From: Hydrogenophaga sp.
GTDB taxonomy: Bacteria; Pseudomonadota; Gammaproteobacteria; Burkholderiales; Burkholderiaceae_C
Direction: 5' to 3'
Assembly (NCBI RefSeq): GCF_030373245.1
Contig: NZ_JAUCZF010000001.1
Location: 248,001 to 312,000, forward strand
Length of the DNA: 64,000 nucleotides
Below are positions 1 to 64,000 of this stretch, in pieces; the stretch's first letter is position 1, and every line of letters begins with the position of its first letter. The notes beneath the pieces were generated by a model that was given only the letters and a program-made list of their open reading frames with translations, had not been told where the DNA came from and did not search any database. Position numbers and translations under genes: made by a program.

Positions 1-176
1 AGACCATTGCGGTGCAAGCCTGCCGCAGCGTGACCAAAGCGCACATGGTGCACAACAGTTACCTGCCCACGATGGAGATCGACCCGCAGCGCTACACGGT
101 TCGGGCCGATGGCAAACTGCTCACTTGCGAACCTGCCACCGAGCTGCCGATGGCGCAGCGGTACTTTCTCTTCTGA
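1..176 (+). CDS. ureC: Urease subunit alpha, C-terminal end (partial)
   Basis: Only the last 57 or so codons are present; the frame enters at base 3 and stops with TGA at 174-176. The readable end ([20 protein letters not shown], ending MAQRYFLF) is the conserved C-terminus of the urease alpha subunit, including the loop with MVHN and the terminal YFLF. UreC carries the dinickel active site that hydrolyses urea to ammonia and carbamate, but the metal ligands lie upstream of this window. It is followed after 20 bases by ureE, so the cluster reads ureC-ureE-ureF-ureG on one strand. Confidence 0.9.
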
Positions 177-196
177 CAACTGTCGACTCCGCGCGC

Positions 197-739
197 ATGC
201 AACAAGCCTCCAAACTCATTCCCCAGGGTCGCGGTCTCGCGCCGACCCTGCTCAAACGTGCGCCACAGGTTGAGCTGGACTGGGACTTGCGCCAAAAAAG
301 CCGCTTCGATGCCACCACGTCCGATGGCCAGCATATCGGCGTGTTCCTGCCGCGCGGCAGCGTGGTGCGCGGCGGAGACGTGCTGGTGACCGAGTCCGGC
401 ACGCTGGTGCGCGTGGTGGCGGCACCTCAGCCGGTGCTGCGCATCACCGCGTGCAACGAGCACGGTCACCACCACGACGGGGCTTTTGAACTCATGCGCG
501 CGGCCTACCACCTGGGCAACCGCCACGTTCCGATCGAACTCAAGCCCGACCACCTCAAGATCGAGCCCGACCATGTGCTGGCCGATCTGCTGCGCGCCAT
601 GCACCTGAGCGTGAGCGAGGTCAACGAAGCGTTCGAGCCCGAGGCCGGAGCCTACAGCCAGCACGCGGGGCACGCCCACGCTCCCAGTGCCCACGCACAC
701 CACGATCATCACGCCGCTGGCTCGCATGAGCATGGCTGA
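197..739 (+). CDS. ureE: Urease accessory protein UreE (nickel chaperone)
   Basis: UreE delivers nickel to the urease activation complex. The protein is 180 aa from the ATG at 197 ([10 protein letters not shown]). An upstream in-frame ATG at 125 lies inside ureC and is unlikely. The N-terminal part (peptide-binding beta domain, about residues 1-75) is followed by the metal-binding domain with [26 protein letters not shown] and [13 protein letters not shown], typical of the family. The C-terminus is a histidine-rich tail ([17 protein letters not shown], ending SHEHG) able to bind several nickel ions. The 3' end overlaps ureF by 14 bases, so the two are probably translationally coupled. Confidence 0.92.
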
Positions 740-1445
740 ACCCGCAGGCAACAGCGCGGCACGAACCTCTGGCCTGCTGCAACTGCTCTGGCTGGCCTCG
801 CCCGCCCTGCCGGTGGGTGGCTTCTCGTACTCCGAAGGCCTGGAGTCTGCCGTGGAGGCCGGCCTGGTGCACGACGAGGCCAGCGCCGCCAGCTGGCTGC
901 TGGACCAACTGCACCTGAGCCTGGCGCGCAGCGATCTGGCGGTGGTCGCGCAAGCGATTCCCGCCTGGCGCAGCCACGACCTGGCTCGCATCACCGCACT
1001 CAACGACTGGGTGCTGCAGACCCGCGAATCCGCCGAACTGCGGCAGCAGACCGAGCAAATGGGCCGCTCACTGCTCACCTGGGCGCAATCACTGGGAGAA
1101 CTCGGGCGGGGTGTGGCCGAGGCGCTGGCGTCTGCCCGCCTGGATCCGCCGAGCTACCCGGTGGCCATGGCCTGCGCCGCTGCACTCAGCGGCGCACAAG
1201 CCCACGACAGCCTGACCGGCTTTGCCTTCGGCTGGTCCGAAAACATGGTGCAGGCCGCCATCAAGTCGGTGCCGCTGGGCCAGAGCGCCGGTCAGCGCAT
1301 GCTGGCCAGGCTCGCCCAGGCCATTCCCGAGGCGGTGGCCCAGGCCCAGTCGCTCACCGACGACTCCCGGCAAGCCTTCACGCCACTGCTCGCCATTCTT
1401 TCGGCCCAGCACGAAACCCAGTATTCCCGTCTGTTCCGTTCCTAG
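726..1445 (+). CDS. ureF: Urease accessory protein UreF
   Basis: UreF is part of the UreDFG complex that gates GTP-dependent nickel insertion into urease. The 239-residue product has the family features: [21 protein letters not shown] near the N-terminus, a helical body with [17 protein letters not shown], and a C-terminal stretch with [12 protein letters not shown]-like [20 protein letters not shown]. Two in-frame ATGs, at 726 and 732, both overlap the end of ureE; 726 is used here, but the choice is not decided by a clear ribosome site. ureD is not visible in the window and presumably lies upstream. Confidence 0.93.
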
Positions 1446-1567
1446 ATCAACCCCCGCGCCGTTTCGCGACTTCCAACCCCAAGAGGATCCACACCGACGG
1501 TCCGGCCAAGCCGGCTCCAAGGTGTGTGCTGAAGCTGCCCTTCAACCCGTCCAACTCCGTCTTTGCC

Positions 1568-2242
1568 ATGACCGCACTCCACCACATTCCACTGCGCACC
1601 AAGACCCTGCCTCCACTTCGCGTGGGCATTGGTGGGCCAGTCGGCTCCGGCAAAACCACCTTGTTGGAGATGCTGTGCAAAGCCATGCGCGAGCGCCACG
1701 ATCTGATCGCGATCACCAACGACATCTACACCAAGGAAGACCAGCGCATCCTCACCGTGAGTGGCGCGCTCCCAGCTGAGCGCATCATGGGCGTTGAGAC
1801 CGGTGGCTGCCCACACACGGCGATCCGTGAAGATGCCTCCATCAACCTGGAGGCGATCGACCGCATGCTGGAGAAGTTTCCGGACGCCGACGTGGTATTC
1901 ATCGAAAGCGGTGGCGACAACCTCGCCGCCACATTCAGCCCGGAGCTCAGCGACCTCACCATTTACGTGATCGACGTGGCTGCAGGCGAGAAAATCCCGC
2001 GCAAGGGCGGCCCCGGCATCACCAAGAGCGACCTGTTCGTCATCAACAAGACCGACCTGGCACCGCACGTGGGGGCCGACCTGGAAGTCATGAAAGCCGA
2101 CACCGTCCGCATGAGGCCCGACGCGCAGCGCCGGCCCTGGGTCATGACCAACCTCAAGACACTGGCGGGTGTCGATGAGGTGGTGCGCTTCATCGAGGCG
2201 CGGGGCATGCTTGCACCTTCTGCGACACTGGAAACGCGATAA
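1568..2242 (+). CDS. ureG: Urease accessory GTPase UreG
   Basis: UreG is the SIMIBI-class GTPase that powers nickel delivery to apo-urease. The P-loop [13 protein letters not shown] lies near residue 25, and the family signatures [10 protein letters not shown], the metal-binding CPH ([13 protein letters not shown]), [15 protein letters not shown] and the base-recognition motif [16 protein letters not shown] follow. The ATG at 1568 gives 224 aa, close to the usual length; the frame is open further upstream (1526) but those residues do not look like UreG. The gene starts 122 bases after ureF and closes the visible urease cluster. Confidence 0.97.
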
Positions 2243-2432
2243 GCTGTCGCGGCCAAGTACATTGGCAGCATGCCCTGGAGGATGTCTCGATCGTTGGGCA
2301 TGAGTCGAAGACCTTTCAAATGTGGATTTTGTTCAGCCGAACCCGCGCGTGGCCCTGCAAAGGGGAACCAGCGTCGATAGTCGCAAGTTGGCCCGACATG
2401 GGAACGAGCGAACCGATACCGGGATTGTCACG

Positions 2433-3302
2433 GTGAGCACTGACTTCTGCCTCGTACTTGCCATTTGGGGTTCCGCCTACCCCGACGCGAGCGTCAATGT
2501 GCTGGTGGATGCGGCGAAAAAGTCGTCGCCCAGGCTCAAGCACGTCGTCTTGTTCACCGATCGACAGCGGCCCCAGATCGCCACGGACGTGAAGCAGGTG
2601 CCGTTTCCACCTTTCTTCGATCGCCCAGAATTTTTCGGCCTGGGCTACCGGGTCAAGCTGGCCGTGTTCTCCCGTGCCTCACTGCCGCCCAAAACGCCTT
2701 GCGTGTACCTTGACCTGGACACCATGGTGACGGGTGACCTAGGCAAGATCGCCGATCTGGTCGAGCGCCCTTGCGACCTGTTCATGCTGCCACCAGGCAA
2801 CTTGATTGGATTCGGGCCCATCCGCCGCAAGCTGTTCGGCTTGACCAAAGGCAAGCGCTTTGCGACTGGCAACTCATCCGTCATGGCCTACCACTCGGCT
2901 GCTGAACCGAGCATGGCTGATCTGTTCGAGCAGCGATTCATTGGTGGTGACAAGGGGCCTTACATGAACATCGACGACGAGTTCATATCCTGGGCGGGGC
3001 AACCCGTGGCTCGTGGGGTGCCGCGATCGATGGCGGTCATGTTCCGGCGGGAGTTTCTCGCCAGGTCCTCGGTCATCCTCTGGTTTCGCAAACATTCACC
3101 GTTTCGCCAGAAACACCGCAGCAATGTGGTGGCCATCACATTCAACGGAACACGTTACAAACCCGACGAACTGCTCAAGCTCAGGCCAGGAGAACGCATT
3201 TCAGACGCCAGAGGCCGCTTTGGCTACTGGTCGGACGAACACATGGGACCTCTGCGTCAGAAGATACTGGACTACTGCCAACGCATCACGGCGAGCAACT
3301 GA
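2433..3302 (+). CDS. Probable glycosyltransferase
   Basis: The 289-residue protein (GTG start at 2433, STDFCLVLAIWG) has a nucleotide-sugar transferase layout: an N-terminal beta strand, a segment predicting substrate access (LGYRVKLAVFSRASLP), and CVYLDLDTMVTGDL, in which DLD fits the metal-binding DxD motif of GT-A fold enzymes. A later NIDDEFISW segment resembles the acceptor/catalytic end of such enzymes. The start is uncertain: the frame is open back to 2322 with an ATG there, but the first residues (FVQPNPRVALQRG) are not family-like. It lies 190 bases after ureG and is probably its own transcription unit. The sugar and acceptor cannot be named. Confidence 0.55.
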   Translation: MSTDFCLVLAIWGSAYPDASVNVLVDAAKKSSPRLKHVVLFTDRQRPQIATDVKQVPFPPFFDRPEFFGLGYRVKLAVFSRASLPPKTPCVYLDLDTMVTGDLGKIADLVERPCDLFMLPPGNLIGFGPIRRKLFGLTKGKRFATGNSSVMAYHSAAEPSMADLFEQRFIGGDKGPYMNIDDEFISWAGQPVARGVPRSMAVMFRREFLARSSVILWFRKHSPFRQKHRSNVVAITFNGTRYKPDELLKLRPGERISDARGRFGYWSDEHMGPLRQKILDYCQRITASN

Positions 3303-3360
3303 CGCGGCAGCTGGGGCTTGCCTTTTGTCCATCGAGGTGCGTCAGGTGGACCTAGACCAC

Positions 3361-3391
3361 AAAAAAACGGCCCCGAAGGGCCGTTCTTTCT
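3361..3391 (-). terminator. Rho-independent terminator, usable from both sides
   Basis: AACGGCCC (3366-3373) pairs with GGGCCGTT (3378-3385) around a CGAA loop. On the minus strand the stem is followed by seven U residues (3367 back to 3361), which suits the DUF4148 gene ending at 3410. On the plus strand it is followed by TCTTTCTT, so it may also stop the glycosyltransferase transcript. Confidence 0.75.
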
Positions 3392-3409
3392 TGCCAGCGA
3401 GGCGTTCGA

Positions 3410-3796
3410 TCAGTTGCGCACGGGCATAGCCTGACCCTGCGCCAGGTTGTCGCCCTGGTTGGCGCGCTGGCCGGCCAGGCGGACTTGCTCCAACTGCTGG
3501 GCGGTGGGCAACACGGTCACCTCGCCGCGGGCGATCACGCCCAGGCGCTCGGCTGCAATAGCTTCGGCGCGAACCTGGTTGCGGGTCACGGTGCTCATGC
3601 CATCAGCCACGATCACGGGGGTGAACTCACCGCTGGCGATCAGACCTGCATCGCTCGCGGCAATGGCATCGGCCTGCACCGCGGCGCGGCTCAGAGTAGA
3701 GACAAAGGGTGCCTCGGGCGTGAATTCGGAGGCGATGGCACCAGCGGCAGCAAACGACAGGACCACGGGAAGGACGATGCGGGTAGAGAGTTTCAT
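3410..3796 (-). CDS. DUF4148 domain-containing exported protein
   Basis: A 128-residue protein with a signal peptide (MKLSTRIVLPVVLSFAAAGA, cleavage expected near A-IA-S) and then two similar segments (VQADAIAASDAGLIASGEFTPV and VRAEAIAAERLGVIARGEVTVL) in the pattern of DUF4148 proteins. These are small periplasmic proteins that are frequent in Burkholderiales and have no established function. The start at 3796 is supported by AGGA eight bases upstream. It is transcribed divergently from the response regulator at 3984, across a 187-base spacer, and ends at the hairpin at 3366-3385. Confidence 0.8.
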   Translation of the reverse strand: MKLSTRIVLPVVLSFAAAGAIASEFTPEAPFVSTLSRAAVQADAIAASDAGLIASGEFTPVIVADGMSTVTRNQVRAEAIAAERLGVIARGEVTVLPTAQQLEQVRLAGQRANQGDNLAQGQAMPVRN

Positions 3797-3983
3797 GACG
3801 GTTCCTAAATAAGACAGGTTGAAGAAGCGACTTGCTTGATGCCGTTTCGTTTCGGCATGGGATGAACTGTAGAAGTCGCACTTGTCGTTCAACGAACATC
3901 TGAATGACAGATTCGTAATCCAACGCCCAGTACCGATCCGCGACAATTTGTCGATCCCCAAATCGTGTTGCTCACCCACTCCC

Positions 3984-4667
3984 ATGCGCATCCTGGTCAT
4001 TGAAGACGAAGCCAAGCTTGCCGACTACGTCAAACGTGGTCTGACCGAGTCCGGGTACACCGTGGACGTGGCGCGCGACGGTATCGAAGGCCGCTACCTG
4101 GCCACCGGAGGCGACTACCAGCTGGTGGTTCTCGACATCATGCTGCCAGGTGTAGATGGTTTTGGCGTGTTGTCCGCCCTGCGCGAGAAGCTCAATACGC
4201 CCGTGCTCATGCTCACTGCACGAGACCGGGTGGAAGACCGGGTGCAAGGGCTGGAGGCTGGAGCGGACGACTACCTGGTGAAGCCGTTTGCCTTCTCGGA
4301 ACTGCTCGCGCGGGTTGCCGCGCTGCTGCGTCGCGGGCCTGCGCCCGCGGATACCAGCCATAACGGGCGCATGACCGTCAGCAACCTCGAAATGGACCTG
4401 CTCAGCCGCAAAGCCTGGCGCGAGGGCCAGCGGCTGGAGCTGACCGCCAAAGAGTTTTCGCTGCTGGCGTTGCTGGCACGGCGCAAGGGCCAGATCCTGT
4501 CGCGCACCACGCTGGCCGAACAGGTCTGGGACATGAACTTCGATTCCGACACCAACGTGGTCGAGGTGGCGATCCGACGCCTGCGCGCCAAGATGGATGA
4601 TCCCTTCAAACCCAAGCTGCTGCACAACGTGCGCGGCATGGGTTATGTGCTGGAGGAGCGCGCATGA
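3984..4667 (+). CDS. OmpR-family response regulator (CusR/IrlR type)
   Basis: A 227-residue two-domain regulator. The receiver domain starts MRILVIEDEAKLADYVKRGL with the acidic pair E7-D8, the phosphoacceptor Asp near residue 51 (LVVLDIMLPGVDGFG), the conserved Thr in LMLTARD and Lys in DYLVKPF. The C-terminal winged-helix domain includes RLELTAKEFSLLALLARRKGQILSR and NVVEVAIRRLRAKMDDPF. The ATG at 3984 starts the receiver fold exactly; the frame is open further upstream without family residues. It overlaps the kinase gene by four bases (ATGA). The sequence style is that of heavy-metal responsive regulators, but the signal is not known. Confidence 0.93.
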   Translation: MRILVIEDEAKLADYVKRGLTESGYTVDVARDGIEGRYLATGGDYQLVVLDIMLPGVDGFGVLSALREKLNTPVLMLTARDRVEDRVQGLEAGADDYLVKPFAFSELLARVAALLRRGPAPADTSHNGRMTVSNLEMDLLSRKAWREGQRLELTAKEFSLLALLARRKGQILSRTTLAEQVWDMNFDSDTNVVEVAIRRLRAKMDDPFKPKLLHNVRGMGYVLEERA

Positions 4668-6034
4668 CTGCTGCAACTGCCACCAAAACGCCGTGCACCT
4701 ATTCCATTGGGCGGCGCCTCTCGCTGCTGCTTGCTACCCAGACAGTGATTGGGCTGGGCCTGCTGCTGGCCACCATCTACGGCATCACCGCCATGCTGTT
4801 TCAGGCCAAGCACGACGAGCAATTGCTGGGCCACACACGCGTGCTCAAAGACATGATGCAAAGCGCCAGCGAACGCGCGGGCACTTTTGAAATGCTCGAC
4901 AAGCTGGCGTGGTCAGCCGAGCGCAGGCCCGGCACCTTCCTGGTGGTGAGCCGGCCAGACGGCAGCGAGTTTTACCGCGACCCGCCAGCGAGCTTCGACA
5001 CCGAGGCCAAGACCGCCCAGGCCAGCACCTTTCTGGTGACCGACAAGTCCACGGGCGATGTCTACACCGGCAGACTGGTGCTGGACTGCTCGCAAGACGC
5101 GAAGACCGGCCAGCGCATGGCCATCTTGCTGGTGGTGGCCACGCTTGCGGGTGGGATTTTTGTGGCCTGGGCCACGTTCTGGCGCGTGCGCTGCAGCCTG
5201 CGACCGCTGCTCGACCTGGCCGACCAGACCCGCAGCATCGACGTCGGGCGAGCGAAGCAACGCCTCACGCTCGAAGAGCCGGCCGAGGAATTGCAGCCGT
5301 TGATCGAGCAGTTCAACAGCCTGATGGGGCGCGTGGACCGCACCTACGCCCAGCTCGAAGGCTTCAATGCCGACGTGGCGCACGAACTGCGCACGCCACT
5401 GGCCAACCTGATCGGCCAGACCGAGCTGGCGCTCAGCCGCGAGCGCAGCAACGCTGATCTGGAAGACACCTTGACCTCAAACCTGGAAGAACTGCAGCGC
5501 ATGGCCGGCATCATCAACGACATGCTGTTCCTTGCTCAGGCCGATCGCGGCGTCAAGGCCCGTCGGGGCGAACCGGTGAGCCTGGCAGAACTGGTGCGCC
5601 AGGTGGTGGAATTCCACGAGGCGCCGATGGAAGACGCCCGTCTGTCGATCGCCATCGACGGCGATATCCACCTGCCGGTGGACGAAGCCCTGATCAAGCG
5701 CGCCTTGTCCAACCTGCTGGGCAATGCCATCCGCTATGCCGAGCCTGGCAGCCAGCTCCATGTGCGCATTGGCCAGCAACCCGATGGCAGCGCGCGGCTG
5801 TTGGTTGAAAACGTGGGTCCGTCGATCGAAGCCGAACACCTGCCCCGCCTGTTCGACCGCTTTTTCCGCGCCGATGCCTCCCGCTGTGAAATGGCCAAGC
5901 CCCACCACGGACTGGGCCTGTCCATCGTGGCGGCCATCGCGCGCATGCACGACGGGTTTGCGCTGGCAGAGTCGGCCGAAGGCCGCACCCGGGTGGGCTT
6001 CAGCGTGCTCGGCACCGGCACGGCCGCGGCCTGA
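4664..6034 (+). CDS. Sensor histidine kinase (heavy-metal sensor type)
   Basis: The 456-residue partner of the preceding regulator. It has a first membrane helix at about residues 17-45 (LSLLLATQTVIGLGLLLATI), a periplasmic sensor segment, and a second helix at about 150-172 (MAILLVVATLAGGIFVAWATFW). A HAMP linker and the H-box DVAHELRTPLANLIGQ (His near residue 240) follow. The ATPase domain shows an N-box (ALSNLLGNAIRYA), NVGPSIEAEHLPRLFDRFFR and GLGLSIVAAIARMH. This layout matches the CusS/IrlS family. The ATG overlaps the regulator's stop codon, which couples their translation. The stop is 62 bases before tRNA-Ser, so it is the last chromosomal gene before the island. Confidence 0.93.
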   Translation: MTAATATKTPCTYSIGRRLSLLLATQTVIGLGLLLATIYGITAMLFQAKHDEQLLGHTRVLKDMMQSASERAGTFEMLDKLAWSAERRPGTFLVVSRPDGSEFYRDPPASFDTEAKTAQASTFLVTDKSTGDVYTGRLVLDCSQDAKTGQRMAILLVVATLAGGIFVAWATFWRVRCSLRPLLDLADQTRSIDVGRAKQRLTLEEPAEELQPLIEQFNSLMGRVDRTYAQLEGFNADVAHELRTPLANLIGQTELALSRERSNADLEDTLTSNLEELQRMAGIINDMLFLAQADRGVKARRGEPVSLAELVRQVVEFHEAPMEDARLSIAIDGDIHLPVDEALIKRALSNLLGNAIRYAEPGSQLHVRIGQQPDGSARLLVENVGPSIEAEHLPRLFDRFFRADASRCEMAKPHHGLGLSIVAAIARMHDGFALAESAEGRTRVGFSVLGTGTAAA

Positions 6035-6096
6035 TCCAGACCCATCCAGACCCTGGGCCGGGCCAACCGCTAAAATCCGGTCTGCAATGCATACCC

Positions 6097-6184
6097 GGAG
6101 ACTTGGGTGAGTGGTTTAAACCAGCAGTCTTGAAAACTGCCGACCCGCAAGGGTCCGTGAGTTCGAATCTCACAGTCTCCGCCA
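6097..6184 (+). tRNA. tRNA-Ser (anticodon TGA)
   Basis: An 88-base type II tRNA with encoded CCA. The acceptor arms GGAGACT (6097-6103) and AGTCTCC (6174-6180) pair. The anticodon loop within CAGTCTTGAAAACTG places TGA between CT and AA, reading UCA and other serine codons by wobble. The long variable arm (GACCCGCAAGGGTC) and T-arm GTGAGTTCGAATCTCAC are present. Its last 14 bases (6171-6184) recur at 26772-26785, so the gene is the integration site of the downstream island and was rebuilt intact on integration. Confidence 0.97.
6171..6184 (+). repeat. attL: 14-bp core within tRNA-Ser 3' end
   Basis: CACAGTCTCCGCCA, comprising part of the T-arm, the 3' acceptor strand, discriminator and CCA. 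It is identical to 26772-26785. The preceding base differs (T here, A at attR), which sets the core's left border. Confidence 0.82.
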
Positions 6185-6186
6185 AA

Positions 6187-6222
6187 AAAAACCCTAAGCT
6201 ATTGATATACTTAGGGTTTTTT
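6187..6222 (+). terminator. Rho-independent terminator after tRNA-Ser
   Basis: AAAACCCTAAG (6188-6198) pairs with CTTAGGGTTTT (6210-6220) around an 11-base AT-rich loop, followed by more T. It lies immediately downstream of CCA and therefore on the island side of attL, so the element brings its own terminator for the tRNA transcript. Confidence 0.75.
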
Positions 6223-6238
6223 ATTGTCATAAGTACAA

Positions 6239-6261
6239 ACCCGCCCAAAGACCCGCCCAAA
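6239..6261 (+). repeat. Paired 11-mer ACCCGCCCAAA, left end (candidate arm-type sites)
   Basis: Two copies of ACCCGCCCAAA separated by one base (G). The same pair, separated by C, occurs at 26619-26641 just inside attR, in the same orientation. Short direct repeats flanking the core at both ends are the expected form of arm-type binding sites for a tyrosine integrase; that role is inferred. Confidence 0.6.
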
Positions 6262-6278
6262 TCTGAGCCGATATGACT

Positions 6279-6292
6279 TGCAATTGATTGCA
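6279..6292. repeat. Palindromic island repeat, copy 1
   Basis: TGCAATTGATTGCA, with TGCAAT and ATTGCA as inverted arms around TG. It is the only copy near attL, 17 bases inside the paired 11-mers. It is non-coding here. Confidence 0.7.
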
Positions 6293-6635
6293 CTGTCGGG
6301 AAGCGGCTGGCGATCCCATCATGATGGCTTAGCAGCTTGCAGGCTCCAAGGCTAGATTTCAGATTTTGGTCGCGACCTGTCATTTACTTCACTGCGACCG
6401 AGGACAGCTGAAGGCTCGGAGCGAACGTTGAACCGCTGCTTAAACGCCTGGAGAACACATCACAGCCGAGCTGCCCCAACAGGAGGCAGGTCAGATTCAG
6501 CGCTAGCTCAAGATTTATCATCAGTCCGTACATAGGGCGCGGCAGATACGGCATTCGCCTCAAGGGAGACGGTAAACAACAGCCGCTCAATTGCTAGTCG
6601 CAGGAATACCTTGCAGCTCGGACCGAACAACAAGA
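6293..6635. other. Gene-free left end of the island
   Basis: Between the left-end repeats and the helicase gene there is no convincing reading frame or RNA gene. The stretch probably holds the helicase promoter, but no promoter boxes stand out by eye. Confidence 0.5.
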
Positions 6636-9335
6636 ATGACTACTGTTGGCCAACAGATCTCTAGCGCGGACCATGCGATCTGCCAGAACATCAAGTTACT
6701 TGCTGAAGAGCGCAAACTGCTCTCGCAAAACGTACTCTCGCAGCTCAGAAACTTGGTTGAGGGGGTTGCCGTCCGACTCCACCTCGGTAACCCCGATGCC
6801 GAACTTCGCTTCGCTGCAATCGAGCCGGCGCTAGCTTTTGTCAAGAGCAGGGCACAGCTGAGCTTCCTTGGAAAATTTCACAAGCTGATCCAGAAGAGCT
6901 CGTCGCACTACACGCTCGACGGCGACACCTCCGAGCGCCTGATGCTGAAGTACTACGAGTACCTCCATCGCATACGTGACGTGCTAGAGAACGAATGCGG
7001 GATTCGAGTTTTGGCAAACCTGGAAGACTTCCCGGTAGATCTCGACCCTTCACTGCGCGAGTACCACGAGAAGATCGCGGCCAAAATCAAGTCACCGCGT
7101 TTCTCTCGAAGCGACACTGAGGTGCGCGATCGGTATTACATCCATAAGACGCGCCCATTCTTCGTCGGTGGTCGCATCTATTACGAAGTGACATTTTTCC
7201 GGGCCGCCAATAAGGTCAGTAAGTTCGATCGCATCATCGCCTTCACACCTATAGACATGTCGGTCGAGTACTCAGCAATGTTGACACTGCAGAGGGACTC
7301 GATTGAAGTGCTTGGCCAAACGATGCCAATCATGATCATCCGTGAGTGGGAGGTCTCGATTCGGCCGTGTGAATTCGACAACTTCGCACGACTGCTGGGC
7401 ATCAAAACTTCAATTCGAACGAACTCTCAGGAGTACCTGTATTTGATGCGCTGGCTGACCGTTGGGTCGAGAAGTCTGGTCGAGTTGATCGACATGAGCG
7501 AAGCCAACTATGCGGCAATGAGAGCAGCAGGTTCTGGTGAAGGCTTCAAACTGCAAATATTTCCTTGCTTAGACAAGGCAAGACAGGTCGCCAGATCGGG
7601 AGCCCCCGGGTCAAATATTCTTCGATATCTCATGCTGAGGATGCACAACCTGGTTCTCAAATCTCAGCACTCGAGGGACGAATGCAAGCTCCTCTCCGGA
7701 CTGAACCTTCACTACGGCTGCATACCGTTCGACACGATGCCCTTCTGTACCTCTCTTCTCGGACATAACCCTCGGTACCTGGATCTGGTGGAGTGCCTCG
7801 ACGTGACCGAGCGCAAGCACGAACTGCTTGCTCGACGTGTGAGACACAACGTGGAGCAGCATGGAACTCTATATACGACGGCGGCGGACCTAGAGGAGTT
7901 CGGGGAAGTCGAGAAACTGATCGCCACCTACAACCAGCTGCTGTACTACAAACATGTGTCACGACACCTAGTTCTCGACAAGAAGCATGTGTTCATCAAA
8001 GGGTATGAAGACGAAACGGTAGCCATTGTTGAGGCACTCCAGAAGCACGCTTCGGCTCGCATAGACGGATACACCCAAGCCGTCGAGCGTTGGTTCGCAG
8101 AAGCCCCTCGTAGCATCGACGACCCAGCGAAAGTCGCCGCACTCAAGCTGCTATTCAGTCAGTCGCGCGTGGCCCTCCTCTACGGAGCTGCAGGCACCGG
8201 GAAGTCAACGATGGTCGACCACATCGCTCACTACTTCAACGACAAGCAAAAGCTCTTCCTTGCGCACACCAACCCAGCAATCGACAATCTCAAGCGCAAA
8301 GTTACAGCTCAGAACTCCGAGTTCCGAACAATCAACAGTCAGATCAGAAAGAAGTCGTCCAACCAGGAATACGACATCCTCCTCATCGATGAGTGCAGCA
8401 CCGTCAGCAACTCCGACTTTCTCGAGGTGCTGAACAGAACCTCCTTCAAGTTGCTAGTAATAGTAGGCGACGTCTACCAGATTGAGTCCATCCAGTTCGG
8501 CAACTGGTTCGAGATCATCCGCTCTTTCATCCCAAGAACGTCGGTATTTGAGTTGACGACGCCATTCCGAACCAAGAACAACGCACTCTTGGCCTTGTGG
8601 GACGGAGTGCGATCTATCGACAACGACATCGCGGAACTCATGGCTCACAACGGGTACTCGACGGTGCTGGACAAAACGCTGTTCGAAGCCCTAGGCCAGG
8701 ACGAGATCATTCTGTGCCTGAACTACGACGGCCTCTATGGGATCAACAATATCAATCGATTCCTGCAGAGCAGCAACCCTGGCAAGGCGACGACTTGGCG
8801 CGTCTCCACTTACAAGATCGGCGATCCTGTTCTTTTCAACGAAACCGAGCGGTTTCGACCAGTGATCTACAACAACCTCAAGGGTTGGATTGTCGGTATC
8901 GAGCGTACGAAAGAGCGAATCCAGTTTGATGTCGAGCTGGATCGCCCGCTCAGCGAATTTGACGTCAACAACGAAGAACTCGAGTGGATGGGGGGATCGA
9001 CTGTTCGATTTTCCGTGTATGACTCGGGAAGTAGTGACGATGACGACGACCAATTGAACACAAGCGTACCGTTCCAGGTTGCGTATGCGGTTTCGATTCA
9101 CAAGGCACAAGGCCTTGAGTACGACTCCGTCAAGGTCGTGATCACCGATGCTAACGAAGACAACATCTCGCACAGCATCTTCTACACAGCAATAACGCGA
9201 GCGCGTGAGCGTCTACGGATCTTTTGGACGCCTGAGACTCAGCAAGCCGTTCTGCAGCGCCTGAGCCGAGGGGCTAACCCGAAGGACGTCAGTCTTCTCG
9301 CTAGTCGCCGCGGGCTTACGCCAGTCCGGATGTAG
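6636..9335 (+). CDS. Large SF1-type helicase/AAA protein with unrecognised N-terminal half
   Basis: An 899-residue protein. The C-terminal part is a superfamily 1 helicase motor: Walker A GAAGTGKST at about residue 517, Walker B LLIDECSTVS with D585-E586, motif III-like IVGDVYQIESIQFGNW near 611, TPFRTKN as motif IV, and YAVSIHKAQGLEYDSVKV plus FYTAITRARERLRIFW as motifs V and VI. The first 500 or so residues have no domain I can name. The ATG at 6636 is chosen; a TTG at 6591 in the same frame is less likely, and the ribosome site is weak. It is the first gene of the island and lies 140 bases before the Septu-like pair in the same direction, so a functional link is possible but unproven. Confidence 0.75.
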   Translation: MTTVGQQISSADHAICQNIKLLAEERKLLSQNVLSQLRNLVEGVAVRLHLGNPDAELRFAAIEPALAFVKSRAQLSFLGKFHKLIQKSSSHYTLDGDTSERLMLKYYEYLHRIRDVLENECGIRVLANLEDFPVDLDPSLREYHEKIAAKIKSPRFSRSDTEVRDRYYIHKTRPFFVGGRIYYEVTFFRAANKVSKFDRIIAFTPIDMSVEYSAMLTLQRDSIEVLGQTMPIMIIREWEVSIRPCEFDNFARLLGIKTSIRTNSQEYLYLMRWLTVGSRSLVELIDMSEANYAAMRAAGSGEGFKLQIFPCLDKARQVARSGAPGSNILRYLMLRMHNLVLKSQHSRDECKLLSGLNLHYGCIPFDTMPFCTSLLGHNPRYLDLVECLDVTERKHELLARRVRHNVEQHGTLYTTAADLEEFGEVEKLIATYNQLLYYKHVSRHLVLDKKHVFIKGYEDETVAIVEALQKHASARIDGYTQAVERWFAEAPRSIDDPAKVAALKLLFSQSRVALLYGAAGTGKSTMVDHIAHYFNDKQKLFLAHTNPAIDNLKRKVTAQNSEFRTINSQIRKKSSNQEYDILLIDECSTVSNSDFLEVLNRTSFKLLVIVGDVYQIESIQFGNWFEIIRSFIPRTSVFELTTPFRTKNNALLALWDGVRSIDNDIAELMAHNGYSTVLDKTLFEALGQDEIILCLNYDGLYGINNINRFLQSSNPGKATTWRVSTYKIGDPVLFNETERFRPVIYNNLKGWIVGIERTKERIQFDVELDRPLSEFDVNNEELEWMGGSTVRFSVYDSGSSDDDDDQLNTSVPFQVAYAVSIHKAQGLEYDSVKVVITDANEDNISHSIFYTAITRARERLRIFWTPETQQAVLQRLSRGANPKDVSLLASRRGLTPVRM

Positions 9336-9475
9336 GGCGGGATTCCGCCGGCCGGTCTTTGACTAAATCATTTCCCACTTGAATGGAAGAACTGGGTTAG
9401 CACCGCGTCCACCGAGCGCGTGGCCTGCGATGTACTCGAAATGGACACAATTCAACATCAGGGAGGCACAGTGCG

Positions 9476-10729
9476 ATGGCTAAAAAGGAAGCAGATGATG
9501 GTTCGGATCGAGGCGGGATGTCAGCTCAGGGAGTGCTATTCAATCGTCTGTGCGCAAGCATCGATCGATCGCTGGCCGGAAAGCGCGGCCCCTCCTTCAC
9601 GTACTTGATCGGAAACAACGGAACGGGAAAGAGCCGACAACTTGCACGACTTGCCGAGCATTTTGGGGAGAGCGAGGCGAGTCATGCACCAAAGGTCGTA
9701 GGGTGCATCTCGAACGCTGTCTACGATCGTTTTAAGCTGCGTTTGCACGCCCGGATCCAATATCTTGGGGCCCGGACGTCGGGCAACGCGGTGTTCCACA
9801 GCGCGATCAGTCGACAACTGGCCAAGATCATTCTGAAGGGTATGGCGAGAGACAAGAAGTCAGTTGATCGTCTAGAAGAGGCGCTGGAGCTTCGATTCGA
9901 ATTTTCCTTCGGGAAGGTCGGCGGCGATTTAGCCAAGCTCATAGACCGGCGCAAGCTGAAGAACGCGAAGATTTCGTCGGTCTTGCCGGTTGAATCGAGA
10001 AAGACCCTCGCCACACTTATGGGTCAGCCGCTGTCCTTCACAAAATTGACCAGGCAAAAAATCGCCGTTTTGGCTGAATTCCTCGACCTTAATCCCGACG
10101 TGCAACTATCCGTCGTGAAGAACGCCAGCGAACAGCGGATTGACTTCAATCAACTAAGCACGGGAGAGCAGAACCGTGTTCTGACGTACGCAAAGGTCCT
10201 GTCTGTTGCTGGCGAGAGCAGTCTGATCCTCATCGACGAACCCGAGATCAGTCTGCACCTACACTGGCAGATGGGGTTCCACTCTGCAATCGTCGACCTG
10301 CTGCGTAACTTCAAAAGGTTTCACGTCGTCGTTGCAACGCACTCGCCTATCATCATTTCTGAGGGAGCCAAGGGCCCCGACGCATCGAAAGCTGCGGTCG
10401 TAGTGCTAGAGGCGAATGATGACCTGGGTGCCTCCTCCGACGTGGATATACGTGAGCACCCCTTCAGTGAAATTTCCAGCCATGAGCGACTGGTGCTTGA
10501 CCTGTTCGACACAGCGACCTACAGGACCCCAGCCGTGGATTTCGAGATCACCGACGCCATCTTGGAAGCGGTCGATCATCCTCAACTGCTAGAGCAAGTC
10601 CTGAAGCGCCTTGAAGCGCTTGAAGGCAAAGAAGGTCTGACCAGAGACGATTTAACGCACATCAGGGAAGCGATTCGACTTATTCAGAATCAGTCGTTGA
10701 CCAGTGCAAACTCGGTGCGAGTCGAATGA
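9476..10729 (+). CDS. PtuA-like ABC/OLD-type ATPase (Septu-like)
   Basis: A 417-residue ATPase. Walker A GNNGTGKS lies at about residues 46-53. An ABC-type signature follows in NQLSTGEQNRVL, then Walker B LILIDEPEISLHLHW near 254 and the switch motif VVATHSPIIIS near 287. The long helical insert between Walker A and the signature is typical of RecF/SMC/OLD-like ATPases. The start is the ATG at 9476, with a GGGAGG upstream at somewhat long spacing. The last four bases overlap the HNH gene (ATGA). An ATPase of this size followed by an HNH protein is the architecture of the Septu anti-phage system, in which PtuA and PtuB form a complex. No retron reverse transcriptase is nearby. Confidence 0.72.
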   Translation: MAKKEADDGSDRGGMSAQGVLFNRLCASIDRSLAGKRGPSFTYLIGNNGTGKSRQLARLAEHFGESEASHAPKVVGCISNAVYDRFKLRLHARIQYLGARTSGNAVFHSAISRQLAKIILKGMARDKKSVDRLEEALELRFEFSFGKVGGDLAKLIDRRKLKNAKISSVLPVESRKTLATLMGQPLSFTKLTRQKIAVLAEFLDLNPDVQLSVVKNASEQRIDFNQLSTGEQNRVLTYAKVLSVAGESSLILIDEPEISLHLHWQMGFHSAIVDLLRNFKRFHVVVATHSPIIISEGAKGPDASKAAVVVLEANDDLGASSDVDIREHPFSEISSHERLVLDLFDTATYRTPAVDFEITDAILEAVDHPQLLEQVLKRLEALEGKEGLTRDDLTHIREAIRLIQNQSLTSANSVRVE

Positions 10730-11451
10730 ACGAGCTGTGCGAATCTCCCGCCGAGACCGGGGTTCTTAAACGGCTCACTGACCTCATCGAGGATGGCACC
10801 CTGTCCGGAACAAATGCATGGACGTGCTTCTCCAAACCCCTAGCATCGCATCAGTTCGGCGAGCCCATCGTCCCCCCAGTTGTCTTTTCCTCCGACGAAC
10901 AGAAGTCTTTGAAGGCGATCAAAAAGCGGCTCGTGGCGCTCTTGGTTAAAAGGGGAAAAGGCGCATGCGCATATTGCAAGCGACCGGTCGGACGCTATGG
11001 CTTTGGGTGGCACCTAGAACACGTGTACGCAAAGTCGCGCTTTCCTTCCAAGACGTTCATGCTGTCGAATTTGACGATCGGTTGCGTCGACTGCAATAAG
11101 TGGAAGGCCACCTCGGTAGATAAGACATCCGTGGAAGGGCAACTTGGCATCATCGACCCAACGAAAGAGAACTTTCGCTATGGTCAGTTCTTGAAGTACG
11201 TCCACATTGCCACCGAGTCTCTGAGCCTCGTTAAATACATGCCACAGCACCCCCTCGGCAAGGAAACCTGGACGCGTCTCAGGTTTTCGGAGATCGAAAG
11301 GGTCACTCTAATTGACAGCATGAACGCCGAGATGGCCAGCCTTCACGATCGTATGAATGATTTCTTGCTTGATCGAGATCCGAGTGATGAGGGTGATGAG
11401 GTAGCGACTCTGTTGCGCAAGCTGCAGAGTAGCATGTACCGACTTAGTTAG
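10726..11451 (+). CDS. PtuB-like HNH endonuclease (Septu-like)
   Basis: A 241-residue protein with a complete HNH module at about residues 80-126: CAYCKRP provides the first zinc knuckle, HLEHVYAKSRFP the catalytic histidine segment, and LSNLTIGCVDCNKWK the Asn and second knuckle. The flanking regions are helical and unrecognised. Translation is coupled to the ATPase gene by a four-base overlap. In Septu the HNH partner is the effector nuclease, and I infer the same role here. Its 3' end runs eight bases into the tail of the convergent small gene at 11444-11704. Confidence 0.72.
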   Translation: MNELCESPAETGVLKRLTDLIEDGTLSGTNAWTCFSKPLASHQFGEPIVPPVVFSSDEQKSLKAIKKRLVALLVKRGKGACAYCKRPVGRYGFGWHLEHVYAKSRFPSKTFMLSNLTIGCVDCNKWKATSVDKTSVEGQLGIIDPTKENFRYGQFLKYVHIATESLSLVKYMPQHPLGKETWTRLRFSEIERVTLIDSMNAEMASLHDRMNDFLLDRDPSDEGDEVATLLRKLQSSMYRLS

Positions 11452-11704
11452 ACCACCTGCAAGGCATGGTGAAACTGCACCCCTGCAGTTGATTTTCGTG
11501 CCGCTCGCGGCGCACTAGGTCGAGCGACTGATTGCTGGCGGATAGCGTGAGTTGTGCCCGTTCGGGCCAAGGACCGCAACGCTGCTGAGCCGTCACGATG
11601 TTGGTGACGTTACCTGCAACTTTAGAGAGCCGGTAGAACCGCCGAATGTCCTCAGCCGTTAGTGCCTTTTCCAGTGAAATGAGTAGGTGCTTGCGTGTTG
11701 TCAT
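11444..11704 (-). CDS. Small protein, third gene of an overlapping operon
   Basis: An 86-residue protein beginning MTTRKHLLISLEKALTAEDI. I do not recognise a family. It is supported by its position: its ATG (11704-11702) overlaps the TGA of the preceding gene by four bases, exactly as that gene overlaps the one before it. The N-terminal half is predicted helical with regularly spaced leucines (HLLISLEKALTAEDIRRFYRL), and the rest is polar. Its stop lies inside the last codons of the convergent HNH gene. It may be a partner or inhibitor of the putative nuclease upstream, but that is speculation. Confidence 0.55.
   Translation of the reverse strand: MTTRKHLLISLEKALTAEDIRRFYRLSKVAGNVTNIVTAQQRCGPWPERAQLTLSASNQSLDLVRRERHENQLQGCSFTMPCRWSN
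11473..11496 (+). terminator. Stem-loop, weak terminator candidate after the HNH gene
   Basis: AACTGCA (11473-11479) and TGCAGTT (11484-11490) form a perfect stem with a CCCC loop, followed by GATTTTC. It lies 22 bases past the HNH stop codon, inside the coding region of the convergent small gene. The T-run is short, so termination would be weak. Confidence 0.4.
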
Positions 11705-12528
11705 TGAGGAACTGGCGCGGCGACCGCTTGTGCCGTCGGCAACGCAGGGCCTAGTGCCGCTGCCCTCCAGGAAAGCCTGCGCTGTGCGCTCTTCAACTCC
11801 CATGTCCCTGAGTGCATGCCCACCACGATGTTCAGCCGGTAGGCTGTCTCCAATGCCTTGATCATTTTCAAGTGAAGCGCTCTGGCCGTTCCGCCCACGA
11901 ACAGAGTTGGCGCAAGGTGCCCCATGGCTGCATCAGCCACCTGAGGCCCGTTAGGGTACCAAGCGTGAGCAGTCACCAACATACCGATGAAGTTGACCAT
12001 GAGCTCTGGAAACGGATTCATGGACTTGCACTCGTGCGCGGCAACGACTTGGCTGCTCTTGACCGAGAACAACTTCCTTTTGCCTTGGGCGAAATCCTTC
12101 AGAATCTCCGCATTGATCGTCGCATCTTTGACTAGGACAACTAGATCAGGCGTGAAGCGGATGTCTGGGTCAACGTGAGACTCGATCCGCACTTGCTGCC
12201 TGACCTCGAACTCGCCATCAGATCCAGTCAAGCGCACGAACGAAAAGTTTGCAGGATTTCCAGATGGACTGGTCAGGTATCGATACTCCCCCTCGTGGAG
12301 GTGTTCAAGCGTCGGCGTGTAGCCTTGCTTCTTATAAAAGTACAGGAGCGCTTGGAAGCAAGCTATCTCAAACGCGGCCGATAGTTGCCGCTCGGTCGCG
12401 CTTAGGACAAGCGTGTGATCCTTTGCGAACTTCGCCATCAAGTCTTTCGCAGTGGTCAGCCACGCTGGGTCGACGGGAGGAGTCGCAGCACGTTTCGGTG
12501 CCGCCTTTCTTTTCGCAAATATGGTCAT
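11701..12528 (-). CDS. Uncharacterised protein with possible PD-(D/E)XK nuclease signature
   Basis: A 275-residue protein and the middle gene of the three-gene unit. I recognise no named family. An acidic residue in a helix (TERQLSAAFEIACFQALLYF, E54), then FTPDLVVL (P127-D128) and, 38 residues later, VVAAHECKSM (E166-C-K168) follow the spacing of a PD-(D/E)XK nuclease core. Between the last two there is SVKSS, also common near such cores. The C-terminal 30 residues are Ala/Pro-rich and probably flexible. The gene overlaps both neighbours by four bases. A restriction-like or defence role is inferred from motif and location. Confidence 0.6.
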   Translation of the reverse strand: MTIFAKRKAAPKRAATPPVDPAWLTTAKDLMAKFAKDHTLVLSATERQLSAAFEIACFQALLYFYKKQGYTPTLEHLHEGEYRYLTSPSGNPANFSFVRLTGSDGEFEVRQQVRIESHVDPDIRFTPDLVVLVKDATINAEILKDFAQGKRKLFSVKSSQVVAAHECKSMNPFPELMVNFIGMLVTAHAWYPNGPQVADAAMGHLAPTLFVGGTARALHLKMIKALETAYRLNIVVGMHSGTWELKSAQRRLSWRAAALGPALPTAQAVAAPVPQ

Positions 12529-12986
12529 TCGCCGCGCTCGCTCGGCTCGTTGGTGGCGCCGTACAGCCGGAAGACGATGTCTTCACATGTGTTGAGATTC
12601 AGATGTTCGCGCTCGAAACCGAGGCTTGACATCATCTCATTGAAGTCCTTCAAAGCGTTTAGTGTGGCACCCGAGGTCTTGCTACTGAATGACGCACTAC
12701 CGTGACGAATGGCAACAGACTTGCCGAGACCTTCGGGGCCGCCACGACTTGCGCCCTGCAGTGGCCCGAGTACCTGCTGGTAGATGCTGTTCAACACAAA
12801 TAGCAGCTGAAGCCGCTCTTCGCTCCAACCATTACGACGGAGAGCAAAAACACGCCTATCTTCTTTGGCAGCGAGGAACGCCAGTTCGCGCTCCATCGCT
12901 TCGATTCTCCGAAGAACGCCTTTCCGAACTGGCTCAGTAAGGGCCATAAGGACAGGATTCGCGATCGTTTTTATGTTCGGCGTCAT
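12525..12986 (-). CDS. Uncharacterised protein, first gene of the three-gene unit
   Basis: A 153-residue protein from the ATG at 12986 (MTPNIKTIANPVLMAL); a TTG four codons earlier (12998) is an alternative. The N-terminal half looks like a long charged helix (VRKGVLRRIEAMERELAFLAAKEDRRVFALRR) followed by WSEERLQLLFVLNSIYQQVLG. The second half contains a Gly/Ser-rich linker and FNEMMSSLGFEREHLNLNT. No family is recognised. The ATGA overlap with the next gene indicates a single operon, separated from hsdR by only 68 bases on the same strand, so readthrough from the RM operon is possible. Confidence 0.55.
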   Translation of the reverse strand: MTPNIKTIANPVLMALTEPVRKGVLRRIEAMERELAFLAAKEDRRVFALRRNGWSEERLQLLFVLNSIYQQVLGPLQGASRGGPEGLGKSVAIRHGSASFSSKTSGATLNALKDFNEMMSSLGFEREHLNLNTCEDIVFRLYGATNEPSERGE

Positions 12987-13053
12987 GAGAAAGCTCAAGA
13001 GTTAACGAAGCAAGGCAGACTATCCAGTTGGAGGTAGTTCTCAATGTGAACGG

Positions 13054-16000
13054 CTAAGCCGCCTGCATAGCGATTGGCGCTTTCAAGCTCTGCTGCCAGA
13101 TGTGTCGATACACCAGTTGGGCCACGCGAGACTTCTCGTCTGCCGTGTACGGTGGCTCAGGGAGCGAGAGATAAACTTGGTCGAGAATGAAGGTCTCCAC
13201 CTCTGCCTGTGTCTGTTCCTTCTCGGTCCAGTGGTCGAGTGGTGCAATCACGGCCATCACGCCGGCCAGCAAATCGCAGCTTGCCTGCTTTATGCGCTCA
13301 CGATCTGTCTTTGACAAGTCGCCGCGCTGCACGAGATCGAACAGGGCCAGTTGCTCTTCGCTGAGCCCCTCTTCCAATGCCCGCATTTGTTCAGCGTCTA
13401 GACCACTCACGAGGTCGATCAACCTAGCGAATGTGTCCTCCACCGTCGCACGGTCCTTGTCTTGGTTGTAGGCTGCAATGATTTCCTGGTACTTCTTCTC
13501 ATAGTTCATCCGCAGCGGATTACGGGCCAGCATCTGCGCCAGTTTCTCTTCCACGATCTGCCGGATGTCTTCAATTACCGTGGCCTTGCGCTTGACCTTG
13601 CGAGCGAATTCGTCGCGCAGCCGCTCCATGTTGATTTTCGACAGATCCACGGTCAAACCACTGGCCTGATCACCACCTGCGCTATGCGATGCGATGGCCT
13701 GATTGACGATGCGGTGGAGCACCTTGAGCAGCTCGCTTACATCGGCGGTGTCACGTCGCTCGGTCAGTTTCTTGTAGATCGCCTCGATGTTGTCGTGGCG
13801 CTCGGCATAAGCCAGTGCGGAGGGTTCCATCAAGAGCGCCTTGAAACGATTGAACACTACACGTGACAAGATCTCATAGCGGCGTTTGGTCTCATCGCTG
13901 GTGTAGACCGCTTCTACCCCGTCGGCCAACAACTCAATGCGAGTGAAGCCTCTTGCCCCTGCCAGGCTGCTTGCATCAAATCCCAAACTGAGCAGATACG
14001 CCTCAGTGACCCCAATGGCATCCGCGAGGGCGGCTACACGTTCTTCGATCGGTGCCACGATCTCAGCCTCACCTCCACCATCACCCAAAGCGTATTGGGC
14101 CAAAGCCTCACGCAGGCTCTTGAGCATGCCGTTGTAGTCCACGATCAACCCGAAGTCCTTACCGGGGTACACCCGGTTGGCACGGGCAATGGCCTGCATC
14201 AGCGTGTGCGCCCGCATGGGTTTGTCGATGTAGAGGGTGGACAGGCATTCCACATCAAAGCCAGTGAGCCACATGGCGCATACCACCGCAACGCGGAACG
14301 GGTGCCTGGGATTCTTGAAAGCCGTTTCGGCGTCCACACGCTGACCGTCGGCTGTTTCAAACCCGAGCTTCATCACTGAGCGGTGAGGAATGATGTCAAA
14401 GCCCCACGCCTTGAAATCAGCGACTTCGTTTTGTGCCTCGCTGATGATCAGCTCGATGATGGTCCCATCCATCCACTCCGCCTTGGCGAGCAGACGGTCT
14501 CGCTGCGCATGAAGTACCTGGCGGGCCTCTTCATCACTTGCAGCGGCAACTGCGGCCAGCTTGGCTTGCGCCTCCGCGTGCATAGCTGCTGCCTTGCTCT
14601 TCCACTTCGGCCCGATCAGCTTGAGCATCCTTGCGCAAGTGATCTTGTCGATGCACACCATCATGGCCTTGCCGGCTTCCCAGCGGGTGCTGCAGTGCTC
14701 TACAAAATCGGTCGCGATGCGTTCCAGACGCTCATCGGCGGTGATCACCTCGTAGTCCTTGCCCAGCAGCTTTTCCAGCAAGGCGGTCTGGTCAGGGTCC
14801 AGGTCGGCGGCATCCACAGCGGCTGCAATGCGTTCGTTCAGATCCAGCTTGGCCAGGCCAAGCTTTTCACCTCGGTTTTCGTAAACCAGCTTTACGGTTG
14901 CTCCGTCCTCTTCGCTTCGCTTGAAGTCGTAGCGCGACACATAGTCGCCAAAGATCCGCTTGGTCAGGTGGTCGTGCTTGAACAGCGGCGTGCCGGTAAA
15001 TCCGATGAAGGCCGCATTGGGCAGTGCCATGCGCATGTTGCGGGCCAGCTTGCCCGACTGCGTGCGGTGCGCCTCGTCGGACACCACGATGATGTCGTCT
15101 CGATCACTGTAGGGCTCGGTGGCATTTACTTCCTGGTTGAACTTATGAATCAGGCTGAACACATAGCGGTGATTTTCAGATAGCAACTGCTTCAAAGCAG
15201 CTCCCGACGTGGCCCGAGGCGTCTGCTCGTCAGCCACACCACAGCCAATAAAGGTCTTGTAGATCTGGCTGTCCAAATCATCTCGGTCTGTCATCAATAC
15301 GAAAGTGAAGTTACCCGGCACCGTGCGCCGCACCTTTTCGGCAAAGAAGGCCATGGAATAGGACTTGCCGCTTCCTTGCGTGTGCCACACGACGCCCAAG
15401 CGTCCCAGGTCCGGGTGGACACGCTCAACGATTTCCAGGTACTTCGGTGTTGGCTCCGCCGCCAGGGGATATTCGAGCTTCAGATCGCTGCCTGCGGCTT
15501 CGTTTGCGACGTACGGGATTTCAATGGTGCGATGGGTCAGGCGCTTGTCGGATGGGAATTCCAGCTTCAAAGCCTCTTGGCGCACCACGGACGCCACAGC
15601 CTGGTTCACGCCCAGCAACTGGTGGTTGCGCGCTACCACCTTACGCACGTCGCCCGCCTTGCTGGCGTCAAACAGAATGAAGTTTTCCAGGATGTCCAAG
15701 AACCGGTCCTTGGCCAACATACCGTTGAGCAGAACTTCAGCTGCCAGGTTACCTGTATCACTTTCATCCAGGCGCTTCCATTCGCCAAAGTGTTCCCAGG
15801 TGCTGGTGATGGAACCAAACTTGGCGTTGTGCCCATTGCTTACGATCAGGAAAGCGTTGTGGTGGAAGGCATGGGCCATCACGTCTTCGTCCATGTAGTC
15901 CTTCAGGTTTCCGTCGAAGCCAGCCCGGATATTTTTGTACACCGCCTTTAGCTCAATGAAGACCAGTGGCAGGCCATTCACGAAACACACCAGATCCGCA

Positions 16001-16458
16001 CGGCGGTTGTAGTTAGGAGTTCGCAGGCCAGTCAGCTTGAGTTCACGCACCACCAGAAAGCGGTTGTTGGCGGGGTCTCGAAAATCAATCACTGCGGCCT
16101 GCGCGTGGCTCAGCACGCCCCGTGCATTTCTGTAGCTCACCGGCACGCCGTCACGCATCAGTTTGTGAAACGCCTGGTTGTGCTGCAGCAGCGAACGGGA
16201 GAACTCGTGGTGCGTTAGCTTGGTGATCGCCTCTTCAATGGCCGGCGCAGGTAGATCAGGGTTGAGCCTGACCAGCGCGGCGCGCAGATCCCTCACCAAG
16301 ACAGCATCGCGTTCATCGGTGCGCCCAAGCGTGCCGCCGGGACCAAACTTCTCTTGGTTCCACGCGTAGACGCTGTCCCAGCCCAGAACCGCTTCGAGGT
16401 GCTCGGCAAAGGTGGCCTGCACCAGGCGGTCTTCGCTGTTGATGTCGGTGTAGGCCAT
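13054..16458 (-). CDS. hsdR: Type I restriction enzyme, R subunit
   Basis: The 1134-residue motor/nuclease subunit of a type I RM system. An N-terminal PD-(D/E)XK nuclease core is visible at about residues 140-180 (RRADLVCFVNGLPLVFIELKAV). The SF2 motor follows with GVVWHTQGSGKSYSMAFFAEK (Walker A), VVSDEAHRTQSGKL (DEAH box) and FIGFTGTPLF. Later comes CAMWLTGFDVECLSTLYIDKPM and a QAIARANRVYPGKDFGLIVDY motif VI. The C-terminal helical region matches the HsdM-binding end. The length is normal and no frameshift is seen. It is the last gene of hsdM-hsdS-DUF262-hsdR. Confidence 0.96.
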   Translation of the reverse strand: MAYTDINSEDRLVQATFAEHLEAVLGWDSVYAWNQEKFGPGGTLGRTDERDAVLVRDLRAALVRLNPDLPAPAIEEAITKLTHHEFSRSLLQHNQAFHKLMRDGVPVSYRNARGVLSHAQAAVIDFRDPANNRFLVVRELKLTGLRTPNYNRRADLVCFVNGLPLVFIELKAVYKNIRAGFDGNLKDYMDEDVMAHAFHHNAFLIVSNGHNAKFGSITSTWEHFGEWKRLDESDTGNLAAEVLLNGMLAKDRFLDILENFILFDASKAGDVRKVVARNHQLLGVNQAVASVVRQEALKLEFPSDKRLTHRTIEIPYVANEAAGSDLKLEYPLAAEPTPKYLEIVERVHPDLGRLGVVWHTQGSGKSYSMAFFAEKVRRTVPGNFTFVLMTDRDDLDSQIYKTFIGCGVADEQTPRATSGAALKQLLSENHRYVFSLIHKFNQEVNATEPYSDRDDIIVVSDEAHRTQSGKLARNMRMALPNAAFIGFTGTPLFKHDHLTKRIFGDYVSRYDFKRSEEDGATVKLVYENRGEKLGLAKLDLNERIAAAVDAADLDPDQTALLEKLLGKDYEVITADERLERIATDFVEHCSTRWEAGKAMMVCIDKITCARMLKLIGPKWKSKAAAMHAEAQAKLAAVAAASDEEARQVLHAQRDRLLAKAEWMDGTIIELIISEAQNEVADFKAWGFDIIPHRSVMKLGFETADGQRVDAETAFKNPRHPFRVAVVCAMWLTGFDVECLSTLYIDKPMRAHTLMQAIARANRVYPGKDFGLIVDYNGMLKSLREALAQYALGDGGGEAEIVAPIEERVAALADAIGVTEAYLLSLGFDASSLAGARGFTRIELLADGVEAVYTSDETKRRYEILSRVVFNRFKALLMEPSALAYAERHDNIEAIYKKLTERRDTADVSELLKVLHRIVNQAIASHSAGGDQASGLTVDLSKINMERLRDEFARKVKRKATVIEDIRQIVEEKLAQMLARNPLRMNYEKKYQEIIAAYNQDKDRATVEDTFARLIDLVSGLDAEQMRALEEGLSEEQLALFDLVQRGDLSKTDRERIKQASCDLLAGVMAVIAPLDHWTEKEQTQAEVETFILDQVYLSLPEPPYTADEKSRVAQLVYRHIWQQSLKAPIAMQAA

Positions 16459-16492
16459 TGTTTCTTGTTCTCCCTGATTGGCGTCGCTGAAC

Positions 16493-18202
16493 CTATTCGG
16501 TGGTTGTTTGCTCCGCAGCTTGCTCGGGCGTTATGGACCTCAGCTTTACATTGAGCGCTATGGCGATGGCCCGCGCTCGTTGATCGATGAAGGTGCTGTA
16601 GTCATCCGTGGAGACGCCAAATTCCTCGATGTCATCAATCAGGTGCGTCTTCAAGGCTTTGGAGATGGACTTGTTGTCTTTCGCGAAGGCCTTGATGTAC
16701 TTGCTCGGGGCTTTCTTGCCGATGCGGTGCTTGTTCGAATAGCCGTCGATCAAGGTGATGTTCGCGATCAGATTCGGTTCGTGATCTGTATCCTTCCCCG
16801 CCAGGTAGGCCTTCGGGAAAAAGTGATGGTAGTTGCGGCTGGAGGCAATCTTCAAGTTGCTGTTGTCCAGGATGACCAGGCCGCTGGTATCGAACGACTT
16901 GGGCTGCTGGTACGCCAGCAGGCAGAGGATCGCTTTGCAGTAAGCGTTGCCGGCGGAGAACCATGTTTCCGCAATCGTTCCCGAGGCAACCTTGAGCTCC
17001 GCCCGGGAGTAGCTTGGCATGTCGCCCTTGACGATGCTGTCCATCTTGTTGAAGTCTTCCGCGAGCTTGGACTCGGTGGACGAGCTGTATCGCAGGTTGA
17101 GACCAACCCAGTAAAAGAACTGCTCCAGAAGGCGCACCTGCTCGTTGGTCGGCTTCTTGTTGCCCGTCTTGTTGAAGAAGTAGGTCAGCGGGACGAGCAA
17201 GGCTGGATAGGGGACCAACTGCGAAACCGGTACGCACAGCTCTGATCGGATGAAATCGATGGCGGTGAACAGGGATGCCTTCATGGGCTCCCAGTTATCG
17301 ATGAACAAGTCTCGACGGATTTTGAGAATATCCCGGCTTCGTACAGCCTTCAGGATGATGGCCGCCACGCATTGCATGATGATCGACTCGGGGACCGTTT
17401 CGAACTTGGCCGCAGTGAGGCACTCCTTGTCTTCATCCGATCCGTCGCGCAGCAGCTCGAATTTCTCGGCCAGATCAAACTGCCTTGTCTCGTCATAGGT
17501 CTTGGCGACCATGATCTCGAACACCGTGAGTGCTTTGCCGCCGGTATTGATGCGGGAAAACACCTCGCACGCCACCTCAATCGGATAGTCCTTGATCGTG
17601 ATGGTGGAGAAATCGTAAGTCGTGAGCTTGTTCTTGTATGCGTCGACTTGATCGGCCTGGGAAGAGCTGAGCGTCTTGTAAAACGTGCCCATCGACTTGC
17701 TCAGGACGTCGTGCACCGAGACGTAACCTTTGCCGTCCACCTTTTCTGTGACCACGATCTGCTCGTCTGTGTCTGGGTCGTAGTCCATGTTGATGAAGAT
17801 ATCGCGGTAGTCAACTTCTTTCCCGTCTTTGGTGATGCGGATGCCCTTGCGGATGGCGTACAAGGATGTGATGCGCTGCTGCCCGTCCAGGATGTACTGC
17901 GCGTAGTCGCCTTTCGGAGTGTCGGGCAACTTGTGGTTACCCACCTCTTTGTAGCTGCGCAGCTCCTCCTTGGTTTTCCAGAATATAAAGGTCCCGATGG
18001 GAAAGCCTTTGAGGATGGAGTCGATCAGCTTGGCCGACTGTTCTTTTTCCCAAACGAACTCGCGCTGAAACATGGGCAGCTTGATCTGCCCGCTGTCGAT
18101 TTCAACAAAGAGAGCTTCATATTTCTTGTTGTGGTTGTCTGGCTGCAGCAGCACCGGTTTTTCTTGGGCTGCGGCAGGCGCGGTTTGTGTCGTGTCGTTC
18201 AT
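16493..18202 (-). CDS. DUF262 (GmrSD-like) protein inside the type I RM operon
   Basis: A 569-residue protein. The N-terminal DUF262 domain is marked by IKLPMFQREFVWEKEQSAKLIDS and the motif DGQQRITSLYAI at residues 106-117, which in this family is linked to nucleotide-dependent activity. The C-terminal region contains YHHFFPKAYLAGK followed by NLIANITLIDGYSNKHRIGKK, an HNH-type arrangement like DUF1524 of the GmrSD/BrxU modification-dependent restriction enzymes. It sits between hsdS (18 bases away) and hsdR (34 bases away) and is surely cotranscribed. It probably adds a second restriction activity, for example against modified phage DNA; that is inference. Confidence 0.85.
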   Translation of the reverse strand: MNDTTQTAPAAAQEKPVLLQPDNHNKKYEALFVEIDSGQIKLPMFQREFVWEKEQSAKLIDSILKGFPIGTFIFWKTKEELRSYKEVGNHKLPDTPKGDYAQYILDGQQRITSLYAIRKGIRITKDGKEVDYRDIFINMDYDPDTDEQIVVTEKVDGKGYVSVHDVLSKSMGTFYKTLSSSQADQVDAYKNKLTTYDFSTITIKDYPIEVACEVFSRINTGGKALTVFEIMVAKTYDETRQFDLAEKFELLRDGSDEDKECLTAAKFETVPESIIMQCVAAIILKAVRSRDILKIRRDLFIDNWEPMKASLFTAIDFIRSELCVPVSQLVPYPALLVPLTYFFNKTGNKKPTNEQVRLLEQFFYWVGLNLRYSSSTESKLAEDFNKMDSIVKGDMPSYSRAELKVASGTIAETWFSAGNAYCKAILCLLAYQQPKSFDTSGLVILDNSNLKIASSRNYHHFFPKAYLAGKDTDHEPNLIANITLIDGYSNKHRIGKKAPSKYIKAFAKDNKSISKALKTHLIDDIEEFGVSTDDYSTFIDQRARAIAIALNVKLRSITPEQAAEQTTTE

Positions 18203-18220
18203 TGTTTTCCCTGAGTTGAT

Positions 18221-19420
18221 CTAGACGGCAAGTTCGCCACTCATCAAGCGTGGCAACAGGAGGTCGCGGGCTGCGCGGAGCTTTTCATTCTGTTGTGTCA
18301 GGCTCTCGACCTGATCAAATATCGGTGCAGTCGCTTCATCGAACAGATGAAGAAGCGGCACTGGTGGAACCATCAAATTGATACGTTTGAACGTGTCTAC
18401 AACGATGGCGTCAAACACTGCACCCACAGCTTGTTGGCGCAGTGCGTCTACACCGGCCTCCATCGCTGAATAAACAAAGCGCTGCGACAGGTGATCCTTA
18501 CCAACAAGTGCATAGCAAGACTGGCTCATGGCCATGGGGACTTGCGCCATATTTAGCTTGCCTACGGTGCCTCGAGCCGTAATAAAAACAGTATCTCGTG
18601 GATACAGTTTGCTATTGCAGTTCTGGATTCCAAGTTCGGTCACTGAGCGTTCACAGGTGGACACCCAAATTCCGTCTGTTGCGTCTTTTGGGGTGAAAAA
18701 TGGAGTCTCACCGTCCCAGTAGTCAGGCATGCTCGTCTTTGGTGTTCCACCGCTCAGCACATGCATCGAATCGAACGCAGTTCGGCGCTCCCACCCTTGC
18801 GGCACGCTATCCACTATTGGAGTGTGTTCATAGCCGGGGAAGCGCAAGCGGACGAACCATTCGCGGTAGAGCAGCCGGGCCGACTCTTCGAGCAGGGACA
18901 TGCGGCGGCGGTTGTTTTCGATCAGGTCGTCGTATGTGGAAAGGAGCTCTGCGATCCGCTCTTGCATGCCCAGTGGCGGGTACTCAATCTCCAACTTGGA
19001 AAGGCTTTGCTTTGGGAGATGCTTAATTGTTGCACCAGTGAAAAGGGGCGCGAAGCCGCCAGTGCGACCAGTGTGGAGAAAGAAATAAAAGAGATAGCGG
19101 TAATCAAGGCACTTGTGCGGCCGAATTCGATGCAGTGCCTTCTGAATCATTGTTCCTGGTACAGATTCTTTCCATATTGCACATCGACCAGGCTCGCCTC
19201 CTTCACACATCACAATATCGCCGAACTTCAACCCATAGCGATCCATTTCGTTGTGGGCGAATCGCATTTCCCGCAAGTTCTCCAAATCAAACTCACCCCA
19301 ACGCACATTGACATTCGCTAGGTATGGAAGCAGATCGCCCTTGTTCTTCTGCTCATCCAGCATCTTGCCGAGGCATAGGTCGGCAACATCGCCTAGGCGC
19401 GACTTGGCCCACCGGGTCAT
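18221..19420 (-). CDS. hsdS: Type I restriction-modification system, S (specificity) subunit
   Basis: A 399-residue specificity subunit with two target-recognition domains, each followed by a helical spacer. The first ends with LEIEYPPLGMQERIAELLSTYDDLIENNRRRMSLLEESARLLYREWF and the second with INLMVPPVPLLHLFDEATAPIFDQVESLTQQNEKLRAARDLLLPRLMSGELAV, the usual repeated halves of HsdS. The recognition sequence cannot be read from the protein. The start codon overlaps the end of hsdM by four bases, so S is translated coupled to M. Confidence 0.95.
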   Translation of the reverse strand: MTRWAKSRLGDVADLCLGKMLDEQKNKGDLLPYLANVNVRWGEFDLENLREMRFAHNEMDRYGLKFGDIVMCEGGEPGRCAIWKESVPGTMIQKALHRIRPHKCLDYRYLFYFFLHTGRTGGFAPLFTGATIKHLPKQSLSKLEIEYPPLGMQERIAELLSTYDDLIENNRRRMSLLEESARLLYREWFVRLRFPGYEHTPIVDSVPQGWERRTAFDSMHVLSGGTPKTSMPDYWDGETPFFTPKDATDGIWVSTCERSVTELGIQNCNSKLYPRDTVFITARGTVGKLNMAQVPMAMSQSCYALVGKDHLSQRFVYSAMEAGVDALRQQAVGAVFDAIVVDTFKRINLMVPPVPLLHLFDEATAPIFDQVESLTQQNEKLRAARDLLLPRLMSGELAV

Positions 19421-21549
19421 ACCCCCAGCGCCTCAAAGCTAGTCTGAATTTTTTGGGCCAAATCGATCGACTCGCGGTTCAGGTCGGTAAGCTCCGAGTG
19501 AATGTCGAGCAGGGTTTGCTCAAAGTCGAAGTCGTCATCTACTTCAGCCGGGGCAACGCCAACAAAACGGCCGGGAGTCAGACTCCAGTCGGCAGCTTCA
19601 ATCTCTGCGCGGCTAACCACTTTGCACAGGCCCAGCACGTCTTGCATTTCAGCTTTAGGGAAGCGATCTTGTAGCCAGGCGATCTGGCGGTGCACATAGC
19701 CGCAGGCCTTGAGCTGTTCGACGGCGGCCTTGCGTTCTTCGTCAAGCTGCTTGATGAGCTTGCTGATGGCGCGGCGGTCGTAATACTCAGCGGCCTTTTC
19801 ATGGCCCGCCAGCTCTTGCGCCAGTTGCGCAGCGCGGGCAGCGAGCTTGTAGAGCAGGTCCACCTGCTTGATCAAGCCGCGTGCCGATTCGGCCAAGGGG
19901 TCGAAGGTTTGGCGGGTGGCGTGTTGGGCTTTGTTGGTTTGGGGTGGCTTAGCGTTGCTCTTGCAGAAAGTCGCCAGCCCTATCACCAAGGCGGCGCGGT
20001 CGGCCACATAGGCGGTGGCAGCGCTGGTCCATTCGGCCAAGGCATCGGCCAGCCCCTGGCGCTTGTCCTGTGGCAGGGCATCGAGACCCTTCACGCTGTC
20101 CAGGAAGGGCGGAAAGGGCAATTGACTAGCGGTCAGCGTGGTCTCAAAGGCAGTAAGAGCCGAGGCAACGGTGGAGGCATCTGCGCTCAGCCGCTCGATA
20201 TAGCTTTGCACCAACCCCAGGAAGCGGTCTTGTTCGCCTCGGTACAGCCACACGATGGCGGCCAGGTTCGCTTGGTGCTCTGGCGAAAAGTCGTAGATCT
20301 TGCGGGTGACTTTGCGGTAAACGTTGCGGGCGTCCAGCATCAGCACCTGGTCTTTCCGTGAGTCAGGCTTTGAGCGGTCAAAGTGCCACAGCTCACAGGG
20401 CACGGTACGGGTGTAGAAAAAGTTGGAGCGGATGGCGACCATCACGTCCACATCGCCGGTTTCCACCAGCTTGCGGCGCACCTCTTTTTCGCCATGGCCG
20501 GCGCTGCTGGCCTGGGAAGACATCACAAAGCCGGCGCGGCCCTTGGGGGACAGGTAGCTGTGAAAGTAGGAGATCCAGAGGTAGTTGCCGTTGGAGACCT
20601 GTTTGTCTTTGTTGACGCCGGGCAGGCCAAACGGCAGGCGGCGATCGGTCTTGATGGATTCGGCGTCAACCTTGTCCACGTTGAACGGCGGGTTGGCCAT
20701 CATGAAATCGACGTTGCCCCACAGCGGGCGGCCGTCTTGAAGACGGTGCTTGTCTTCGTAGAAGGTGTTGGCTTCCTGAATGTCGCCTTCCAGGCCATGC
20801 ACGGCCAGGTTCATCTTGGCCAGGCGGATGGTGGTAGGGGTCTTTTCCTGGCCATAGAAGGTGGCCCGCTTCATGGTCTCGAAGCCTTCGTGCTCAATGA
20901 AGTGGCTGCTCTGCACGAACATGCCGCCCGAACCGCAAGCCAGATCGGCCACCACACCATGGTCAGGCTCGATCACATTGACCAGCGTTTGCACCAGCGA
21001 GGGCGGCGTAAAGAACTCGCCATTGTCCTGGGCGCCCTGCATGGCGAACTTCATCAGGAAGTACTCGTAGATGCGGCCAAAAACATCGCCGGTAGCGGTG
21101 CGCAGGGCCTGGGAGTCAAAGCAGCGCAGCAGGTTTTCGAGAAGCTTGTTGTCGAATCGGTCGTAGTCCTTGGGCAGGCTTCCCTGCAGCGGCGGAAAGT
21201 CGGCTTCGATGGCGTTCATGGCTGCGACCAGCGCGCCGCCCAAGCTGGCGCCAGAGGGAAGGTTGAGCAGCGTGTCGTATCGCGCTGCCTCAGGCAACAA
21301 CAGCGCGCGGCGCTTGATGAAATCGGCCTTGCTCAAAGGGCGCTTGGGCATGGTGCCTGCGGCCTGATCCGCTTCAATAGCTTGCAGGGCGGACTGGTAG
21401 CGGTTGGTGGCGTGACGCAGGAAGATGACACCCAGCACCGGCATCGAATACTCAGTAGCGGTGAGGTTGGAATTGGCACGGAGCTGGTCAGCGGCTTCCC
21501 AAAGACTGGTTTCTATTTTCGCGATGTTTTGTAGAGCGTTGGCGGTCAT
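19417..21549 (-). CDS. hsdM: Type I restriction-modification system, M (N6-adenine methyltransferase) subunit
   Basis: A 710-residue methyltransferase and the first gene of the operon. The N-terminal helical domain (ETSLWEAADQLRANSNLTATEY) is followed by the SAM site DLACGSGGM at 202-210 and the catalytic NPPF at 286-289, with FFTPPSLVQTLVNVI just before. The C-terminal 250 residues form a helical region that contacts S. It is longer than E. coli HsdM but usual for this subclass. The start at 21549 is 258 bases from the recombinase gene; that spacer holds no convincing gene and should contain the operon promoter. Confidence 0.96.
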   Translation of the reverse strand: MTANALQNIAKIETSLWEAADQLRANSNLTATEYSMPVLGVIFLRHATNRYQSALQAIEADQAAGTMPKRPLSKADFIKRRALLLPEAARYDTLLNLPSGASLGGALVAAMNAIEADFPPLQGSLPKDYDRFDNKLLENLLRCFDSQALRTATGDVFGRIYEYFLMKFAMQGAQDNGEFFTPPSLVQTLVNVIEPDHGVVADLACGSGGMFVQSSHFIEHEGFETMKRATFYGQEKTPTTIRLAKMNLAVHGLEGDIQEANTFYEDKHRLQDGRPLWGNVDFMMANPPFNVDKVDAESIKTDRRLPFGLPGVNKDKQVSNGNYLWISYFHSYLSPKGRAGFVMSSQASSAGHGEKEVRRKLVETGDVDVMVAIRSNFFYTRTVPCELWHFDRSKPDSRKDQVLMLDARNVYRKVTRKIYDFSPEHQANLAAIVWLYRGEQDRFLGLVQSYIERLSADASTVASALTAFETTLTASQLPFPPFLDSVKGLDALPQDKRQGLADALAEWTSAATAYVADRAALVIGLATFCKSNAKPPQTNKAQHATRQTFDPLAESARGLIKQVDLLYKLAARAAQLAQELAGHEKAAEYYDRRAISKLIKQLDEERKAAVEQLKACGYVHRQIAWLQDRFPKAEMQDVLGLCKVVSRAEIEAADWSLTPGRFVGVAPAEVDDDFDFEQTLLDIHSELTDLNRESIDLAQKIQTSFEALGV

Positions 21550-21807
21550 TGAGTGGGTGCTATTTTGCGAACGTGGCGGCCTTCTCGCGCGCTTTGAGCG
21601 CGATTATGAATGACGGATATCAGTACACGCCCGGCGTTCGTTGCCACTTGTTTTTCCGCGCTTTGGGACACTTTCCCATTGTTTGATCGTCTGAAAGATG
21701 CGCGCCGATTGAACCGCTGCAAGTTGCTTTGGCCCTAGCCTCGCCATGCGAGAGGATCTAGCCGTGCATAGTCGCCGCCTTGTGCACCTGACCTGCATGC
21801 GTGCTTA

Positions 21808-22842
21808 TCAAAGCACACCCCCTGCAGCATTGCTGTCAAACAGACTCGCGTCTCTGATGTATCGGTTCAACATGGCCAGCGACTTGTGTCCTGTCTGCTG
21901 TTGAATCTTGTGTACCGCCACACCTGCCTGGATCGCGCTCGTCACCAGCCCAGATCGCAGGCTGTGCCCCGAGATGTTGTTAGCGCTCAAGCCCACCGCG
22001 CTCGCACGGGACTTCAAGATCAGTGCAATTGATTGCGCACTTAACGCACTGCTTCTGATTCTCCGGTGCCGCGTCACCGAGCGGAAAACTGGCCCCTCAA
22101 CAATGCAGGCCAAACTCAGCCAGTTTTCTAGCGCTTTCACCGGGCAGGCGCTTGTCCTGCCCCACGGCACGCCGATCTTTCGGCCGGCTCCCTCTTGGTC
22201 GGTCTTGCTTGTGCGCAAATGGATCACCAAGCCCTCTCGAACAAACTCAACATCCCCGAAATCCAATGTGGCAAGCTCAGACCTCCGGAGTGCCGCGGCA
22301 AAGCCCACCAGGATCAACGCGCGATCCCGCACACCCCTTAAGCCTTCCGTCTTTTCGGTCATGGCCAAAATGTCCGCTTTGAGCAATGGGCTCACCTGAC
22401 GCTGGCTGGTGCCTTTGACGCGACGCACGCCCCGCATCACCGTTCTGACCAAATCTGTCTTGGCTGGGTCGGCATGGCCTTGGCTGACATGGGCACGGCC
22501 GATGCCCACCACGCGCCGAGTGATGGTGTGAGCCGATGCCGTGTCGGCTCGGTCTGCGATGTACGCGGCCAAGGTTTCCGGACCGCACGGAATGACACCA
22601 CCCCAAGCCAGAAAATCCCGCAAGTCCTGCTGGTAGGCACGCCTCGTGTTGTCCGCAATGGCGGCGGTCAGGTACTGACTCACCGACGGAGGGGTGGGCG
22701 ACGCTCCGGCTGCAATTGATTGCACTGCGGCCACTGCAATCGATTGCGTCCCACACATGCCAGACGGCAGTGCGTTCAGGGAAGGCTCAACTACCGATAA
22801 CTGGGTATTACCGCTACTTACCTTGGGCAAAGGTCTATCCAT
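21808..22842 (-). CDS. Tyrosine recombinase (second one in the island)
   Basis: A 344-residue site-specific recombinase. The catalytic set is visible: Arg in GFAAALRRSELATLDFGDV, the H-x-x-R of ISGHSLRSGLVTSAIQAGV, the His of QQTGHKSLAMLNRY and the Tyr of that same segment. The SAM-like core-binding domain covers ISQYLTAAIADNTRRAYQQDLRDFLAWGG. The first 60 residues are low in homology and contain two QSIA tetrapeptides encoded by copies of the island palindrome; a third QSIA lies at about residue 270 (ALSAQSIALILK). The start overlaps the upstream gene's end by eight bases. It may be the recombinase of a nested element or a resolution enzyme. Confidence 0.9.
   Translation of the reverse strand: MDRPLPKVSSGNTQLSVVEPSLNALPSGMCGTQSIAVAAVQSIAAGASPTPPSVSQYLTAAIADNTRRAYQQDLRDFLAWGGVIPCGPETLAAYIADRADTASAHTITRRVVGIGRAHVSQGHADPAKTDLVRTVMRGVRRVKGTSQRQVSPLLKADILAMTEKTEGLRGVRDRALILVGFAAALRRSELATLDFGDVEFVREGLVIHLRTSKTDQEGAGRKIGVPWGRTSACPVKALENWLSLACIVEGPVFRSVTRHRRIRSSALSAQSIALILKSRASAVGLSANNISGHSLRSGLVTSAIQAGVAVHKIQQQTGHKSLAMLNRYIRDASLFDSNAAGGVL
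22024..22037. repeat. Palindromic island repeat, copy 2
   Basis: TGCAATTGATTGCG, differing from the full palindrome in the last base. It lies inside the recombinase gene and encodes QSIA on the coding (minus) strand. Confidence 0.7.
22711..22748. repeat. Palindromic island repeat, copies 3 and 4
   Basis: TGCAATTGATTGCA (22711-22724) and TGCAATCGATTGCG (22735-22748), start to start 24 bases apart. Both are inside the 5' part of the recombinase gene and both encode QSIA in frame, giving QSIAVAAVQSIA in the protein. Confidence 0.7.
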
Positions 22843-23572
22843 GATGCGACCCCCATCGCAGCGAGCCGTTAGTGGCCGAGGGACCGAATTTAGGACGTGA
22901 TGCCATCGGCAGAGTTGGGTACACGTTTTGCCAGTAGTCGGCCCCCATCACGACCTCCTGCTTTCTCTCGCCCATTGCAGGGCGACCCCACTCTATCCAA
23001 CACCGTCTTGGCTTCGGACCGATGGTCAGGCAAAACACGTTGCTGCGCTTCCAGGTCATGCACAGATCTACATCCAAATGGTGCATGACCCAATGACCAA
23101 ACGCCCGTTTGCCAACGTAGCCGTCTTCCACGCAGAAGGGCAGGATGTCCACCCGGGCATATACCTCATTGCCAAACGTTCCTCGGTCCCAATGGTGAGG
23201 ACTGCTGGAATTGCAACGGAAAGATTTGGAGACTTTCGCTAAATCCAAGTCCATGGATTCACGCGATTGGTAGCCGTAGGTGACAGCGAACCGTCCGAAC
23301 TCAGCCAGAATAGGCTCTAACAAGCGATCACATAACACTTGACCTGCCTTGATGGCTTCCGCAAGATCATCAGGAAAATTACTTAAACCCTGCGCCGCTG
23401 ATGAGGCACAAAACAGAAAATCACGCAAAATGAAGTTTTTAGACAGACGAGTCTTTGCAACTCGATCTATGAAACCTGCATTCGGCGACTTCTTGAAAGA
23501 CTTTAATCTGTGCTCGTCAAAAGCCAACGAATCATCGCTTGTTTTTGTGGTTTGCGGCGTGGTCGTTTTCAT
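22835..23572 (-). CDS. Uncharacterised protein, weakly M15-peptidase-like
   Basis: A 245-residue protein. The central part reads LLEPILAEFGRFAVTYGYQSRES, then SSPHHWDRGTFGNEVYARVDILPF (H126/H127 and D142), then WVMHHLDVDLCMTW. This order (a GY-x-S strand, a His with an Asp 15 residues on, and a later His) recalls the zinc site of M15 D,D-carboxypeptidase folds, but the spacing is not canonical and I cannot confirm the family. There is no signal peptide; the N-terminus is polar. The gene precedes and slightly overlaps the second recombinase gene, suggesting coexpression. Its role in the island is unknown. Confidence 0.5.
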   Translation of the reverse strand: MKTTTPQTTKTSDDSLAFDEHRLKSFKKSPNAGFIDRVAKTRLSKNFILRDFLFCASSAAQGLSNFPDDLAEAIKAGQVLCDRLLEPILAEFGRFAVTYGYQSRESMDLDLAKVSKSFRCNSSSPHHWDRGTFGNEVYARVDILPFCVEDGYVGKRAFGHWVMHHLDVDLCMTWKRSNVFCLTIGPKPRRCWIEWGRPAMGERKQEVVMGADYWQNVYPTLPMASRPKFGPSATNGSLRWGSHHG

Positions 23573-23693
23573 TGACTATTATACCTAATAGCAGGCGTTT
23601 TATCAATAAAACTCGAATATTTCGCCTCTCACTAGATCTTTGATCCAGGATATGTATTTGGGCAAAAGCAGCTCAAGCTCTGGCACTGAAAGA

Positions 23694-23778
23694 TGCAATC
23701 GATTGCACTAGAGTTCAGCACAAGTTTGTCACTAGGACCTAGGATAAGGAGACCCCCGCCCGTCTGCAACTGATTGCA
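23694..23778. repeat. Palindromic island repeat, copies 5 and 6
   Basis: TGCAATCGATTGCA (23694-23707), a perfect 14-bp palindrome, and TGCAACTGATTGCA (23765-23778), with one arm mismatch. Both lie in the 213-base spacer between the Rep-like gene's stop (23786) and the M15-like gene's start (23572). That spacer contains no gene and should hold the promoter of the M15-like/recombinase pair. Confidence 0.7.
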
Positions 23779-23785
23779 GATTGGA

Positions 23786-24703
23786 TCACGGAACGATAGC
23801 TGCAAACGCAGCAGGCCACCCAGCCCAGGTCTTTGAGGAGTCCCACCAATCCACGCTGGCATCGTCAAGCCGAGTCTTGTAGAGCTTTCTGTTCTGTTTG
23901 CTACACGCACCTAGAGCCTGTGCGGTACCGACACAGCGGCACTGCTCGACAAAAGCAAGCCAAGCCTCCTCTTGTGAGGTACTCAGTAGCTTTTGAACCG
24001 AGAGTATCCTCAAACCATGGAAGGGATTTTCCAATCCCTCTAAGAGCTCATAGGGGCTCATGCCGGTTTTTCGGAGTCTGACCTCTACTCTTATTAGCTT
24101 CTCAAAGTTTGATCCACTTTGCTCTTCGACCAACTGCTTAGCCTTGTCGTACACACAAAACCTTCTCACACTTGCGACAGAACCAAGGTTGGTTGATCCT
24201 TTTTCGCCATCCTTTTTACCAAAATAAATTTTAGAAAGTTTTACATTGGGATGGTACGGAAAGAATTCAGGGTAGGCTTTGTTAACGAAATCCTTGGCAA
24301 TCTCCAAATAGCTCACTCGAGATTGAAAAAGGAGCTTCTCATAGGCCCATTCCGAGAGTAAAACATTCAATATATGTTTAAAGTTTTCGAACTCTTCTTG
24401 CTTGAATTTGGTGAGATACAGGACTAACTTGAAATACAAGTGCTTGGATTTCGTGCTTCCTGCAATTATTTCTGCAGTTTTTCTATCCGGCGACTGCGAA
24501 AAATCCAACTGCGTATAGTAATCCTTCTTAATTAGTTTGATCTTTCCTGTAGGAAATATGTCCTCTTGAAGACTTAGTATTTCATACAACTGAGAAATGA
24601 GGAGGCCAAAAAGTGTTTTGCTAGGAACAGCCACTGTGACGTGGATCCGATCTATTACCAAAGGTAGAGACACAGACACTACATGCACTCCTTTGCAGTT
24701 CAT
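23786..24703 (-). CDS. Rep-like replication initiation protein (RstA-type), AT-rich
   Basis: A 305-residue protein from the ATG at 24703. Features resembling phage/plasmid rolling-circle initiators of the RstA/Rep_trans type are YLEIAKDFVN in the middle, then GSTNLGSVASVRRFCVYDKAKQL, then LIRVEVRLRKTGMSPYELLEGL: the usual 'D-F ... GS ... YDK ... R-E-R-R' sequence order. The family call is moderate only. The coding sequence is strikingly AT-rich and Lys/Phe/Tyr-rich compared with every neighbour, a sign of separate origin. If it is a Rep, the island could replicate after excision. Confidence 0.55.
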   Translation of the reverse strand: MNCKGVHVVSVSLPLVIDRIHVTVAVPSKTLFGLLISQLYEILSLQEDIFPTGKIKLIKKDYYTQLDFSQSPDRKTAEIIAGSTKSKHLYFKLVLYLTKFKQEEFENFKHILNVLLSEWAYEKLLFQSRVSYLEIAKDFVNKAYPEFFPYHPNVKLSKIYFGKKDGEKGSTNLGSVASVRRFCVYDKAKQLVEEQSGSNFEKLIRVEVRLRKTGMSPYELLEGLENPFHGLRILSVQKLLSTSQEEAWLAFVEQCRCVGTAQALGACSKQNRKLYKTRLDDASVDWWDSSKTWAGWPAAFAAIVP

Positions 24704-24842
24704 CAAACCCGCTTACTAGTAACGGGTTCATATGTGTTCAACGACCAATCGGAAGACCGCCTCGAAGACATTGCAACCGGAAGACACTCGTCATCGCTTG
24801 CATCGTAGATCGAGTAAGGATCGCGCATGCTTTGTGAGTCCC

Positions 24843-25154
24843 TCAAATAAAGGGAGAAATCTGCGTGGTGATCCAGTAGGGAGCGGGCCGTTTGCCCGTA
24901 CCGATGTGACCTGCCGGTTCAGGAATCCTTCCGGCCTTTCGCAGCTTATAAAATTGGGCCGCTGATACGGCAAACAGTGCAAGCATATGACCTGTGCGCA
25001 GACGCATTGGCAGATCCATGCGCACTCCGTCAAGTGGAAGTCGCTTTGCTTGCGGTTTTTTGGGTTGCCCAGCTGCTGCTGGTGCCTCCACTGCTGAGGC
25101 AGTGGGGAGTTGGGAAGCGTGTGCTTCGCCTTTCGAGACATAAGTGAGTGCCAT
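24843..25154 (-). CDS. AlpA-like helix-turn-helix regulator/excisionase candidate
   Basis: A 103-residue protein. After a 45-residue Ala/Pro-rich leader comes LRTGHMLALFAVSAAQFYKLRKAGRIPEPAGHIGTGKRPAPYWITTQI, which has the layout of AlpA/MerR-type DNA-binding domains: a helix-turn-helix ending in a 'G-R-I-P-x-P' wing and a terminal W. Such proteins next to P4-type integrases often regulate excision. It lies between the Rep-like and integrase genes on the same strand, 142 bases downstream of the integrase stop. It is a candidate binder of the dispersed palindrome, but nothing in the sequence proves that. Confidence 0.7.
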   Translation of the reverse strand: MALTYVSKGEAHASQLPTASAVEAPAAAGQPKKPQAKRLPLDGVRMDLPMRLRTGHMLALFAVSAAQFYKLRKAGRIPEPAGHIGTGKRPAPYWITTQISPFI

Positions 25155-25296
25155 TTTTCTGCCCTATGCAAATGCAAAACAAAGCAGGGCCTTTGGCACA
25201 AATATGGAGTGCATTAGAAGCCCCGCGGCTTTCCTCTGCACTCCATTGACTTATGAGGTTGCCTTATTGTATCAAGCAATCCACTATCGTCAACAG

Positions 25297-26559
25297 TCAC
25301 TTATTCTTTGAGTTCAGTTGAATTAAATTATTCTCTTGCGGTTGCGGTAAATCGACGAAATCTGCCCAATCCTGCATAAGTTTTCGGCGTTTTTCAATTT
25401 GAGTGCCATGCATATAGGCAGCTTCAACCTTACTTTCCAGAGTGTGAGCAAGCGCCGCCTCCAGCATGTCCCGAGGGTGAGAGGTGTGTTCCCCGCCCCA
25501 TGTTCGGAAGGTTGACCGAAATCCGTGGGGAACCGCCTGAACCTGCATTCGACGCATCACCGCGGTGAGTGTCATGTCAGAAAGCACCTTACCCCGTGGG
25601 GAGGGGAAAACGAGGTCGGTGCCTGCCATCGGTTCAATCGTGTCAATGAGCTGCAGGGCCTGCTTTGACAAGGGAACGGTATGCGGCTTACCCGCCTTCA
25701 TCCGTTGACCAGGGACTGTCCATAGCCCTTTTTTCAGATCGAGTTCCTTCCACGTTGCTCCTCGAACTTCGCCACTCCTTGCGGCGCAGAGGACAGCGAA
25801 TTCAAGAGCACGTGCTCCCGTCCCCTCTTGCTGGCGCAGCGCCTGCATGAAGGAATACATCGCAACGTAGTGAATCGCCTTGTGGTGTGCGGGCTTCTGA
25901 ATCTTGTTCGGGGCCGGCAGAGCCGCGTCCAAGTAGCCTTTCCAACGCGCCGGGTTGAGCCCATCGCGGTAGCCATGAACCGTTGCCCAGTTCAGCACCG
26001 ACTCAATCCGCCCGCGTAAGCGGCTTGCAGTTTCAGTTTTTGCCTCCCACAGCGGAGCGTTGTTCTTGTCGGCCTGCTGCTGGGTCAGCACAGTCATGAT
26101 GTGGGCAAGTGCAATTGATTGCACTGGCAGCTTCCCGACGATTGGAAAGGCGTAGGTTTCTAGGGTAGCCAGCCATTGCGCTTGATGTTTGGCGTTCTTC
26201 CACTCCTCTTTGCGTTCGGAAATGAAGGTTCTTGCGCACCATTCAAAGGTCCTCAAGCTGGCTTGTTCAGCTAGCAACGCGGCCTTGGACGCCTGCCTTG
26301 CCGCCACTGGATCGCCCCCCTTCTCGATCGCCCCTCGTGCCTCTCTGGCTTTGTTGCGAGCGTCAGCAAGAGACGTCGAGGGGTACCCCCCCAGTCCGAT
26401 TTCCCGGCGCTTGCTGCCCATCCTGACCCTAAGCAGCCAAGTCTTACCACCCTTAGCGGACACGTCCAGGATCAAACCTGCCACCCCACCTACGGCATGA
26501 GCACCAGGAGGAAGATGCTTGACCTCCAGAGCGCTCAGCTCCTTTGCTACCTTGGGCAT
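25297..26559 (-). CDS. int: Tyrosine integrase of the island (P4 type, DUF4102)
   Basis: A 420-residue integrase. The N-terminal arm-binding DUF4102 domain is seen in GKTWLLRVRMGSKRREIGLGGYPSTSLADARNKA. The catalytic residues lie in LCAARSGEVRGATW (Arg), VPHGFRSTFRTWGGE (His-x-x-Arg), ALAHTLESKVEAAYMHG (His and Tyr). The start at 26559 has GGAGG upstream; an ATG at 26604 would add MQSIAVGSKDTGGVD but sits inside a palindrome copy and has no better ribosome site. Another palindrome copy encodes QSIA at the edge of the core-binding domain. It lies about 210 bases from attR and should catalyse exchange between attL and attR. Confidence 0.95.
   Translation of the reverse strand: MPKVAKELSALEVKHLPPGAHAVGGVAGLILDVSAKGGKTWLLRVRMGSKRREIGLGGYPSTSLADARNKAREARGAIEKGGDPVAARQASKAALLAEQASLRTFEWCARTFISERKEEWKNAKHQAQWLATLETYAFPIVGKLPVQSIALAHIMTVLTQQQADKNNAPLWEAKTETASRLRGRIESVLNWATVHGYRDGLNPARWKGYLDAALPAPNKIQKPAHHKAIHYVAMYSFMQALRQQEGTGARALEFAVLCAARSGEVRGATWKELDLKKGLWTVPGQRMKAGKPHTVPLSKQALQLIDTIEPMAGTDLVFPSPRGKVLSDMTLTAVMRRMQVQAVPHGFRSTFRTWGGEHTSHPRDMLEAALAHTLESKVEAAYMHGTQIEKRRKLMQDWADFVDLPQPQENNLIQLNSKNK
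26110..26123. repeat. Palindromic island repeat, copy 7
   Basis: TGCAATTGATTGCA inside the integrase gene, encoding QSIA (LPVQSIALAHI) on the minus strand. Confidence 0.7.
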
Positions 26560-26589
26560 ATCTACCCCTCCTGTGTCCTTTGAGCCGAC

Positions 26590-26603
26590 TGCAATTGATT
26601 GCA
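26590..26603. repeat. Palindromic island repeat, copy 8
   Basis: TGCAATTGATTGCA, 31 bases upstream of the preferred integrase start, so probably within the integrase promoter or leader. It lies 15 bases inside the right-end paired 11-mers, mirroring the arrangement near attL. Confidence 0.7.
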
Positions 26604-26618
26604 TAGGAGCAAGAGCTT

Positions 26619-26641
26619 ACCCGCCCAAACACCCGCCCAAA
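26619..26641 (+). repeat. Paired 11-mer ACCCGCCCAAA, right end (candidate arm-type sites)
   Basis: Two copies of ACCCGCCCAAA separated by one base (C), in the same orientation as the pair at 6239-6261. They lie 130 bases inside attR and 59 bases upstream of the preferred integrase start, so integrase binding here could also repress its own gene. Confidence 0.6.
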
Positions 26642-26771
26642 ATTTTACGCTAGAGTGTAGATACCTGAACACATCTGAAGAGATATTTCTGATTTTTTTC
26701 GTTCTATATCAATGACTTGCTTGAGCGATAGGAGATGACTGGAAATCTTAGAAAGCTCTAGGAAAGCGGAC

Positions 26772-26785
26772 ACAGTCTCCGCCAG
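26772..26785 (+). repeat. attR: 14-bp copy of the tRNA-Ser 3' end
   Basis: CACAGTCTCCGCCA, identical to 6171-6184 but not part of a tRNA here. It marks the right border of the island; what follows up to 26869 is ordinary spacer before the kinase gene. Confidence 0.82.
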
Positions 26786-26869
26786 CCTCAAGCTGGCAGC
26801 CGATCTGCCGATACAACCCGAAACCCCTGCTTCCTGGATGGTCCAGGATCGGTTGACGGGTTGTTCAAC

Positions 26870-28015
26870 ATGCAGATCACACCTGCTGCCCCTGGCAGCA
26901 ACCCTTTGTTGACGCTTCTCGACCTGGTCGAGACACCGTTGCTGCTGTTCCAGCCCGACGGTCGGGTGGTGTTTTCCAACCAGGCTGCGCGCGCCGACCC
27001 CAGCAGGCCGTCGCTGGTACTGGGCAGCGACCCTCAGGTTCGCGCCATCGTCCAGGGCATCGCCGCTGGCACGAGCATACCGGTGACCGACCTGCGGCTC
27101 GACGCCCTGTCCGACGCCGGGGCGGTGGGACTGACGGTCCGCTTTGCACCCAAGCCGGTCGCCGGACTGATCGCCGCCACCGCCAGGTCCACCACTGCGG
27201 CGGCCAGCCCGGCCGGCGAACGCCCGGTGGCCAGCGACGAACGCTTGAGCCTGCAGCAAGTTGTCGAGGTGCTGCGTGGCGATCTGCTGCCACCGATGCA
27301 GGAGGTATTGGCCCAGCGCGACACCACCCTGCCCGCCCACGGCGCTGCGGTCGAGCACCTGCGCGAACGTCTGGACCGCCTGGTAGACCTGGTGGACGTG
27401 TTCGGCGACGACGTCTTGATCAGCGATGAGCGCATGGTTGTTCCCGACCTGGTGCGCGCGACCTGCCAGGCCCTGGCTCCCCTGATGCAGGCGAGCGGTG
27501 TCTCGGTGGTTTTCAAGGGCGAAAAGGCCGATCTTCCCCCTGTCTATGGCAGCGAGCGCCTGCTGCGGCGCGCGCTGCACGAATGCCTGCACAACGCAGT
27601 GGCGCACTCGCGCGCCCAGATCCAGGCCAACCAGCATGTGGGCGTGGAAGTCGCGTTCCGCGCGGCCGGCCACCACTTGCTGATCGGCATCAGCAACATG
27701 GGCGCGCTGTCGACCGCTGCGCTGCAGCGCCACGCAGCCACCTTGTTCCGCGTCGAGCCAGCAACGGGCTCGCGCAAGGCGGGCGAGGCGCCCGTGCTGC
27801 AGATCGGCCTTCCCCTGGCCCACCGCATCTTGCAATTGCATGGTGGCGCCCTGCGGATCGAGGATGACCGCGGCGAGGGGCTGGCCGTGATGCTGGAGCT
27901 GCCCACCGGCGCCCCGTTGCGCAATACCCGCCAGCTTGATCTGCTGCAGGCACAGATATACGCCGAAGACCTCTCCACCCTCATGGCGCGCACCCGCGCC
28001 CGGAGCACAACATGA
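26870..28015 (+). CDS. PAS-containing histidine kinase-like protein with no clear H-box
   Basis: A 381-residue cytoplasmic protein. The N-terminal PAS-like part reads LLTLLDLVETPLLLFQPDGRVVFSNQAA. The C-terminal ATPase domain has an N-box (LLRRALHECLHNAVAHSRAQI) and GLPLAHRILQLHGGALRIEDD. Between them, where HisKA should be, there is no 'SHELRTPL' type motif; the only His candidates are in TLPAHGAAVEHLRERLDRLVDLVD. Phosphotransfer from this protein is therefore uncertain. The stop overlaps the start of the response regulator gene (ATGA), and four genes in a row appear cotranscribed. It is the first chromosomal gene after attR. Confidence 0.75.
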   Translation: MQITPAAPGSNPLLTLLDLVETPLLLFQPDGRVVFSNQAARADPSRPSLVLGSDPQVRAIVQGIAAGTSIPVTDLRLDALSDAGAVGLTVRFAPKPVAGLIAATARSTTAAASPAGERPVASDERLSLQQVVEVLRGDLLPPMQEVLAQRDTTLPAHGAAVEHLRERLDRLVDLVDVFGDDVLISDERMVVPDLVRATCQALAPLMQASGVSVVFKGEKADLPPVYGSERLLRRALHECLHNAVAHSRAQIQANQHVGVEVAFRAAGHHLLIGISNMGALSTAALQRHAATLFRVEPATGSRKAGEAPVLQIGLPLAHRILQLHGGALRIEDDRGEGLAVMLELPTGAPLRNTRQLDLLQAQIYAEDLSTLMARTRARSTT

Positions 28016-28395
28016 CCGCCAGGATCCTGATCGTCGATGACCAACCGGACATCCGAAAGCTCATCAAGCTCACGCTGCAGCATCTGGAGGATGCCGACGT
28101 CCACGAGGCCAGCGACGGCAGCGAGGGATGGCGGCTGGCGCAGAATCTGCGCCCCGACCTGATGCTGCTCGACGTGATGATGCCGGGCGAGCTCGATGGC
28201 TACCAGGTCTGCGAGAAGGTCAAGAAAGACCCGGTGCTGGGCTCCCATACCAAGGTCATCATGCTGACGGCGCGTGCCCAGCAGGAAGACCTGGCCCAGG
28301 GCAGCAAGGTCGGCAGCGACGCCTACCTCACGAAAGCATTCAGTCCGCTCAAGCTGCTCGACCTGGTGGACAACATGCTGGGGCGAACGGCATGA
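28012..28395 (+). CDS. Single-domain response regulator (CheY-like)
   Basis: A 127-residue receiver domain and nothing else: ILIVDDQPDIRKLI (acidic pocket D9-D10), LMLLDVMMPGELDGYQVCEKV (phosphoacceptor Asp near 54), VIMLTARAQ (Thr) and DAYLTKAFSPLKLLDLV. The Lys of the usual KPF motif is retained as TKAF. With no output domain it must act through protein contacts, probably with the two kinases on either side. It overlaps both neighbours by four bases. Confidence 0.93.
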   Translation: MTARILIVDDQPDIRKLIKLTLQHLEDADVHEASDGSEGWRLAQNLRPDLMLLDVMMPGELDGYQVCEKVKKDPVLGSHTKVIMLTARAQQEDLAQGSKVGSDAYLTKAFSPLKLLDLVDNMLGRTA

Positions 28396-29246
28396 CGGCG
28401 AGCAAGCTGAGCCGCTGGCTGGTCACCGCCTGCTGGCTGTTGGCCAGCCCCTGGGCGCTGGCCCAGGCAGGCAACGCCCAGCCGCTTCGCCTGGGTGTGG
28501 TGCCCCAGTTCCCCACACTGGAACTGCAGCGCCAGTGGGGGCCCATCGCCAGCGCCCTGACCGAGGCCTGTGGACAGCCAGTGATCTTGCAGGTGTCGCT
28601 CTCCATCCCCCAGTTCGAGACCCAGTTTCTCGCCGGTGAATTCGACCTGGCCTACCTGAACCCTTACCACGCGGTGATGGCCAACAAGGCGCAGGGCTAC
28701 CTGCCTCTGGTGCGCGAAGGCCGGCGCGAACTCAAGGGCATCCTGGTGGTGCGGGCCAACAGCACGGTCCGCTCGGTCAGCGACCTGGCCGGCCAGCGCA
28801 TCGCCTACCCGGCGCCCAACGCCTTCGGTGCATCGCTGTACCTGCGCGCCCTGCTCGAACGCGAGCACCGGGTGAAAACGCAGGCTGACTACGTGCGCAC
28901 CCACAGCAACGCCTACCGGCACGTGATCGCAGGCCAGGCCGAGGCGGCCGGCGGCGTGAAGGCCACCCTCGCCAGCGAACCGCCGGCCCTGGCCAGCCAG
29001 TTGCGCGTGCTGTACGAAACGCCGCCAGCAGCGCCACACCCGATCGTGGCCCACCCCCGTGTAGCGCCGGCCGTGCAGGCCTGCATCACCCGAATCCTCA
29101 CGCACCCCGAGGCCTTGCCCGGGATGCAGACGCTGCTGGACGCGGTGCACATGTCCCACCCGGTGGTGGCCACCTACGCGCGCGACTACCAGCCGCTGGA
29201 GCGTCTGGCGCTTGAGCAGTACGTGGTGATGGACACCAAGCCCTGA
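28392..29246 (+). CDS. PhnD-like periplasmic substrate-binding protein
   Basis: A 284-residue protein with a signal peptide (MTASKLSRWLVTACWLLASPWALAQA). The mature part follows the phosphate/phosphonate-binding PhnD family: LRLGVVPQFPTLELQRQWGPIASALTEACGQPVIL, then LAGEFDLAYLNPYHAVMANKAQGY, VSDLAGQRIAYPAPNAFGASLYLRALL and HVIAGQAEAAGGV. No ABC permease or ATPase gene is near. Its place between a response regulator and a membrane kinase suggests a periplasmic ligand sensor that feeds the kinase at 29250; the ligand is not known. Confidence 0.88.
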   Translation: MTASKLSRWLVTACWLLASPWALAQAGNAQPLRLGVVPQFPTLELQRQWGPIASALTEACGQPVILQVSLSIPQFETQFLAGEFDLAYLNPYHAVMANKAQGYLPLVREGRRELKGILVVRANSTVRSVSDLAGQRIAYPAPNAFGASLYLRALLEREHRVKTQADYVRTHSNAYRHVIAGQAEAAGGVKATLASEPPALASQLRVLYETPPAAPHPIVAHPRVAPAVQACITRILTHPEALPGMQTLLDAVHMSHPVVATYARDYQPLERLALEQYVVMDTKP

Positions 29247-29249
29247 GCC

Positions 29250-31892
29250 ATGGAGCCCACATTGACCCGACCACCGATGTCGCTTGTCCGCTGGATAGGG
29301 CGGCGCACCCTGAACACCCAGCTGCTGATCCTGGTCACTTCGGTGTGCGTTTTCGGGGTCGCCATCACCGGTGGCCTGTCCTACCTGCGATCGCAGCAAG
29401 AGACGCGCGACGAAAGCCAGGCCTGGGCCCTGGCGCTGGCACGGCTAGCGGCCAAGAGCAGCGCCGGCCCAATCATCGAACGCGACTACGGCACGCTGGA
29501 ACTCACACTGCAGGAATTAACCGCCTTGCCCGGCGTGCAATCGGTCGAGATCGCCGCTCCCGGAGGTTTGGTGCTGCTGAACATCCGCCGCCAGGCCAGC
29601 GGCAAGCTGGGCGTCGAGTACCCGGTGGGTACGTTGCGCGCTGGTCCGACCGGAGCGCCGGCAAACCAGCAGGACGACGTGTTTGCGCACGCCAGCCTGA
29701 TCAGCTCGGCCGCAGGCCATAGTGGCGCAGCAGCGGACGCGCAGACCCTCCGCAGCGAAGGCTGGGTCGAGGTGGCGTTCAGCCACCAACAGCGCCTGGC
29801 GCAGTCGAACCGCAACTGGCTGATCGGGGTGGGGGGCGCGCTGCTTGCGGCGGGGCTGGGCCTGCTGGTGTTCTACCTGTTTTTGCAGCGGGCGATCCGG
29901 CCGGTGGGCGAACTCGCGCGCTTCGCCAATCGCATGGCCACGCAGCCGGGTGACACGCTGAAGATCCGCTGGCGCAGCCGCGAAGTGCGCGAGCTGGGAC
30001 AGGCCATCAACTGGGCCTCGCGCGAGCTCGCCAGCCGCATGCAGGACACCCAGCAAAAGCTCGCGCGCCTGCACGCCATCCTGGACACCGCCGCCGATGC
30101 CATCGTGGGCGTTTCGGCAGACGGGCGCATCGTGACCCTCAACCCGGCGGCCGAGCGCATGCTCGGACTGGACGCCGCTGTCATGCAGGGGCGACCCCTG
30201 GAGAATTTCGTGCCCGACATGAATCCGCAGCGGTTGCAAAGCGCGCTGGCGGAGGGTACCTTGATTTACAGCACCCAGTCGCGCATCGGGCAGCTCGAAC
30301 TGACCGCCCTGCGCCAGGACGGTACGCTGTTTCCGATCGAGCTGCTGATCGGCGAAACCCGCGACGATCCCGAGATCAGCTTCACCTGCATCGTGCGCGA
30401 CCTCAGCGACATGAAACAGGCTGAGGCCTACCTAACGCTGTACGGCCGAGTGCTCGACTGCACCATGAACGGCATCGCGATCAGCAGCGCGCGGCAGTTC
30501 CCACAGCCCATCGTGCACGTCAACCCCGCTTTCACCCGCATCACCGGGTACGAGGCATCGGAGGTGCTGGGTCGCAATCTGAGCCTGCTGGTGGGGTCGG
30601 CAACCGATGCGCAAGGGCAAGAGCAGCTGGAGCAGGCGATGCAGCAGGGTCAGGAGACCACGCTCACGCTGGCCCACGCCCGCAAGGATGGATCGGTCTT
30701 TTACAACAAGCTGTCGGTATCGCCCGTGCTGGACGATGCCGGCGCCATCACGCACTACATCAGCGTGATCGAGGACGTAAGCACCCAGATCGAGGTCAAA
30801 CGCAAGCTGATCGAGCGCACCGCACGCCTCAATGCTTCGTTCAACCTCAGCCCGGGGGGATTTGCGGTGTTCGACGCCCAGGGCGTGCTGGTCACGACCA
30901 ACCCCGCGCTGCGCGCCATGATCGGCGAGGTGCCGTCCTGGTGCACCCTGCAGCGCTTCGACATCTGGTTCCGCAACCTGTGTGATGACTACGAGAGCTA
31001 TCCGCTGGTGAGCACCTCACTCAATGCCGGCGGCAAACACACGCTGGAGCTGGCCCGGCCCGGCCACAAGGTGCTGGAACGGGAAATCCGGCGCAACCTC
31101 GGCGGCAGCGGCGAGACCTTCCTCTACTTCCGCGACATCACGCACCAGTTCGAGGTCGATCGCATGAAGAGCGAGTTTCTGGCCACTGCCGCGCACGAGT
31201 TGCGCACGCCGCTGGCCAGCATCCTGGGCTTCACCGAACTCATGATCCACCGCCGCTACAGCGAAGAGCGGCAGAAGGACCTGCTGCAGACCGTGCACCG
31301 CCAGGGCACGCTGCTGTCCAACCTGATCCAGGAGCTGCTCGACCTCTCGCGCATCGAGGCGCGGCAAGGCAAGGACTTCCACATCGTGCCCAGCCCGTTG
31401 CAAGACATCGTGAGCCACGCAGTGAGCGGCATCACCGACCAGGACCTGGGCCGCATCGTGGCCTATGGTGAACTGCCCGCGCTGACCGTGATGGCCGATG
31501 CGGCCAAGATCCAGCAGGCCCTAACCAACCTGCTGAGCAACGCGTTCAAGTATTCGCCGGGCCAGGCCCAGGTGGGGCTGGCGGTGGAGACGGACATGCA
31601 GCAGCAACCGCCCATGGTCCATATCCGCGTGAGCGATCAAGGCATGGGCATGAAGCCTGAGCAACTGGCGCGCGCCTTCGAGCGCTTTTACCGCGCCGAT
31701 GGGTCGGGCAATATCCCGGGCACCGGTCTGGGGCTCAACCTGGTCAAGGAGATCGCGGAGATTCACGGTGGCTCGGTGGCACTGAGCAGCCAGCCCGGTG
31801 TGGGCACCGTGGCCACCCTGTCGCTTCGCCTGGCTGTCACTGGCGCGATCGCGCAGCCGACCGAGACCGTGCCCGAGGCACAGGGCGCGTAA
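29250..31892 (+). CDS. Membrane PAS-domain sensor histidine kinase
   Basis: An 880-residue kinase. Membrane helices lie at about residues 18-46 (TQLLILVTSVCVFGVAITGGLSYL) and 187-213 (WLIGVGGALLAAGLGLLVFYLF), enclosing a periplasmic domain of about 140 residues. HAMP follows, then two PAS domains (LHAILDTAADAIVGVSADGRIVTLN and LDCTMNGIAISSARQFPQPIVHVNPAFTRITGY) with a PAC segment, and a third PAS-like stretch (LNASFNLSPGGFAVFDAQGVLVT). HisKA has FLATAAHELRTPLASILGF with His near 648, and the ATPase has LTNLLSNAFKYS, DQGMGMKPEQLARAFERFYR and GTGLGLNLVKEIAEIHGG. No receiver domain is fused. It starts three bases after the binding-protein gene and probably signals to the CheY-like protein. Confidence 0.93.
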   Translation: MEPTLTRPPMSLVRWIGRRTLNTQLLILVTSVCVFGVAITGGLSYLRSQQETRDESQAWALALARLAAKSSAGPIIERDYGTLELTLQELTALPGVQSVEIAAPGGLVLLNIRRQASGKLGVEYPVGTLRAGPTGAPANQQDDVFAHASLISSAAGHSGAAADAQTLRSEGWVEVAFSHQQRLAQSNRNWLIGVGGALLAAGLGLLVFYLFLQRAIRPVGELARFANRMATQPGDTLKIRWRSREVRELGQAINWASRELASRMQDTQQKLARLHAILDTAADAIVGVSADGRIVTLNPAAERMLGLDAAVMQGRPLENFVPDMNPQRLQSALAEGTLIYSTQSRIGQLELTALRQDGTLFPIELLIGETRDDPEISFTCIVRDLSDMKQAEAYLTLYGRVLDCTMNGIAISSARQFPQPIVHVNPAFTRITGYEASEVLGRNLSLLVGSATDAQGQEQLEQAMQQGQETTLTLAHARKDGSVFYNKLSVSPVLDDAGAITHYISVIEDVSTQIEVKRKLIERTARLNASFNLSPGGFAVFDAQGVLVTTNPALRAMIGEVPSWCTLQRFDIWFRNLCDDYESYPLVSTSLNAGGKHTLELARPGHKVLEREIRRNLGGSGETFLYFRDITHQFEVDRMKSEFLATAAHELRTPLASILGFTELMIHRRYSEERQKDLLQTVHRQGTLLSNLIQELLDLSRIEARQGKDFHIVPSPLQDIVSHAVSGITDQDLGRIVAYGELPALTVMADAAKIQQALTNLLSNAFKYSPGQAQVGLAVETDMQQQPPMVHIRVSDQGMGMKPEQLARAFERFYRADGSGNIPGTGLGLNLVKEIAEIHGGSVALSSQPGVGTVATLSLRLAVTGAIAQPTETVPEAQGA

Positions 31893-32021
31893 GTTCTTCC
31901 TCACAACAGGTGCGCTCAACGAACCCCATGCGCACACCCTGACCCAATGGGCGCACGGAGTCGGCAGAGTCTCCTGCAGCGGCGCCCTCGGACCGCGCTG
32001 TCCAACGCACCGATCAGCCGG

Positions 32022-33299
32022 TCAGGCGCTTGCCGATCCGTCGAACAGGAACATCGACTGCAGGTCGCTCAGAAAATCAATGCCGCGGGTGGTGGGCCAG
32101 ACCCGTGCGGCATCGCGCTGCAGCAGTCCCTTGGCCACGCCTTGTTCGATGCCGGCCTGCACCGCCGACAGCGGTAACCCGGTGCGGTCCATGAAGTCCT
32201 GCAGGGGGAAGCCGTCGAGCAGTCGCAAGCTGTTGAGCATGAACTCGAACGGCAGGTCAGCCCGAGTCACTTCGCTCACGCTGGCCACTGGGTCGATGGC
32301 CGCGCGCTCCAGGTACAGGCGCGGGTCGCGCAGGCGCACCTGGCGCACCACGCGGTGAGCAAACGTGAGCTTGCTGTGGGCACCGGCGCCAATGCCCAGG
32401 TAGTCGCCAAATCGCCAGTAGTTCGTGTTGTGACGACTCTGATGCCCCGTCCGGGCGTAGGCCGATACCTCGTAGCGCGCCAGGCCGGCCTCACCCGTGA
32501 GCTCGGTGATGCGGTCGAGCATGGCGTAGGCGTCGTCTTCAGGCGGCAATTCCGGCGGGTACTTGGCGAAGTAGGTGTTTGGTTCCAGCGTGAGGTGATA
32601 GATCGAGATGTGCGGCGGCGCCAGCGCCAACGCAGTGCGGACGTCGACCTCGCAGTCCGCCAGCGACTGCCCGGGCAGCGCGTACATCAGGTCGAGGTTG
32701 AAGGTATCAAAGGCCATCGCCGCCTCCTCGACCGCGGCGATGGCCTGCGCTCGGTCGTGCACCCGGCCCAGCGCCACCAAGTGCGCGTCGTTGAAACTCT
32801 GTACGCCGATGGACAGGCGCGTTATCCCGGCCTGGCGAAAGGCGCGGAAACGGTCCTTCTCAAAGGTGCCGGGGTTGGCTTCGAGCGTGATCTCGGCGTC
32901 GGCATCCAGCCGCAAGCGCGCGCGCACATCACCCAGCAGGCGATCGATCGCCTCGGGTGAAAACAGGCTCGGTGTGCCGCCACCGATGAATACGCTGTGC
33001 ACCGAACGCCCCCAGATCAGCGGCAGCGAGGCTTCCAGGTCGGCGCGCAGCGCATCCAGGTAGTCCTGCTCGGGCAGGGTCGTGCCGGCCGGGTCGCGCC
33101 ACTCGTGGGAGTTGAAATCGCAATAGGGGCACTTCTTCAGGCACCAGGGCAGGTGGATGTAGAGCGACAGCGGTGGCAGCCCTTGCAACTGCAGGGTGCC
33201 AGGCCGCATCCAGTGCGCCACATCACTCCAGTGCGGCGCTTCGGGCGAGGGCCCTGATCGCGGACCTGGCCAGGCCACGCGGACTTCGCGCACGCTCAT
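32022..33299 (-). CDS. hemW: HemW-like radical SAM protein
   Basis: A 425-residue radical SAM protein with the cluster motif CLKKCPYC (C-x3-C-x2-C) in SLYIHLPWCLKKCPYCDFNSHEW, followed by VFIGGGTPSLFSPEAIDRLL, ITLEANPGTFEKDRFRAFRQAGITRLSIGVQSF and the C-terminal HemN-type region. These are HemN/HemW family features; the CX3CX2C(DF) form and about 400 residues fit HemW, now seen as a haem chaperone, rather than HemN. The start overlaps the end of rdgB by four bases, making it the last gene of rph-rdgB-hemW. Confidence 0.93.
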   Translation of the reverse strand: MSVREVRVAWPGPRSGPSPEAPHWSDVAHWMRPGTLQLQGLPPLSLYIHLPWCLKKCPYCDFNSHEWRDPAGTTLPEQDYLDALRADLEASLPLIWGRSVHSVFIGGGTPSLFSPEAIDRLLGDVRARLRLDADAEITLEANPGTFEKDRFRAFRQAGITRLSIGVQSFNDAHLVALGRVHDRAQAIAAVEEAAMAFDTFNLDLMYALPGQSLADCEVDVRTALALAPPHISIYHLTLEPNTYFAKYPPELPPEDDAYAMLDRITELTGEAGLARYEVSAYARTGHQSRHNTNYWRFGDYLGIGAGAHSKLTFAHRVVRQVRLRDPRLYLERAAIDPVASVSEVTRADLPFEFMLNSLRLLDGFPLQDFMDRTGLPLSAVQAGIEQGVAKGLLQRDAARVWPTTRGIDFLSDLQSMFLFDGSASA

Positions 33300-33913
33300 A
33301 TCTTCTCGGTCAGTCCGAACCAGCGCTCGCGCATGAGCGCCAGCATCTGCCGCGCTGCGCGGCCGCGGTGGCTGTTCGCGTTCTTCACCTCGGTGGGCAA
33401 CTCGGCAAAGGTCTTGCCAAACTGCGGCAAGTACATCACCGGGTCAAAGCCAAAACCCCCGTCGCCGACGGGCCGCTCGGTGATCAGACCCGGCGCGCGA
33501 CCTGTGGCCACCAGCGGCTCGGGGTCGTCAGCACTTCGCAGTGCCACCAACGTGCTCACCAGGGCGGCGCGGCGGTCGGTCTGGCCTTGCAGCTGCTCCA
33601 GCAGCGCGCGCACATTGTTCGCGTCGCCCTTTTCGTAGCCAAACTGGGTCGCATAGTAGGCGGTGTCCACGCCAGGCAGGCCGCCAAAGGCCTCGACGCA
33701 GAGACCCGCGTCGTCTGCCAGCGCCGGCAAGCCGCTCTCTCGCGCCGCATGGCGAGCCTTGGCGAGTGCATTTTCAACGAACGTCCGGTGCGGCTCCGGC
33801 GCCTCCGCTATGCCGAGCTCTGACTGGCGCACCAACTCCACACCCAGTGGCGCAAACAAGGCTTGAAGCTCGGCCAGCTTGCCGGCATTGTTGGAGGCCA
33901 GGACCAGCTTCAT
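33296..33913 (-). CDS. rdgB: XTP/dITP diphosphatase (RdgB/HAM1)
   Basis: A 205-residue enzyme that hydrolyses non-canonical purine triphosphates and keeps ITP and XTP out of nucleic acids. MKLVLASNNAGKLAELQALF is the N-terminal substrate-binding segment, TFVENALAKARHAARESGLPALADDAGLCVEAFGGLPGVDTA carries the conserved metal-site acids, and GDGGFGFDPVMYLPQFGKTFAEL and SHRGRAARQM complete the family pattern. It lies ten bases after rph and overlaps hemW by four bases. Confidence 0.96.
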   Translation of the reverse strand: MKLVLASNNAGKLAELQALFAPLGVELVRQSELGIAEAPEPHRTFVENALAKARHAARESGLPALADDAGLCVEAFGGLPGVDTAYYATQFGYEKGDANNVRALLEQLQGQTDRRAALVSTLVALRSADDPEPLVATGRAPGLITERPVGDGGFGFDPVMYLPQFGKTFAELPTEVKNANSHRGRAARQMLALMRERWFGLTEKI

Positions 33914-33923
33914 CGCGAAAGTC

Positions 33924-34655
33924 TCACTTCAGGCCCAGCGTCTGCTTCTGCAGCTCGACCAGCTCGCCAATGCCTTTTTCGGCCAGGGCCAACAACGCAT
34001 CCATCTGCGAACGGGAAAACGCCTCTCCTTCCGCCGTGCCCTGCACTTCAACGAAGTGACCCGCTCCCGTCATCACCACATTCATGTCGGTGTCGCAGGT
34101 CGAGTCTTCAATGTATTCCAGGTCCAACAACGGCAGGCCGCGCAACATGCCGACCGAAATGGCAGCCACATGGCCCTTGATCGGCGAGGCAGCGATCTTG
34201 CCTTCCTGGAGCAAATGGGTCACTGCGTCGTGAGCGGCGACGAAGGCACCGGTGATGGCGGCGGTACGGGTGCCGCCATCGGCTTGCAGCACGTCGCAGT
34301 CCAGCGAAATCGTGCGTTCACCCAAGGCCTTGAGGTCGAACACCGCGCGCAGCGAGCGGCCGATCAGGCGCTGGATCTCTTGCGTGCGGCCACTCTGCTT
34401 GCCCTTGGCCGCTTCCCGGTCGCTGCGGGTGTGGGTGGCGCGCGGCAGCATGCCGTACTCGGCGGTTACCCAGCCTTCGCCACTGCCTCGTTTGTGCGGC
34501 GGCACCTTCTCTTCCACAGAGGCGGTGCACAGCACCTTGGTGTGACCAAACTCGATCAGAACCGAGCCTTCGGCGTGCATGGTGAAGGCTCGGGTGATGC
34601 GCACAGGACGCAAAGCATCGGTGGCCCGTTGATCAGGGCGAACGTAAGTGGTCAT
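33924..34655 (-). CDS. rph: Ribonuclease PH
   Basis: A 243-residue phosphorolytic 3'-5' exoribonuclease that trims tRNA 3' ends. The N-terminus [69 protein letters not shown], the conserved [40 protein letters not shown] and the C-terminal [26 protein letters not shown] all match RNase PH. The ATG at 34655 gives the standard length; an upstream in-frame start adds no family residues. It heads the rph-rdgB-hemW operon. Confidence 0.97.
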
Positions 34656-34784
34656 GAAAGGGGCCTTTGTCAGCGGTTTCGAAGGGGGTTCGGCCCAGGC
34701 ATCCAGCACACGGCCCAGAGCCGGCTTTGCCGGGTCACTGGCGCAATCGTTGCAAGGAGAAGTCGCGAGCCGGCGCAGGAAAAA

Positions 34785-35684
34785 TCAAGCGTTCTTTTCA
34801 GCAGTGCGCCGGATCGCTTCGTTGATTTCGGCAATCGAGCGCTCGATGGCCGCATCGTCCAGATCTTCGATCGTGGGGTCGGGCACACCCGACTGGATGG
34901 TTGAAGCGAACACGCCGTCTTCAATGTCTTCGGTGGACACACGGGTGGTTCGGAATTCCTCAGTGGTTTCCCACTCCATCGCCAGCACGGTCACGTTGTC
35001 GCAACGAGCGCCACCGCGCTTGAGCGCCATCTCGACCAGCTCAGGCACCGACTGATCCAGCGTGCGGCGAGAGAGCTCGTTCACGATCTCTTCGTCGGTC
35101 ACGGTGCCCCAGAGACCATCGGAACACAGGAGCACCCGATCACCTTGCTGCAGCTGCAGCGGCCCCGAGAGATCGAATACCGGTTTGGCGGGCGATCCCA
35201 GGCAGGTGAACAGGATATTGCGGTTGATGTGTTGGGTGGCGCGACCCAGGTGGGCCTGTTGCTCCATGTAGGAGTGGTCTCGCGTTCGCGTCACCAGCGC
35301 ACCATCGCGCACGATGTACAGGCGCGAATCACCACAATGCACCCAGTGGACATGGTTGCGCTCCATCACCGCCGCTACCAAGGTGGTGCGGGGCGTGTCC
35401 AGCATGCCCTTCTCGGAGGCGTAGCGAATGATCTGGTGGTGCGCCGCCATGGTGGCACTGGAGAGAAACTCCGGCACTTCCTTGACCGTGGGGTTGGCGG
35501 CCTTCTGGAAGTAAGCCGAGAAGGTCTGCAAGGCCAGCTGCGCGGCCATCGCGCCTTCGGGGTGACCGCCCATGCCGTCGGCCAACACAAAAAGGCCCGC
35601 CTCTCGGGTGTAGGCGTAGCCCATGCGGTCTTCGTTGCGCTCGCGTCCGCCCTGCCGACTGATCTGGTAGACCGAAAACTTCAT
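34785..35684 (-). CDS. PP2C-type Ser/Thr protein phosphatase
   Basis: A 299-residue phosphatase. The metal-binding and catalytic motifs are in REGGRERNEDRMGYA-like sequence at the N-terminus (RQGGRERNEDRMGYA), GLFVLADGMGGHPEGAMAA, VHWVHCGDSRLYIVRDGALVTRTRDHSYM, and DRVLLCSDGLWGTVTDEEI plus RCDNVTVLAMEW. These place it in the bacterial PPM/PP2C group that counteracts Hanks-type kinases. It overlaps the kinase gene by four bases and follows it, so the pair forms a reversible phosphorylation unit. About 40 C-terminal residues (STEDIEDGVFAST onward) go beyond the core. Confidence 0.93.
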   Translation of the reverse strand: MKFSVYQISRQGGRERNEDRMGYAYTREAGLFVLADGMGGHPEGAMAAQLALQTFSAYFQKAANPTVKEVPEFLSSATMAAHHQIIRYASEKGMLDTPRTTLVAAVMERNHVHWVHCGDSRLYIVRDGALVTRTRDHSYMEQQAHLGRATQHINRNILFTCLGSPAKPVFDLSGPLQLQQGDRVLLCSDGLWGTVTDEEIVNELSRRTLDQSVPELVEMALKRGGARCDNVTVLAMEWETTEEFRTTRVSTEDIEDGVFASTIQSGVPDPTIEDLDDAAIERSIAEINEAIRRTAEKNA

Positions 35685-36688
35685 TTGAAGCGGGTTCCCG
35701 CTGCGGTGGACTTGCGTGCCGACTTTTTGTTGTCAGACACGATGTTGTCGAACTGCAACCGCATTTTTTCCGCTACCGTGAGCTTGGTGTAGCTGCGCTC
35801 GGTTTCTCGGCTCAATTCCTTTTGCAGCGCAAAGACCGACTGGGGACGGGACAGCGGATCGAGCGACATGCACCATTCGACCACTTCGATGAGGTTGTCC
35901 GAATAGACGCCGCGCAAGCGGGACAGGGCCAGCGACAAACGGTCTTTCTCCAGCCGCTGGGGCGCGTCGTTGGGTGGATAGCCCTGCATGCTGGCGTAGA
36001 TGCAGGCGCCAATGGCGTAGATGTCGGTCCAGGGGCCCATGCTGGAATCGCGCCGGTACATCTCGGGCGCGGCAAAGCCCGGCGTGTACATCGGGCGGAT
36101 GAAATTGCCCTCTTTGCTGAGTACTTCGCGGGCAGCGCCAAAGTCGATCAGCACAGAACGGTTGTCGTCGGTGACAAAGACGTTGGCCGGCTTGATGTCC
36201 AGATGCAGCATCTTGTGCTGGTGCACGATGCGCAGTCCGCGCAGAATTTCGTCGTACAGCGAGCGAATGGTGGACTCGCGAAACACCTTCTGCTTCTTGA
36301 GCTCGCGCGCGGTGATGATGAATTCCTGCAGGGAAGCGCCCTCCAGGTAGTTCATCACCATGTAAACGGTCTCGTTCTCACGAAAGAAATTGAGCACGCT
36401 GACCACCGAGGCATGGGAGATCTGCGCCAGCGCACGCCCCTCCTCAAAGAAGCTCTTGAGGCCCAGGCGGTAGAGCGAGAGTTTTTCGGGCTGCACCTGC
36501 GGCAGCAATTCGCCAGGTCCCCGGCTGGCCAGGGAGGACGGCAGGTATTCCTTGACGGCGACCTGCTGGCCTTCGGTGTCGACCGCGAGGTAAACCACGC
36601 CGAATCCGCCCGCAGCCAGCTTGCGGACAATGCGGTAACCGCCAATCACGGTGTCCGGCGGCAGCGGAGCGGGTTTGACCTTTGACAT
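35681..36688 (-). CDS. Hanks-type Ser/Thr protein kinase
   Basis: A 335-residue kinase with no membrane segment. The glycine loop is KLAAGGFGVVYLAVD, the lysine is in QVAVKEYLP, the catalytic loop is MLHLDIKPANVFV, and the metal motif is LIDFGAARE. The catalytic loop reads H-L-D where most kinases have H-R-D, so it is a non-RD form that would not rely on activation-loop phosphorylation. The APE-like motif is PGFAAPEMYRR. A C-terminal lobe (LRGVYSDNLIEVVEWCMSLDPLSRPQSV) follows. It is divergent from yicC (62 bases) and overlaps the phosphatase gene. Confidence 0.93.
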   Translation of the reverse strand: MSKVKPAPLPPDTVIGGYRIVRKLAAGGFGVVYLAVDTEGQQVAVKEYLPSSLASRGPGELLPQVQPEKLSLYRLGLKSFFEEGRALAQISHASVVSVLNFFRENETVYMVMNYLEGASLQEFIITARELKKQKVFRESTIRSLYDEILRGLRIVHQHKMLHLDIKPANVFVTDDNRSVLIDFGAAREVLSKEGNFIRPMYTPGFAAPEMYRRDSSMGPWTDIYAIGACIYASMQGYPPNDAPQRLEKDRLSLALSRLRGVYSDNLIEVVEWCMSLDPLSRPQSVFALQKELSRETERSYTKLTVAEKMRLQFDNIVSDNKKSARKSTAAGTRFK

Positions 36689-36749
36689 AATTCAAGCGGG
36701 TTCCGTAACGCCTTGTTGTGGACCTCTCAACCTGATCGGACGCATCTCC

Positions 36750-37685
36750 ATGGCAGTTTACAGCATGACCGGCTACGCCACAGCCCAGCTAGGCGGGCCG
36801 TCTGCCGGGGTTGCCGCCGAGCCTGGACCAGCGGTCGGCATGGAATTGCGATCGGTCAACAGCCGCTTCCTGGACATCAGTTTCAAGCTCGCTGACGACC
36901 TGCGCAGCGCCGAACCGGCCTTGCGCGAATTGATTACCAGCCAGCTCAAGCGCGGCAAGGTCGAAGTGCGCGCCTGGGTTGAAGGCCGCCAGGACGCCAG
37001 CGTGCGCTCGCCCGGTGCGGCCGATTTGCAGAAGCTGGTGAGTCTTCAAGACCAAGTGCGCGCCTGGCTGCCAACAGCCCATCCGCTTTCGGTGGCCGAA
37101 GTGCTGGCACTGACGGCGCGCCCCACCAGCCACAGCGGCGCCATGCATGCACAGGTGGTCGAGCTGGGCGAGACGACTCTGAAATCGCTGGTGGCTGCGC
37201 GCGAACGCGAAGGGCGGCGCCTGGCCAGCATGTTGCTTGACCGCCTGCAGCAGCTGCGGCAGCTGGCCAAAGACGCTCAGCCGCTGATTCCACAATTGGT
37301 GGCGCAGCAGCGCCAGCGCTTCATTGACCGCTGGAATGAGGCCCTGGCCGCTTCGTCGGCCGATCCATCCACCTCTGGCAGCATGGGCAATGCAGTCACC
37401 GGCGACATGGCCCGCGACCGGGCTCTGACAGAAGCCACCGCTTTCGCCATCCGCATCGATGTGGCCGAGGAACTGACTCGGCTGGACTCGCACCTGACCG
37501 AAATCGAGCGGCTGCTGAAAAAGGGCGCCGAGGTGGGCAAACGGCTTGACTTCCTGATCCAGGAACTGCACCGGGAAGCGAACACCATGGGCTCCAAGTC
37601 GTCGAGCCTGGAACTTACCCGCATATCGGTGGACATGAAGGTGCTGATTGAGCAGATGCGCGAACAGGTGCAGAACATCGAGTAG
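36750..37685 (+). CDS. yicC: YicC family endoribonuclease-like protein
   Basis: A 311-residue protein beginning MAVYSMTGYATAQLG, the hallmark YicC start. VGMELRSVNSRFLDISFKLADDLR, the internal coiled region, and the C-terminal DUF1732-type end (RLDSHLTEIERLLKKGAEVGKRLDFLIQELHREANTMGSKSSSLELTRISVDMKVLIEQMREQVQNIE) match the family. YicC proteins act as endoribonucleases in E. coli and B. subtilis. It sits 60 bases before gmk, the usual partnership, and divergent from the kinase/phosphatase pair. Confidence 0.94.
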   Translation: MAVYSMTGYATAQLGGPSAGVAAEPGPAVGMELRSVNSRFLDISFKLADDLRSAEPALRELITSQLKRGKVEVRAWVEGRQDASVRSPGAADLQKLVSLQDQVRAWLPTAHPLSVAEVLALTARPTSHSGAMHAQVVELGETTLKSLVAAREREGRRLASMLLDRLQQLRQLAKDAQPLIPQLVAQQRQRFIDRWNEALAASSADPSTSGSMGNAVTGDMARDRALTEATAFAIRIDVAEELTRLDSHLTEIERLLKKGAEVGKRLDFLIQELHREANTMGSKSSSLELTRISVDMKVLIEQMREQVQNIE

Positions 37686-37745
37686 CCCTGAACGCGCCAA
37701 CTTTTCGTCTTGAACCTGCGCCACTGAGCTGAACTGACTGTTGAT

Positions 37746-38366
37746 ATGGACTATCCCGGAAACCTGTATGTCGTGGCAGCGCCCAGCGGCGCTGGCAAGT
37801 CGAGTCTGGTGAAGGCCTTGATGGAGCTGGATTCACGCGTCGTTCCATCGATCTCCCACACCACGCGGGCGCCGCGGGGCCAGGAGTTCCATGGGCGCGA
37901 GTACTACTTCGTGAGCCAGGACACCTTTGACCAGATGGTGATCCAGCAGGCGTTTCTGGAATGGGCCGAGGTCCACGGCAACCGGTATGGAACGTCCAAG
38001 CAGGTGATCGAGCAGCGCATGGCTCAAGGCGCCGATGTGGTGCTGGAGATCGACTACCAGGGCGCGATCCAGGTCAAACGCATTTTTCCGAATGCAGTCC
38101 TGGTGTTCATCCTGCCCCCCAGCCTGGAAGAACTGCGTTCGCGCCTGGAGCGACGGGCAGAAGACAGCGCCGATGTGATCGAGCTTCGCCTGCAGAACGC
38201 CGCCACCGAGATGCGGCACGCGCACGAGTTCGACTTCGTTATAATCAATGAGTTATTCGACCGGGCTCTGTTTGATCTCAAGGCCATCGTACACGCCCAA
38301 CGCCTGAAATTTGCCGCCCAGCGCATCGCTCGCGGCGATACCTTCAAGGCGCTCAACATCCCCTGA
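37746..38366 (+). CDS. gmk: Guanylate kinase
   Basis: A 206-residue enzyme converting GMP to GDP. The P-loop [14 protein letters not shown] is near residue 12, followed by [23 protein letters not shown] (GMP-binding region), [54 protein letters not shown] and [21 protein letters not shown]. The length and order are standard. It sits between yicC and rpoZ. Confidence 0.98.
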
Positions 38367-38390
38367 ACCCTGTTTCCACCGGAGCCCACC

Positions 38391-38594
38391 ATGGCACGCA
38401 TCACCGTCGAAGACTGTCTTCTTCAAATTCCCAACCGCTTTCAGCTGGTCTTGGCCGCGACCTACCGTGCCCGCATGCTGAGCCAGGGACACGCACCCAA
38501 AATCGAAAGCAAAAACAAGCCGGCCGTGACCGCCCTGCGCGAGATCGCCGACGGCAAGGTTGGACTGGAAATGCTCAAGAAGGTGCCGCTCTGA
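38391..38594 (+). CDS. rpoZ: RNA polymerase omega subunit
   Basis: A 67-residue protein: [34 protein letters not shown], then [22 protein letters not shown]. This is the complete omega subunit, which helps assemble core RNA polymerase and forms part of a ppGpp-binding site. It starts 24 bases after gmk and is followed by a strong terminator, with spoT beyond it. Confidence 0.98.
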
Positions 38595-38611
38595 GCGCCT
38601 GGTCTTCCTCC

Positions 38612-38642
38612 CAAAAAACACCGCTGAGCGGTGTTTTTTTTT
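38612..38642 (+). terminator. Rho-independent terminator after rpoZ
   Basis: ACACCGC (38618-38624) pairs with GCGGTGT (38628-38634) around TGA; A residues before and T residues after extend the stem and supply the U-run to 38642. Confidence 0.9.
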
Positions 38643-38729
38643 GCCTGCCCAGAGCCGTTGCAACAGCACGATAAGGACTTCAGGCGGAGACCAGCAGCGC
38701 AAGGAGCGCTGCCGCGCTAAAGTAGCGTC

Positions 38730-40988
38730 ATGAGTCTCATGGTCGACACCTCCTCGCCCGAGCTGCCTGTGCCCCAGGCACGCCCGGCAGACAGCGCGGC
38801 TGCGGCCAGCTTTGCCGCGCTGGTGGGCAAGCTCGACTACCTCGGCCCGGACGACATTGAGCACATTCGTCAGGCGTACCGCTTTGCGGACGAGGCCCAC
38901 CTGGGCCAGCTGCGCAAGAACGGCGACCCCTACATCACGCACCCGATCGCGGTGGCGGCGCAATGTGCCGAGTGGAAGCTGGACGCGCAGGCGATGATGG
39001 CTGCGCTGATGCACGATGCCATCGAAGACTGCGGCGTGACCAAGGAAGATCTGGTCCAGCGCTTCGGTGCGCCGGTGGCCGAGCTGGTGGATGGCCTGAC
39101 CAAGCTGGAGAAACTCGAGTTCGACACCCGAGAGCAAAACCAGGCCGAGTCGTTTCGAAAAATGCTGCTGGCGATGGCCAAGGATGTGCGCGTCATCCTG
39201 ATCAAGCTGGCCGACCGCACGCACAACATGCGCACCATGGGTGACATGCCGCGCGACAAGTGGCAGCGCATCAGCAGCGAAACGCTGGAAATTTACGCAC
39301 CCATCGCCCATCGCCTGGGGCTGAATTTCACTTACCGCGAGCTGCAGGAACTGGCCTTTCGCTTTTTGCACCCGTGGCGTTTTGAGGTACTGGACAAAGC
39401 GCTCAACAAATCGCGCCACCGCCGTAGGGATCTGATCGAGCGGGTGAAGGAAGAGGTGGAGAAGCTGTTCATCGGGCACGGCTTGCAGGTGCGCATCATC
39501 GGGCGCGAGAAGACGCTGTATTCGGTCTACCGGAAGATGGACAGCAAGCATTTGTCGTTCTCCCAGGTGACCGATATCTACGGCTTTCGCATCATCGTGC
39601 CCGAGCTCACCGACTGCTACACGGGTATGGGTATCCTCCACCAGCTTTACAAGCCGGTGCCGGGAAAATTTCGCGACTATGTGGCCATTCCCAAGGTCAA
39701 CGGCTACCAGTCGCTTCACACCACGTTGATCGGGCCGTTCGGCACCAACATCGAGTTCCAGCTGCGGACCCACGCCATGGACGTGGTGGCTGAATCGGGC
39801 GTGGCCGCCCACTGGCTCTACAAGGCCAGCGAGCCTGGCAGCGACACGTCGCAGCGCCTGGGCACGCAATGGCTGCAGTCGCTGCTCGACATCCAGCAGG
39901 AAACGCACGATGCCGCTGAATTCTGGGACCACATCAAGATTGACCTGTTTCCAGATGCGGTGTACGTGTTCACCCCACAGAGCAAGATTCTCTCGTTGCC
40001 CCGTGGTGCGACCGTGATGGACTTCGCCTACGCCATTCACAGTGGTGTGGGAAACCGCGCGGTGTCAGCACGCATCAACGGCGAAGAAGCGCCGCTGCGC
40101 ACCGAGCTCAACAACGGTGACGTGGTCGAGATCATCACCGGCGACCACGCCGAGCCCAATCCGGCCTGGCTTTCGTTCGTCAAGACGGGCCGAGCGCGCT
40201 CCAAGATCCGCCACCACCTGAAGACCCTGGCTCAGGAGGAGTCTCACCTATTGGGCGAGCGCATGCTGACCCAGGCCCTGCGCTTCGAAGGCATTGCACA
40301 GCTGCCCAGCGAAGATGGCGAACACAAGGCGGCGTGGGAAAAGCTGTTGCGTTTTACCGGCAATCAGTCTCGCGGCGAGCTGCTGTCGGACATCGGCATG
40401 GGCAAGCGCATCGCCAGCATGGTGGGCAAGAAAATGGCGGTGTTGCTGTCAGAAAGTGGCCTCAAGCCCGATGCGCTGCTTATCAGCCACGAGCGCTACG
40501 CCAGCGGGCGCGAGGACTCGGCGTTGCAGGGCGTGGTCACCCTCGACGGCAGCGAGGGTGTGTCGGTCAAGTACGCCAACTGCTGCAAGCCGATTCCGGG
40601 TGACCGCATCGTGGGCTACCTGGGTCGCGGTGAAGGCCTGATGGTGCACGCAGAAGACTGTCCCACCGGTAAGCGCCTCCTTCTGCGCGACAGCGAGCGC
40701 TTTCTTCAAGTGGAATGGGCAGACGAACCCGTGCGCGCCTTCGAGACTGTGGTCACCATCACCGTCACCAACGGCAAAGGGGTGTTGGCGCGTGTGGCGT
40801 CGGCCATGGCCGCAGCCGAGGCCGACATCACCCACGTGGACATGGGGGATGAGCCCGCGCAGAATGCCACCGACATCCGATTCACCGTAGCAGTCCGTGA
40901 CAGGCAGCACCTGGCCGCGGTGCTGCGCAGCCTCAAGCGCACGGCGTCTGTCCTCAGGGCGCAGCGCGCCAAGAACATGAGGCCTTGA
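38730..40988 (+). CDS. spoT: Bifunctional (p)ppGpp synthetase/hydrolase
   Basis: A 752-residue Rel/Spo homologue. The N-terminal HD hydrolase domain is intact (MMAALMHDAIEDCGVTKEDL and ADRTHNMRTM). The synthetase domain follows (GREKTLYSVYRKM, FRDYVAIPKVNGYQSLHTTLIGPFG). A TGS domain (YVFTPQSKILSLPRGATVMDFAYAIHS), a cysteine-containing region (VKYANCCKPIPGDRIVGYL) and a C-terminal ACT domain (TVTNGKGVLARVASAMAAAEADITHV) complete it. Intact HD residues make hydrolysis likely, hence spoT rather than relA. The ATGs at 38730 and 38739 are both possible starts. It ends one base before the convergent greB. Confidence 0.95.
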   Translation: MSLMVDTSSPELPVPQARPADSAAAASFAALVGKLDYLGPDDIEHIRQAYRFADEAHLGQLRKNGDPYITHPIAVAAQCAEWKLDAQAMMAALMHDAIEDCGVTKEDLVQRFGAPVAELVDGLTKLEKLEFDTREQNQAESFRKMLLAMAKDVRVILIKLADRTHNMRTMGDMPRDKWQRISSETLEIYAPIAHRLGLNFTYRELQELAFRFLHPWRFEVLDKALNKSRHRRRDLIERVKEEVEKLFIGHGLQVRIIGREKTLYSVYRKMDSKHLSFSQVTDIYGFRIIVPELTDCYTGMGILHQLYKPVPGKFRDYVAIPKVNGYQSLHTTLIGPFGTNIEFQLRTHAMDVVAESGVAAHWLYKASEPGSDTSQRLGTQWLQSLLDIQQETHDAAEFWDHIKIDLFPDAVYVFTPQSKILSLPRGATVMDFAYAIHSGVGNRAVSARINGEEAPLRTELNNGDVVEIITGDHAEPNPAWLSFVKTGRARSKIRHHLKTLAQEESHLLGERMLTQALRFEGIAQLPSEDGEHKAAWEKLLRFTGNQSRGELLSDIGMGKRIASMVGKKMAVLLSESGLKPDALLISHERYASGREDSALQGVVTLDGSEGVSVKYANCCKPIPGDRIVGYLGRGEGLMVHAEDCPTGKRLLLRDSERFLQVEWADEPVRAFETVVTITVTNGKGVLARVASAMAAAEADITHVDMGDEPAQNATDIRFTVAVRDRQHLAAVLRSLKRTASVLRAQRAKNMRP

Positions 40989-41552
40989 TCAGGCTGAGCC
41001 AGTACCGGCTGGGTAGCTCACGGACAGCACTTCCAGCTCCTGCGGTCCATCGGGCAGCACCAACCTGACCACATCGCCCTCGCGGGCCTTGATCAGCGCG
41101 CGTGCGACTGGCGAAATCCAGCTGATCTGCCCCTGGCTGGTGTCGGCCTCGTCCACGCCCAGGATGGTGACCTGAGTCTCACATCCTTCGCCATCGAGGT
41201 AGACCACGGTCGCACCAAAGAACACCTGGTCAGAGCCGTGATGCAACGAAGGATTCACCACCTCGGCGATTTCCAGGCGCCCGGTCAGAAAGCGGATGCG
41301 CCGGTCAATCTCGCGCAGCCGTTTCTTGCCATACAGGTAGTCTCCGTTCTCCGAACGGTCACCATTGCTGGCGGCCCAGTGCACGATGTCGACAATGCGG
41401 GGCCGCTCGTCGTCGATCAGGTTCATGAGTTCGGCGCGCAGTCGCTCGTAGCCACCCCGGGTGATGTAATTCTTGCCATCGGGCGCGAGCGGCGGCGCTG
41501 ACGGCAAATCGTCGTCTTCTGGGTCGGTTTCTCGGGTGAAGGCCTTGCTCAT
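40989..41552 (-). CDS. greB: Transcription elongation factor GreB
   Basis: A 187-residue factor that rescues backtracked RNA polymerase. After an acidic leader (MSKAFTRETDPEDDDLP) comes NYITRGGYERLRAELMNLIDDERPRIVDIVHWAASNGDRSENGDYLYGKKRLREIDRRIRFLTGRL, the coiled-coil finger with its acidic tip, then the FKBP-like C-terminal domain (FFGATVVYLDGEGCETQVTILGVDEAD). The ATG at 41552 gives the normal GreB length; the frame remains open further upstream only through the tRNA-Arg gene. It is convergent with spoT. Confidence 0.95.
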   Translation of the reverse strand: MSKAFTRETDPEDDDLPSAPPLAPDGKNYITRGGYERLRAELMNLIDDERPRIVDIVHWAASNGDRSENGDYLYGKKRLREIDRRIRFLTGRLEIAEVVNPSLHHGSDQVFFGATVVYLDGEGCETQVTILGVDEADTSQGQISWISPVARALIKAREGDVVRLVLPDGPQELEVLSVSYPAGTGSA

Positions 41553-41603
41553 GAGGTGGAGGATGGTGACACGATGGGCCAGAACCAGCCAAGCGCAGGA
41601 CCC

Positions 41604-41639
41604 AAAGAAAAAGCCTGCAGCTTGTGGCTGCAGGCTTTT
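41604..41639 (-). terminator. Rho-independent terminator of the tRNA pair
   Basis: On the minus strand AAAAGCCTGCAGC and GCTGCAGGCTTTT form a 13-bp stem (41609-41621 with 41627-41639), followed by a T-rich tract. It sits directly after tRNA-Arg and before greB. Confidence 0.88.
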
Positions 41640-41643
41640 CATA

Positions 41644-41720
41644 TGGTGCGGCTGGCAGGAATTGAACCCACGACCCCTTGGTTCGTAGCCAAGTACTCTA
41701 TCCAACTGAGCTACAGCCGC
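41644..41720 (-). tRNA. tRNA-Arg (anticodon ACG)
   Basis: A 77-base cloverleaf including CCA. The acceptor GCGGCTG pairs with CAGCCGC, the anticodon stem-loop is CTTGGCTACGAACCAAG with ACG as anticodon (A34 expected to become inosine), and the T-arm is GTGGGTTCAATTCCTGC-like. It is downstream of the CAT tRNA and cotranscribed with it. Confidence 0.97.
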
Positions 41721-41749
41721 TAAGCCTCATATTATAACCAGATTTCGGG

Positions 41750-41826
41750 TGGTAGGCCGTGTTGGACTTGAACCAACGACCAAAGGATTATGAGTCCTCT
41801 GCTCTGACCAACTGAGCTAACGGCCC
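41750..41826 (-). tRNA. tRNA with CAT anticodon (Ile2 or elongator Met)
   Basis: A 77-base cloverleaf including CCA with the anticodon loop CTCATAA in GAGGACTCATAATCCT. CAT is read as Met, or as Ile(AUA) after TilS adds lysidine. The body, with GGTCGTTGGTTCAAGTCC in the variable and T-arms and no initiator-type three G-C pairs, resembles tRNA-Ile2 somewhat more than elongator tRNA-Met. The first pair is G1-U72. Identity stays open between the two; it is not the initiator. Confidence 0.9.
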
Positions 41827-41851
41827 GCAAGCTTAATTGTAGGCGCTGGGT

Positions 41852-42877
41852 TCAGCCGCCCTTGCTGTGGCTCAGCGCATTGCTCACCAGCTTGGCCGTG
41901 ACGTCCACGATCTGGATCATGCGCTCATAGGGCATGCGCTGCGGGCCGATCACGCCCAGCGTACCCACCACCTGACCGTCCACCTCGTAGGGCGCAGTCA
42001 CTACCGAGAGGCCTTCGTACGGCACGACCTGGCTTTCACCGCCGATGTAGATGCGCACACCATCGGCCTGGGCCGACACGTCGAGCAGCCGCAACAACTG
42101 CGTCTTCTGCTCGAACAGGTCGAACATGCGACGCAGGTTGCTCATGTCGCTGGAGAATTCGCTGACCGACAGCAGGTTGCGTTCGCCAGCCACCACCACC
42201 TCATCTTGCTCGGACGGATCGTCGGGGCTCACATCCACAGCGGCACGCATCAGGTCGGCAATTTCGCCGCGCAACCGGTCCACCTCGACCTTGAGCCGCT
42301 CACGCACCGCTTCCATGGTCAGCCCAGCGTAGTGCGCATTCAGGAAGTTCGCCGCCTCCAGCAGCTGCGACTGGGTGAAGTCGGTCTGGGTGTGGATGAT
42401 GCGGTTCTGCACGTCGCCATCGGGCGACACGATGATCACCAGCACGCGCCGATCAGACAGGCTCAGGAACTCGATGTGACGAAACACCGAGCTGCGCCGC
42501 GGCGCCATCACCACGCCCACAAATTGCGACAGATTCGACAACATGTTGGCCGCGTGGCTGATCACGCGCTGCGGCTGGCCCGCTTCGATCCCAGGACTGG
42601 AGATGTCGCTGGGCACACTGAGCTTCTCACGCCGCACGGTCAGCATGGCGTCGACAAACAGCCGATAACCTCGTGCGGTGGGAATGCGCCCGGCCGAAGT
42701 GTGTGGACTGGCGATCAGCCCCAACTCTTCCAGGTCGCTCATCACGTTGCGGATGGTCGCCGGTGACAGCTCCATGCCAGCCGCTTTGGCCAGGGTGCGC
42801 GAGCCCACGGGTTGCCCGTCGGCGATGTAACGCTCGACCAGGGTCTTGAGCAGCAGATTGGCGCGGTCGTCCAGCAT
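41852..42877 (-). CDS. hrcA: Heat-inducible transcription repressor HrcA
   Basis: A 341-residue repressor of chaperonin genes that binds CIRCE operators. The N-terminal winged helix reads [69 protein letters not shown], which is diagnostic. The C-terminal GAF-like dimer domain includes [74 protein letters not shown]. It is divergent from nadK across 96 bases; I see no CIRCE inverted repeat in that spacer. Confidence 0.96.
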
Positions 42878-42973
42878 CGAGCCATTTTAAGGACAAGGTC
42901 ACGGCCGTGGCGCTCCTTGCGGCAAGGGTTTCCGGGGAGCCGTCAACAGGCGCACGCATGTTGTAATCCGGCG

Positions 42974-43891
42974 ATGAACCCGTCTGCTCCAGCCCGCTTC
43001 GCACTGGCCGCCATGCCAAGCGGGCTGCGCTTTGGGCACGTGGTCATCATCGGCAAGTACCAGGCGCCCGGCTCGCGCCACGCGGTCGAAGAGATTGCTC
43101 ACTTTCTGCACGATGAGGGGTGTGAGGTCTCATTGGAGCGCGATACCGCCCTCAACACGGGCCTGAACCAGTACCCAGCGCTCGACGTGGCCGCCATGGG
43201 CAGTGCCTGCGACCTGGCCCTGGTGGTCGGAGGCGACGGCACCATGCTCGGAGTCGGACGGCAGCTGGCGCGCCATGGCCTGCCACTGGTGGGCGTGAAC
43301 CAGGGCCGGCTGGGTTTCATCACCGACATCCCTTTCGAGACCTTTCGCGATTCGCTGCGCCCCATCCTGCACGGTGCATACGAAGAAGACGCGCGTGCCC
43401 TCATGGCAGCGTCGGTCTGGCGCGACGGGCGCTGCGTGTTCGAGGCCACCGCCCTCAACGACGTGGTGGTCAACCGGGGTGGCGTGGCCAGCATGATCGA
43501 ATTGCGGGTGGAGGTGGACGGGCATTTTGTGGCCAACCAACGGGCTGATGGCCTGATCATCGCGTCCCCCACGGGTTCCACCGCCTACGCGCTGTCGGCC
43601 GGCGGACCGCTGCTGCACCCGTCCATCGCTGGCTGGGTGCTGGTGCCCATCGCGCCCCACACCTTGTCCAACCGGACCATCGTGCTGCCGTCGCACAGCG
43701 AGATCGCTGTCGAGATCGTCTCGGGCAAAGACGCCAGTGCCAATTTCGACATGCAGTCGCTCACCAGCCTGCTGCATGGCGACCGCATCGTCGTGCGCCG
43801 CTCGGAGCATGCGCTGCGCCTGCTGCACCCGGTGGGCTGGAGTTACTTCGACACGCTGCGAAAGAAACTTCACTGGAACGAAGGCGCCTGA
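42974..43891 (+). CDS. nadK: NAD kinase
   Basis: A 305-residue enzyme that phosphorylates NAD to NADP. The signatures are [39 protein letters not shown] (GGDGT motif), [53 protein letters not shown] and the C-terminal barrel. The start at 42974 ([21 protein letters not shown]) is chosen; an internal Met at residue 14 could also serve. It lies 61 bases before recN in the common hrcA/nadK/recN order. Confidence 0.96.
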
Positions 43892-43952
43892 TTTCCCGGT
43901 CAGAATAGTGGCTTCGTTCCGTCCTGCCCGGACCTGCCAACGTCCCCGCTTC

Positions 43953-45596
43953 ATGAGCCTTCGACGCATAGCCTTGCGCGACTTCGTCATCGTGCAATCC
44001 CTCGACCTGGACCTGTCCACCGGCTTTTCGGTGTTGACCGGAGAAACCGGCGCGGGCAAATCCATCCTGATCGACGCCTTGCAGCTCGCGCTTGGCGCGC
44101 GCGCTGAAAGCGGCGTGGTGCGCGAGGGTGCGGCGCGCTGCGAAATCGCGGCCGAATTCGATATCGGCGACAAAGTGGCAGCGTGGCTCGAAGACCAGGG
44201 ATTCCCCATCGAAGACAGTCTGCTGCTGCGCCGCACGGTCGATGCCGATGGCCGCAGCCGTGCCTGGATCAACGGTGGCGCGGCAACCATGAGCCAGCTC
44301 AAGGCCCTGGCCGACGATCTGGTGGACATCCACGGACAACACGCCTGGCAATGCCTGACGCGTGCCGCCGCGGTTCGCGAATTGCTGGACGCCTACGCCG
44401 GCATCGATGGCACTTCGGCGCATACCGCCTGGGCTCACTGGCGCGAGCAACGCAAAGCGCTTCAAGCCGCCACCGAACGCCAGAACAGCTTGCGGCACGA
44501 CAGCGAACGCCTGAGCTGGCAGATCACCGAACTGGACAAGCTCAGCCCCAGGCCTGAAGAATGGAGCGAACTCAATGCGCAACACGGGCGACTGGCCAAT
44601 GCGCAGGGCTTGATTGACGCCGCAGAGCTGGCTGCCCGCTTGCTGGACGACCAGGAAGACAGCGCGATCGCCCTGATCCATCGGGCTCTCACCGCCTTGC
44701 GCGCTCAGGCACACATCGAACCCGCATTTGCCCAGAGCGTCGAAACGCTGGAGGCGGCGCTGGCTCAGGTGCAGGACATCGTGCACAGCCTGAATCAGGT
44801 CGCGCGCCACACCGACCAGGACCCAGCCAGTCTGGCCCGACTCGACAATCGGCTGTCGCAGTGGATGGCGCTGGCACGGCGCTACCGCAGCGCGCCCGAG
44901 GATCTGGCCGATCTGCATGCCCAATGGCGCGCGGAACTCGCCCAGATCGACCAGGCGCTTGATCTCGATGCCCTGCAGCGCGCAGAGCGAAAAGCCTGGC
45001 AGACTTTTGACGCCGAGATCCAGGCACTCAGCCGGTTGCGCCAGCAGGCTGCACCACGCCTGTCAAAAGCGGTCACCGCCACCATGCAGACTCTGGGCAT
45101 GGGCGGCGGGCGCTTTGAGGTGAGCCTGCAGCGCCTGGACGAACCGCAAGCACACGGCTGGGAGCAGGTGGAGTTTCTCGTCGCGGGCCACGCTGGTGCG
45201 ACACCGCGTCCCGTGGGCAAGGTCGCCTCAGGGGGCGAACTCTCGCGTATCGCTTTGGCCATCTCGGTCATCACCAGCCAGCTGGGGCAGGCGCCGACCC
45301 TGATTTTTGACGAGGTCGACGCCGGCGTGGGTGGCGCGGTGGCACAGACCGTGGGTCATCTGCTGCGCCAGCTCGGTCGGGATCGGCAGGTGCTGGCGGT
45401 CACCCACTTGCCCCAGGTCGCCGCCAGCGCCGACCACCACTTGCTGGTGAGCAAGCAGCGCAGTGGGCGCCAGACGCTGAGTTCGGTCCAGACAATTGCA
45501 GAAGACGCCAGGGTGAGCGAACTGGCCCGCATGCTCGGAGGCGGTGATGCTTCAGCAGCATCGCTGGCGCATGCGCGCGAAATGCTGACTTCCTGA
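43953..45596 (+). CDS. recN: DNA repair protein RecN
   Basis: A 547-residue SMC-like ATPase for double-strand break repair. The N-terminus [50 protein letters not shown] has Walker A. The middle is a coiled coil, and the C-terminal lobe has [17 protein letters not shown] (ABC signature) and [17 protein letters not shown] (Walker B), ending [12 protein letters not shown]. Length and order are normal. It precedes rapZ by 10 bases. Confidence 0.97.
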
Positions 45597-45606
45597 GACC
45601 TGCGCC

Positions 45607-46530
45607 ATGAACGATCCGCAAGAATCTCCCATCCGACTGGTGCTGGTCACAGGCATGTCCGGCTCGGGCAAGTCAGTCGCGCTGACCGCGCTGGAAGACG
45701 TGGGCTTTTACTGTGTCGACAACCTGCCACCCGAGCTGCTGGAGGCCTTCATCTCGCTTGAGCAAGGCCTGCGCGCGGACAAGGTGGCGATCGCCATGGA
45801 TGTGCGCAGTGCCGGCTCGCTACCCGGTCTGCCACAACGCCTGGCACTGCTGCAGAACCGCCCTCAGCGCAGCGTTCACCTGACAACCGTGTTCCTCGAC
45901 GCGACCACCGACACGCTGGTGCGCCGGTTCTCCGAGACCCGCCGCGTGCACCCGCTCTCGCTCAAGAGCGCCAACGACCAGCACCGCGCGCTCACCGACG
46001 CCATCGAGCACGAACGTGAACTGTTGGCCGAGCTGCGCGAGCAGGCGCTGGTGTTCGATACCAGCCTGATCCGACCGGCCCAGCTGCGCAGCCAGATCAA
46101 GGACTTGCTGGGTGCCACGCAGGCGCCGCTCACACTGGTGTTCGAATCGTTTGCGTTCAAGCGCGGCATCCCCATGGACGCCGACTTTGTCTTTGATGTG
46201 CGCATGCTGCCGAACCCGCACTACGAGCCCGAGCTGAAAGCCCTGACCGGGCGAGACGCTCCTGTGGCCCGTTTTCTGGCGGCACAACCCGAGGTGCTGC
46301 GCATGCGGGATCAGCTCACCGACTTCCTGCGCGACTGGTTGCCGCAAATGTTGCGTGATCACCGCAGCTACGTCACAGTGGCCATTGGTTGCACCGGGGG
46401 CCAGCACCGCTCGGTCTACCTGGCCGAGGCGCTGTCCCAAACCTTTGCATCCGACTGGTCCACCCGGGTGCGCCACCGGGAAATCGGCGACTGGCCGGCG
46501 CGCACCCAACGCGCCACCGACGTCGGCTGA
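45607..46530 (+). CDS. rapZ: RNase adapter protein RapZ
   Basis: A 307-residue protein that in enterobacteria directs RNase E to the sRNA GlmZ and so controls amino-sugar synthesis. The P-loop [30 protein letters not shown] is at the N-terminus, [23 protein letters not shown] follows, and the C-terminal domain has [36 protein letters not shown] and [19 protein letters not shown]. It ends 14 bases before the convergent mutY. Confidence 0.96.
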
Positions 46531-46544
46531 CTCGCGTCTTGGTC

Positions 46545-47642
46545 TCAGCTCGCGAGCTGCTGGTACAGACTGCGCACGGGCGCGGGCAAGCCAAGCGCAG
46601 CCAGTTCCGCAACGTTCACCCACACGCCTGGCGCCTGCCGCTCGGAGACCAACGCGCGGTCCACCTTAACCACCACCGGATACAGCCGCAGCTCGCGGTG
46701 GGTCAGGTTGTGGGTCATCGCCGGCAAGTGCTGAGCCGCCTGCCAGGCTTGCGCCGGCACACGCTGCTGCAGCTCGGCTTCGCTGCCCAGCACCGGCGGA
46801 CAGAAGAGCCCAGCCCAGATGCCAGGCGCGGGACGGCGTTCCAGCCAGAAATCCATGCCGTCCGGGACCAGCGAAGGGCTTTTCAGCACCAGCAACCACC
46901 AGCTTTCCGCGCGGCGCTTGACCCTGGATGACTTCACCGGAAACTGCGTCACTGTCTGATTCGAACGGGCCTGACAGAGCGCCTGCACCGGGCACCGTTC
47001 ACACAGCGGCTGGCTGCGCCGGCACACGGTGGCGCCCAGATCCATCAGACCTTGCGTGTAGGCACTCATGTCGGCCGGCGTGGGAGATGGCGGCAGCAGG
47101 CCCTGCGCCAGCGCCCAGAGCTGGCGCTGACTCGCCGCCTGTGCAAGATCCTGATCAAACGCCAGCAATCGCGCCAGCACCCGCCGCACATTGCCATCCA
47201 CGATGGACACCCGCTCGCCAAAACAGAACGCCGCGATGGCCGCCGCAGTCGAGGCGCCAATGCCCGGCAATGTCTGCAACTGGGCCGCTGCTGGGGGAAA
47301 CACACCGCCATGGTCTTGCACCACCACCTGGGCGCATCGATGCAGGTTGCGGGCCCTGGAGTAGTAACCCAGCCCGGCCCACAGACTCATCACGGCGTCG
47401 GCGGGCGCCTCAGCCAGCGAATGGACGTCGGGAAATCGCTGCAGAAAACGGTCGAAATAGGTGAGCACAGTGCTCACCTGGGTCTGCTGAAGCATGACCT
47501 CGGACAACCAGACCCGGTAAGGGTCTCGCGTCTGCTGCCAGGGCAGACCGTGCCGACCATGTTCCCGTTGCCAGGCGATCAGGCGCGGCGCAAACGCGGC
47601 CGGCAGCGGGTCCTGGCCCGCCGCCGCGGGCAAGGCGCTCAT
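46545..47642 (-). CDS. mutY: A/G-specific adenine glycosylase MutY
   Basis: A 365-residue glycosylase that removes adenine paired with 8-oxoguanine. The N-terminal catalytic part has WLSEVMLQQTQVSTVLTYFDRFL (catalytic Glu in SEVMLQQTQ), LPGIGASTAAAIAAFCFGERVSIVDGNVRRVLAR (HhH and the catalytic Asp) and the Fe-S ligands CRRSQPLCERCPVQALC (C-x6-C-x2-C-x5-C). The C-terminal NUDIX-like domain recognises oxidised G. The start codon overlaps the end of the upstream dynamin-like gene by four bases, and mutM lies just beyond that gene. Confidence 0.97.
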   Translation of the reverse strand: MSALPAAAGQDPLPAAFAPRLIAWQREHGRHGLPWQQTRDPYRVWLSEVMLQQTQVSTVLTYFDRFLQRFPDVHSLAEAPADAVMSLWAGLGYYSRARNLHRCAQVVVQDHGGVFPPAAAQLQTLPGIGASTAAAIAAFCFGERVSIVDGNVRRVLARLLAFDQDLAQAASQRQLWALAQGLLPPSPTPADMSAYTQGLMDLGATVCRRSQPLCERCPVQALCQARSNQTVTQFPVKSSRVKRRAESWWLLVLKSPSLVPDGMDFWLERRPAPGIWAGLFCPPVLGSEAELQQRVPAQAWQAAQHLPAMTHNLTHRELRLYPVVVKVDRALVSERQAPGVWVNVAELAALGLPAPVRSLYQQLAS

Positions 47643-49582
47643 GCGAGCGCGACTTCGGCCGGGGCTTCTTCAGGCGAGGCCAGCAGGTGGTCGGTGAGCT
47701 CGGTGAGCTTGGCGTCGAGCAGGTTGAGCTCGGCCTGCTGCATCTGAAGCTCGCGAATGCGCTCGTTGAGCCCACCAGCCGCCTGCTGAATGCGCGAGAC
47801 CGCTTCGATGCGACGACCAAAATTGCGCCGGCGTTCGCGCAGCTGAGCATCAAGCTGGGCAGCAGCCGACTTGTTCCAGAGTTCGACCTGGTTGACCGCG
47901 CTCTCGAAAACCACGCGCAAGCGGCTCATCAGCGCACGCGCCAGGCGTTCGCCAAATTCGGGCTGGGCCAGGCGCAAGGCATTGCCCAGGCTCAGGTACT
48001 GCAAGTGGCTCTTCTCGACCAGGTCGAGCTCTTTGATGTACTGGGCCAGATGGGGAGGCTCAGGCGCCTGCAAGGAAAACCCGTACTCCGCGTTCAAACC
48101 CTTGAAGCTGCCTTCCAGCATGGACTGGATTTCGCCCGCCAGGCGGTCAGCCTGCTGCAGGCCGGCGCGCAGACGGTCAAAAGTGTGGCCGTACACGCGC
48201 CGCACGCCCAGCTTGACGCCAGGCTGCTTGAGCGCGCGCGCCAGCTCCATCACTTCGGTCTTGAGTTGGGTCGCGCTCAACAGATCAAACAGGTCTTTGA
48301 GCAGCCGCAGGTGCACCGAACGCACTGCCTGGATCTTGGCGCCGCTGGCGTCGAAGTCAGCCTGTTCTTGCTCAATCCGCAAACGCATCTGCTTGATCAC
48401 ACCGGCATTCTTGCCGCGCAGACCTTCCAGCTCCTGCACTTGCTCCACCAGATCACGCGCCCGGATGTGCACCAGCCGCCCGGTTTCGTCGCGCAAGGCG
48501 TCGATGCCAGACGAAACGGCAGCGGTGAGGATCTTGCGGCGCTGTCCCAGAAGGCCAACGCCAAGCGCTGCCTCCAGCTCCAGCAGGTTGCTGGCCTCCA
48601 GCAGCTTCTCGTCGCGGTTGACCTTGGCCAGCAGGCCTTTCTGCGCCGACACTGCCAGCACCTGCCGTGGTGACAGGCCCAGGATGTCGGCCGAATCGGT
48701 GCGCTGCGACGCGATTTGCAGCTGAACCTGCTCGGGGGTGCTCAGGGCATCCCACATGGTGTCAATCTTGTTGAGCACCACGAGCCGCGCTTCGCGCCCT
48801 TCGCCCAGCGTGGCCAGGTGCTGACGCCAGATGGTCAGGTCGGATTTGGTCACACCGGTGTCGGCCGCGAGAATGAACACCACCGCGTGCGCTTGCGGCA
48901 ACAGGCTCACCGTGAGCTCGGGCTCAGCGCCGATGGCGTTGAGCCCTGGCGTGTCCAGTATCACCAGGCCCTGCTTGAGCAGCGGGTGCGCCATGTTGAT
49001 CAGCGCATGGCGCCACTTCGGCACTTCGATCAACCCGTCCGGACCGGGCAGCGGATTGTCTTCTGGCGTCTCTTCATTCCAGAAGCCGAGCGAGGCCGCT
49101 TCGGCCCGGCTGACCCGACGCACTTCGGCCACCTTGTGAATCGCCTTGGCCAGCTGCTTGGGATCGTTCACATCCAGGTCGACCCGCTCCCATTTGTTGG
49201 GTGCACTTCTCCAGTCCAGCAGCGACTGGGGTTGCAGGCGTGTCTCGATCGGCAGCAGCCGCAGGCAGGGCGGAATCTCGGCGTCGTAGGACAGCTCGGT
49301 GGGGCACATGGTGGTGCGCCCGGCGCTTGCCGGCATGATGCGCCGACCGTAACCAGCGAAAAAGACCGCGTTGATCAGCTCTGACTTGCCGCGCGAGAAC
49401 TCGGCGACAAAGGCCACCATGATCTTGTCGCTCTTGACCTCGGCGTGAAGCTGCTCCAAGCGATCGCGCACGCCAGGCTGCATGAGGTCATGATCGATCA
49501 GCCACTCGGACAAGAGCTTGAGCCGCAAAGCAAACTGCTTGCGCCAAGCCCCGTGCTCGTCGAAATCCTGAATGAAGCTCAT
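47639..49582 (-). CDS. Dynamin-like GTPase
   Basis: A 647-residue large GTPase starting MSFIQDFDEHGAWRKQFALRLKLLSEWL. The G motifs are VAFVAEFSRGKSELINAVFF (G1, ending RGKS), TMCPTELSYD (G2 region), GLVILDTPGLNAIG (G3) and LVVLNKIDTMWDAL (G4). The C-terminal half is long and helical with coiled-coil character, ending NERIRELQMQQAELNLLDAKLTELTDHLLASPEEAPAEV. No membrane helix is obvious. Bacterial dynamin-like proteins remodel or protect membranes; the role here is unknown. It is sandwiched between two DNA-oxidation repair genes, mutM and mutY, and overlaps mutY by four bases. Confidence 0.9.
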   Translation of the reverse strand: MSFIQDFDEHGAWRKQFALRLKLLSEWLIDHDLMQPGVRDRLEQLHAEVKSDKIMVAFVAEFSRGKSELINAVFFAGYGRRIMPASAGRTTMCPTELSYDAEIPPCLRLLPIETRLQPQSLLDWRSAPNKWERVDLDVNDPKQLAKAIHKVAEVRRVSRAEAASLGFWNEETPEDNPLPGPDGLIEVPKWRHALINMAHPLLKQGLVILDTPGLNAIGAEPELTVSLLPQAHAVVFILAADTGVTKSDLTIWRQHLATLGEGREARLVVLNKIDTMWDALSTPEQVQLQIASQRTDSADILGLSPRQVLAVSAQKGLLAKVNRDEKLLEASNLLELEAALGVGLLGQRRKILTAAVSSGIDALRDETGRLVHIRARDLVEQVQELEGLRGKNAGVIKQMRLRIEQEQADFDASGAKIQAVRSVHLRLLKDLFDLLSATQLKTEVMELARALKQPGVKLGVRRVYGHTFDRLRAGLQQADRLAGEIQSMLEGSFKGLNAEYGFSLQAPEPPHLAQYIKELDLVEKSHLQYLSLGNALRLAQPEFGERLARALMSRLRVVFESAVNQVELWNKSAAAQLDAQLRERRRNFGRRIEAVSRIQQAAGGLNERIRELQMQQAELNLLDAKLTELTDHLLASPEEAPAEVALA

Positions 49583-49671
49583 ACACCGTGCTCTGAAGGA
49601 ATCAGTCAATATAGCATCGCACCCGCGGCCGCCAACAGCGGAAAATTCACGGAATGGGGCCTGGCCACGGC

Positions 49672-50487
49672 TCAGGGCTTCTGACAGACCGGGCAAAAAA
49701 AGCTCGACCTCTGACCCTGGCGAAGGGTCTTGACCCGTGTCCCGCAAACGCGGCAGGGCTGGCCCGAGCGGCCGTAGACCATGGCATCGAGCTGAAAGTA
49801 GCCGCTCTGACCTTCGGCGCTGGAGAAATCTCGCAGCGTGCTGCCACCCAGCGCCAGCGCGCGCTGCAGCACCGTCACCACGGCTTGATGCAACCGACGT
49901 GCGGCGGGTTTGCTCAGCTGATCGGCGCGCCGGGTGGGGCGGATGCCGGCAAGGTACAAGGCCTCGGAAGCATAGATGTTGCCTACACCCACCACGATGT
50001 CGCCGGCCAACAGCACCTGCTTGATGCTGGCACGCCGCTGTTTCAGCCGCTGGTGAAAGGACACCGGATCAAAACCGGCCTCCAGCGGCTCCACGCCGAG
50101 CCCGCCCAGCAGCTTTTGCGCTACCGGGTCGTCCAGGGTCGCGGCGAATACCACCGCCCCAAACCTTCTGGGATCGTGCAACCGCAACCGTCCACGCGTG
50201 GTCACCAGTTCGAAGTGGTCGTGCGTGCCGCGCGGCGGCAGCTCGGCTGCAAACTGCAGGCTGCCCGACATGCCCAGGTGCAACAGCAGGCAGCCTTCGC
50301 CCAGCTCCACCAACAGATACTTACCGCGCCTGCCTACCGATTGCACCACCTGCCCGATCAAACGCTCGCGCTCCACTCCCAGAGGCCAGCGCAAGGGTTT
50401 GCCCAGTTGCAGGTCGATGATGCGGGCACCGGCGATGCGATCGGCAAAGCTGCGGCGGGTAACTTCGACTTCGGGCAGTTCGGGCAT
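49672..50487 (-). CDS. mutM: Formamidopyrimidine-DNA glycosylase (Fpg/MutM)
   Basis: A 271-residue enzyme that removes 8-oxoguanine and nicks the abasic site. The catalytic N-terminus [14 protein letters not shown] (Pro2 nucleophile, Glu3) fixes the start at 50487. [26 protein letters not shown] and the helix-two-turn-helix [28 protein letters not shown] follow. The C-terminal zinc finger is [24 protein letters not shown]. It is divergent from the TPR gene. Confidence 0.97.
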
Positions 50488-50579
50488 GAAAACCGTTCGT
50501 TGACTCAGGGTTCGGGAACGCCCGTGGGGCCATGGAATCTCAAGGCACGGGCTCTTTGGCCTTCCATTATCATGACCCG

Positions 50580-52394
50580 ATGACCACTTTGCGCCGCGCC
50601 GATCAGGCCGAGTCCTTCTCTGATAAACCGGTGCGCAGCGAGGTCGGCTGGATGCTGGCGGCGGCGGTGGGACTGCTGGTGAGCGCCACGCCCCTTCACG
50701 CCCAAACTGCGACACCGGCGCCGACCCAGGCGGCGCCTGGGGTGACCAACTCGGCACTCACCGCGCCCCTTTTTTACCAACTGCTGCTCGGCGAACTCAA
50801 GGTGCGCGATGGTGACGCAGGCGCGGGTTTCTCGCTGCTGCTCGATGCCGCCCGCAAGCAACGCGATCCCGCGCTGTTCCGCCGTGCGGTCGAGGTGGCA
50901 CTGCAAAACCGCTCGGGAGAGGCTGCCCTGACCGCTGCGCGCGCCTGGTCTGCCGACCTGCCGCAAGACCCCGAGGCCGACCGCTACCTGCTTCAGATTC
51001 TGCTGGCTCTCAATCGGGTGAGCGAAACCCCGCCGGTGTTGCGAGCTATCGTCGAGCGCAGCCCGGCGAACGAACGCAACAACACCCTCAACGCCATCCC
51101 GCAGACCTACGCCCGCATTCCCGACAAGGCGGCGGCGCTCGCGGCCGTGCGCGAAGCACTGAGCGACTCGTTGAGCAGGAACGACCGGGCGGCAGCGACC
51201 TGGACCACCATTGGTCGCATGCAGCTAGCGGCCGAGCAGGAGCCGGCTGCGCTGGCATCCATGCGCCAGGGTCATGCAGCCGACCCGGCCTCGCCTTTTC
51301 CCGCCTTGCTGGCGCTGGAGCTGTTCGAGCGCGGGCAGGCCGACGCTGAAGCGGTCATCCTGCGTCATCTGAAAGCCGCCGAAACGGGCGCCGGAACACG
51401 CGAACACTCGGTCGCCCTGAACTACGCCCGCGCGCTGCTGGACCTGCAGCGCAGCGCCGAAGCGCGCACCCAGCTGGACGCGCTCACCGCCCGCCATCCC
51501 GACCTCCCTGAACCCTGGCTGCTCCTGGCCACCTTGCAGGTGCAGTCCAACGCCCTGCCCGCGGCCACGCAATCCCTGCAGACCTACATGACGCTGGCTC
51601 GCCAGTCCAGCAACGAGCGCACTGCGCGCGGACTCACCCAGGCCTACCTGCTGATGGCACAAATCGCCGAGAAGCAGAAAGACTTCTCCGCCGCCAACGC
51701 CTGGCTGGACCGGATCGAAAATGCCGACGACATCATGGAGGCACAGATGCGGCGCGCCTCGCTGCTGGCACGCCAGGGGCAGCTTGACCAGGCACGTGCG
51801 CTGCTGCGCAACCAGCCGGAGCGGCGCGAGGGTGACGCGCGCCTGAAGCTGGTGGCCGAGGCGCGGCTGCTGCGCGACCTCAAGCTGTACGAGGCGTCAT
51901 ATGAGGTGTACGGCGAGGCGGTCAAGCGCTTCCCGCAAGACACCGACCTGCTTTACGACCAGGCCATGATGGCCGAGAAGGCCGACCGCCTGCCCGAGAT
52001 GGAGCGGTTGTTGCGCCAGCTGATTGCCGCCAGGCCCGACTACCACCATGCCTACAACGCGCTGGGGTACTCGCTGGCAGACCGCAACATCCGCCTGCCT
52101 GAGGCCAAGCAGCTGATCGAAAAGGCGGTGTCGCTGGCGCCCAACGACGCCTACATCCAAGACAGCCTGGCCTGGGTCGAATACCGCCTGGGCAACAACG
52201 AGCGCGCACTGGAGATTCTGCAGGCGGCCTACGCCAAGCGGCCCGACGCCGAGATCGCTGCCCACCTGGGTGAGGTGCTGTGGGTGCTGGGACAGCGCGA
52301 ACAGGCGCTCAAGATCTGGCGTGAGGGTCTCTTGCTGGCGAGCGACAACGAGACCCTGCAAGAAACGCTCAAGCGATTTCAGGTCAAACCGTGA
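50580..52394 (+). CDS. Exported TPR-repeat protein
   Basis: A 604-residue protein with an N-terminal hydrophobic export signal ([21 protein letters not shown]) after a 22-residue leader, and then tetratricopeptide repeats for most of its length. Clear repeat units include [23 protein letters not shown]-type helices, [94 protein letters not shown]. Such proteins commonly precede lolB in betaproteobacteria and probably assist envelope assembly; the partner is unknown. It overlaps lolB by four bases. Confidence 0.88.
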
Positions 52395-52906
52395 GCGACC
52401 CGACAGCGCCGGCCGGCCTCGCCCAGCGTCGCCGGCTGCTGGGTGGTCTGTTGGCTGCGCCGCTTGTGCTGGTGGCCTGTGCGACGCCGCCGGACTCAAG
52501 CTCCTCAAAGACTGAAGCCTGGAGCGGGCGGCTGGCCTTGCGCGTGGACAGCGTCCCGCCTCAGTCGTTCTCTGCCGGCTTCGACCTGCGCGGCGCGCCC
52601 GACGCCGGCGAACTGCTGCTCAGCTCGCCATTGGGCAATACGATCGCCCAGGTGCGCTGGTCATCAGCGGGGGCAGAGTTGCAGCAAGGTGGTCAGGTAC
52701 AGCGCCGCGCCAGCCTGGACGAGCTCACCACCGAGCTCAGCGGCACCGCGCTTCCTGTGGCGGCCCTGTTCGGCTGGCTGCGTGGCGACAACCCGGCAAG
52801 CGCGGGCTGGACAGCTGACCTGTCTCAACAAAGCCAAGGCCGTATCACTGCGCGACGCGAAAGCCCCTTGCCCACCGCCGAGCTGCGCCTGCTGTTTTTG
52901 CCATGA
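52391..52906 (+). CDS. lolB: Outer-membrane lipoprotein receptor LolB
   Basis: A 171-residue lipoprotein (GTG start overlapping the preceding stop). The lipobox is LVLVACATPP, with Cys near residue 30, after a short charged and hydrophobic signal (RRRLLGGLLAAPLVLVA). The mature part (WSGRLALRVDSVPPQSFSAGFDLRGAPDAGELLLSSPLGNTIAQVRW, then ALPVAALFGWLRG) matches the beta-sheet core of LolB, which accepts lipoproteins from LolA at the outer membrane. It overlaps ispE by four bases, a common pairing. Confidence 0.92.
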   Translation: MSDPTAPAGLAQRRRLLGGLLAAPLVLVACATPPDSSSSKTEAWSGRLALRVDSVPPQSFSAGFDLRGAPDAGELLLSSPLGNTIAQVRWSSAGAELQQGGQVQRRASLDELTTELSGTALPVAALFGWLRGDNPASAGWTADLSQQSQGRITARRESPLPTAELRLLFLP

Positions 52907-53820
52907 CGACGTCAGGGGCTGTCAAACCAATGAACTCGCTGCACGATGTGCCGGCGCCAGCCAAACTCAACCTGTTTTTGCACATCACCGGTCGCCGCCC
53001 AGATGGCTACCACCTGCTGCAGTCGGCCTTCATGTTGATTGACTGGAGTGACCGCCTGCATTTTGAACGGCGAGCGAGCGGTCAGATCAGCCGGGAAGAC
53101 CTGAGCGGTGTTGGTCTGCCGGCCGATGACCTGTGCACCCAGGCGGCCAGGACGCTTCAAAGGGTGACGGGCTGTTCTTTCGGGGTGCACATCGGTCTGG
53201 ACAAGCGTTTGCCGGCCGAAGCGGGCCTGGGCGGCGGCTCATCCGATGCCGCCAGCTGCCTGCTGGCGCTCAACCGGCTCTGGGGCCTGGGGCTGCGCCG
53301 ACACCAGCTGGCCGAGATCGGCCTCCAGCTCGGCGCCGACGTTCCATTTTTCGTGTACGGGCGCAACGCCTGGGTGGAAGGCGTGGGCGAGCAGATCACA
53401 CCGATCTCGCTGGCGCCTGCCCGATTTGTGGTGGTCAAGCCACCAGCAGGTGCTTCCACCCCACGCATCTTTGGTGACGCCTCACTCAAACGCGACACGG
53501 AAACTGCTACAATCCAAGGCTTTGCTGCAAAAGACCAAACCGACCAACAGTTTGTGCCGTTGCGGTGCGAAATCGGGCAATTGCTGGATTTTGGCCACAA
53601 CGACTTGCAACCGGTGGTAGAGCGCTTGTGCCCGGAGATGTCGGAATGCCTGCAGTGGCTTGCAACCCACGGCCTGCAGGGCCGAATGACCGGCTCGGGC
53701 ACCGCGGTTTTTGCGCAGCTGCCGCAGGCGATGGACTTCTCCGATGCCCCGCCGCATTGGGTGGTTCAAGTCTGCAGCAACATGGATGCGCATCCATTGC
53801 TGGACTGGTGTTCCGATTAG
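52903..53820 (+). CDS. ispE: 4-diphosphocytidyl-2-C-methyl-D-erythritol kinase
   Basis: A 305-residue GHMP kinase of the MEP isoprenoid pathway. APAKLNLFLHITGRRPDGYHLLQSAF begins the core, LPAEAGLGGGSSDAASCLLALNRL is the ATP-binding GHMP motif, LGADVPFFVYGRNAWVEGVGE and GRMTGSGTAVFAQL finish it. The ATG at 52903 overlaps the lolB stop; a Met nine codons further (52930) is an alternative start. tRNA-Gln and prs follow, as usual in this lineage. Confidence 0.96.
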   Translation: MTTSGAVKPMNSLHDVPAPAKLNLFLHITGRRPDGYHLLQSAFMLIDWSDRLHFERRASGQISREDLSGVGLPADDLCTQAARTLQRVTGCSFGVHIGLDKRLPAEAGLGGGSSDAASCLLALNRLWGLGLRRHQLAEIGLQLGADVPFFVYGRNAWVEGVGEQITPISLAPARFVVVKPPAGASTPRIFGDASLKRDTETATIQGFAAKDQTDQQFVPLRCEIGQLLDFGHNDLQPVVERLCPEMSECLQWLATHGLQGRMTGSGTAVFAQLPQAMDFSDAPPHWVVQVCSNMDAHPLLDWCSD

Positions 53821-53915
53821 AATCGGATTTCGCATCAGTTCGGGCAGTTGATGCGTGACCTGCGACGTTTTTGGGTGGACTGAAACAGCCTTGGTGCCGA
53901 TCAGTTGACCTGCGT

Positions 53916-53992
53916 AGGGGAGTCGCCAAGTTGGTAAAGGCACTGGATTTTGATTCCAGCATGCGAGGGTTCGAGTCCTTCCTCCCCTGCCA
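53916..53992 (+). tRNA. tRNA-Gln (anticodon TTG)
   Basis: A 77-base cloverleaf including CCA: acceptor AGGGGAG/CTCCCCT, anticodon stem-loop CTGGATTTTGATTCCAG with TTG, and T-arm GAGGGTTCGAGTCCTTC. It lies between ispE and prs. Confidence 0.97.
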
Positions 53993-54059
53993 CTCACTTT
54001 GTTCACATCACGCACCGGGTCTGCCGCTGCAAACACCGCCAGCGCCGCGCTTCAACGCT

Positions 54060-55055
54060 ATGGATGCAGCTTACACCGCCATGCAGGTTCAGCCTCCGGA
54101 CTTCATGATCTTCACCGGCAACGCCAACCCGGTGTTGGCTGCGGAGATCGCACACAGTCTGGGTACCCAGCTCGGCTCGGCCAATGTGGGTCGGTTCTCG
54201 GATGGCGAAGTCACGGTGGAGATCACCCAGAACGTGCGCGCTCGCCACGCGTTCGTGATCCAGTCCACCTGTGCCCCGACCAACGAAAACCTGATGGAGC
54301 TCATCATCATGGTCGACGCGCTCAAGCGCGCGTCTGCGGTCAGCATCTCTGCGGTGATTCCCTACTACGGCTATGCCCGCCAGGACCGCCGTCCGCGCTC
54401 CAGTCGCGTGCCGATATCGGCCAAGGTCGTGGCCAACATGCTGCAGGCTGTGGGCGTGAGCCGCGTACTCACCATGGACCTGCACGCGGACCAGATCCAG
54501 GGCTTTTTCGACATTCCGGTGGACAACATCTACGCCTCGCCGGTGTTGCTGGGCGATCTGCGCCAGAAGAACTACACCGACCTGCTGGTGGTCTCGCCGG
54601 ATGTGGGTGGCGTGGTGCGCGCACGTGCGCTGGCCAAGCAGCTCAACTGCGACATGGCCATCATCGACAAGCGCCGTCCCAAGGCCAACGTGTCGGAAGT
54701 GATGCACGTCATCGGCGACATCGAAGGCCGTAACTGCGTGATCATGGATGACATGATCGACACCGCCGGCACCCTGGTGAAGGCGGCCGAGGTGCTCAAG
54801 GAGCGCGGCGCCAAGAACGTCTACGCCTACTGCACCCACCCCATCTTTTCCGGTCCCGCCATCGAACGCATCGCCAAAGGCGACGCACTGGATGAAGTGG
54901 TCGTGACCAACACCATTCCCTTGTCGCAAGCCGCCCAGGCCTGCAAGAAGATCCGCCAGCTCTCCGTGGCACCGTTGATGGCCGAAACCATCGCGCGCAT
55001 TGCCTCGGGTGAGTCGGTCATGAGTTTGTTTGCCGATCAGGACAACCTGTTCTGA
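54060..55055 (+). CDS. prs: Ribose-phosphate pyrophosphokinase
   Basis: Makes PRPP for nucleotide, histidine and tryptophan synthesis. [108 protein letters not shown] and [14 protein letters not shown] (PRPP loop) give the complete class I enzyme. From 54060 it is 331 aa; a Met at 54081 ([11 protein letters not shown]) would give 324 aa, nearer the usual length, and neither has a clear ribosome site. Confidence 0.97.
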
Positions 55056-55070
55056 CGGCAGCAAAAAGCG

Positions 55071-55096
55071 AACTGTGCAATCGGCACGGTTCTTTT
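55071..55096 (+). terminator. Terminator after prs
   Basis: AACTGTGC (55071-55078) pairs with GCACGGTT (55084-55091, one G-T pair) around a five-base loop and is followed by TCTTTTC. Confidence 0.6.
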
Positions 55097-55142
55097 CAAC
55101 CCGAGGCGTTCTGGTCGCGGAACCCCTCAACAGGAGTCAGTC

Positions 55143-55772
55143 ATGCAATTTGTCGCTTTTGAGCGCGCCAAGCAGGGTACGGGTGCGAGCCGCCGTCTGC
55201 GCAACACCGGTCGCGCGCCCGGTATCGTGTTTGGTGGCGAGGCCGCACCGGTCACCATCGAACTGGATCACAACGCCTTGTGGCACGCGTTGAAGAAGGA
55301 GACGTTCCACGCCTCCATTCTCGACATGGAGCTGGCTGGCAAGACCCACAAAGTGCTGCTGCGCGATGTGCAGTACCACCCCTACAAGCCGCAGGTGCTG
55401 CACGTGGACTTCCAGCGCGTGGACGAAAAAACCCGGCTGCACAAGAAAGTGCCGCTGCACTTTGTCAACGCCGAGAACTCGGAAGCGGTCAAAACCGACA
55501 AGTGCGTGGTCAACCACGTCATGACCGAGATTGAAGTGGAATGCCTGGCCATGCAACTGCCCGAATTCATCGAGGTGGACCTGGGCAATGCCAAGAAGGG
55601 CGACACCATCCACGCCCGCGACCTCGTCATGCCCAAGGGCATCAAGCGAGTCACCCACGGCCGCACCAACCTGACGGTGGCCACCCTGGTGCCACCGAAG
55701 GTGGAAGAGGTCGTGGCCGCTCCGGTGGATGCCGCACCTGCCGACGACAAAAAAGGCAAGAAGAAAAAGTAA
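55143..55772 (+). CDS. rplY: 50S ribosomal protein L25 (CTC form)
   Basis: A 209-residue protein that binds 5S r[96 protein letters not shown] is the L25 domain, and the remaining 100 residues form the second CTC/TL5 domain, ending in a Lys-rich tail (DDKKGKKKK). A good AGGAG lies upstream of the ATG at 55143. Confidence 0.96.
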
Positions 55773-55821
55773 GCCGGCCGATGGGGCGGGGCAACAGGTC
55801 CCAGCCACCCAGCCCGCACAG

Positions 55822-55850
55822 CAGCCCGCTCACGCGGGCTGTTGCTTTTT
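55822..55850 (+). terminator. Terminator between rplY and pth
   Basis: CAGCCCGC (55822-55829) pairs with GCGGGCTG (55834-55841) around TCAC, followed by TTGCTTTTT. Confidence 0.75.
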
Positions 55851-55871
55851 GGCTCACCCATAATCCCGACC

Positions 55872-57347
<1,476 letters not shown>

Positions 57348-57383
57348 GGAAAGGATTATGCGTGAGGCCTCGTGCCCAACGCC

Positions 57384-57992
57384 TCACTGGGCACTCAGTA
57401 GCCGCAACAGGTGAAAGGCCACCGCGCCGGCCTTGCCTTGCCGATGGACCTCCAGGCCCAGCGGGTCCAGCGCTTCTGCGCTCCAGGGGTGAGGCGCTTC
57501 CAGGTAAATAAGGCCCTCGGGGCGCAGGGTGGCGCGGGCGGCCAGCAGGGCCGCCGTGAACAGCGCTTCGTTCTCACCCTCGGCAAACGGTGGATCCAGA
57601 AACACCAGGTCCAGCCCTTGTCCGGCTCGCTGTCTCAGGGAGGCCACTGCGTCGCCACGCTCGATGCGCAGGGCTTGCGCATCCTGCAACCGCGCCTTGA
57701 GCTGGTTCAGGCGGGCCAGCAGCGCCGCGTCCTGCTCCACCAGCACCACCTCGGCTGCGCCCCGCGAAGCCGCTTCCAGCCCCAGCGCACCGGTGCCAGC
57801 AAAGGCGTCCACGCAACGCCAGCCGCTCAGGTCCTGGCCCAGCCAGTTGAACAGGGTCTCACGCACCCGCGCCGGCGTGGGGCGCAAGCCGGGACGCTGC
57901 AGCACCGGCAGCGGTGTGCGCTTCCAGCGCCCGCCGATCAGGCGCACTTCCTGGGGTGCGGCAGCGGTGCGAGGTGGTTTGGAGGGCTTCAT
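57384..57992 (-). CDS. rsmD: 16S rRNA (guanine966-N2)-methyltransferase RsmD
   Basis: A 202-residue SAM-dependent enzyme. VRLIGGRWKRTPLPVLQRPGLRPTPARVRETLFNWLGQDLSGWRCVDAFAGTGALGLEAASRGA contains the RPT-R-RE substrate region and SAM motif I, and LVFLDPPFAEGENEAL the catalytic D-P-P-F. It is the first gene of rsmD-coaD-fdx, 46 bases downstream of the M16 pair on the same strand. Confidence 0.95.
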   Translation of the reverse strand: MKPSKPPRTAAAPQEVRLIGGRWKRTPLPVLQRPGLRPTPARVRETLFNWLGQDLSGWRCVDAFAGTGALGLEAASRGAAEVVLVEQDAALLARLNQLKARLQDAQALRIERGDAVASLRQRAGQGLDLVFLDPPFAEGENEALFTAALLAARATLRPEGLIYLEAPHPWSAEALDPLGLEVHRQGKAGAVAFHLLRLLSAQ

Positions 57993-58038
57993 GGCCCGAG
58001 CTTACGCCGCGAACCCGACGGCCTGATGACAGGCCCGA

Positions 58039-59397
58039 TCAGGGCTTGGCGCCCACCACCACGGTGACCATGCGCTCTGGCTGGATCACGCGGGAAAACG
58101 CGCGGCGGATGTCGGCCAGGCTCACCTGCTGAACCTTCTGGGTCCAGCGGTCCAGGTAGTCGAGTGGCAAGTCGTTCCAGGCGATGTTGGATACGTTGTC
58201 AAGCAGCTTCTTGTTGCTGTCGATGCGCAACGCAAAGCCGTTGACGAGGTTGTCCTTGGCGGCCTGCAACTCGGCTTCGGTCGGTCCCTCGGCCACGAAA
58301 CGCTGCACCACTTCACGCGCGACGGCGATCGCCTGATCGGCTTGGTCGGGTCGTGTGCTCAGGCCGAGCTGGAACGCGCCTGCGTGCAGGCCTGGGGAAA
58401 AGTAGCTGTAGACGCTGTAGCTCAAGCCCCGCTTCTCGCGCACTTCGGTGGTGAGGCGCGACACAAAGCCGCCACCACCCAGGATGTGGTTGCCCACGAT
58501 GAGCGGGAAGAAGTCAGGGTCGTCGCGCTTGACACCAGGTTGACCGATCAGCACCTGAGCCTGAGCTGCATCAAACGGCAGGCGCTGCTCCACCGCCTGA
58601 GTCAGCGGTGCGACCTCGGCCACGGGTGGCAGCGGTTCACAGCCGTGCGGCTTCACCGCGGCCATGAATTGCTCCACGATTTGATCGGCCTGTGCGCGGT
58701 CGATCGCCCCCACCAGACTCACCTGGGCCCGGCAGGCCGCCACGTGGCGACGATAAAAGCTGCGCATGTCGGCCACGGTGATGGCGTTCAGCGTGGCGGG
58801 TGTGATGTCCTGGCCGTAGGGGTGCTGGCCGTAGACGGCGCGGGAGAAGGCGCGCCCGGCGTGGGTGCCGGGGCGGTTCTCGGCCTCTTTCAGGGCTGCG
58901 AGGGCGCGCTCCCGGTCGCGCTGCCAGATGCGCTCGGGCCAGGCGGGCGCGGCCATCTGCCGCGCGGCGAGCGCCACCGCACCGCGCATCAGCTCAGGCT
59001 CGGTCAGGGTGCGCAGCGAAAAGCTGAACCGGTCGTCACTGGCCTGGGCACCAAACTGGGCGCCGAGGTCTGCCCAGGCTTCCCCAAGCTGGTTTTCGTC
59101 CAGCGCGGGTTGGGCGCCTTGCGCGGCCACGCCGTCGAGCAGAAGACCGGCGGTGATGCTGGCGAGACCGGCCTGGTTCGCCGGGTCGCGCCGGCTGCCA
59201 CCATCGAAGTTGAGCTGCACGTCAAGCATCGGAATGCTGGGGCTGGGCACCAGGTAAACGCGGGCGCCGCTGGCGTGGGTCCAGTGCTGGATCGGGATGG
59301 CGGCCTGCGCAGTGCCCGCCAGCGCGAGCCATGCAACAGCACCCACCAGAACCAGACGGCGCGCCACGGCAGGCCAGACCAAAAGCGTGAGGTTCAT
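58039..59397 (-). CDS. M16-family protein lacking the zinc motif
   Basis: A 452-residue protein with a signal peptide (RLVLVGAVAWLALAGTAQAA). It has the M16 fold (PSIPMLDVQLNFDGGSRRDPANQAGLASITAGLLLDGV; FSRAVYGQHPYGQDITPATLNAITVADMRSFYRRHV; VREKRGLSYSVYSYFSPGLHAGAFQLGLSTRPDQ), but where H-x-x-E-H should lie it reads ITAGLLLDG, so it has no zinc site. It keeps the R/Y-type pair late in the sequence (RGLSYSVYSYF). It overlaps the active M16 gene upstream and is probably its non-catalytic partner in the periplasm. Confidence 0.93.
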   Translation of the reverse strand: MNLTLLVWPAVARRLVLVGAVAWLALAGTAQAAIPIQHWTHASGARVYLVPSPSIPMLDVQLNFDGGSRRDPANQAGLASITAGLLLDGVAAQGAQPALDENQLGEAWADLGAQFGAQASDDRFSFSLRTLTEPELMRGAVALAARQMAAPAWPERIWQRDRERALAALKEAENRPGTHAGRAFSRAVYGQHPYGQDITPATLNAITVADMRSFYRRHVAACRAQVSLVGAIDRAQADQIVEQFMAAVKPHGCEPLPPVAEVAPLTQAVEQRLPFDAAQAQVLIGQPGVKRDDPDFFPLIVGNHILGGGGFVSRLTTEVREKRGLSYSVYSYFSPGLHAGAFQLGLSTRPDQADQAIAVAREVVQRFVAEGPTEAELQAAKDNLVNGFALRIDSNKKLLDNVSNIAWNDLPLDYLDRWTQKVQQVSLADIRRAFSRVIQPERMVTVVVGAKP

Positions 59398-60848
59398 CAG
59401 TGGCGTCCTGGTGTGGAAGGGGCTCGCGCCGGTGCGGCCGCCTGGCGCTTGCTGGCGTCGGGCACGAGCACCGCGGTGGTGAGCTGTTCCTCGCTGAAAT
59501 AGCGCTGTGCCACGGACTGCACCTGGGCCGGTGTCACGCTGCGAAGGCGCTGCATCAGCCGGTCGCCGGTGTGGATATCCATGCCGTTGATCCAGTAACT
59601 GCCGAGCTCACGCGCCTGGTTGAACACCGAATCCAGTTGATACACCTCACCCGCCGTCCACTGGGTGATGACACGCTTGAGCTCAGCCTGGCCAATGCCT
59701 TCACGCGCCACCCGCTGCAGTTCGGCTTTCAGGGCGCCAGCCGCCATTTCGGGGGTGACGCCGGTGGCAGGCACGGCCGAGAGCGAAAACAGCTGGGGGC
59801 CTCGGCCCATGAGACCGTAGGACGCACCCGCGCTGTCGGCGATGCGCTTGCCGCCCGTGCCCGAACCCTGCACCAGGGCTCGCTCCAGGCGAGCGCCGCT
59901 GTAGCCGCTGAGCACGGCCGACAACACGGTCAGCGCCAGCGCGTCCTGATCGGTGGCCGTTTCGCCGCCAGTCCAGCGCGGCACCTTGTAGACCAGCGCG
60001 ACCAGCGACTGGTCGGCTGCGGCGCGGTACTCCATGCGCCGAGGGCCCACCTGTTCCGGCTCCTCGCGCGGCTTGCGCGCGGGGACGGCACGCGCGGGGA
60101 TAGCGCCATAGTGCTTTTCGGCCAGAGATCTCACCTGGTCCACGTCCACATCGCCCGCGATCACCACCGCGGCATTGCCCGGTACATACCACTGGCGGTA
60201 GAAGGCGCGAGCGTCGTCCGGTGTCATCGCGTCGAGATCGCTCATCCAGCCGATCACCGGGCGGCGGTAGGGATTGGCCTGGAACACGATCGCATTGAGC
60301 GCTTCAAACATGCGCGCGCGCGGCGATTCTTCGGTGCGTTGGCGGCGCTCTTCCTTCACCACCTCCAACTCGCGCACAAACTCTTCGTCGGCCCACTGGT
60401 TGTTGGCGAAGCGGTCCGCCTCCAGCCGCATCACGGCTTCGAGCTTCTCGGCCGGCAGCTGCTGGTGGTAGGCGGTGGCGTCGCGGCTGGTGAAGGCGTT
60501 TTCGCGCGCGCCCAGCGCAGCCATGCGGCGCGAGAATTCACCCGGCTTCAGACTGGGTGTGCCCTTGAACATCATGTGTTCCAGCACATGGGCCACGCCC
60601 GATGTGCCATCGACCTCGTCCATCGAACCCACGCGCACCCACAGCATGTGGGCCACCGTGGGCGCGCGCCGGTCAGGCCGCACGATCAACGTCATGCCGT
60701 TGGAGAGGGTGAACTGCTGGGCGGTGGGCGATGCGCCCGAAATGGCCGCGGTGGATGCTCGCGCGGGCATCTGGGCCATCATGATCCCTGCCACGAAGAA
60801 CAGACCGGCCAGGAGGCGGGCAGACGACAAGGGTGTGGTGCGTTTCAT
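59397..60848 (-). CDS. M16-family zinc metallopeptidase
   Basis: A 483-residue peptidase with a signal peptide (LLAGLFFVAGIMMAQMPARAS). The inverse zinc motif is present as HVLEHMMFKGTPSLKPGEFSRRMAALGARENAFTSRDATAYHQQLPAEKLEAVMRLEADRF, with the distal Glu in LEVVKEERRQRTEESPRARMFEALN. It resembles pitrilysin/PqqL-type periplasmic enzymes. The ATG at 60848 is used; the TTG three codons earlier is unlikely. It overlaps its inactive partner by one base and is divergent from ftsY by 29 bases. Confidence 0.94.
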   Translation of the reverse strand: MKRTTPLSSARLLAGLFFVAGIMMAQMPARASTAAISGASPTAQQFTLSNGMTLIVRPDRRAPTVAHMLWVRVGSMDEVDGTSGVAHVLEHMMFKGTPSLKPGEFSRRMAALGARENAFTSRDATAYHQQLPAEKLEAVMRLEADRFANNQWADEEFVRELEVVKEERRQRTEESPRARMFEALNAIVFQANPYRRPVIGWMSDLDAMTPDDARAFYRQWYVPGNAAVVIAGDVDVDQVRSLAEKHYGAIPARAVPARKPREEPEQVGPRRMEYRAAADQSLVALVYKVPRWTGGETATDQDALALTVLSAVLSGYSGARLERALVQGSGTGGKRIADSAGASYGLMGRGPQLFSLSAVPATGVTPEMAAGALKAELQRVAREGIGQAELKRVITQWTAGEVYQLDSVFNQARELGSYWINGMDIHTGDRLMQRLRSVTPAQVQSVAQRYFSEEQLTTAVLVPDASKRQAAAPARAPSTPGRH

Positions 60849-60877
60849 AGAATGCAATGGATTCTAGAGATTGGCCA

Positions 60878-61978
60878 ATGTTCTCGTTCTTTCGAAAAAA
60901 ATCCCCTCCACCCAGCGCCGACAAGGCCCTGGAACCCGCCAGACCGCCCGCAAGCGCAGGTGAAACGGCACCCGATACCTCCACCGAGACCAGCGCGCCA
61001 ACGGTGCCGATTCCGGCAACGGCTCCTGCCGTCATGTCCGCGCCGGCAGTGCCCGAAGCCTCGCCCGCGGCCAAACCACCCCGCCAGGGCTGGCTGGACA
61101 AGCTCAAGGCCGGCCTGCGCAAGACCGGCAGCGGCATCGCCACCGTGTTCACCGGCACCCAGATCGACGATGCGCTGTACGAAGAGCTGGAAACCGCGCT
61201 GCTCATGGCCGACACCGGCGTCAAGGCCACCGAGCACCTGCTGGCCGATCTCAAGCGGCGCGTGAAAGAGAGCAAGACCACCGACCCGGCGGCCGTCAAG
61301 GGCTTGCTGGCCGATGCCATCACCGCCCTGCTCACGCCGCTGCAAAAGCGGTTGGTGATCGGCGAACACAAACCCACGGTGATCATGGTCGCGGGCGTCA
61401 ACGGCGCGGGCAAGACCACCTCCATCGGCAAGCTCACGCGCCACCTCGCCAACAGCGGCGCGAGCGTCTTACTGGCCGCGGCCGACACTTTTCGCGCCGC
61501 CGCCCGTGAGCAGCTCGCGGTCTGGGCCGACCGCAACACGGTGGAAATCATCACCCAGGCCGGCGGCGACCCCGCCGCCGTGAGTTTTGATGCCGTGACC
61601 GCTGGCCGCGCACGCGGGCGCGACGTGGTGCTGGTGGACACTGCTGGCCGTCTGCCCACGCAGCTGCACCTGATGGAAGAGCTGCGCAAGATCAAGCGCG
61701 TGGTGCAAAAAGCGGATCCGTCCAGCCCTCATGAGGTGCTGCTGGTGATCGACGGCAACACCGGGCAGAACGCACTGGCGCAGGTGAAGGCCTTTGACGA
61801 GGCCCTGGGCCTGACCGGCCTAGTGATCACCAAGCTCGACGGAACCGCCAAGGGCGGTGTGATCTGCGCGATTGCACGCGAGAAGCCGGTGCCGATCTAC
61901 TTCATCGGTGTCGGCGAAAAGCTGGAAGACCTGGAAACGTTTGACGCCAGAGAGTTCGCGCAGGCCCTGCTGGCCTGA
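60878..61978 (+). CDS. ftsY: Signal recognition particle receptor FtsY
   Basis: A 366-residue SRP receptor GTPase. MFSFFRKKSPPPSADKALEPARPP begins with a short basic N-terminus and a Pro/Ala-rich A domain. The NG domain has IMVAGVNGAGKTTSIGKLTRHL (G1), VLLAAADTFRAAAREQL, VDTAGRLPTQLHLMEEL (G3), TKLDGTAKGGVICAI (G4) and PIYFIGVGEKLEDLETFDAREFAQALL. The start at 60878 matches other FtsY proteins of this style. Confidence 0.97.
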   Translation: MFSFFRKKSPPPSADKALEPARPPASAGETAPDTSTETSAPTVPIPATAPAVMSAPAVPEASPAAKPPRQGWLDKLKAGLRKTGSGIATVFTGTQIDDALYEELETALLMADTGVKATEHLLADLKRRVKESKTTDPAAVKGLLADAITALLTPLQKRLVIGEHKPTVIMVAGVNGAGKTTSIGKLTRHLANSGASVLLAAADTFRAAAREQLAVWADRNTVEIITQAGGDPAAVSFDAVTAGRARGRDVVLVDTAGRLPTQLHLMEELRKIKRVVQKADPSSPHEVLLVIDGNTGQNALAQVKAFDEALGLTGLVITKLDGTAKGGVICAIAREKPVPIYFIGVGEKLEDLETFDAREFAQALLA

Positions 61979-61995
61979 GCACGGTCTCCGAGTCC

Positions 61996-62211
61996 TCAGT
62001 CGCTCTCGCGGTAGTGGCGCCACTGCTTCATCGCGTTGCGCATGGTCAGCATCTGCCGCTCGAAGTTGGGGCAGGCCTTGCAGATCACCATGTGGACCCG
62101 CAGCGCGGCCTGCTCCAGCGCCGGCAGCTCGCGGTCCTCGCGCGCCACCACGAGCGCGGTCACCTCCTTGCAGGTGCGCATCAGGGGCATTTTTCGGAGC
62201 AGGCGATTCAT
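61996..62211 (-). CDS. Small zinc-type (ZAS/zf-HC2) anti-sigma protein
   Basis: A 71-residue protein, MNRLLRKMPLMRTCKEVTALVVARED, then LRVHMVICKACPNF. Its H-x3-C-x2-C preceded by an upstream Cys is the zinc-binding pattern of ZAS anti-sigma domains. There is no membrane helix, so it should act in the cytoplasm. The start overlaps the stop of the sigma factor gene by four bases (ATGA), the standard arrangement for a sigma/anti-sigma pair. It probably holds the sigma factor inactive until a signal, perhaps a metal or thiol oxidant, disturbs the zinc site. Confidence 0.85.
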   Translation of the reverse strand: MNRLLRKMPLMRTCKEVTALVVAREDRELPALEQAALRVHMVICKACPNFERQMLTMRNAMKQWRHYRESD

Positions 62212-62774
62212 CGCGACGAAAACCAGTTGAGTTCCAGACATTCGCGCAGTCGCAGCCGGGCTCGGTGCAACTGAACGTAGAGATTCGTCGGGGTCAGGTC
62301 CAGTTCCTTACAGATCTCGTCGCTGGAGAGCTCCAGCCACTCGCGCATGAGGAACAGACGCCCTTGGGTGGACGGCAGTTTTTCGGTGCAGGCATCCAGC
62401 ACCGCCATGAACTGGCGGCTGCCCAGATCCTGCTCCGGGTTGCCCCAGTCGGATGGGCGCTGGGCGAAATGCCCGTCGGCCTTGAAGGCCATGTGCTCCA
62501 AGGGGTCGAAACCGTCGTCCTCTGATCCACCGTCCAGCACCACCTCGCGCTTGCGCAGGCGCATGCTGTCGATGATCTTGTGCTTCAGGATGCCCACCAG
62601 CCAGGTCTTGAGCTGTGAGCGGCCCTCGAACGCCTGCGGCTTGGCCAGGGCGGCCAGCAGCGTGTCGGACACCGCGTCTTCGGCCCAGGTGGCGTTGCGC
62701 AGTTGCAGCCGGGCGTAGCGCAGCAAGTCTTCGCGCAGCGCCACCAGCTGCTGTTCAAAATCGGTCATGGGCAT
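62208..62774 (-). CDS. ECF-type RNA polymerase sigma factor
   Basis: A 188-residue sigma factor with only regions 2 and 4. Region 2 is in LLRYARLQLRNATWAEDAVSDTLLAALAKPQAFEGRSQLKTWLVGILKHKIIDSMR (core and -10 binding), and region 4 is MREWLELSSDEICKELDLTPTNLYVQLHRARLRLRECL (-35 recognition). Between them is an acidic linker of about 50 residues. Paired with the ZAS protein, and divergent from a Tat-exported thioredoxin-like gene and the bufferin operon that it probably controls. Confidence 0.93.
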   Translation of the reverse strand: MPMTDFEQQLVALREDLLRYARLQLRNATWAEDAVSDTLLAALAKPQAFEGRSQLKTWLVGILKHKIIDSMRLRKREVVLDGGSEDDGFDPLEHMAFKADGHFAQRPSDWGNPEQDLGSRQFMAVLDACTEKLPSTQGRLFLMREWLELSSDEICKELDLTPTNLYVQLHRARLRLRECLELNWFSSR

Positions 62775-62804
62775 GGAAAGGCAAAAGACATCCTGGGGCT
62801 GAAG

Positions 62805-62834
62805 TGTAAGGACTGGTCAGATGGCGAGACAAAA
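62805..62834 (+). promoter_or_regulatory. Candidate ECF-type promoter of the thioredoxin-like gene
   Basis: TGTAAGGAC (62805-62813) with CAAAA 16 bases on (62830-62834), 22 bases upstream of the gene's start. The first box is shared with the bufA promoter region (TGTAAGAAC at 63414). The promoter role is inferred. Confidence 0.45.
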
Positions 62835-62856
62835 TGCGATGCACCCGGAGTCCGCC

Positions 62857-63381
62857 ATGCCACCAAACCTGATCCCGAGCCCTCTCCTGAGCCGTCGCCA
62901 GCTGCTCGCCTGCTTGCCCGCGTTGGCCTGGCCGTTGGCACAGGCCCAGCCCGCCGAAGCGCCGGGCCCGACGCTGGAAGGCAGCAGCGTGGACGGCACG
63001 CCGCTGGGGTTGAGCGGACTGCGCGGGCGCGTGGTGCTGCTCCTGTACTGGTCCACTGGATGTGCGGTCTGCCGGGACAAGATGCACGAAATGCGCGCCA
63101 ACGTCGCGGGCTGGCAAAACCAGCCTTTTACCCTGCTGGGCGTGAACATGGACCCCCGCCAGGCCGACCTGGCCAGCTACGAAGACCTGCTGCGCCAGAC
63201 CGTGCCGGCGGCGCAGCGCCTGCGCTCGGTCTGGGCCGCAGGCCCGTCATTCACATCCAACCTGGAAATGCCCCAGCAGTTGCCCAGCGGCGTATTGATC
63301 GACAAGTCTGGCAGCCTGGTGGAGCGCTACAGCGGGCGCATCCCGCCCGAAGCGTGGGACCGCATCGCCGAGCTGCTGTGA
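62857..63381 (+). CDS. Tat-exported thioredoxin-like (TlpA/redoxin) protein
   Basis: A 174-residue protein from the ATG at 62857, with GGAG upstream. The N-terminus PSPLLSRRQLLACLPALAWPLAQAQPAEA carries a twin-arginine signal (SRRQLL plus hydrophobic segment). The fold has LSGLRGRVVLLLYWSTGCAVCRDKMHEMRANVAGW with the redox motif C-A-V-C, then LLGVNMDPRQADLASYEDLL, and PSGVLIDKSGSLVERYSGRIPPEAWDRIAELL. It is probably a periplasmic thiol oxidoreductase. It is divergent from the sigma factor and may be part of its regulon. Confidence 0.85.
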   Translation: MPPNLIPSPLLSRRQLLACLPALAWPLAQAQPAEAPGPTLEGSSVDGTPLGLSGLRGRVVLLLYWSTGCAVCRDKMHEMRANVAGWQNQPFTLLGVNMDPRQADLASYEDLLRQTVPAAQRLRSVWAAGPSFTSNLEMPQQLPSGVLIDKSGSLVERYSGRIPPEAWDRIAELL

Positions 63382-63413
63382 GCGGCCACATCACAGATTT
63401 GTTATGTGGCCAC

Positions 63414-63444
63414 TGTAAGAACCCGCCTGTGTGCGCTGACGAAA
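63414..63444 (+). promoter_or_regulatory. Candidate ECF-type promoter of the bufferin operon
   Basis: TGTAAGAAC (63414-63422) and CGAAA (63440-63444), 17 bases apart, 63 bases upstream of bufA. The boxes resemble the GTAACC/CGAA promoters described for SigF-type ECF factors that control related clusters in Caulobacter. Inferred from sequence only. Confidence 0.5.
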
Positions 63445-63507
63445 CTGCACCGGAGGCGGTCGCTGACGTGCCCACCCTGGTTAATTCAACCCTTCAGGAG
63501 ATTTTCC

Positions 63508-63840
63508 ATGACCCAACGCACCATGATCACCGCCGCCGCTGCCTCGCTGATGACCCTCGCCATGCTGTCCGGCCCCGCCCTGGCCCAGAACGCTGGTAAA
63601 GAAAAGTGCTACGGCATCGCCAAGGCCGGCCAGAACGATTGCGCCAACCTCGCCGGCACGCACTCCTGCGCCGGTCAGTCCAAAGTGGACAACGACAAAG
63701 GCGAGTGGAAGTACGTCGCCGCCGGCACCTGTGCCTCCATGAAGGGTTTGACCCAGGCAGAAGCCAAGGCCGGCATGATGAAAAAAGACGACATGAAGAA
63801 GGACGAGATGAAAAAAGACGACATGATGAAGAAGGGCTGA
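63508..63840 (+). CDS. bufA1: Bufferin precursor BufA1 (DUF2282)
   Basis: A 110-residue precursor with a signal peptide ([27 protein letters not shown]) and a core with four cysteines at 34, 45, 54 and 75 ([39 protein letters not shown]). This is the DUF2282/BufA1 pattern; in bufferins the MNIO enzyme turns cysteines into copper-binding heterocycles. CAGGAG lies upstream of the ATG. The C-terminal tail is a Met/Lys/Asp repeat ([20 protein letters not shown]) beyond the family core. It is followed after six bases by the MNIO gene. Confidence 0.92.
63778..63822 (+). repeat. Three 15-bp tandem units in the bufA1 tail
   Basis: ATGAAAAAAGACGAC, ATGAAGAAGGACGAG and ATGAAAAAAGACGAC in a row, followed by a partial unit. 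Each encodes MKKD(D/E). They form the charged C-terminal tail of BufA1. Confidence 0.8.
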
Positions 63841-63846
63841 TCAGCC

Positions 63847-64000
63847 ATGTCGCACGCCACGCCGAAGCCCTCCCTGCATGCGCCCGCTGGCGCTGCGGTG
63901 GGCATCGGGTGGCGGCACCCGCATTACGCGGCGCTGCTGGAGCAGCAGCCCGCACTGGACTTCATCGAGGTTCATTCCGAAAACTTCTTTGCCGACGGCG
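63847..64000 (+). CDS. bufB: DUF692/MNIO enzyme BufB, 5' part (runs off the window)
   Basis: The first 51 codons are visible: [64 protein letters not shown] followed by [11 protein letters not shown] is the conserved N-terminus of DUF692 multinuclear non-haem iron oxidative enzymes, including the first metal-ligand His. In this family BufB acts on BufA peptides with a DUF2063 partner (BufC) that would lie to the right of the window. Confidence 0.92.

Follow-up and report, generated by a model that had tools for sequence, protein, structure and literature searches.

A 14-bp palindrome, referred to here as the tag, marks a family of integrative elements that occupy the 3' end of tRNA-Ser genes and, in addition, forms the main dispersed repeat of certain ~93-98-kb siphophages, a group that includes the Delepquintavirus phages DLP_5, DLP_3 and Summit and relatives from IMG/VR. 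One member of the element family, a 20.6-kb island, lies in the window (the whole stretch of Hydrogenophaga sp. DNA that was analysed, 64,000 nucleotides). We favor, as moderately likely from sequence comparison, the reading that the tag is a genome-wide phage recognition tag, read by a phage protein and copied by satellite-type tRNA-Ser islands. Since the tag is confined to one island in this genome and repeated in large phages, the island probably carries it for handling by, or interference with, such a phage.

The tag is confined to the backbone of a tRNA-Ser island

The true site reads TGCAATTGATTGCA; an earlier note on this DNA had given the pattern as TGCAATYRATTGCA and claimed eight copies in the island, all of which are present (Table 1), five as exact matches to TGCAATYRATTGCA and three with one mismatch (G as last base at 22024 and 22735, C at position 6 at 23765). 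None of 100 shuffles equaled the window's numbers of exact and one-mismatch tags. With the centre left free, the island holds five exact sites and eight with up to one mismatch, and 179 permuted half-site palindromes reach at most 0 and 1 there, respectively. A genome-wide count, proposed in the same note, placed all five exact tags and 8 of the 11 with up to one mismatch in the island, with no match to the reversed pattern anywhere in the genome, an assembly of 3.86 Mb in 10 contigs at 90.85% completeness. The 15-kb cargo and the window outside the island are, as had been stated, free of tags with up to one mismatch, so that the tag is not spread evenly over the whole island; at two mismatches, one tag appears in the cargo and three in the window outside the island. 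The description of mirrored copies beside paired 11-mers also holds (11-mers at 6239 and 6251 on the left, 26619 and 26631 on the right). Comparison with relatives places the int start at the ATG at 26559 (MPKVAKEL...), and the site at 26590 therefore lies upstream of int, outside its first codons.

Table 1. Features of the tRNA-Ser island and its tags (positions in the window).
Feature	Position	Strand	Remarks
tRNA-Ser (TGA anticodon)	6097-6184	+	integration target
Island, att repeat to att repeat	6171-26784		flanked by tRNA-Ser 3'-end copies; 20.6 kb
att repeat CACAGTCTCCGCCA	6171-6184 and 26771-26784		tRNA-Ser 3' end, 14 bp
Paired 11-mers ACCCGCCCAAA, left end	6239-6261	+	presumed integrase arm sites
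Tag, exact	6279-6292	+	left end
Tag-free cargo, 15 kb	6591-21549		PDC-S53 helicase, PtuA/PtuB-like pair, type I restriction-modification, DUF262-like proteins
TyrR2, second tyrosine recombinase	21808-22842	-
Tag, one mismatch	22024-22037	+	within TyrR2
Tag, exact	22711-22724	+	TyrR2 N-terminal region
Tag, one mismatch	22735-22748	+	CG centre; TyrR2 N-terminal region
P245	22835-23572	-	resembles phage contig protein
Tag, exact to TGCAATYRATTGCA	23694-23707	+	CG centre; intergenic Rep/P245
Tag, one mismatch	23765-23778	+	intergenic Rep/P245
Rep-like protein	23786-24706	-	PF02486, E 3e-5, under curated cut-off
AlpA-like small protein	24843-25154	-	named by resemblance; no Pfam match
Tyrosine integrase (int)	25297-26559	-	arm-binding domain; start corrected to 26559
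Tag, exact	26110-26123	+	within int
Tag, exact	26590-26603	+	right end, 30 bp upstream of int
Paired 11-mers, right end	26619-26641	+

The flanks of the tags share no common information and the tag edges are sharp. Read in frame, the tags often give QSIA, but also QLIA, AINC and CNQL; because the copies encode differing peptides, the conserved thing is the DNA, and selection at the peptide level was rejected. The two tags inside int were examined for added conservation and showed none relative to the remainder of the gene (percentiles 0.89 and 0.60). There is next to no probability that the tags are operators of a host regulator, for example of the LacI family, clustered in the island by chance: TGCAATCGATTGCA does adjoin LacI-type genes in other genomes (three of ten loci by eye, L040, L064 and L069), but those sites are CG-centred and occur singly or in small numbers, whereas element tags are TG-centred in about 69 of 74 cases, the chromosome of the window lacks an exact copy outside the island, and no lacI-type gene was recognised in the island.

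Related elements carry the tag at their ends

When element ends are located solely by the 11-mer pair, 15 of 16 (the exception is L115) have a tag no more than 60 bp away, always TG-centred and in the same direction, as at the island ends in the window, and neither of the two 11-mer-pair matches that are not element ends has one. By eye, the relatives share a similar tRNA 3'-end repeat. Exact tags are confined to the element in GW101-3H11 (8 of 8), SWCO2 (4 of 4) and C. odontotermitis (4 of 4), and the variant at 22024 recurs at the same TyrR2 protein position in L122. Compact relatives span 3.3-8.4 kb, those of 6-8 kb holding 9-11 tags each; spacing in three of the compact elements (p = 0.17, 0.16 and 0.035) is clearly even in one. 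These compact members look like phage satellites, and relatives encode terminase-small-subunit-like helix-turn-helix proteins (weak PHROGs matches).

Integrase relatives at 51-59% identity (19 loci, L042-L060) have no tag with up to one mismatch in flanks of ~1.5 kb, and one two-mismatch tag word lies in the flank of L047. In IMG/VR, relatives of Int (four loci) and TyrR2 (three loci) lack tags even when two mismatches are allowed, the 11-mer pair has no match, and alignment of Rep yielded 12 pattern matches and no confirmed relative. When 60 genomes of the genus were searched for the empty site with the right flank, only short partial matches were returned. Separately, one exact tag lies amid ordinary chromosomal genes in a Rhodoferax MAG (L124).

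The arrangement of the tags could suggest operators through which an island regulator (the AlpA-like protein, a small XRE repressor or Rep) controls the element's genes, given that each right end with a tag has it upstream of int, that further tags lie shortly before gene starts (others are inside genes) and that most elements have AlpA-like genes. We consider this unlikely. No single protein is shared by all tagged elements: the GW101-3H11 element (eight exact tags) yielded no homologue of Rep, and the C. odontotermitis element (3.3 kb, four exact tags) yielded none of Int, AlpA or Rep. The AlpA-like helix-turn-helix diverges where the tag does not (the AlpA-like proteins of L121, L061 and L077 are 27-34% identical to that of the window, and these loci keep the tag), and phages that gave no match to the AlpA, Rep or XRE proteins of the islands carry the tag evenly distributed. 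As binder, the compact elements' small XRE repressor was rejected, since searches did not find it in the window and C. odontotermitis elements and the Extensimonas locus, which has it, shows a left-end tag only (up to one mismatch; 8.7 kb). The proposal in the earlier note of an element-wide binding site is borne out in that the tag is strictly conserved, turns up again in related islands and seldom occurs in host chromosomes, but there is no support for a binder encoded by the island, be it AlpA, Rep or a recombinase.

The same tag is dispersed through large siphophages

In Stenotrophomonas phage DLP_5 the tag, with 26 exact copies, outnumbers every other 14-mer; it is equally frequent in Summit (26) and nearly so in DLP_3 (24), and phage contigs of 93-98 kb carry 22-50 evenly spaced copies (in IMG/VR, 30 copies in G466, 50 in G472 and 22 in G478). 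The notion of a repeat specific to this island family is therefore not tenable, the tag being the main dispersed repeat of these ~95-kb phages as well. The reversed pattern, which served as control, is absent from all 16 and all 10 records searched, spacing is more even than random in five of five phages, and the one-base variants tolerated in elements and phages overlap (TGCACTTGATTGCA, TGCAACTGATTGCA and TGCAATTGATTGCG). Sites in DLP_5 lie mostly inside genes (27 of 35), with the tags closer to gene edges than random (median 82 vs 169 bp). Related phages retain the half-site and vary in the centre; TM16, Y1_11, RcZahn and G474 have few TGCAA-type repeats and no DLP05_060 (see below) at its locus. 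Among 399 family genomes there is no tag-rich phage (at most five exact sites per genome), and six PLSDB phage-plasmid records have a DLP_5-like capsid, all below 60% identity. Searches of open-access literature, in part at the level of titles and abstracts, turned up no report of the repeat in a phage or island context.

It is highly improbable that the tag is a functionless short repeat, spreading or inherited. Its copies are many and often in genes, and those in int are conserved no more than the gene average, but the featureless flanks, sharp edges and even spacing speak against this, as do the fixed place and direction at element ends and the way in which phages keep the half-site while differing in the centre. 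Chi-like or priming sites for phage recombination and replication genes, exploited by the elements for helper-driven replication, are a quite unlikely alternative that would accord with the SF2 helicase, exonuclease, RecA and resolvases present in 11-12 of the 13 phages compared with DLP_5, with the PHROGs annotation of an exonuclease and a resolvase in the phage recombination/replication region, with the even spacing and with G466, where 29 of 30 tags lie on one strand. Dyad symmetry and mixed orientation are, however, not expected of Chi, and the tag is a near-perfect dyad whose copies, in most phages, lie in both orientations (in DLP_5, 8 plus and 18 minus).

Elements and phages also share genes. 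P245 has 52% identity across 217 residues with a protein of G472 and weakly matches G478; head-like proteins of two compact relatives match proteins of tag phages; and satellite proteins of 235-240 amino acids resemble a phage protein whose gene sits between those for the protease and the capsid, with such matches in 10 and in 11 of the 14 phage sequences.

A phage-encoded protein is the candidate reader of the tag

The binder is presumably phage-encoded, with the MerR-like DLP05_060 family as first and the ParB-like DLP05_107 as second candidate. The DLP05_060 family, which follows the tag better than the ParB-like protein does, is found at its locus in all seven TTGA-tag phages examined (those with at least 20 copies whose region was covered), the match in G478 being weak. 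DLP05_107 has a ParB_N domain, and its gene is one away from the large terminase gene. If it were the binder, the tags could be parS/Noc-like loading sites serving phagemid partition or the coating or marking of phage DNA, which the islands borrow as SGI1 does IncC parS (PMC10954446), a possibility to which we give a small but real chance. The tag is a strict short dyad evenly spaced in phages, DLP_5 was isolated as a phagemid (PMC5834331, PMC7326821), and all 10 of the 14 phage sequences with strong DLP05_107 homologues have TGCAA-type repeats. A cognate ParB does not, however, accompany the tag wherever it is used: in G466, G472 and G478, all tag-rich, every ParB-domain match is weak and two fall in longer, differently built proteins, whereas RcZahn, TM16 and Y1_11 have closer ParBc proteins (45-47% identity) yet other tag centres. 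ParBc as sole binder was rejected on these grounds.

A model for a proposed address tag

Under the favored reading of a phage tag copied by islands, TGCAATTGATTGCA would be the recognition tag of the ~93-98-kb siphophages, recognised by a phage-encoded DNA-binding protein; the tRNA-Ser elements bear it next to each attachment arm, ahead of int and other genes, and within genes. When a tag phage infects or is induced, the phage protein would bind the element tags and subject the element to the excision, replication, packaging or partition machinery of the phage, and many tags on a multicopy element may compete with the phage for the tag-binding protein. We infer that the elements depend on a tag-bearing phage and that the tags serve one of these steps. 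More tentatively, and less likely than not, a wide group of ~80-100-kb phages may label its genome with a TGCAA half-site palindrome of lineage-specific centre, read as a distributed 'self' address by the replication or packaging machinery, either in place of a single pac/cos site or origin or in addition to one; islands would forge this address (5-11 tags in 3-20 kb) for carriage, and the centre would predict the exploited lineage. The shared tag links an orphan defence-carrying island to one phage group by way of a short DNA code and raises anew, with named candidate binders, the question of what dispersed phage palindromes do; if the tag centre is lineage-specific, the helper of a satellite would be predictable from sequence alone.

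Comparison with known systems

The stoperators of cluster A mycobacteriophages such as L5 are likewise many short conserved sites across a temperate phage genome, but they are asymmetric and their orientation follows transcription, whereas the tag has dyad symmetry, mostly mixed orientation and a largely intragenic location in DLP_5. P4 and PICI satellites combine an integrase, an AlpA-like protein, a tRNA target, small size, small head- or terminase-like genes and defence cargo. The family described here shares the integrase, AlpA-like protein, tRNA target and defence cargo, and its compact members have head- and terminase-like genes, albeit by weak matches; unlike P4 and PICI, the island in the window yielded no head- or terminase-like gene by tblastn. 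With integrase and att sites, the window's island and its compact relatives fall into the satellite size class (below ~20 kb). The closest sequence likeness is to Delepquintavirus DLP_5, DLP_3 and Summit, which have the identical 14-mer in 24-26 exact copies and are phages, not islands; the available part of a report on DLP_5 does not mention a repeat or palindrome (PMC7326821).

Cluster O mycobacteriophages carry more than 30 dispersed copies per phage of a 17-bp palindrome, TGTTCGGNNNCCGAACA, with invariant arms, about one third of them in genes, alongside a ParB-like protein, its function being called unknown (PMC4351075). The many dispersed dyad copies and the ParB-like protein resemble the present case, but the sequence differs and the cluster O sites cluster toward one genome end; no island or satellite sharing that palindrome is mentioned in the accessible portion of the report (PMC4351075). 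SGI1 is similar in that an integrative element bears short dyad sites that are also scattered through its helper, namely IncC parS-like sites bound by ParB, 14 in the R55 backbone and 2 in SGI1 (PMC10954446). There the helper is a conjugative plasmid with ParB as proven binder (PMC10954446), whereas here the presumed helper is a phage with a candidate binder, and each phage has 20-50 tags and each element 5-11.

Exact copies of the tag are confined to the island backbone

The dispersed 14-bp palindrome (half-site TGCAA, centre TTGA; hereafter the tag) is a real and specific feature of the tRNA-Ser island. All eight places proposed in the earlier note were recovered, five as exact copies of TGCAATYRATTGCA and three with one mismatch, whereas 179 palindromes with permuted half-sites reach at most 0 exact copies and 1 copy at up to one mismatch in the island. 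Across the whole genome (3.86 Mb, 10 contigs), 5/5 exact sites and 8/11 sites at up to one mismatch lie inside the island, and the reversed pattern has no match. The defence cargo and the chromosomal arms were likewise free of tags at up to one mismatch, in line with the earlier note. The proposed arrangement of the ends was also confirmed: each carries two direct copies of the 11-mer ACCCGCCCAAA, followed further inward by one tag. The island integrase (Int, gene int) contains an arm-binding domain, and the 11-mers are putative arm sites.

Features of the island and of two related elements (window coordinates unless a locus is named)
Feature	Position	Remark
Boundary copies of CACAGTCTCCGCCA	6171-6184; 26771-26784	tRNA-Ser 3' end
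Cargo	6591-21549	matches models of PDC-S53, PtuA/PtuB and type I restriction-modification; one tag at two mismatches
Window outside island		three tags at two mismatches
Intergenic tags (4/8)	6279; 23694; 23765; 26590	26590 is 30 bp upstream of int, as relatives place its start at 26559
Tags within genes		three in second tyrosine recombinase (TyrR2), one in int
Protein P245	22835-23572
Longest int frame	25297-26604	begins 15 codons ahead of the conserved start
Acidovorax sp. 210-6, 492-aa protein	L136 6191-7669	cargo of a tagged element; candidate defence model PDC-M36A
Comamonas odontotermitis S00124 element	L062 7597-10912	3.3 kb; both ends, five tags

Related elements carry the same tag at their ends

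Using the 11-mer pair alone as query against one genome per species (84,980 species), we obtained 18 matches at 17 loci. Two of the matches (L110, a Deltaproteobacteria MAG, and L119, Wenjunlia) lack a tag and do not mark element ends. The remaining 16 are from Comamonadaceae genera and from one MAG labelled only Proteobacteria. In 15 of these 16 ends, a tag at up to one mismatch begins no more than 60 bp from the 22-mer, and its TG centre points the same way in every case (L111 is cut at the locus end and its tag was taken from L136); a Rhodoferax end, L115, is the sole one without. ARAGORN places a tRNA-Ser beside 7/10 left ends. Three complete compact elements were found, in Acidovorax GW101-3H11 (6.4 kb; 8 exact and 2 one-mismatch tags), C. 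testosteroni SWCO2 (6.5 kb; 4 and 5) and Acidovorax 210-6 (about 8.4 kb; 6 and 5). Whole-genome counts, made for the genomes listed among 12 (G463 in part, G457 and G459 excluded), placed all exact sites inside the element in GW101-3H11 (8/8), SWCO2 (4/4) and C. odontotermitis (4/4). The C. odontotermitis element has no Int, AlpA-like or Rep-like gene within its 3.3 kb. The best integrase match in the rest of that genome reaches 52% identity, so the element may be mobilised in trans or have been left stranded.

At least one exact match occurs in 57/399 family genomes, with a maximum of five per genome. Four further loci (L061, L077, L121, L122) carry the tag alongside distant AlpA, Rep, Int or TyrR2 relatives, with no 11-mers near the tags at up to one mismatch. 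The Rhodoferax MAG G463 (L121-L124) apparently holds more than one tagged element, with exact tags on five contigs, the L124 copy sitting among ordinary chromosomal genes. A CG-centred sequence, TGCAATCGATTGCA, adjoins LacI-type regulator genes in other genomes (L040, L064, L069) and is a look-alike, probably their operator.

The 77 element sites (74 distinct with flanks, from 19/22 loci scanned) were picked with no more than one half-site mismatch, which selects the arms and leaves the centre and flanks free; those from homologous elements are not independent. They have sharp 14-bp edges, tolerate C at positions 5 and 6 and, after orientation, show centre TG in about 69/74 distinct sites. Copies are found between genes and, inside them, in several different reading frames; some in relatives lie about 40-70 bp ahead of terminase-like gene starts or about 35-50 bp ahead of a conserved 161-180-aa gene. 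Conservation at two tags inside int does not exceed that of the rest of the gene.

The tag is shared with a group of phages

From an IMG/VR scan for the exact tag, 16 records were picked among the matches listed, mostly for several hits (exact counts: G466 30, G467 47, G468 39, G469 23, G470 20, G471 10, G472 50, G473 23, G474 9, G475 2, G476 4, G477 3, G478 22, G479 4, G480 1, G481 1); none of the 16 contains the reversed pattern. Among these chosen records, seven span 93-100 kb, five with 22-50 tags and two with 9 and 4. G473 scores like G472 in the ParB-like comparison and may represent part of a closely related genome. One strand of G466 (IMGVR_UViG_3300037261_000012) carries 29/30 exact tags, unlike most of the other phages compared. 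In Stenotrophomonas phage DLP_5 the tag is the commonest 14-mer (26 exact copies); Summit has 26, DLP_3 24, RcZahn 5, RcTiptonus 2 and PG28 1, and TM16, Y1_11, KarBoss, DanielleIgnace and JP1 have none. One-base variants overlap between phages and elements. The tag is shared between islands and this phage group.

Related phages without the TTGA centre carry dispersed palindromes on the same half-site: CAATCGATTGCA in RcTiptonus (56 copies), GCAACATATTGC in TM16 (8), GCAACAAATTGC in Y1_11 (7; 80 of 100 kb read), GCAATTAACTGC in KarBoss (10; not its top 12-mer) and two variants in RcZahn (5-6 copies; not its top 10-mer). Each of these five has its own centre, which looks like a lineage-specific code. 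The commonest words of G474 are other, GC-rich ones.

A candidate binder and gene links

The ParBc protein DLP05_107 of DLP_5 is strongly matched in 10/14 phage sequences; G466, G472 and G478, which carry many TTGA tags, are not among them. The gene for the MerR-like DLP05_060 sits between those for an SF2 helicase and RecA; the protein gives strong matches in DLP_5, G466, G467, G468, G470 and G472, a weak one at the same place in G478 (E 6e-4) and a diverged one in KarBoss (E 1e-15); RcTiptonus has, by eye, an HTH-like protein at this position. It was not seen at its place in RcZahn, TM16, Y1_11 and G474, which carry few copies, and TM16 and Y1_11 have a TGCAA repeat without it. This association, from a comparison that omits the G473 region, is a correlation within a small set of related phages, and makes DLP05_060 a candidate binder.

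P245 matches a G472 protein (52% identity, 217 residues) and, weakly, a G478 protein, and a DUF262-like window protein matches G467 (E 1e-5); no other window protein matched the 14 phage sequences. Ten Pseudomonas phage records (85-95 kb), among them SM1 and PaMx31, also contain distant matches to P245 (26-27%). The 240-aa GW101-3H11 and 235-aa SWCO2 proteins resemble, chiefly at the N-terminus, the DLP05_006-type protein, whose gene lies between those for the protease and the capsid, with matches in 10/14 and 11/14 phage sequences, respectively; relatives encode terminase-small-subunit-like HTH proteins (weak PHROGs matches). For the compact elements, these matches make a satellite relation likely; it is possible for the window island, in which no terminase-small-subunit-like or DLP05_006-type gene was found.

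Mechanism and precedent

Tag spacing is more even than random in 5/5 phages (CV 0.46-0.59 versus 0.94-0.97, p at most 0.0035); in DLP_5, 27 of 35 sites at up to one mismatch lie inside genes and 8 are intergenic, versus 1.5 expected. Such regular spacing along mainly coding DNA is more in keeping with marking of the whole genome than with promoter control alone; the surplus of intergenic sites and the tags ahead of int allow for a control role as well. We infer that the phage uses the tag and that the island exploits this. Searches in an open-access library yielded no report on the 14-mer or such a repeat. The nearest precedents are the cluster O mycobacteriophages, with a 17-bp repeat of unknown function (PMC4351075), and SGI1, with its mimics of the helper plasmid's parS sites (PMC10954446).
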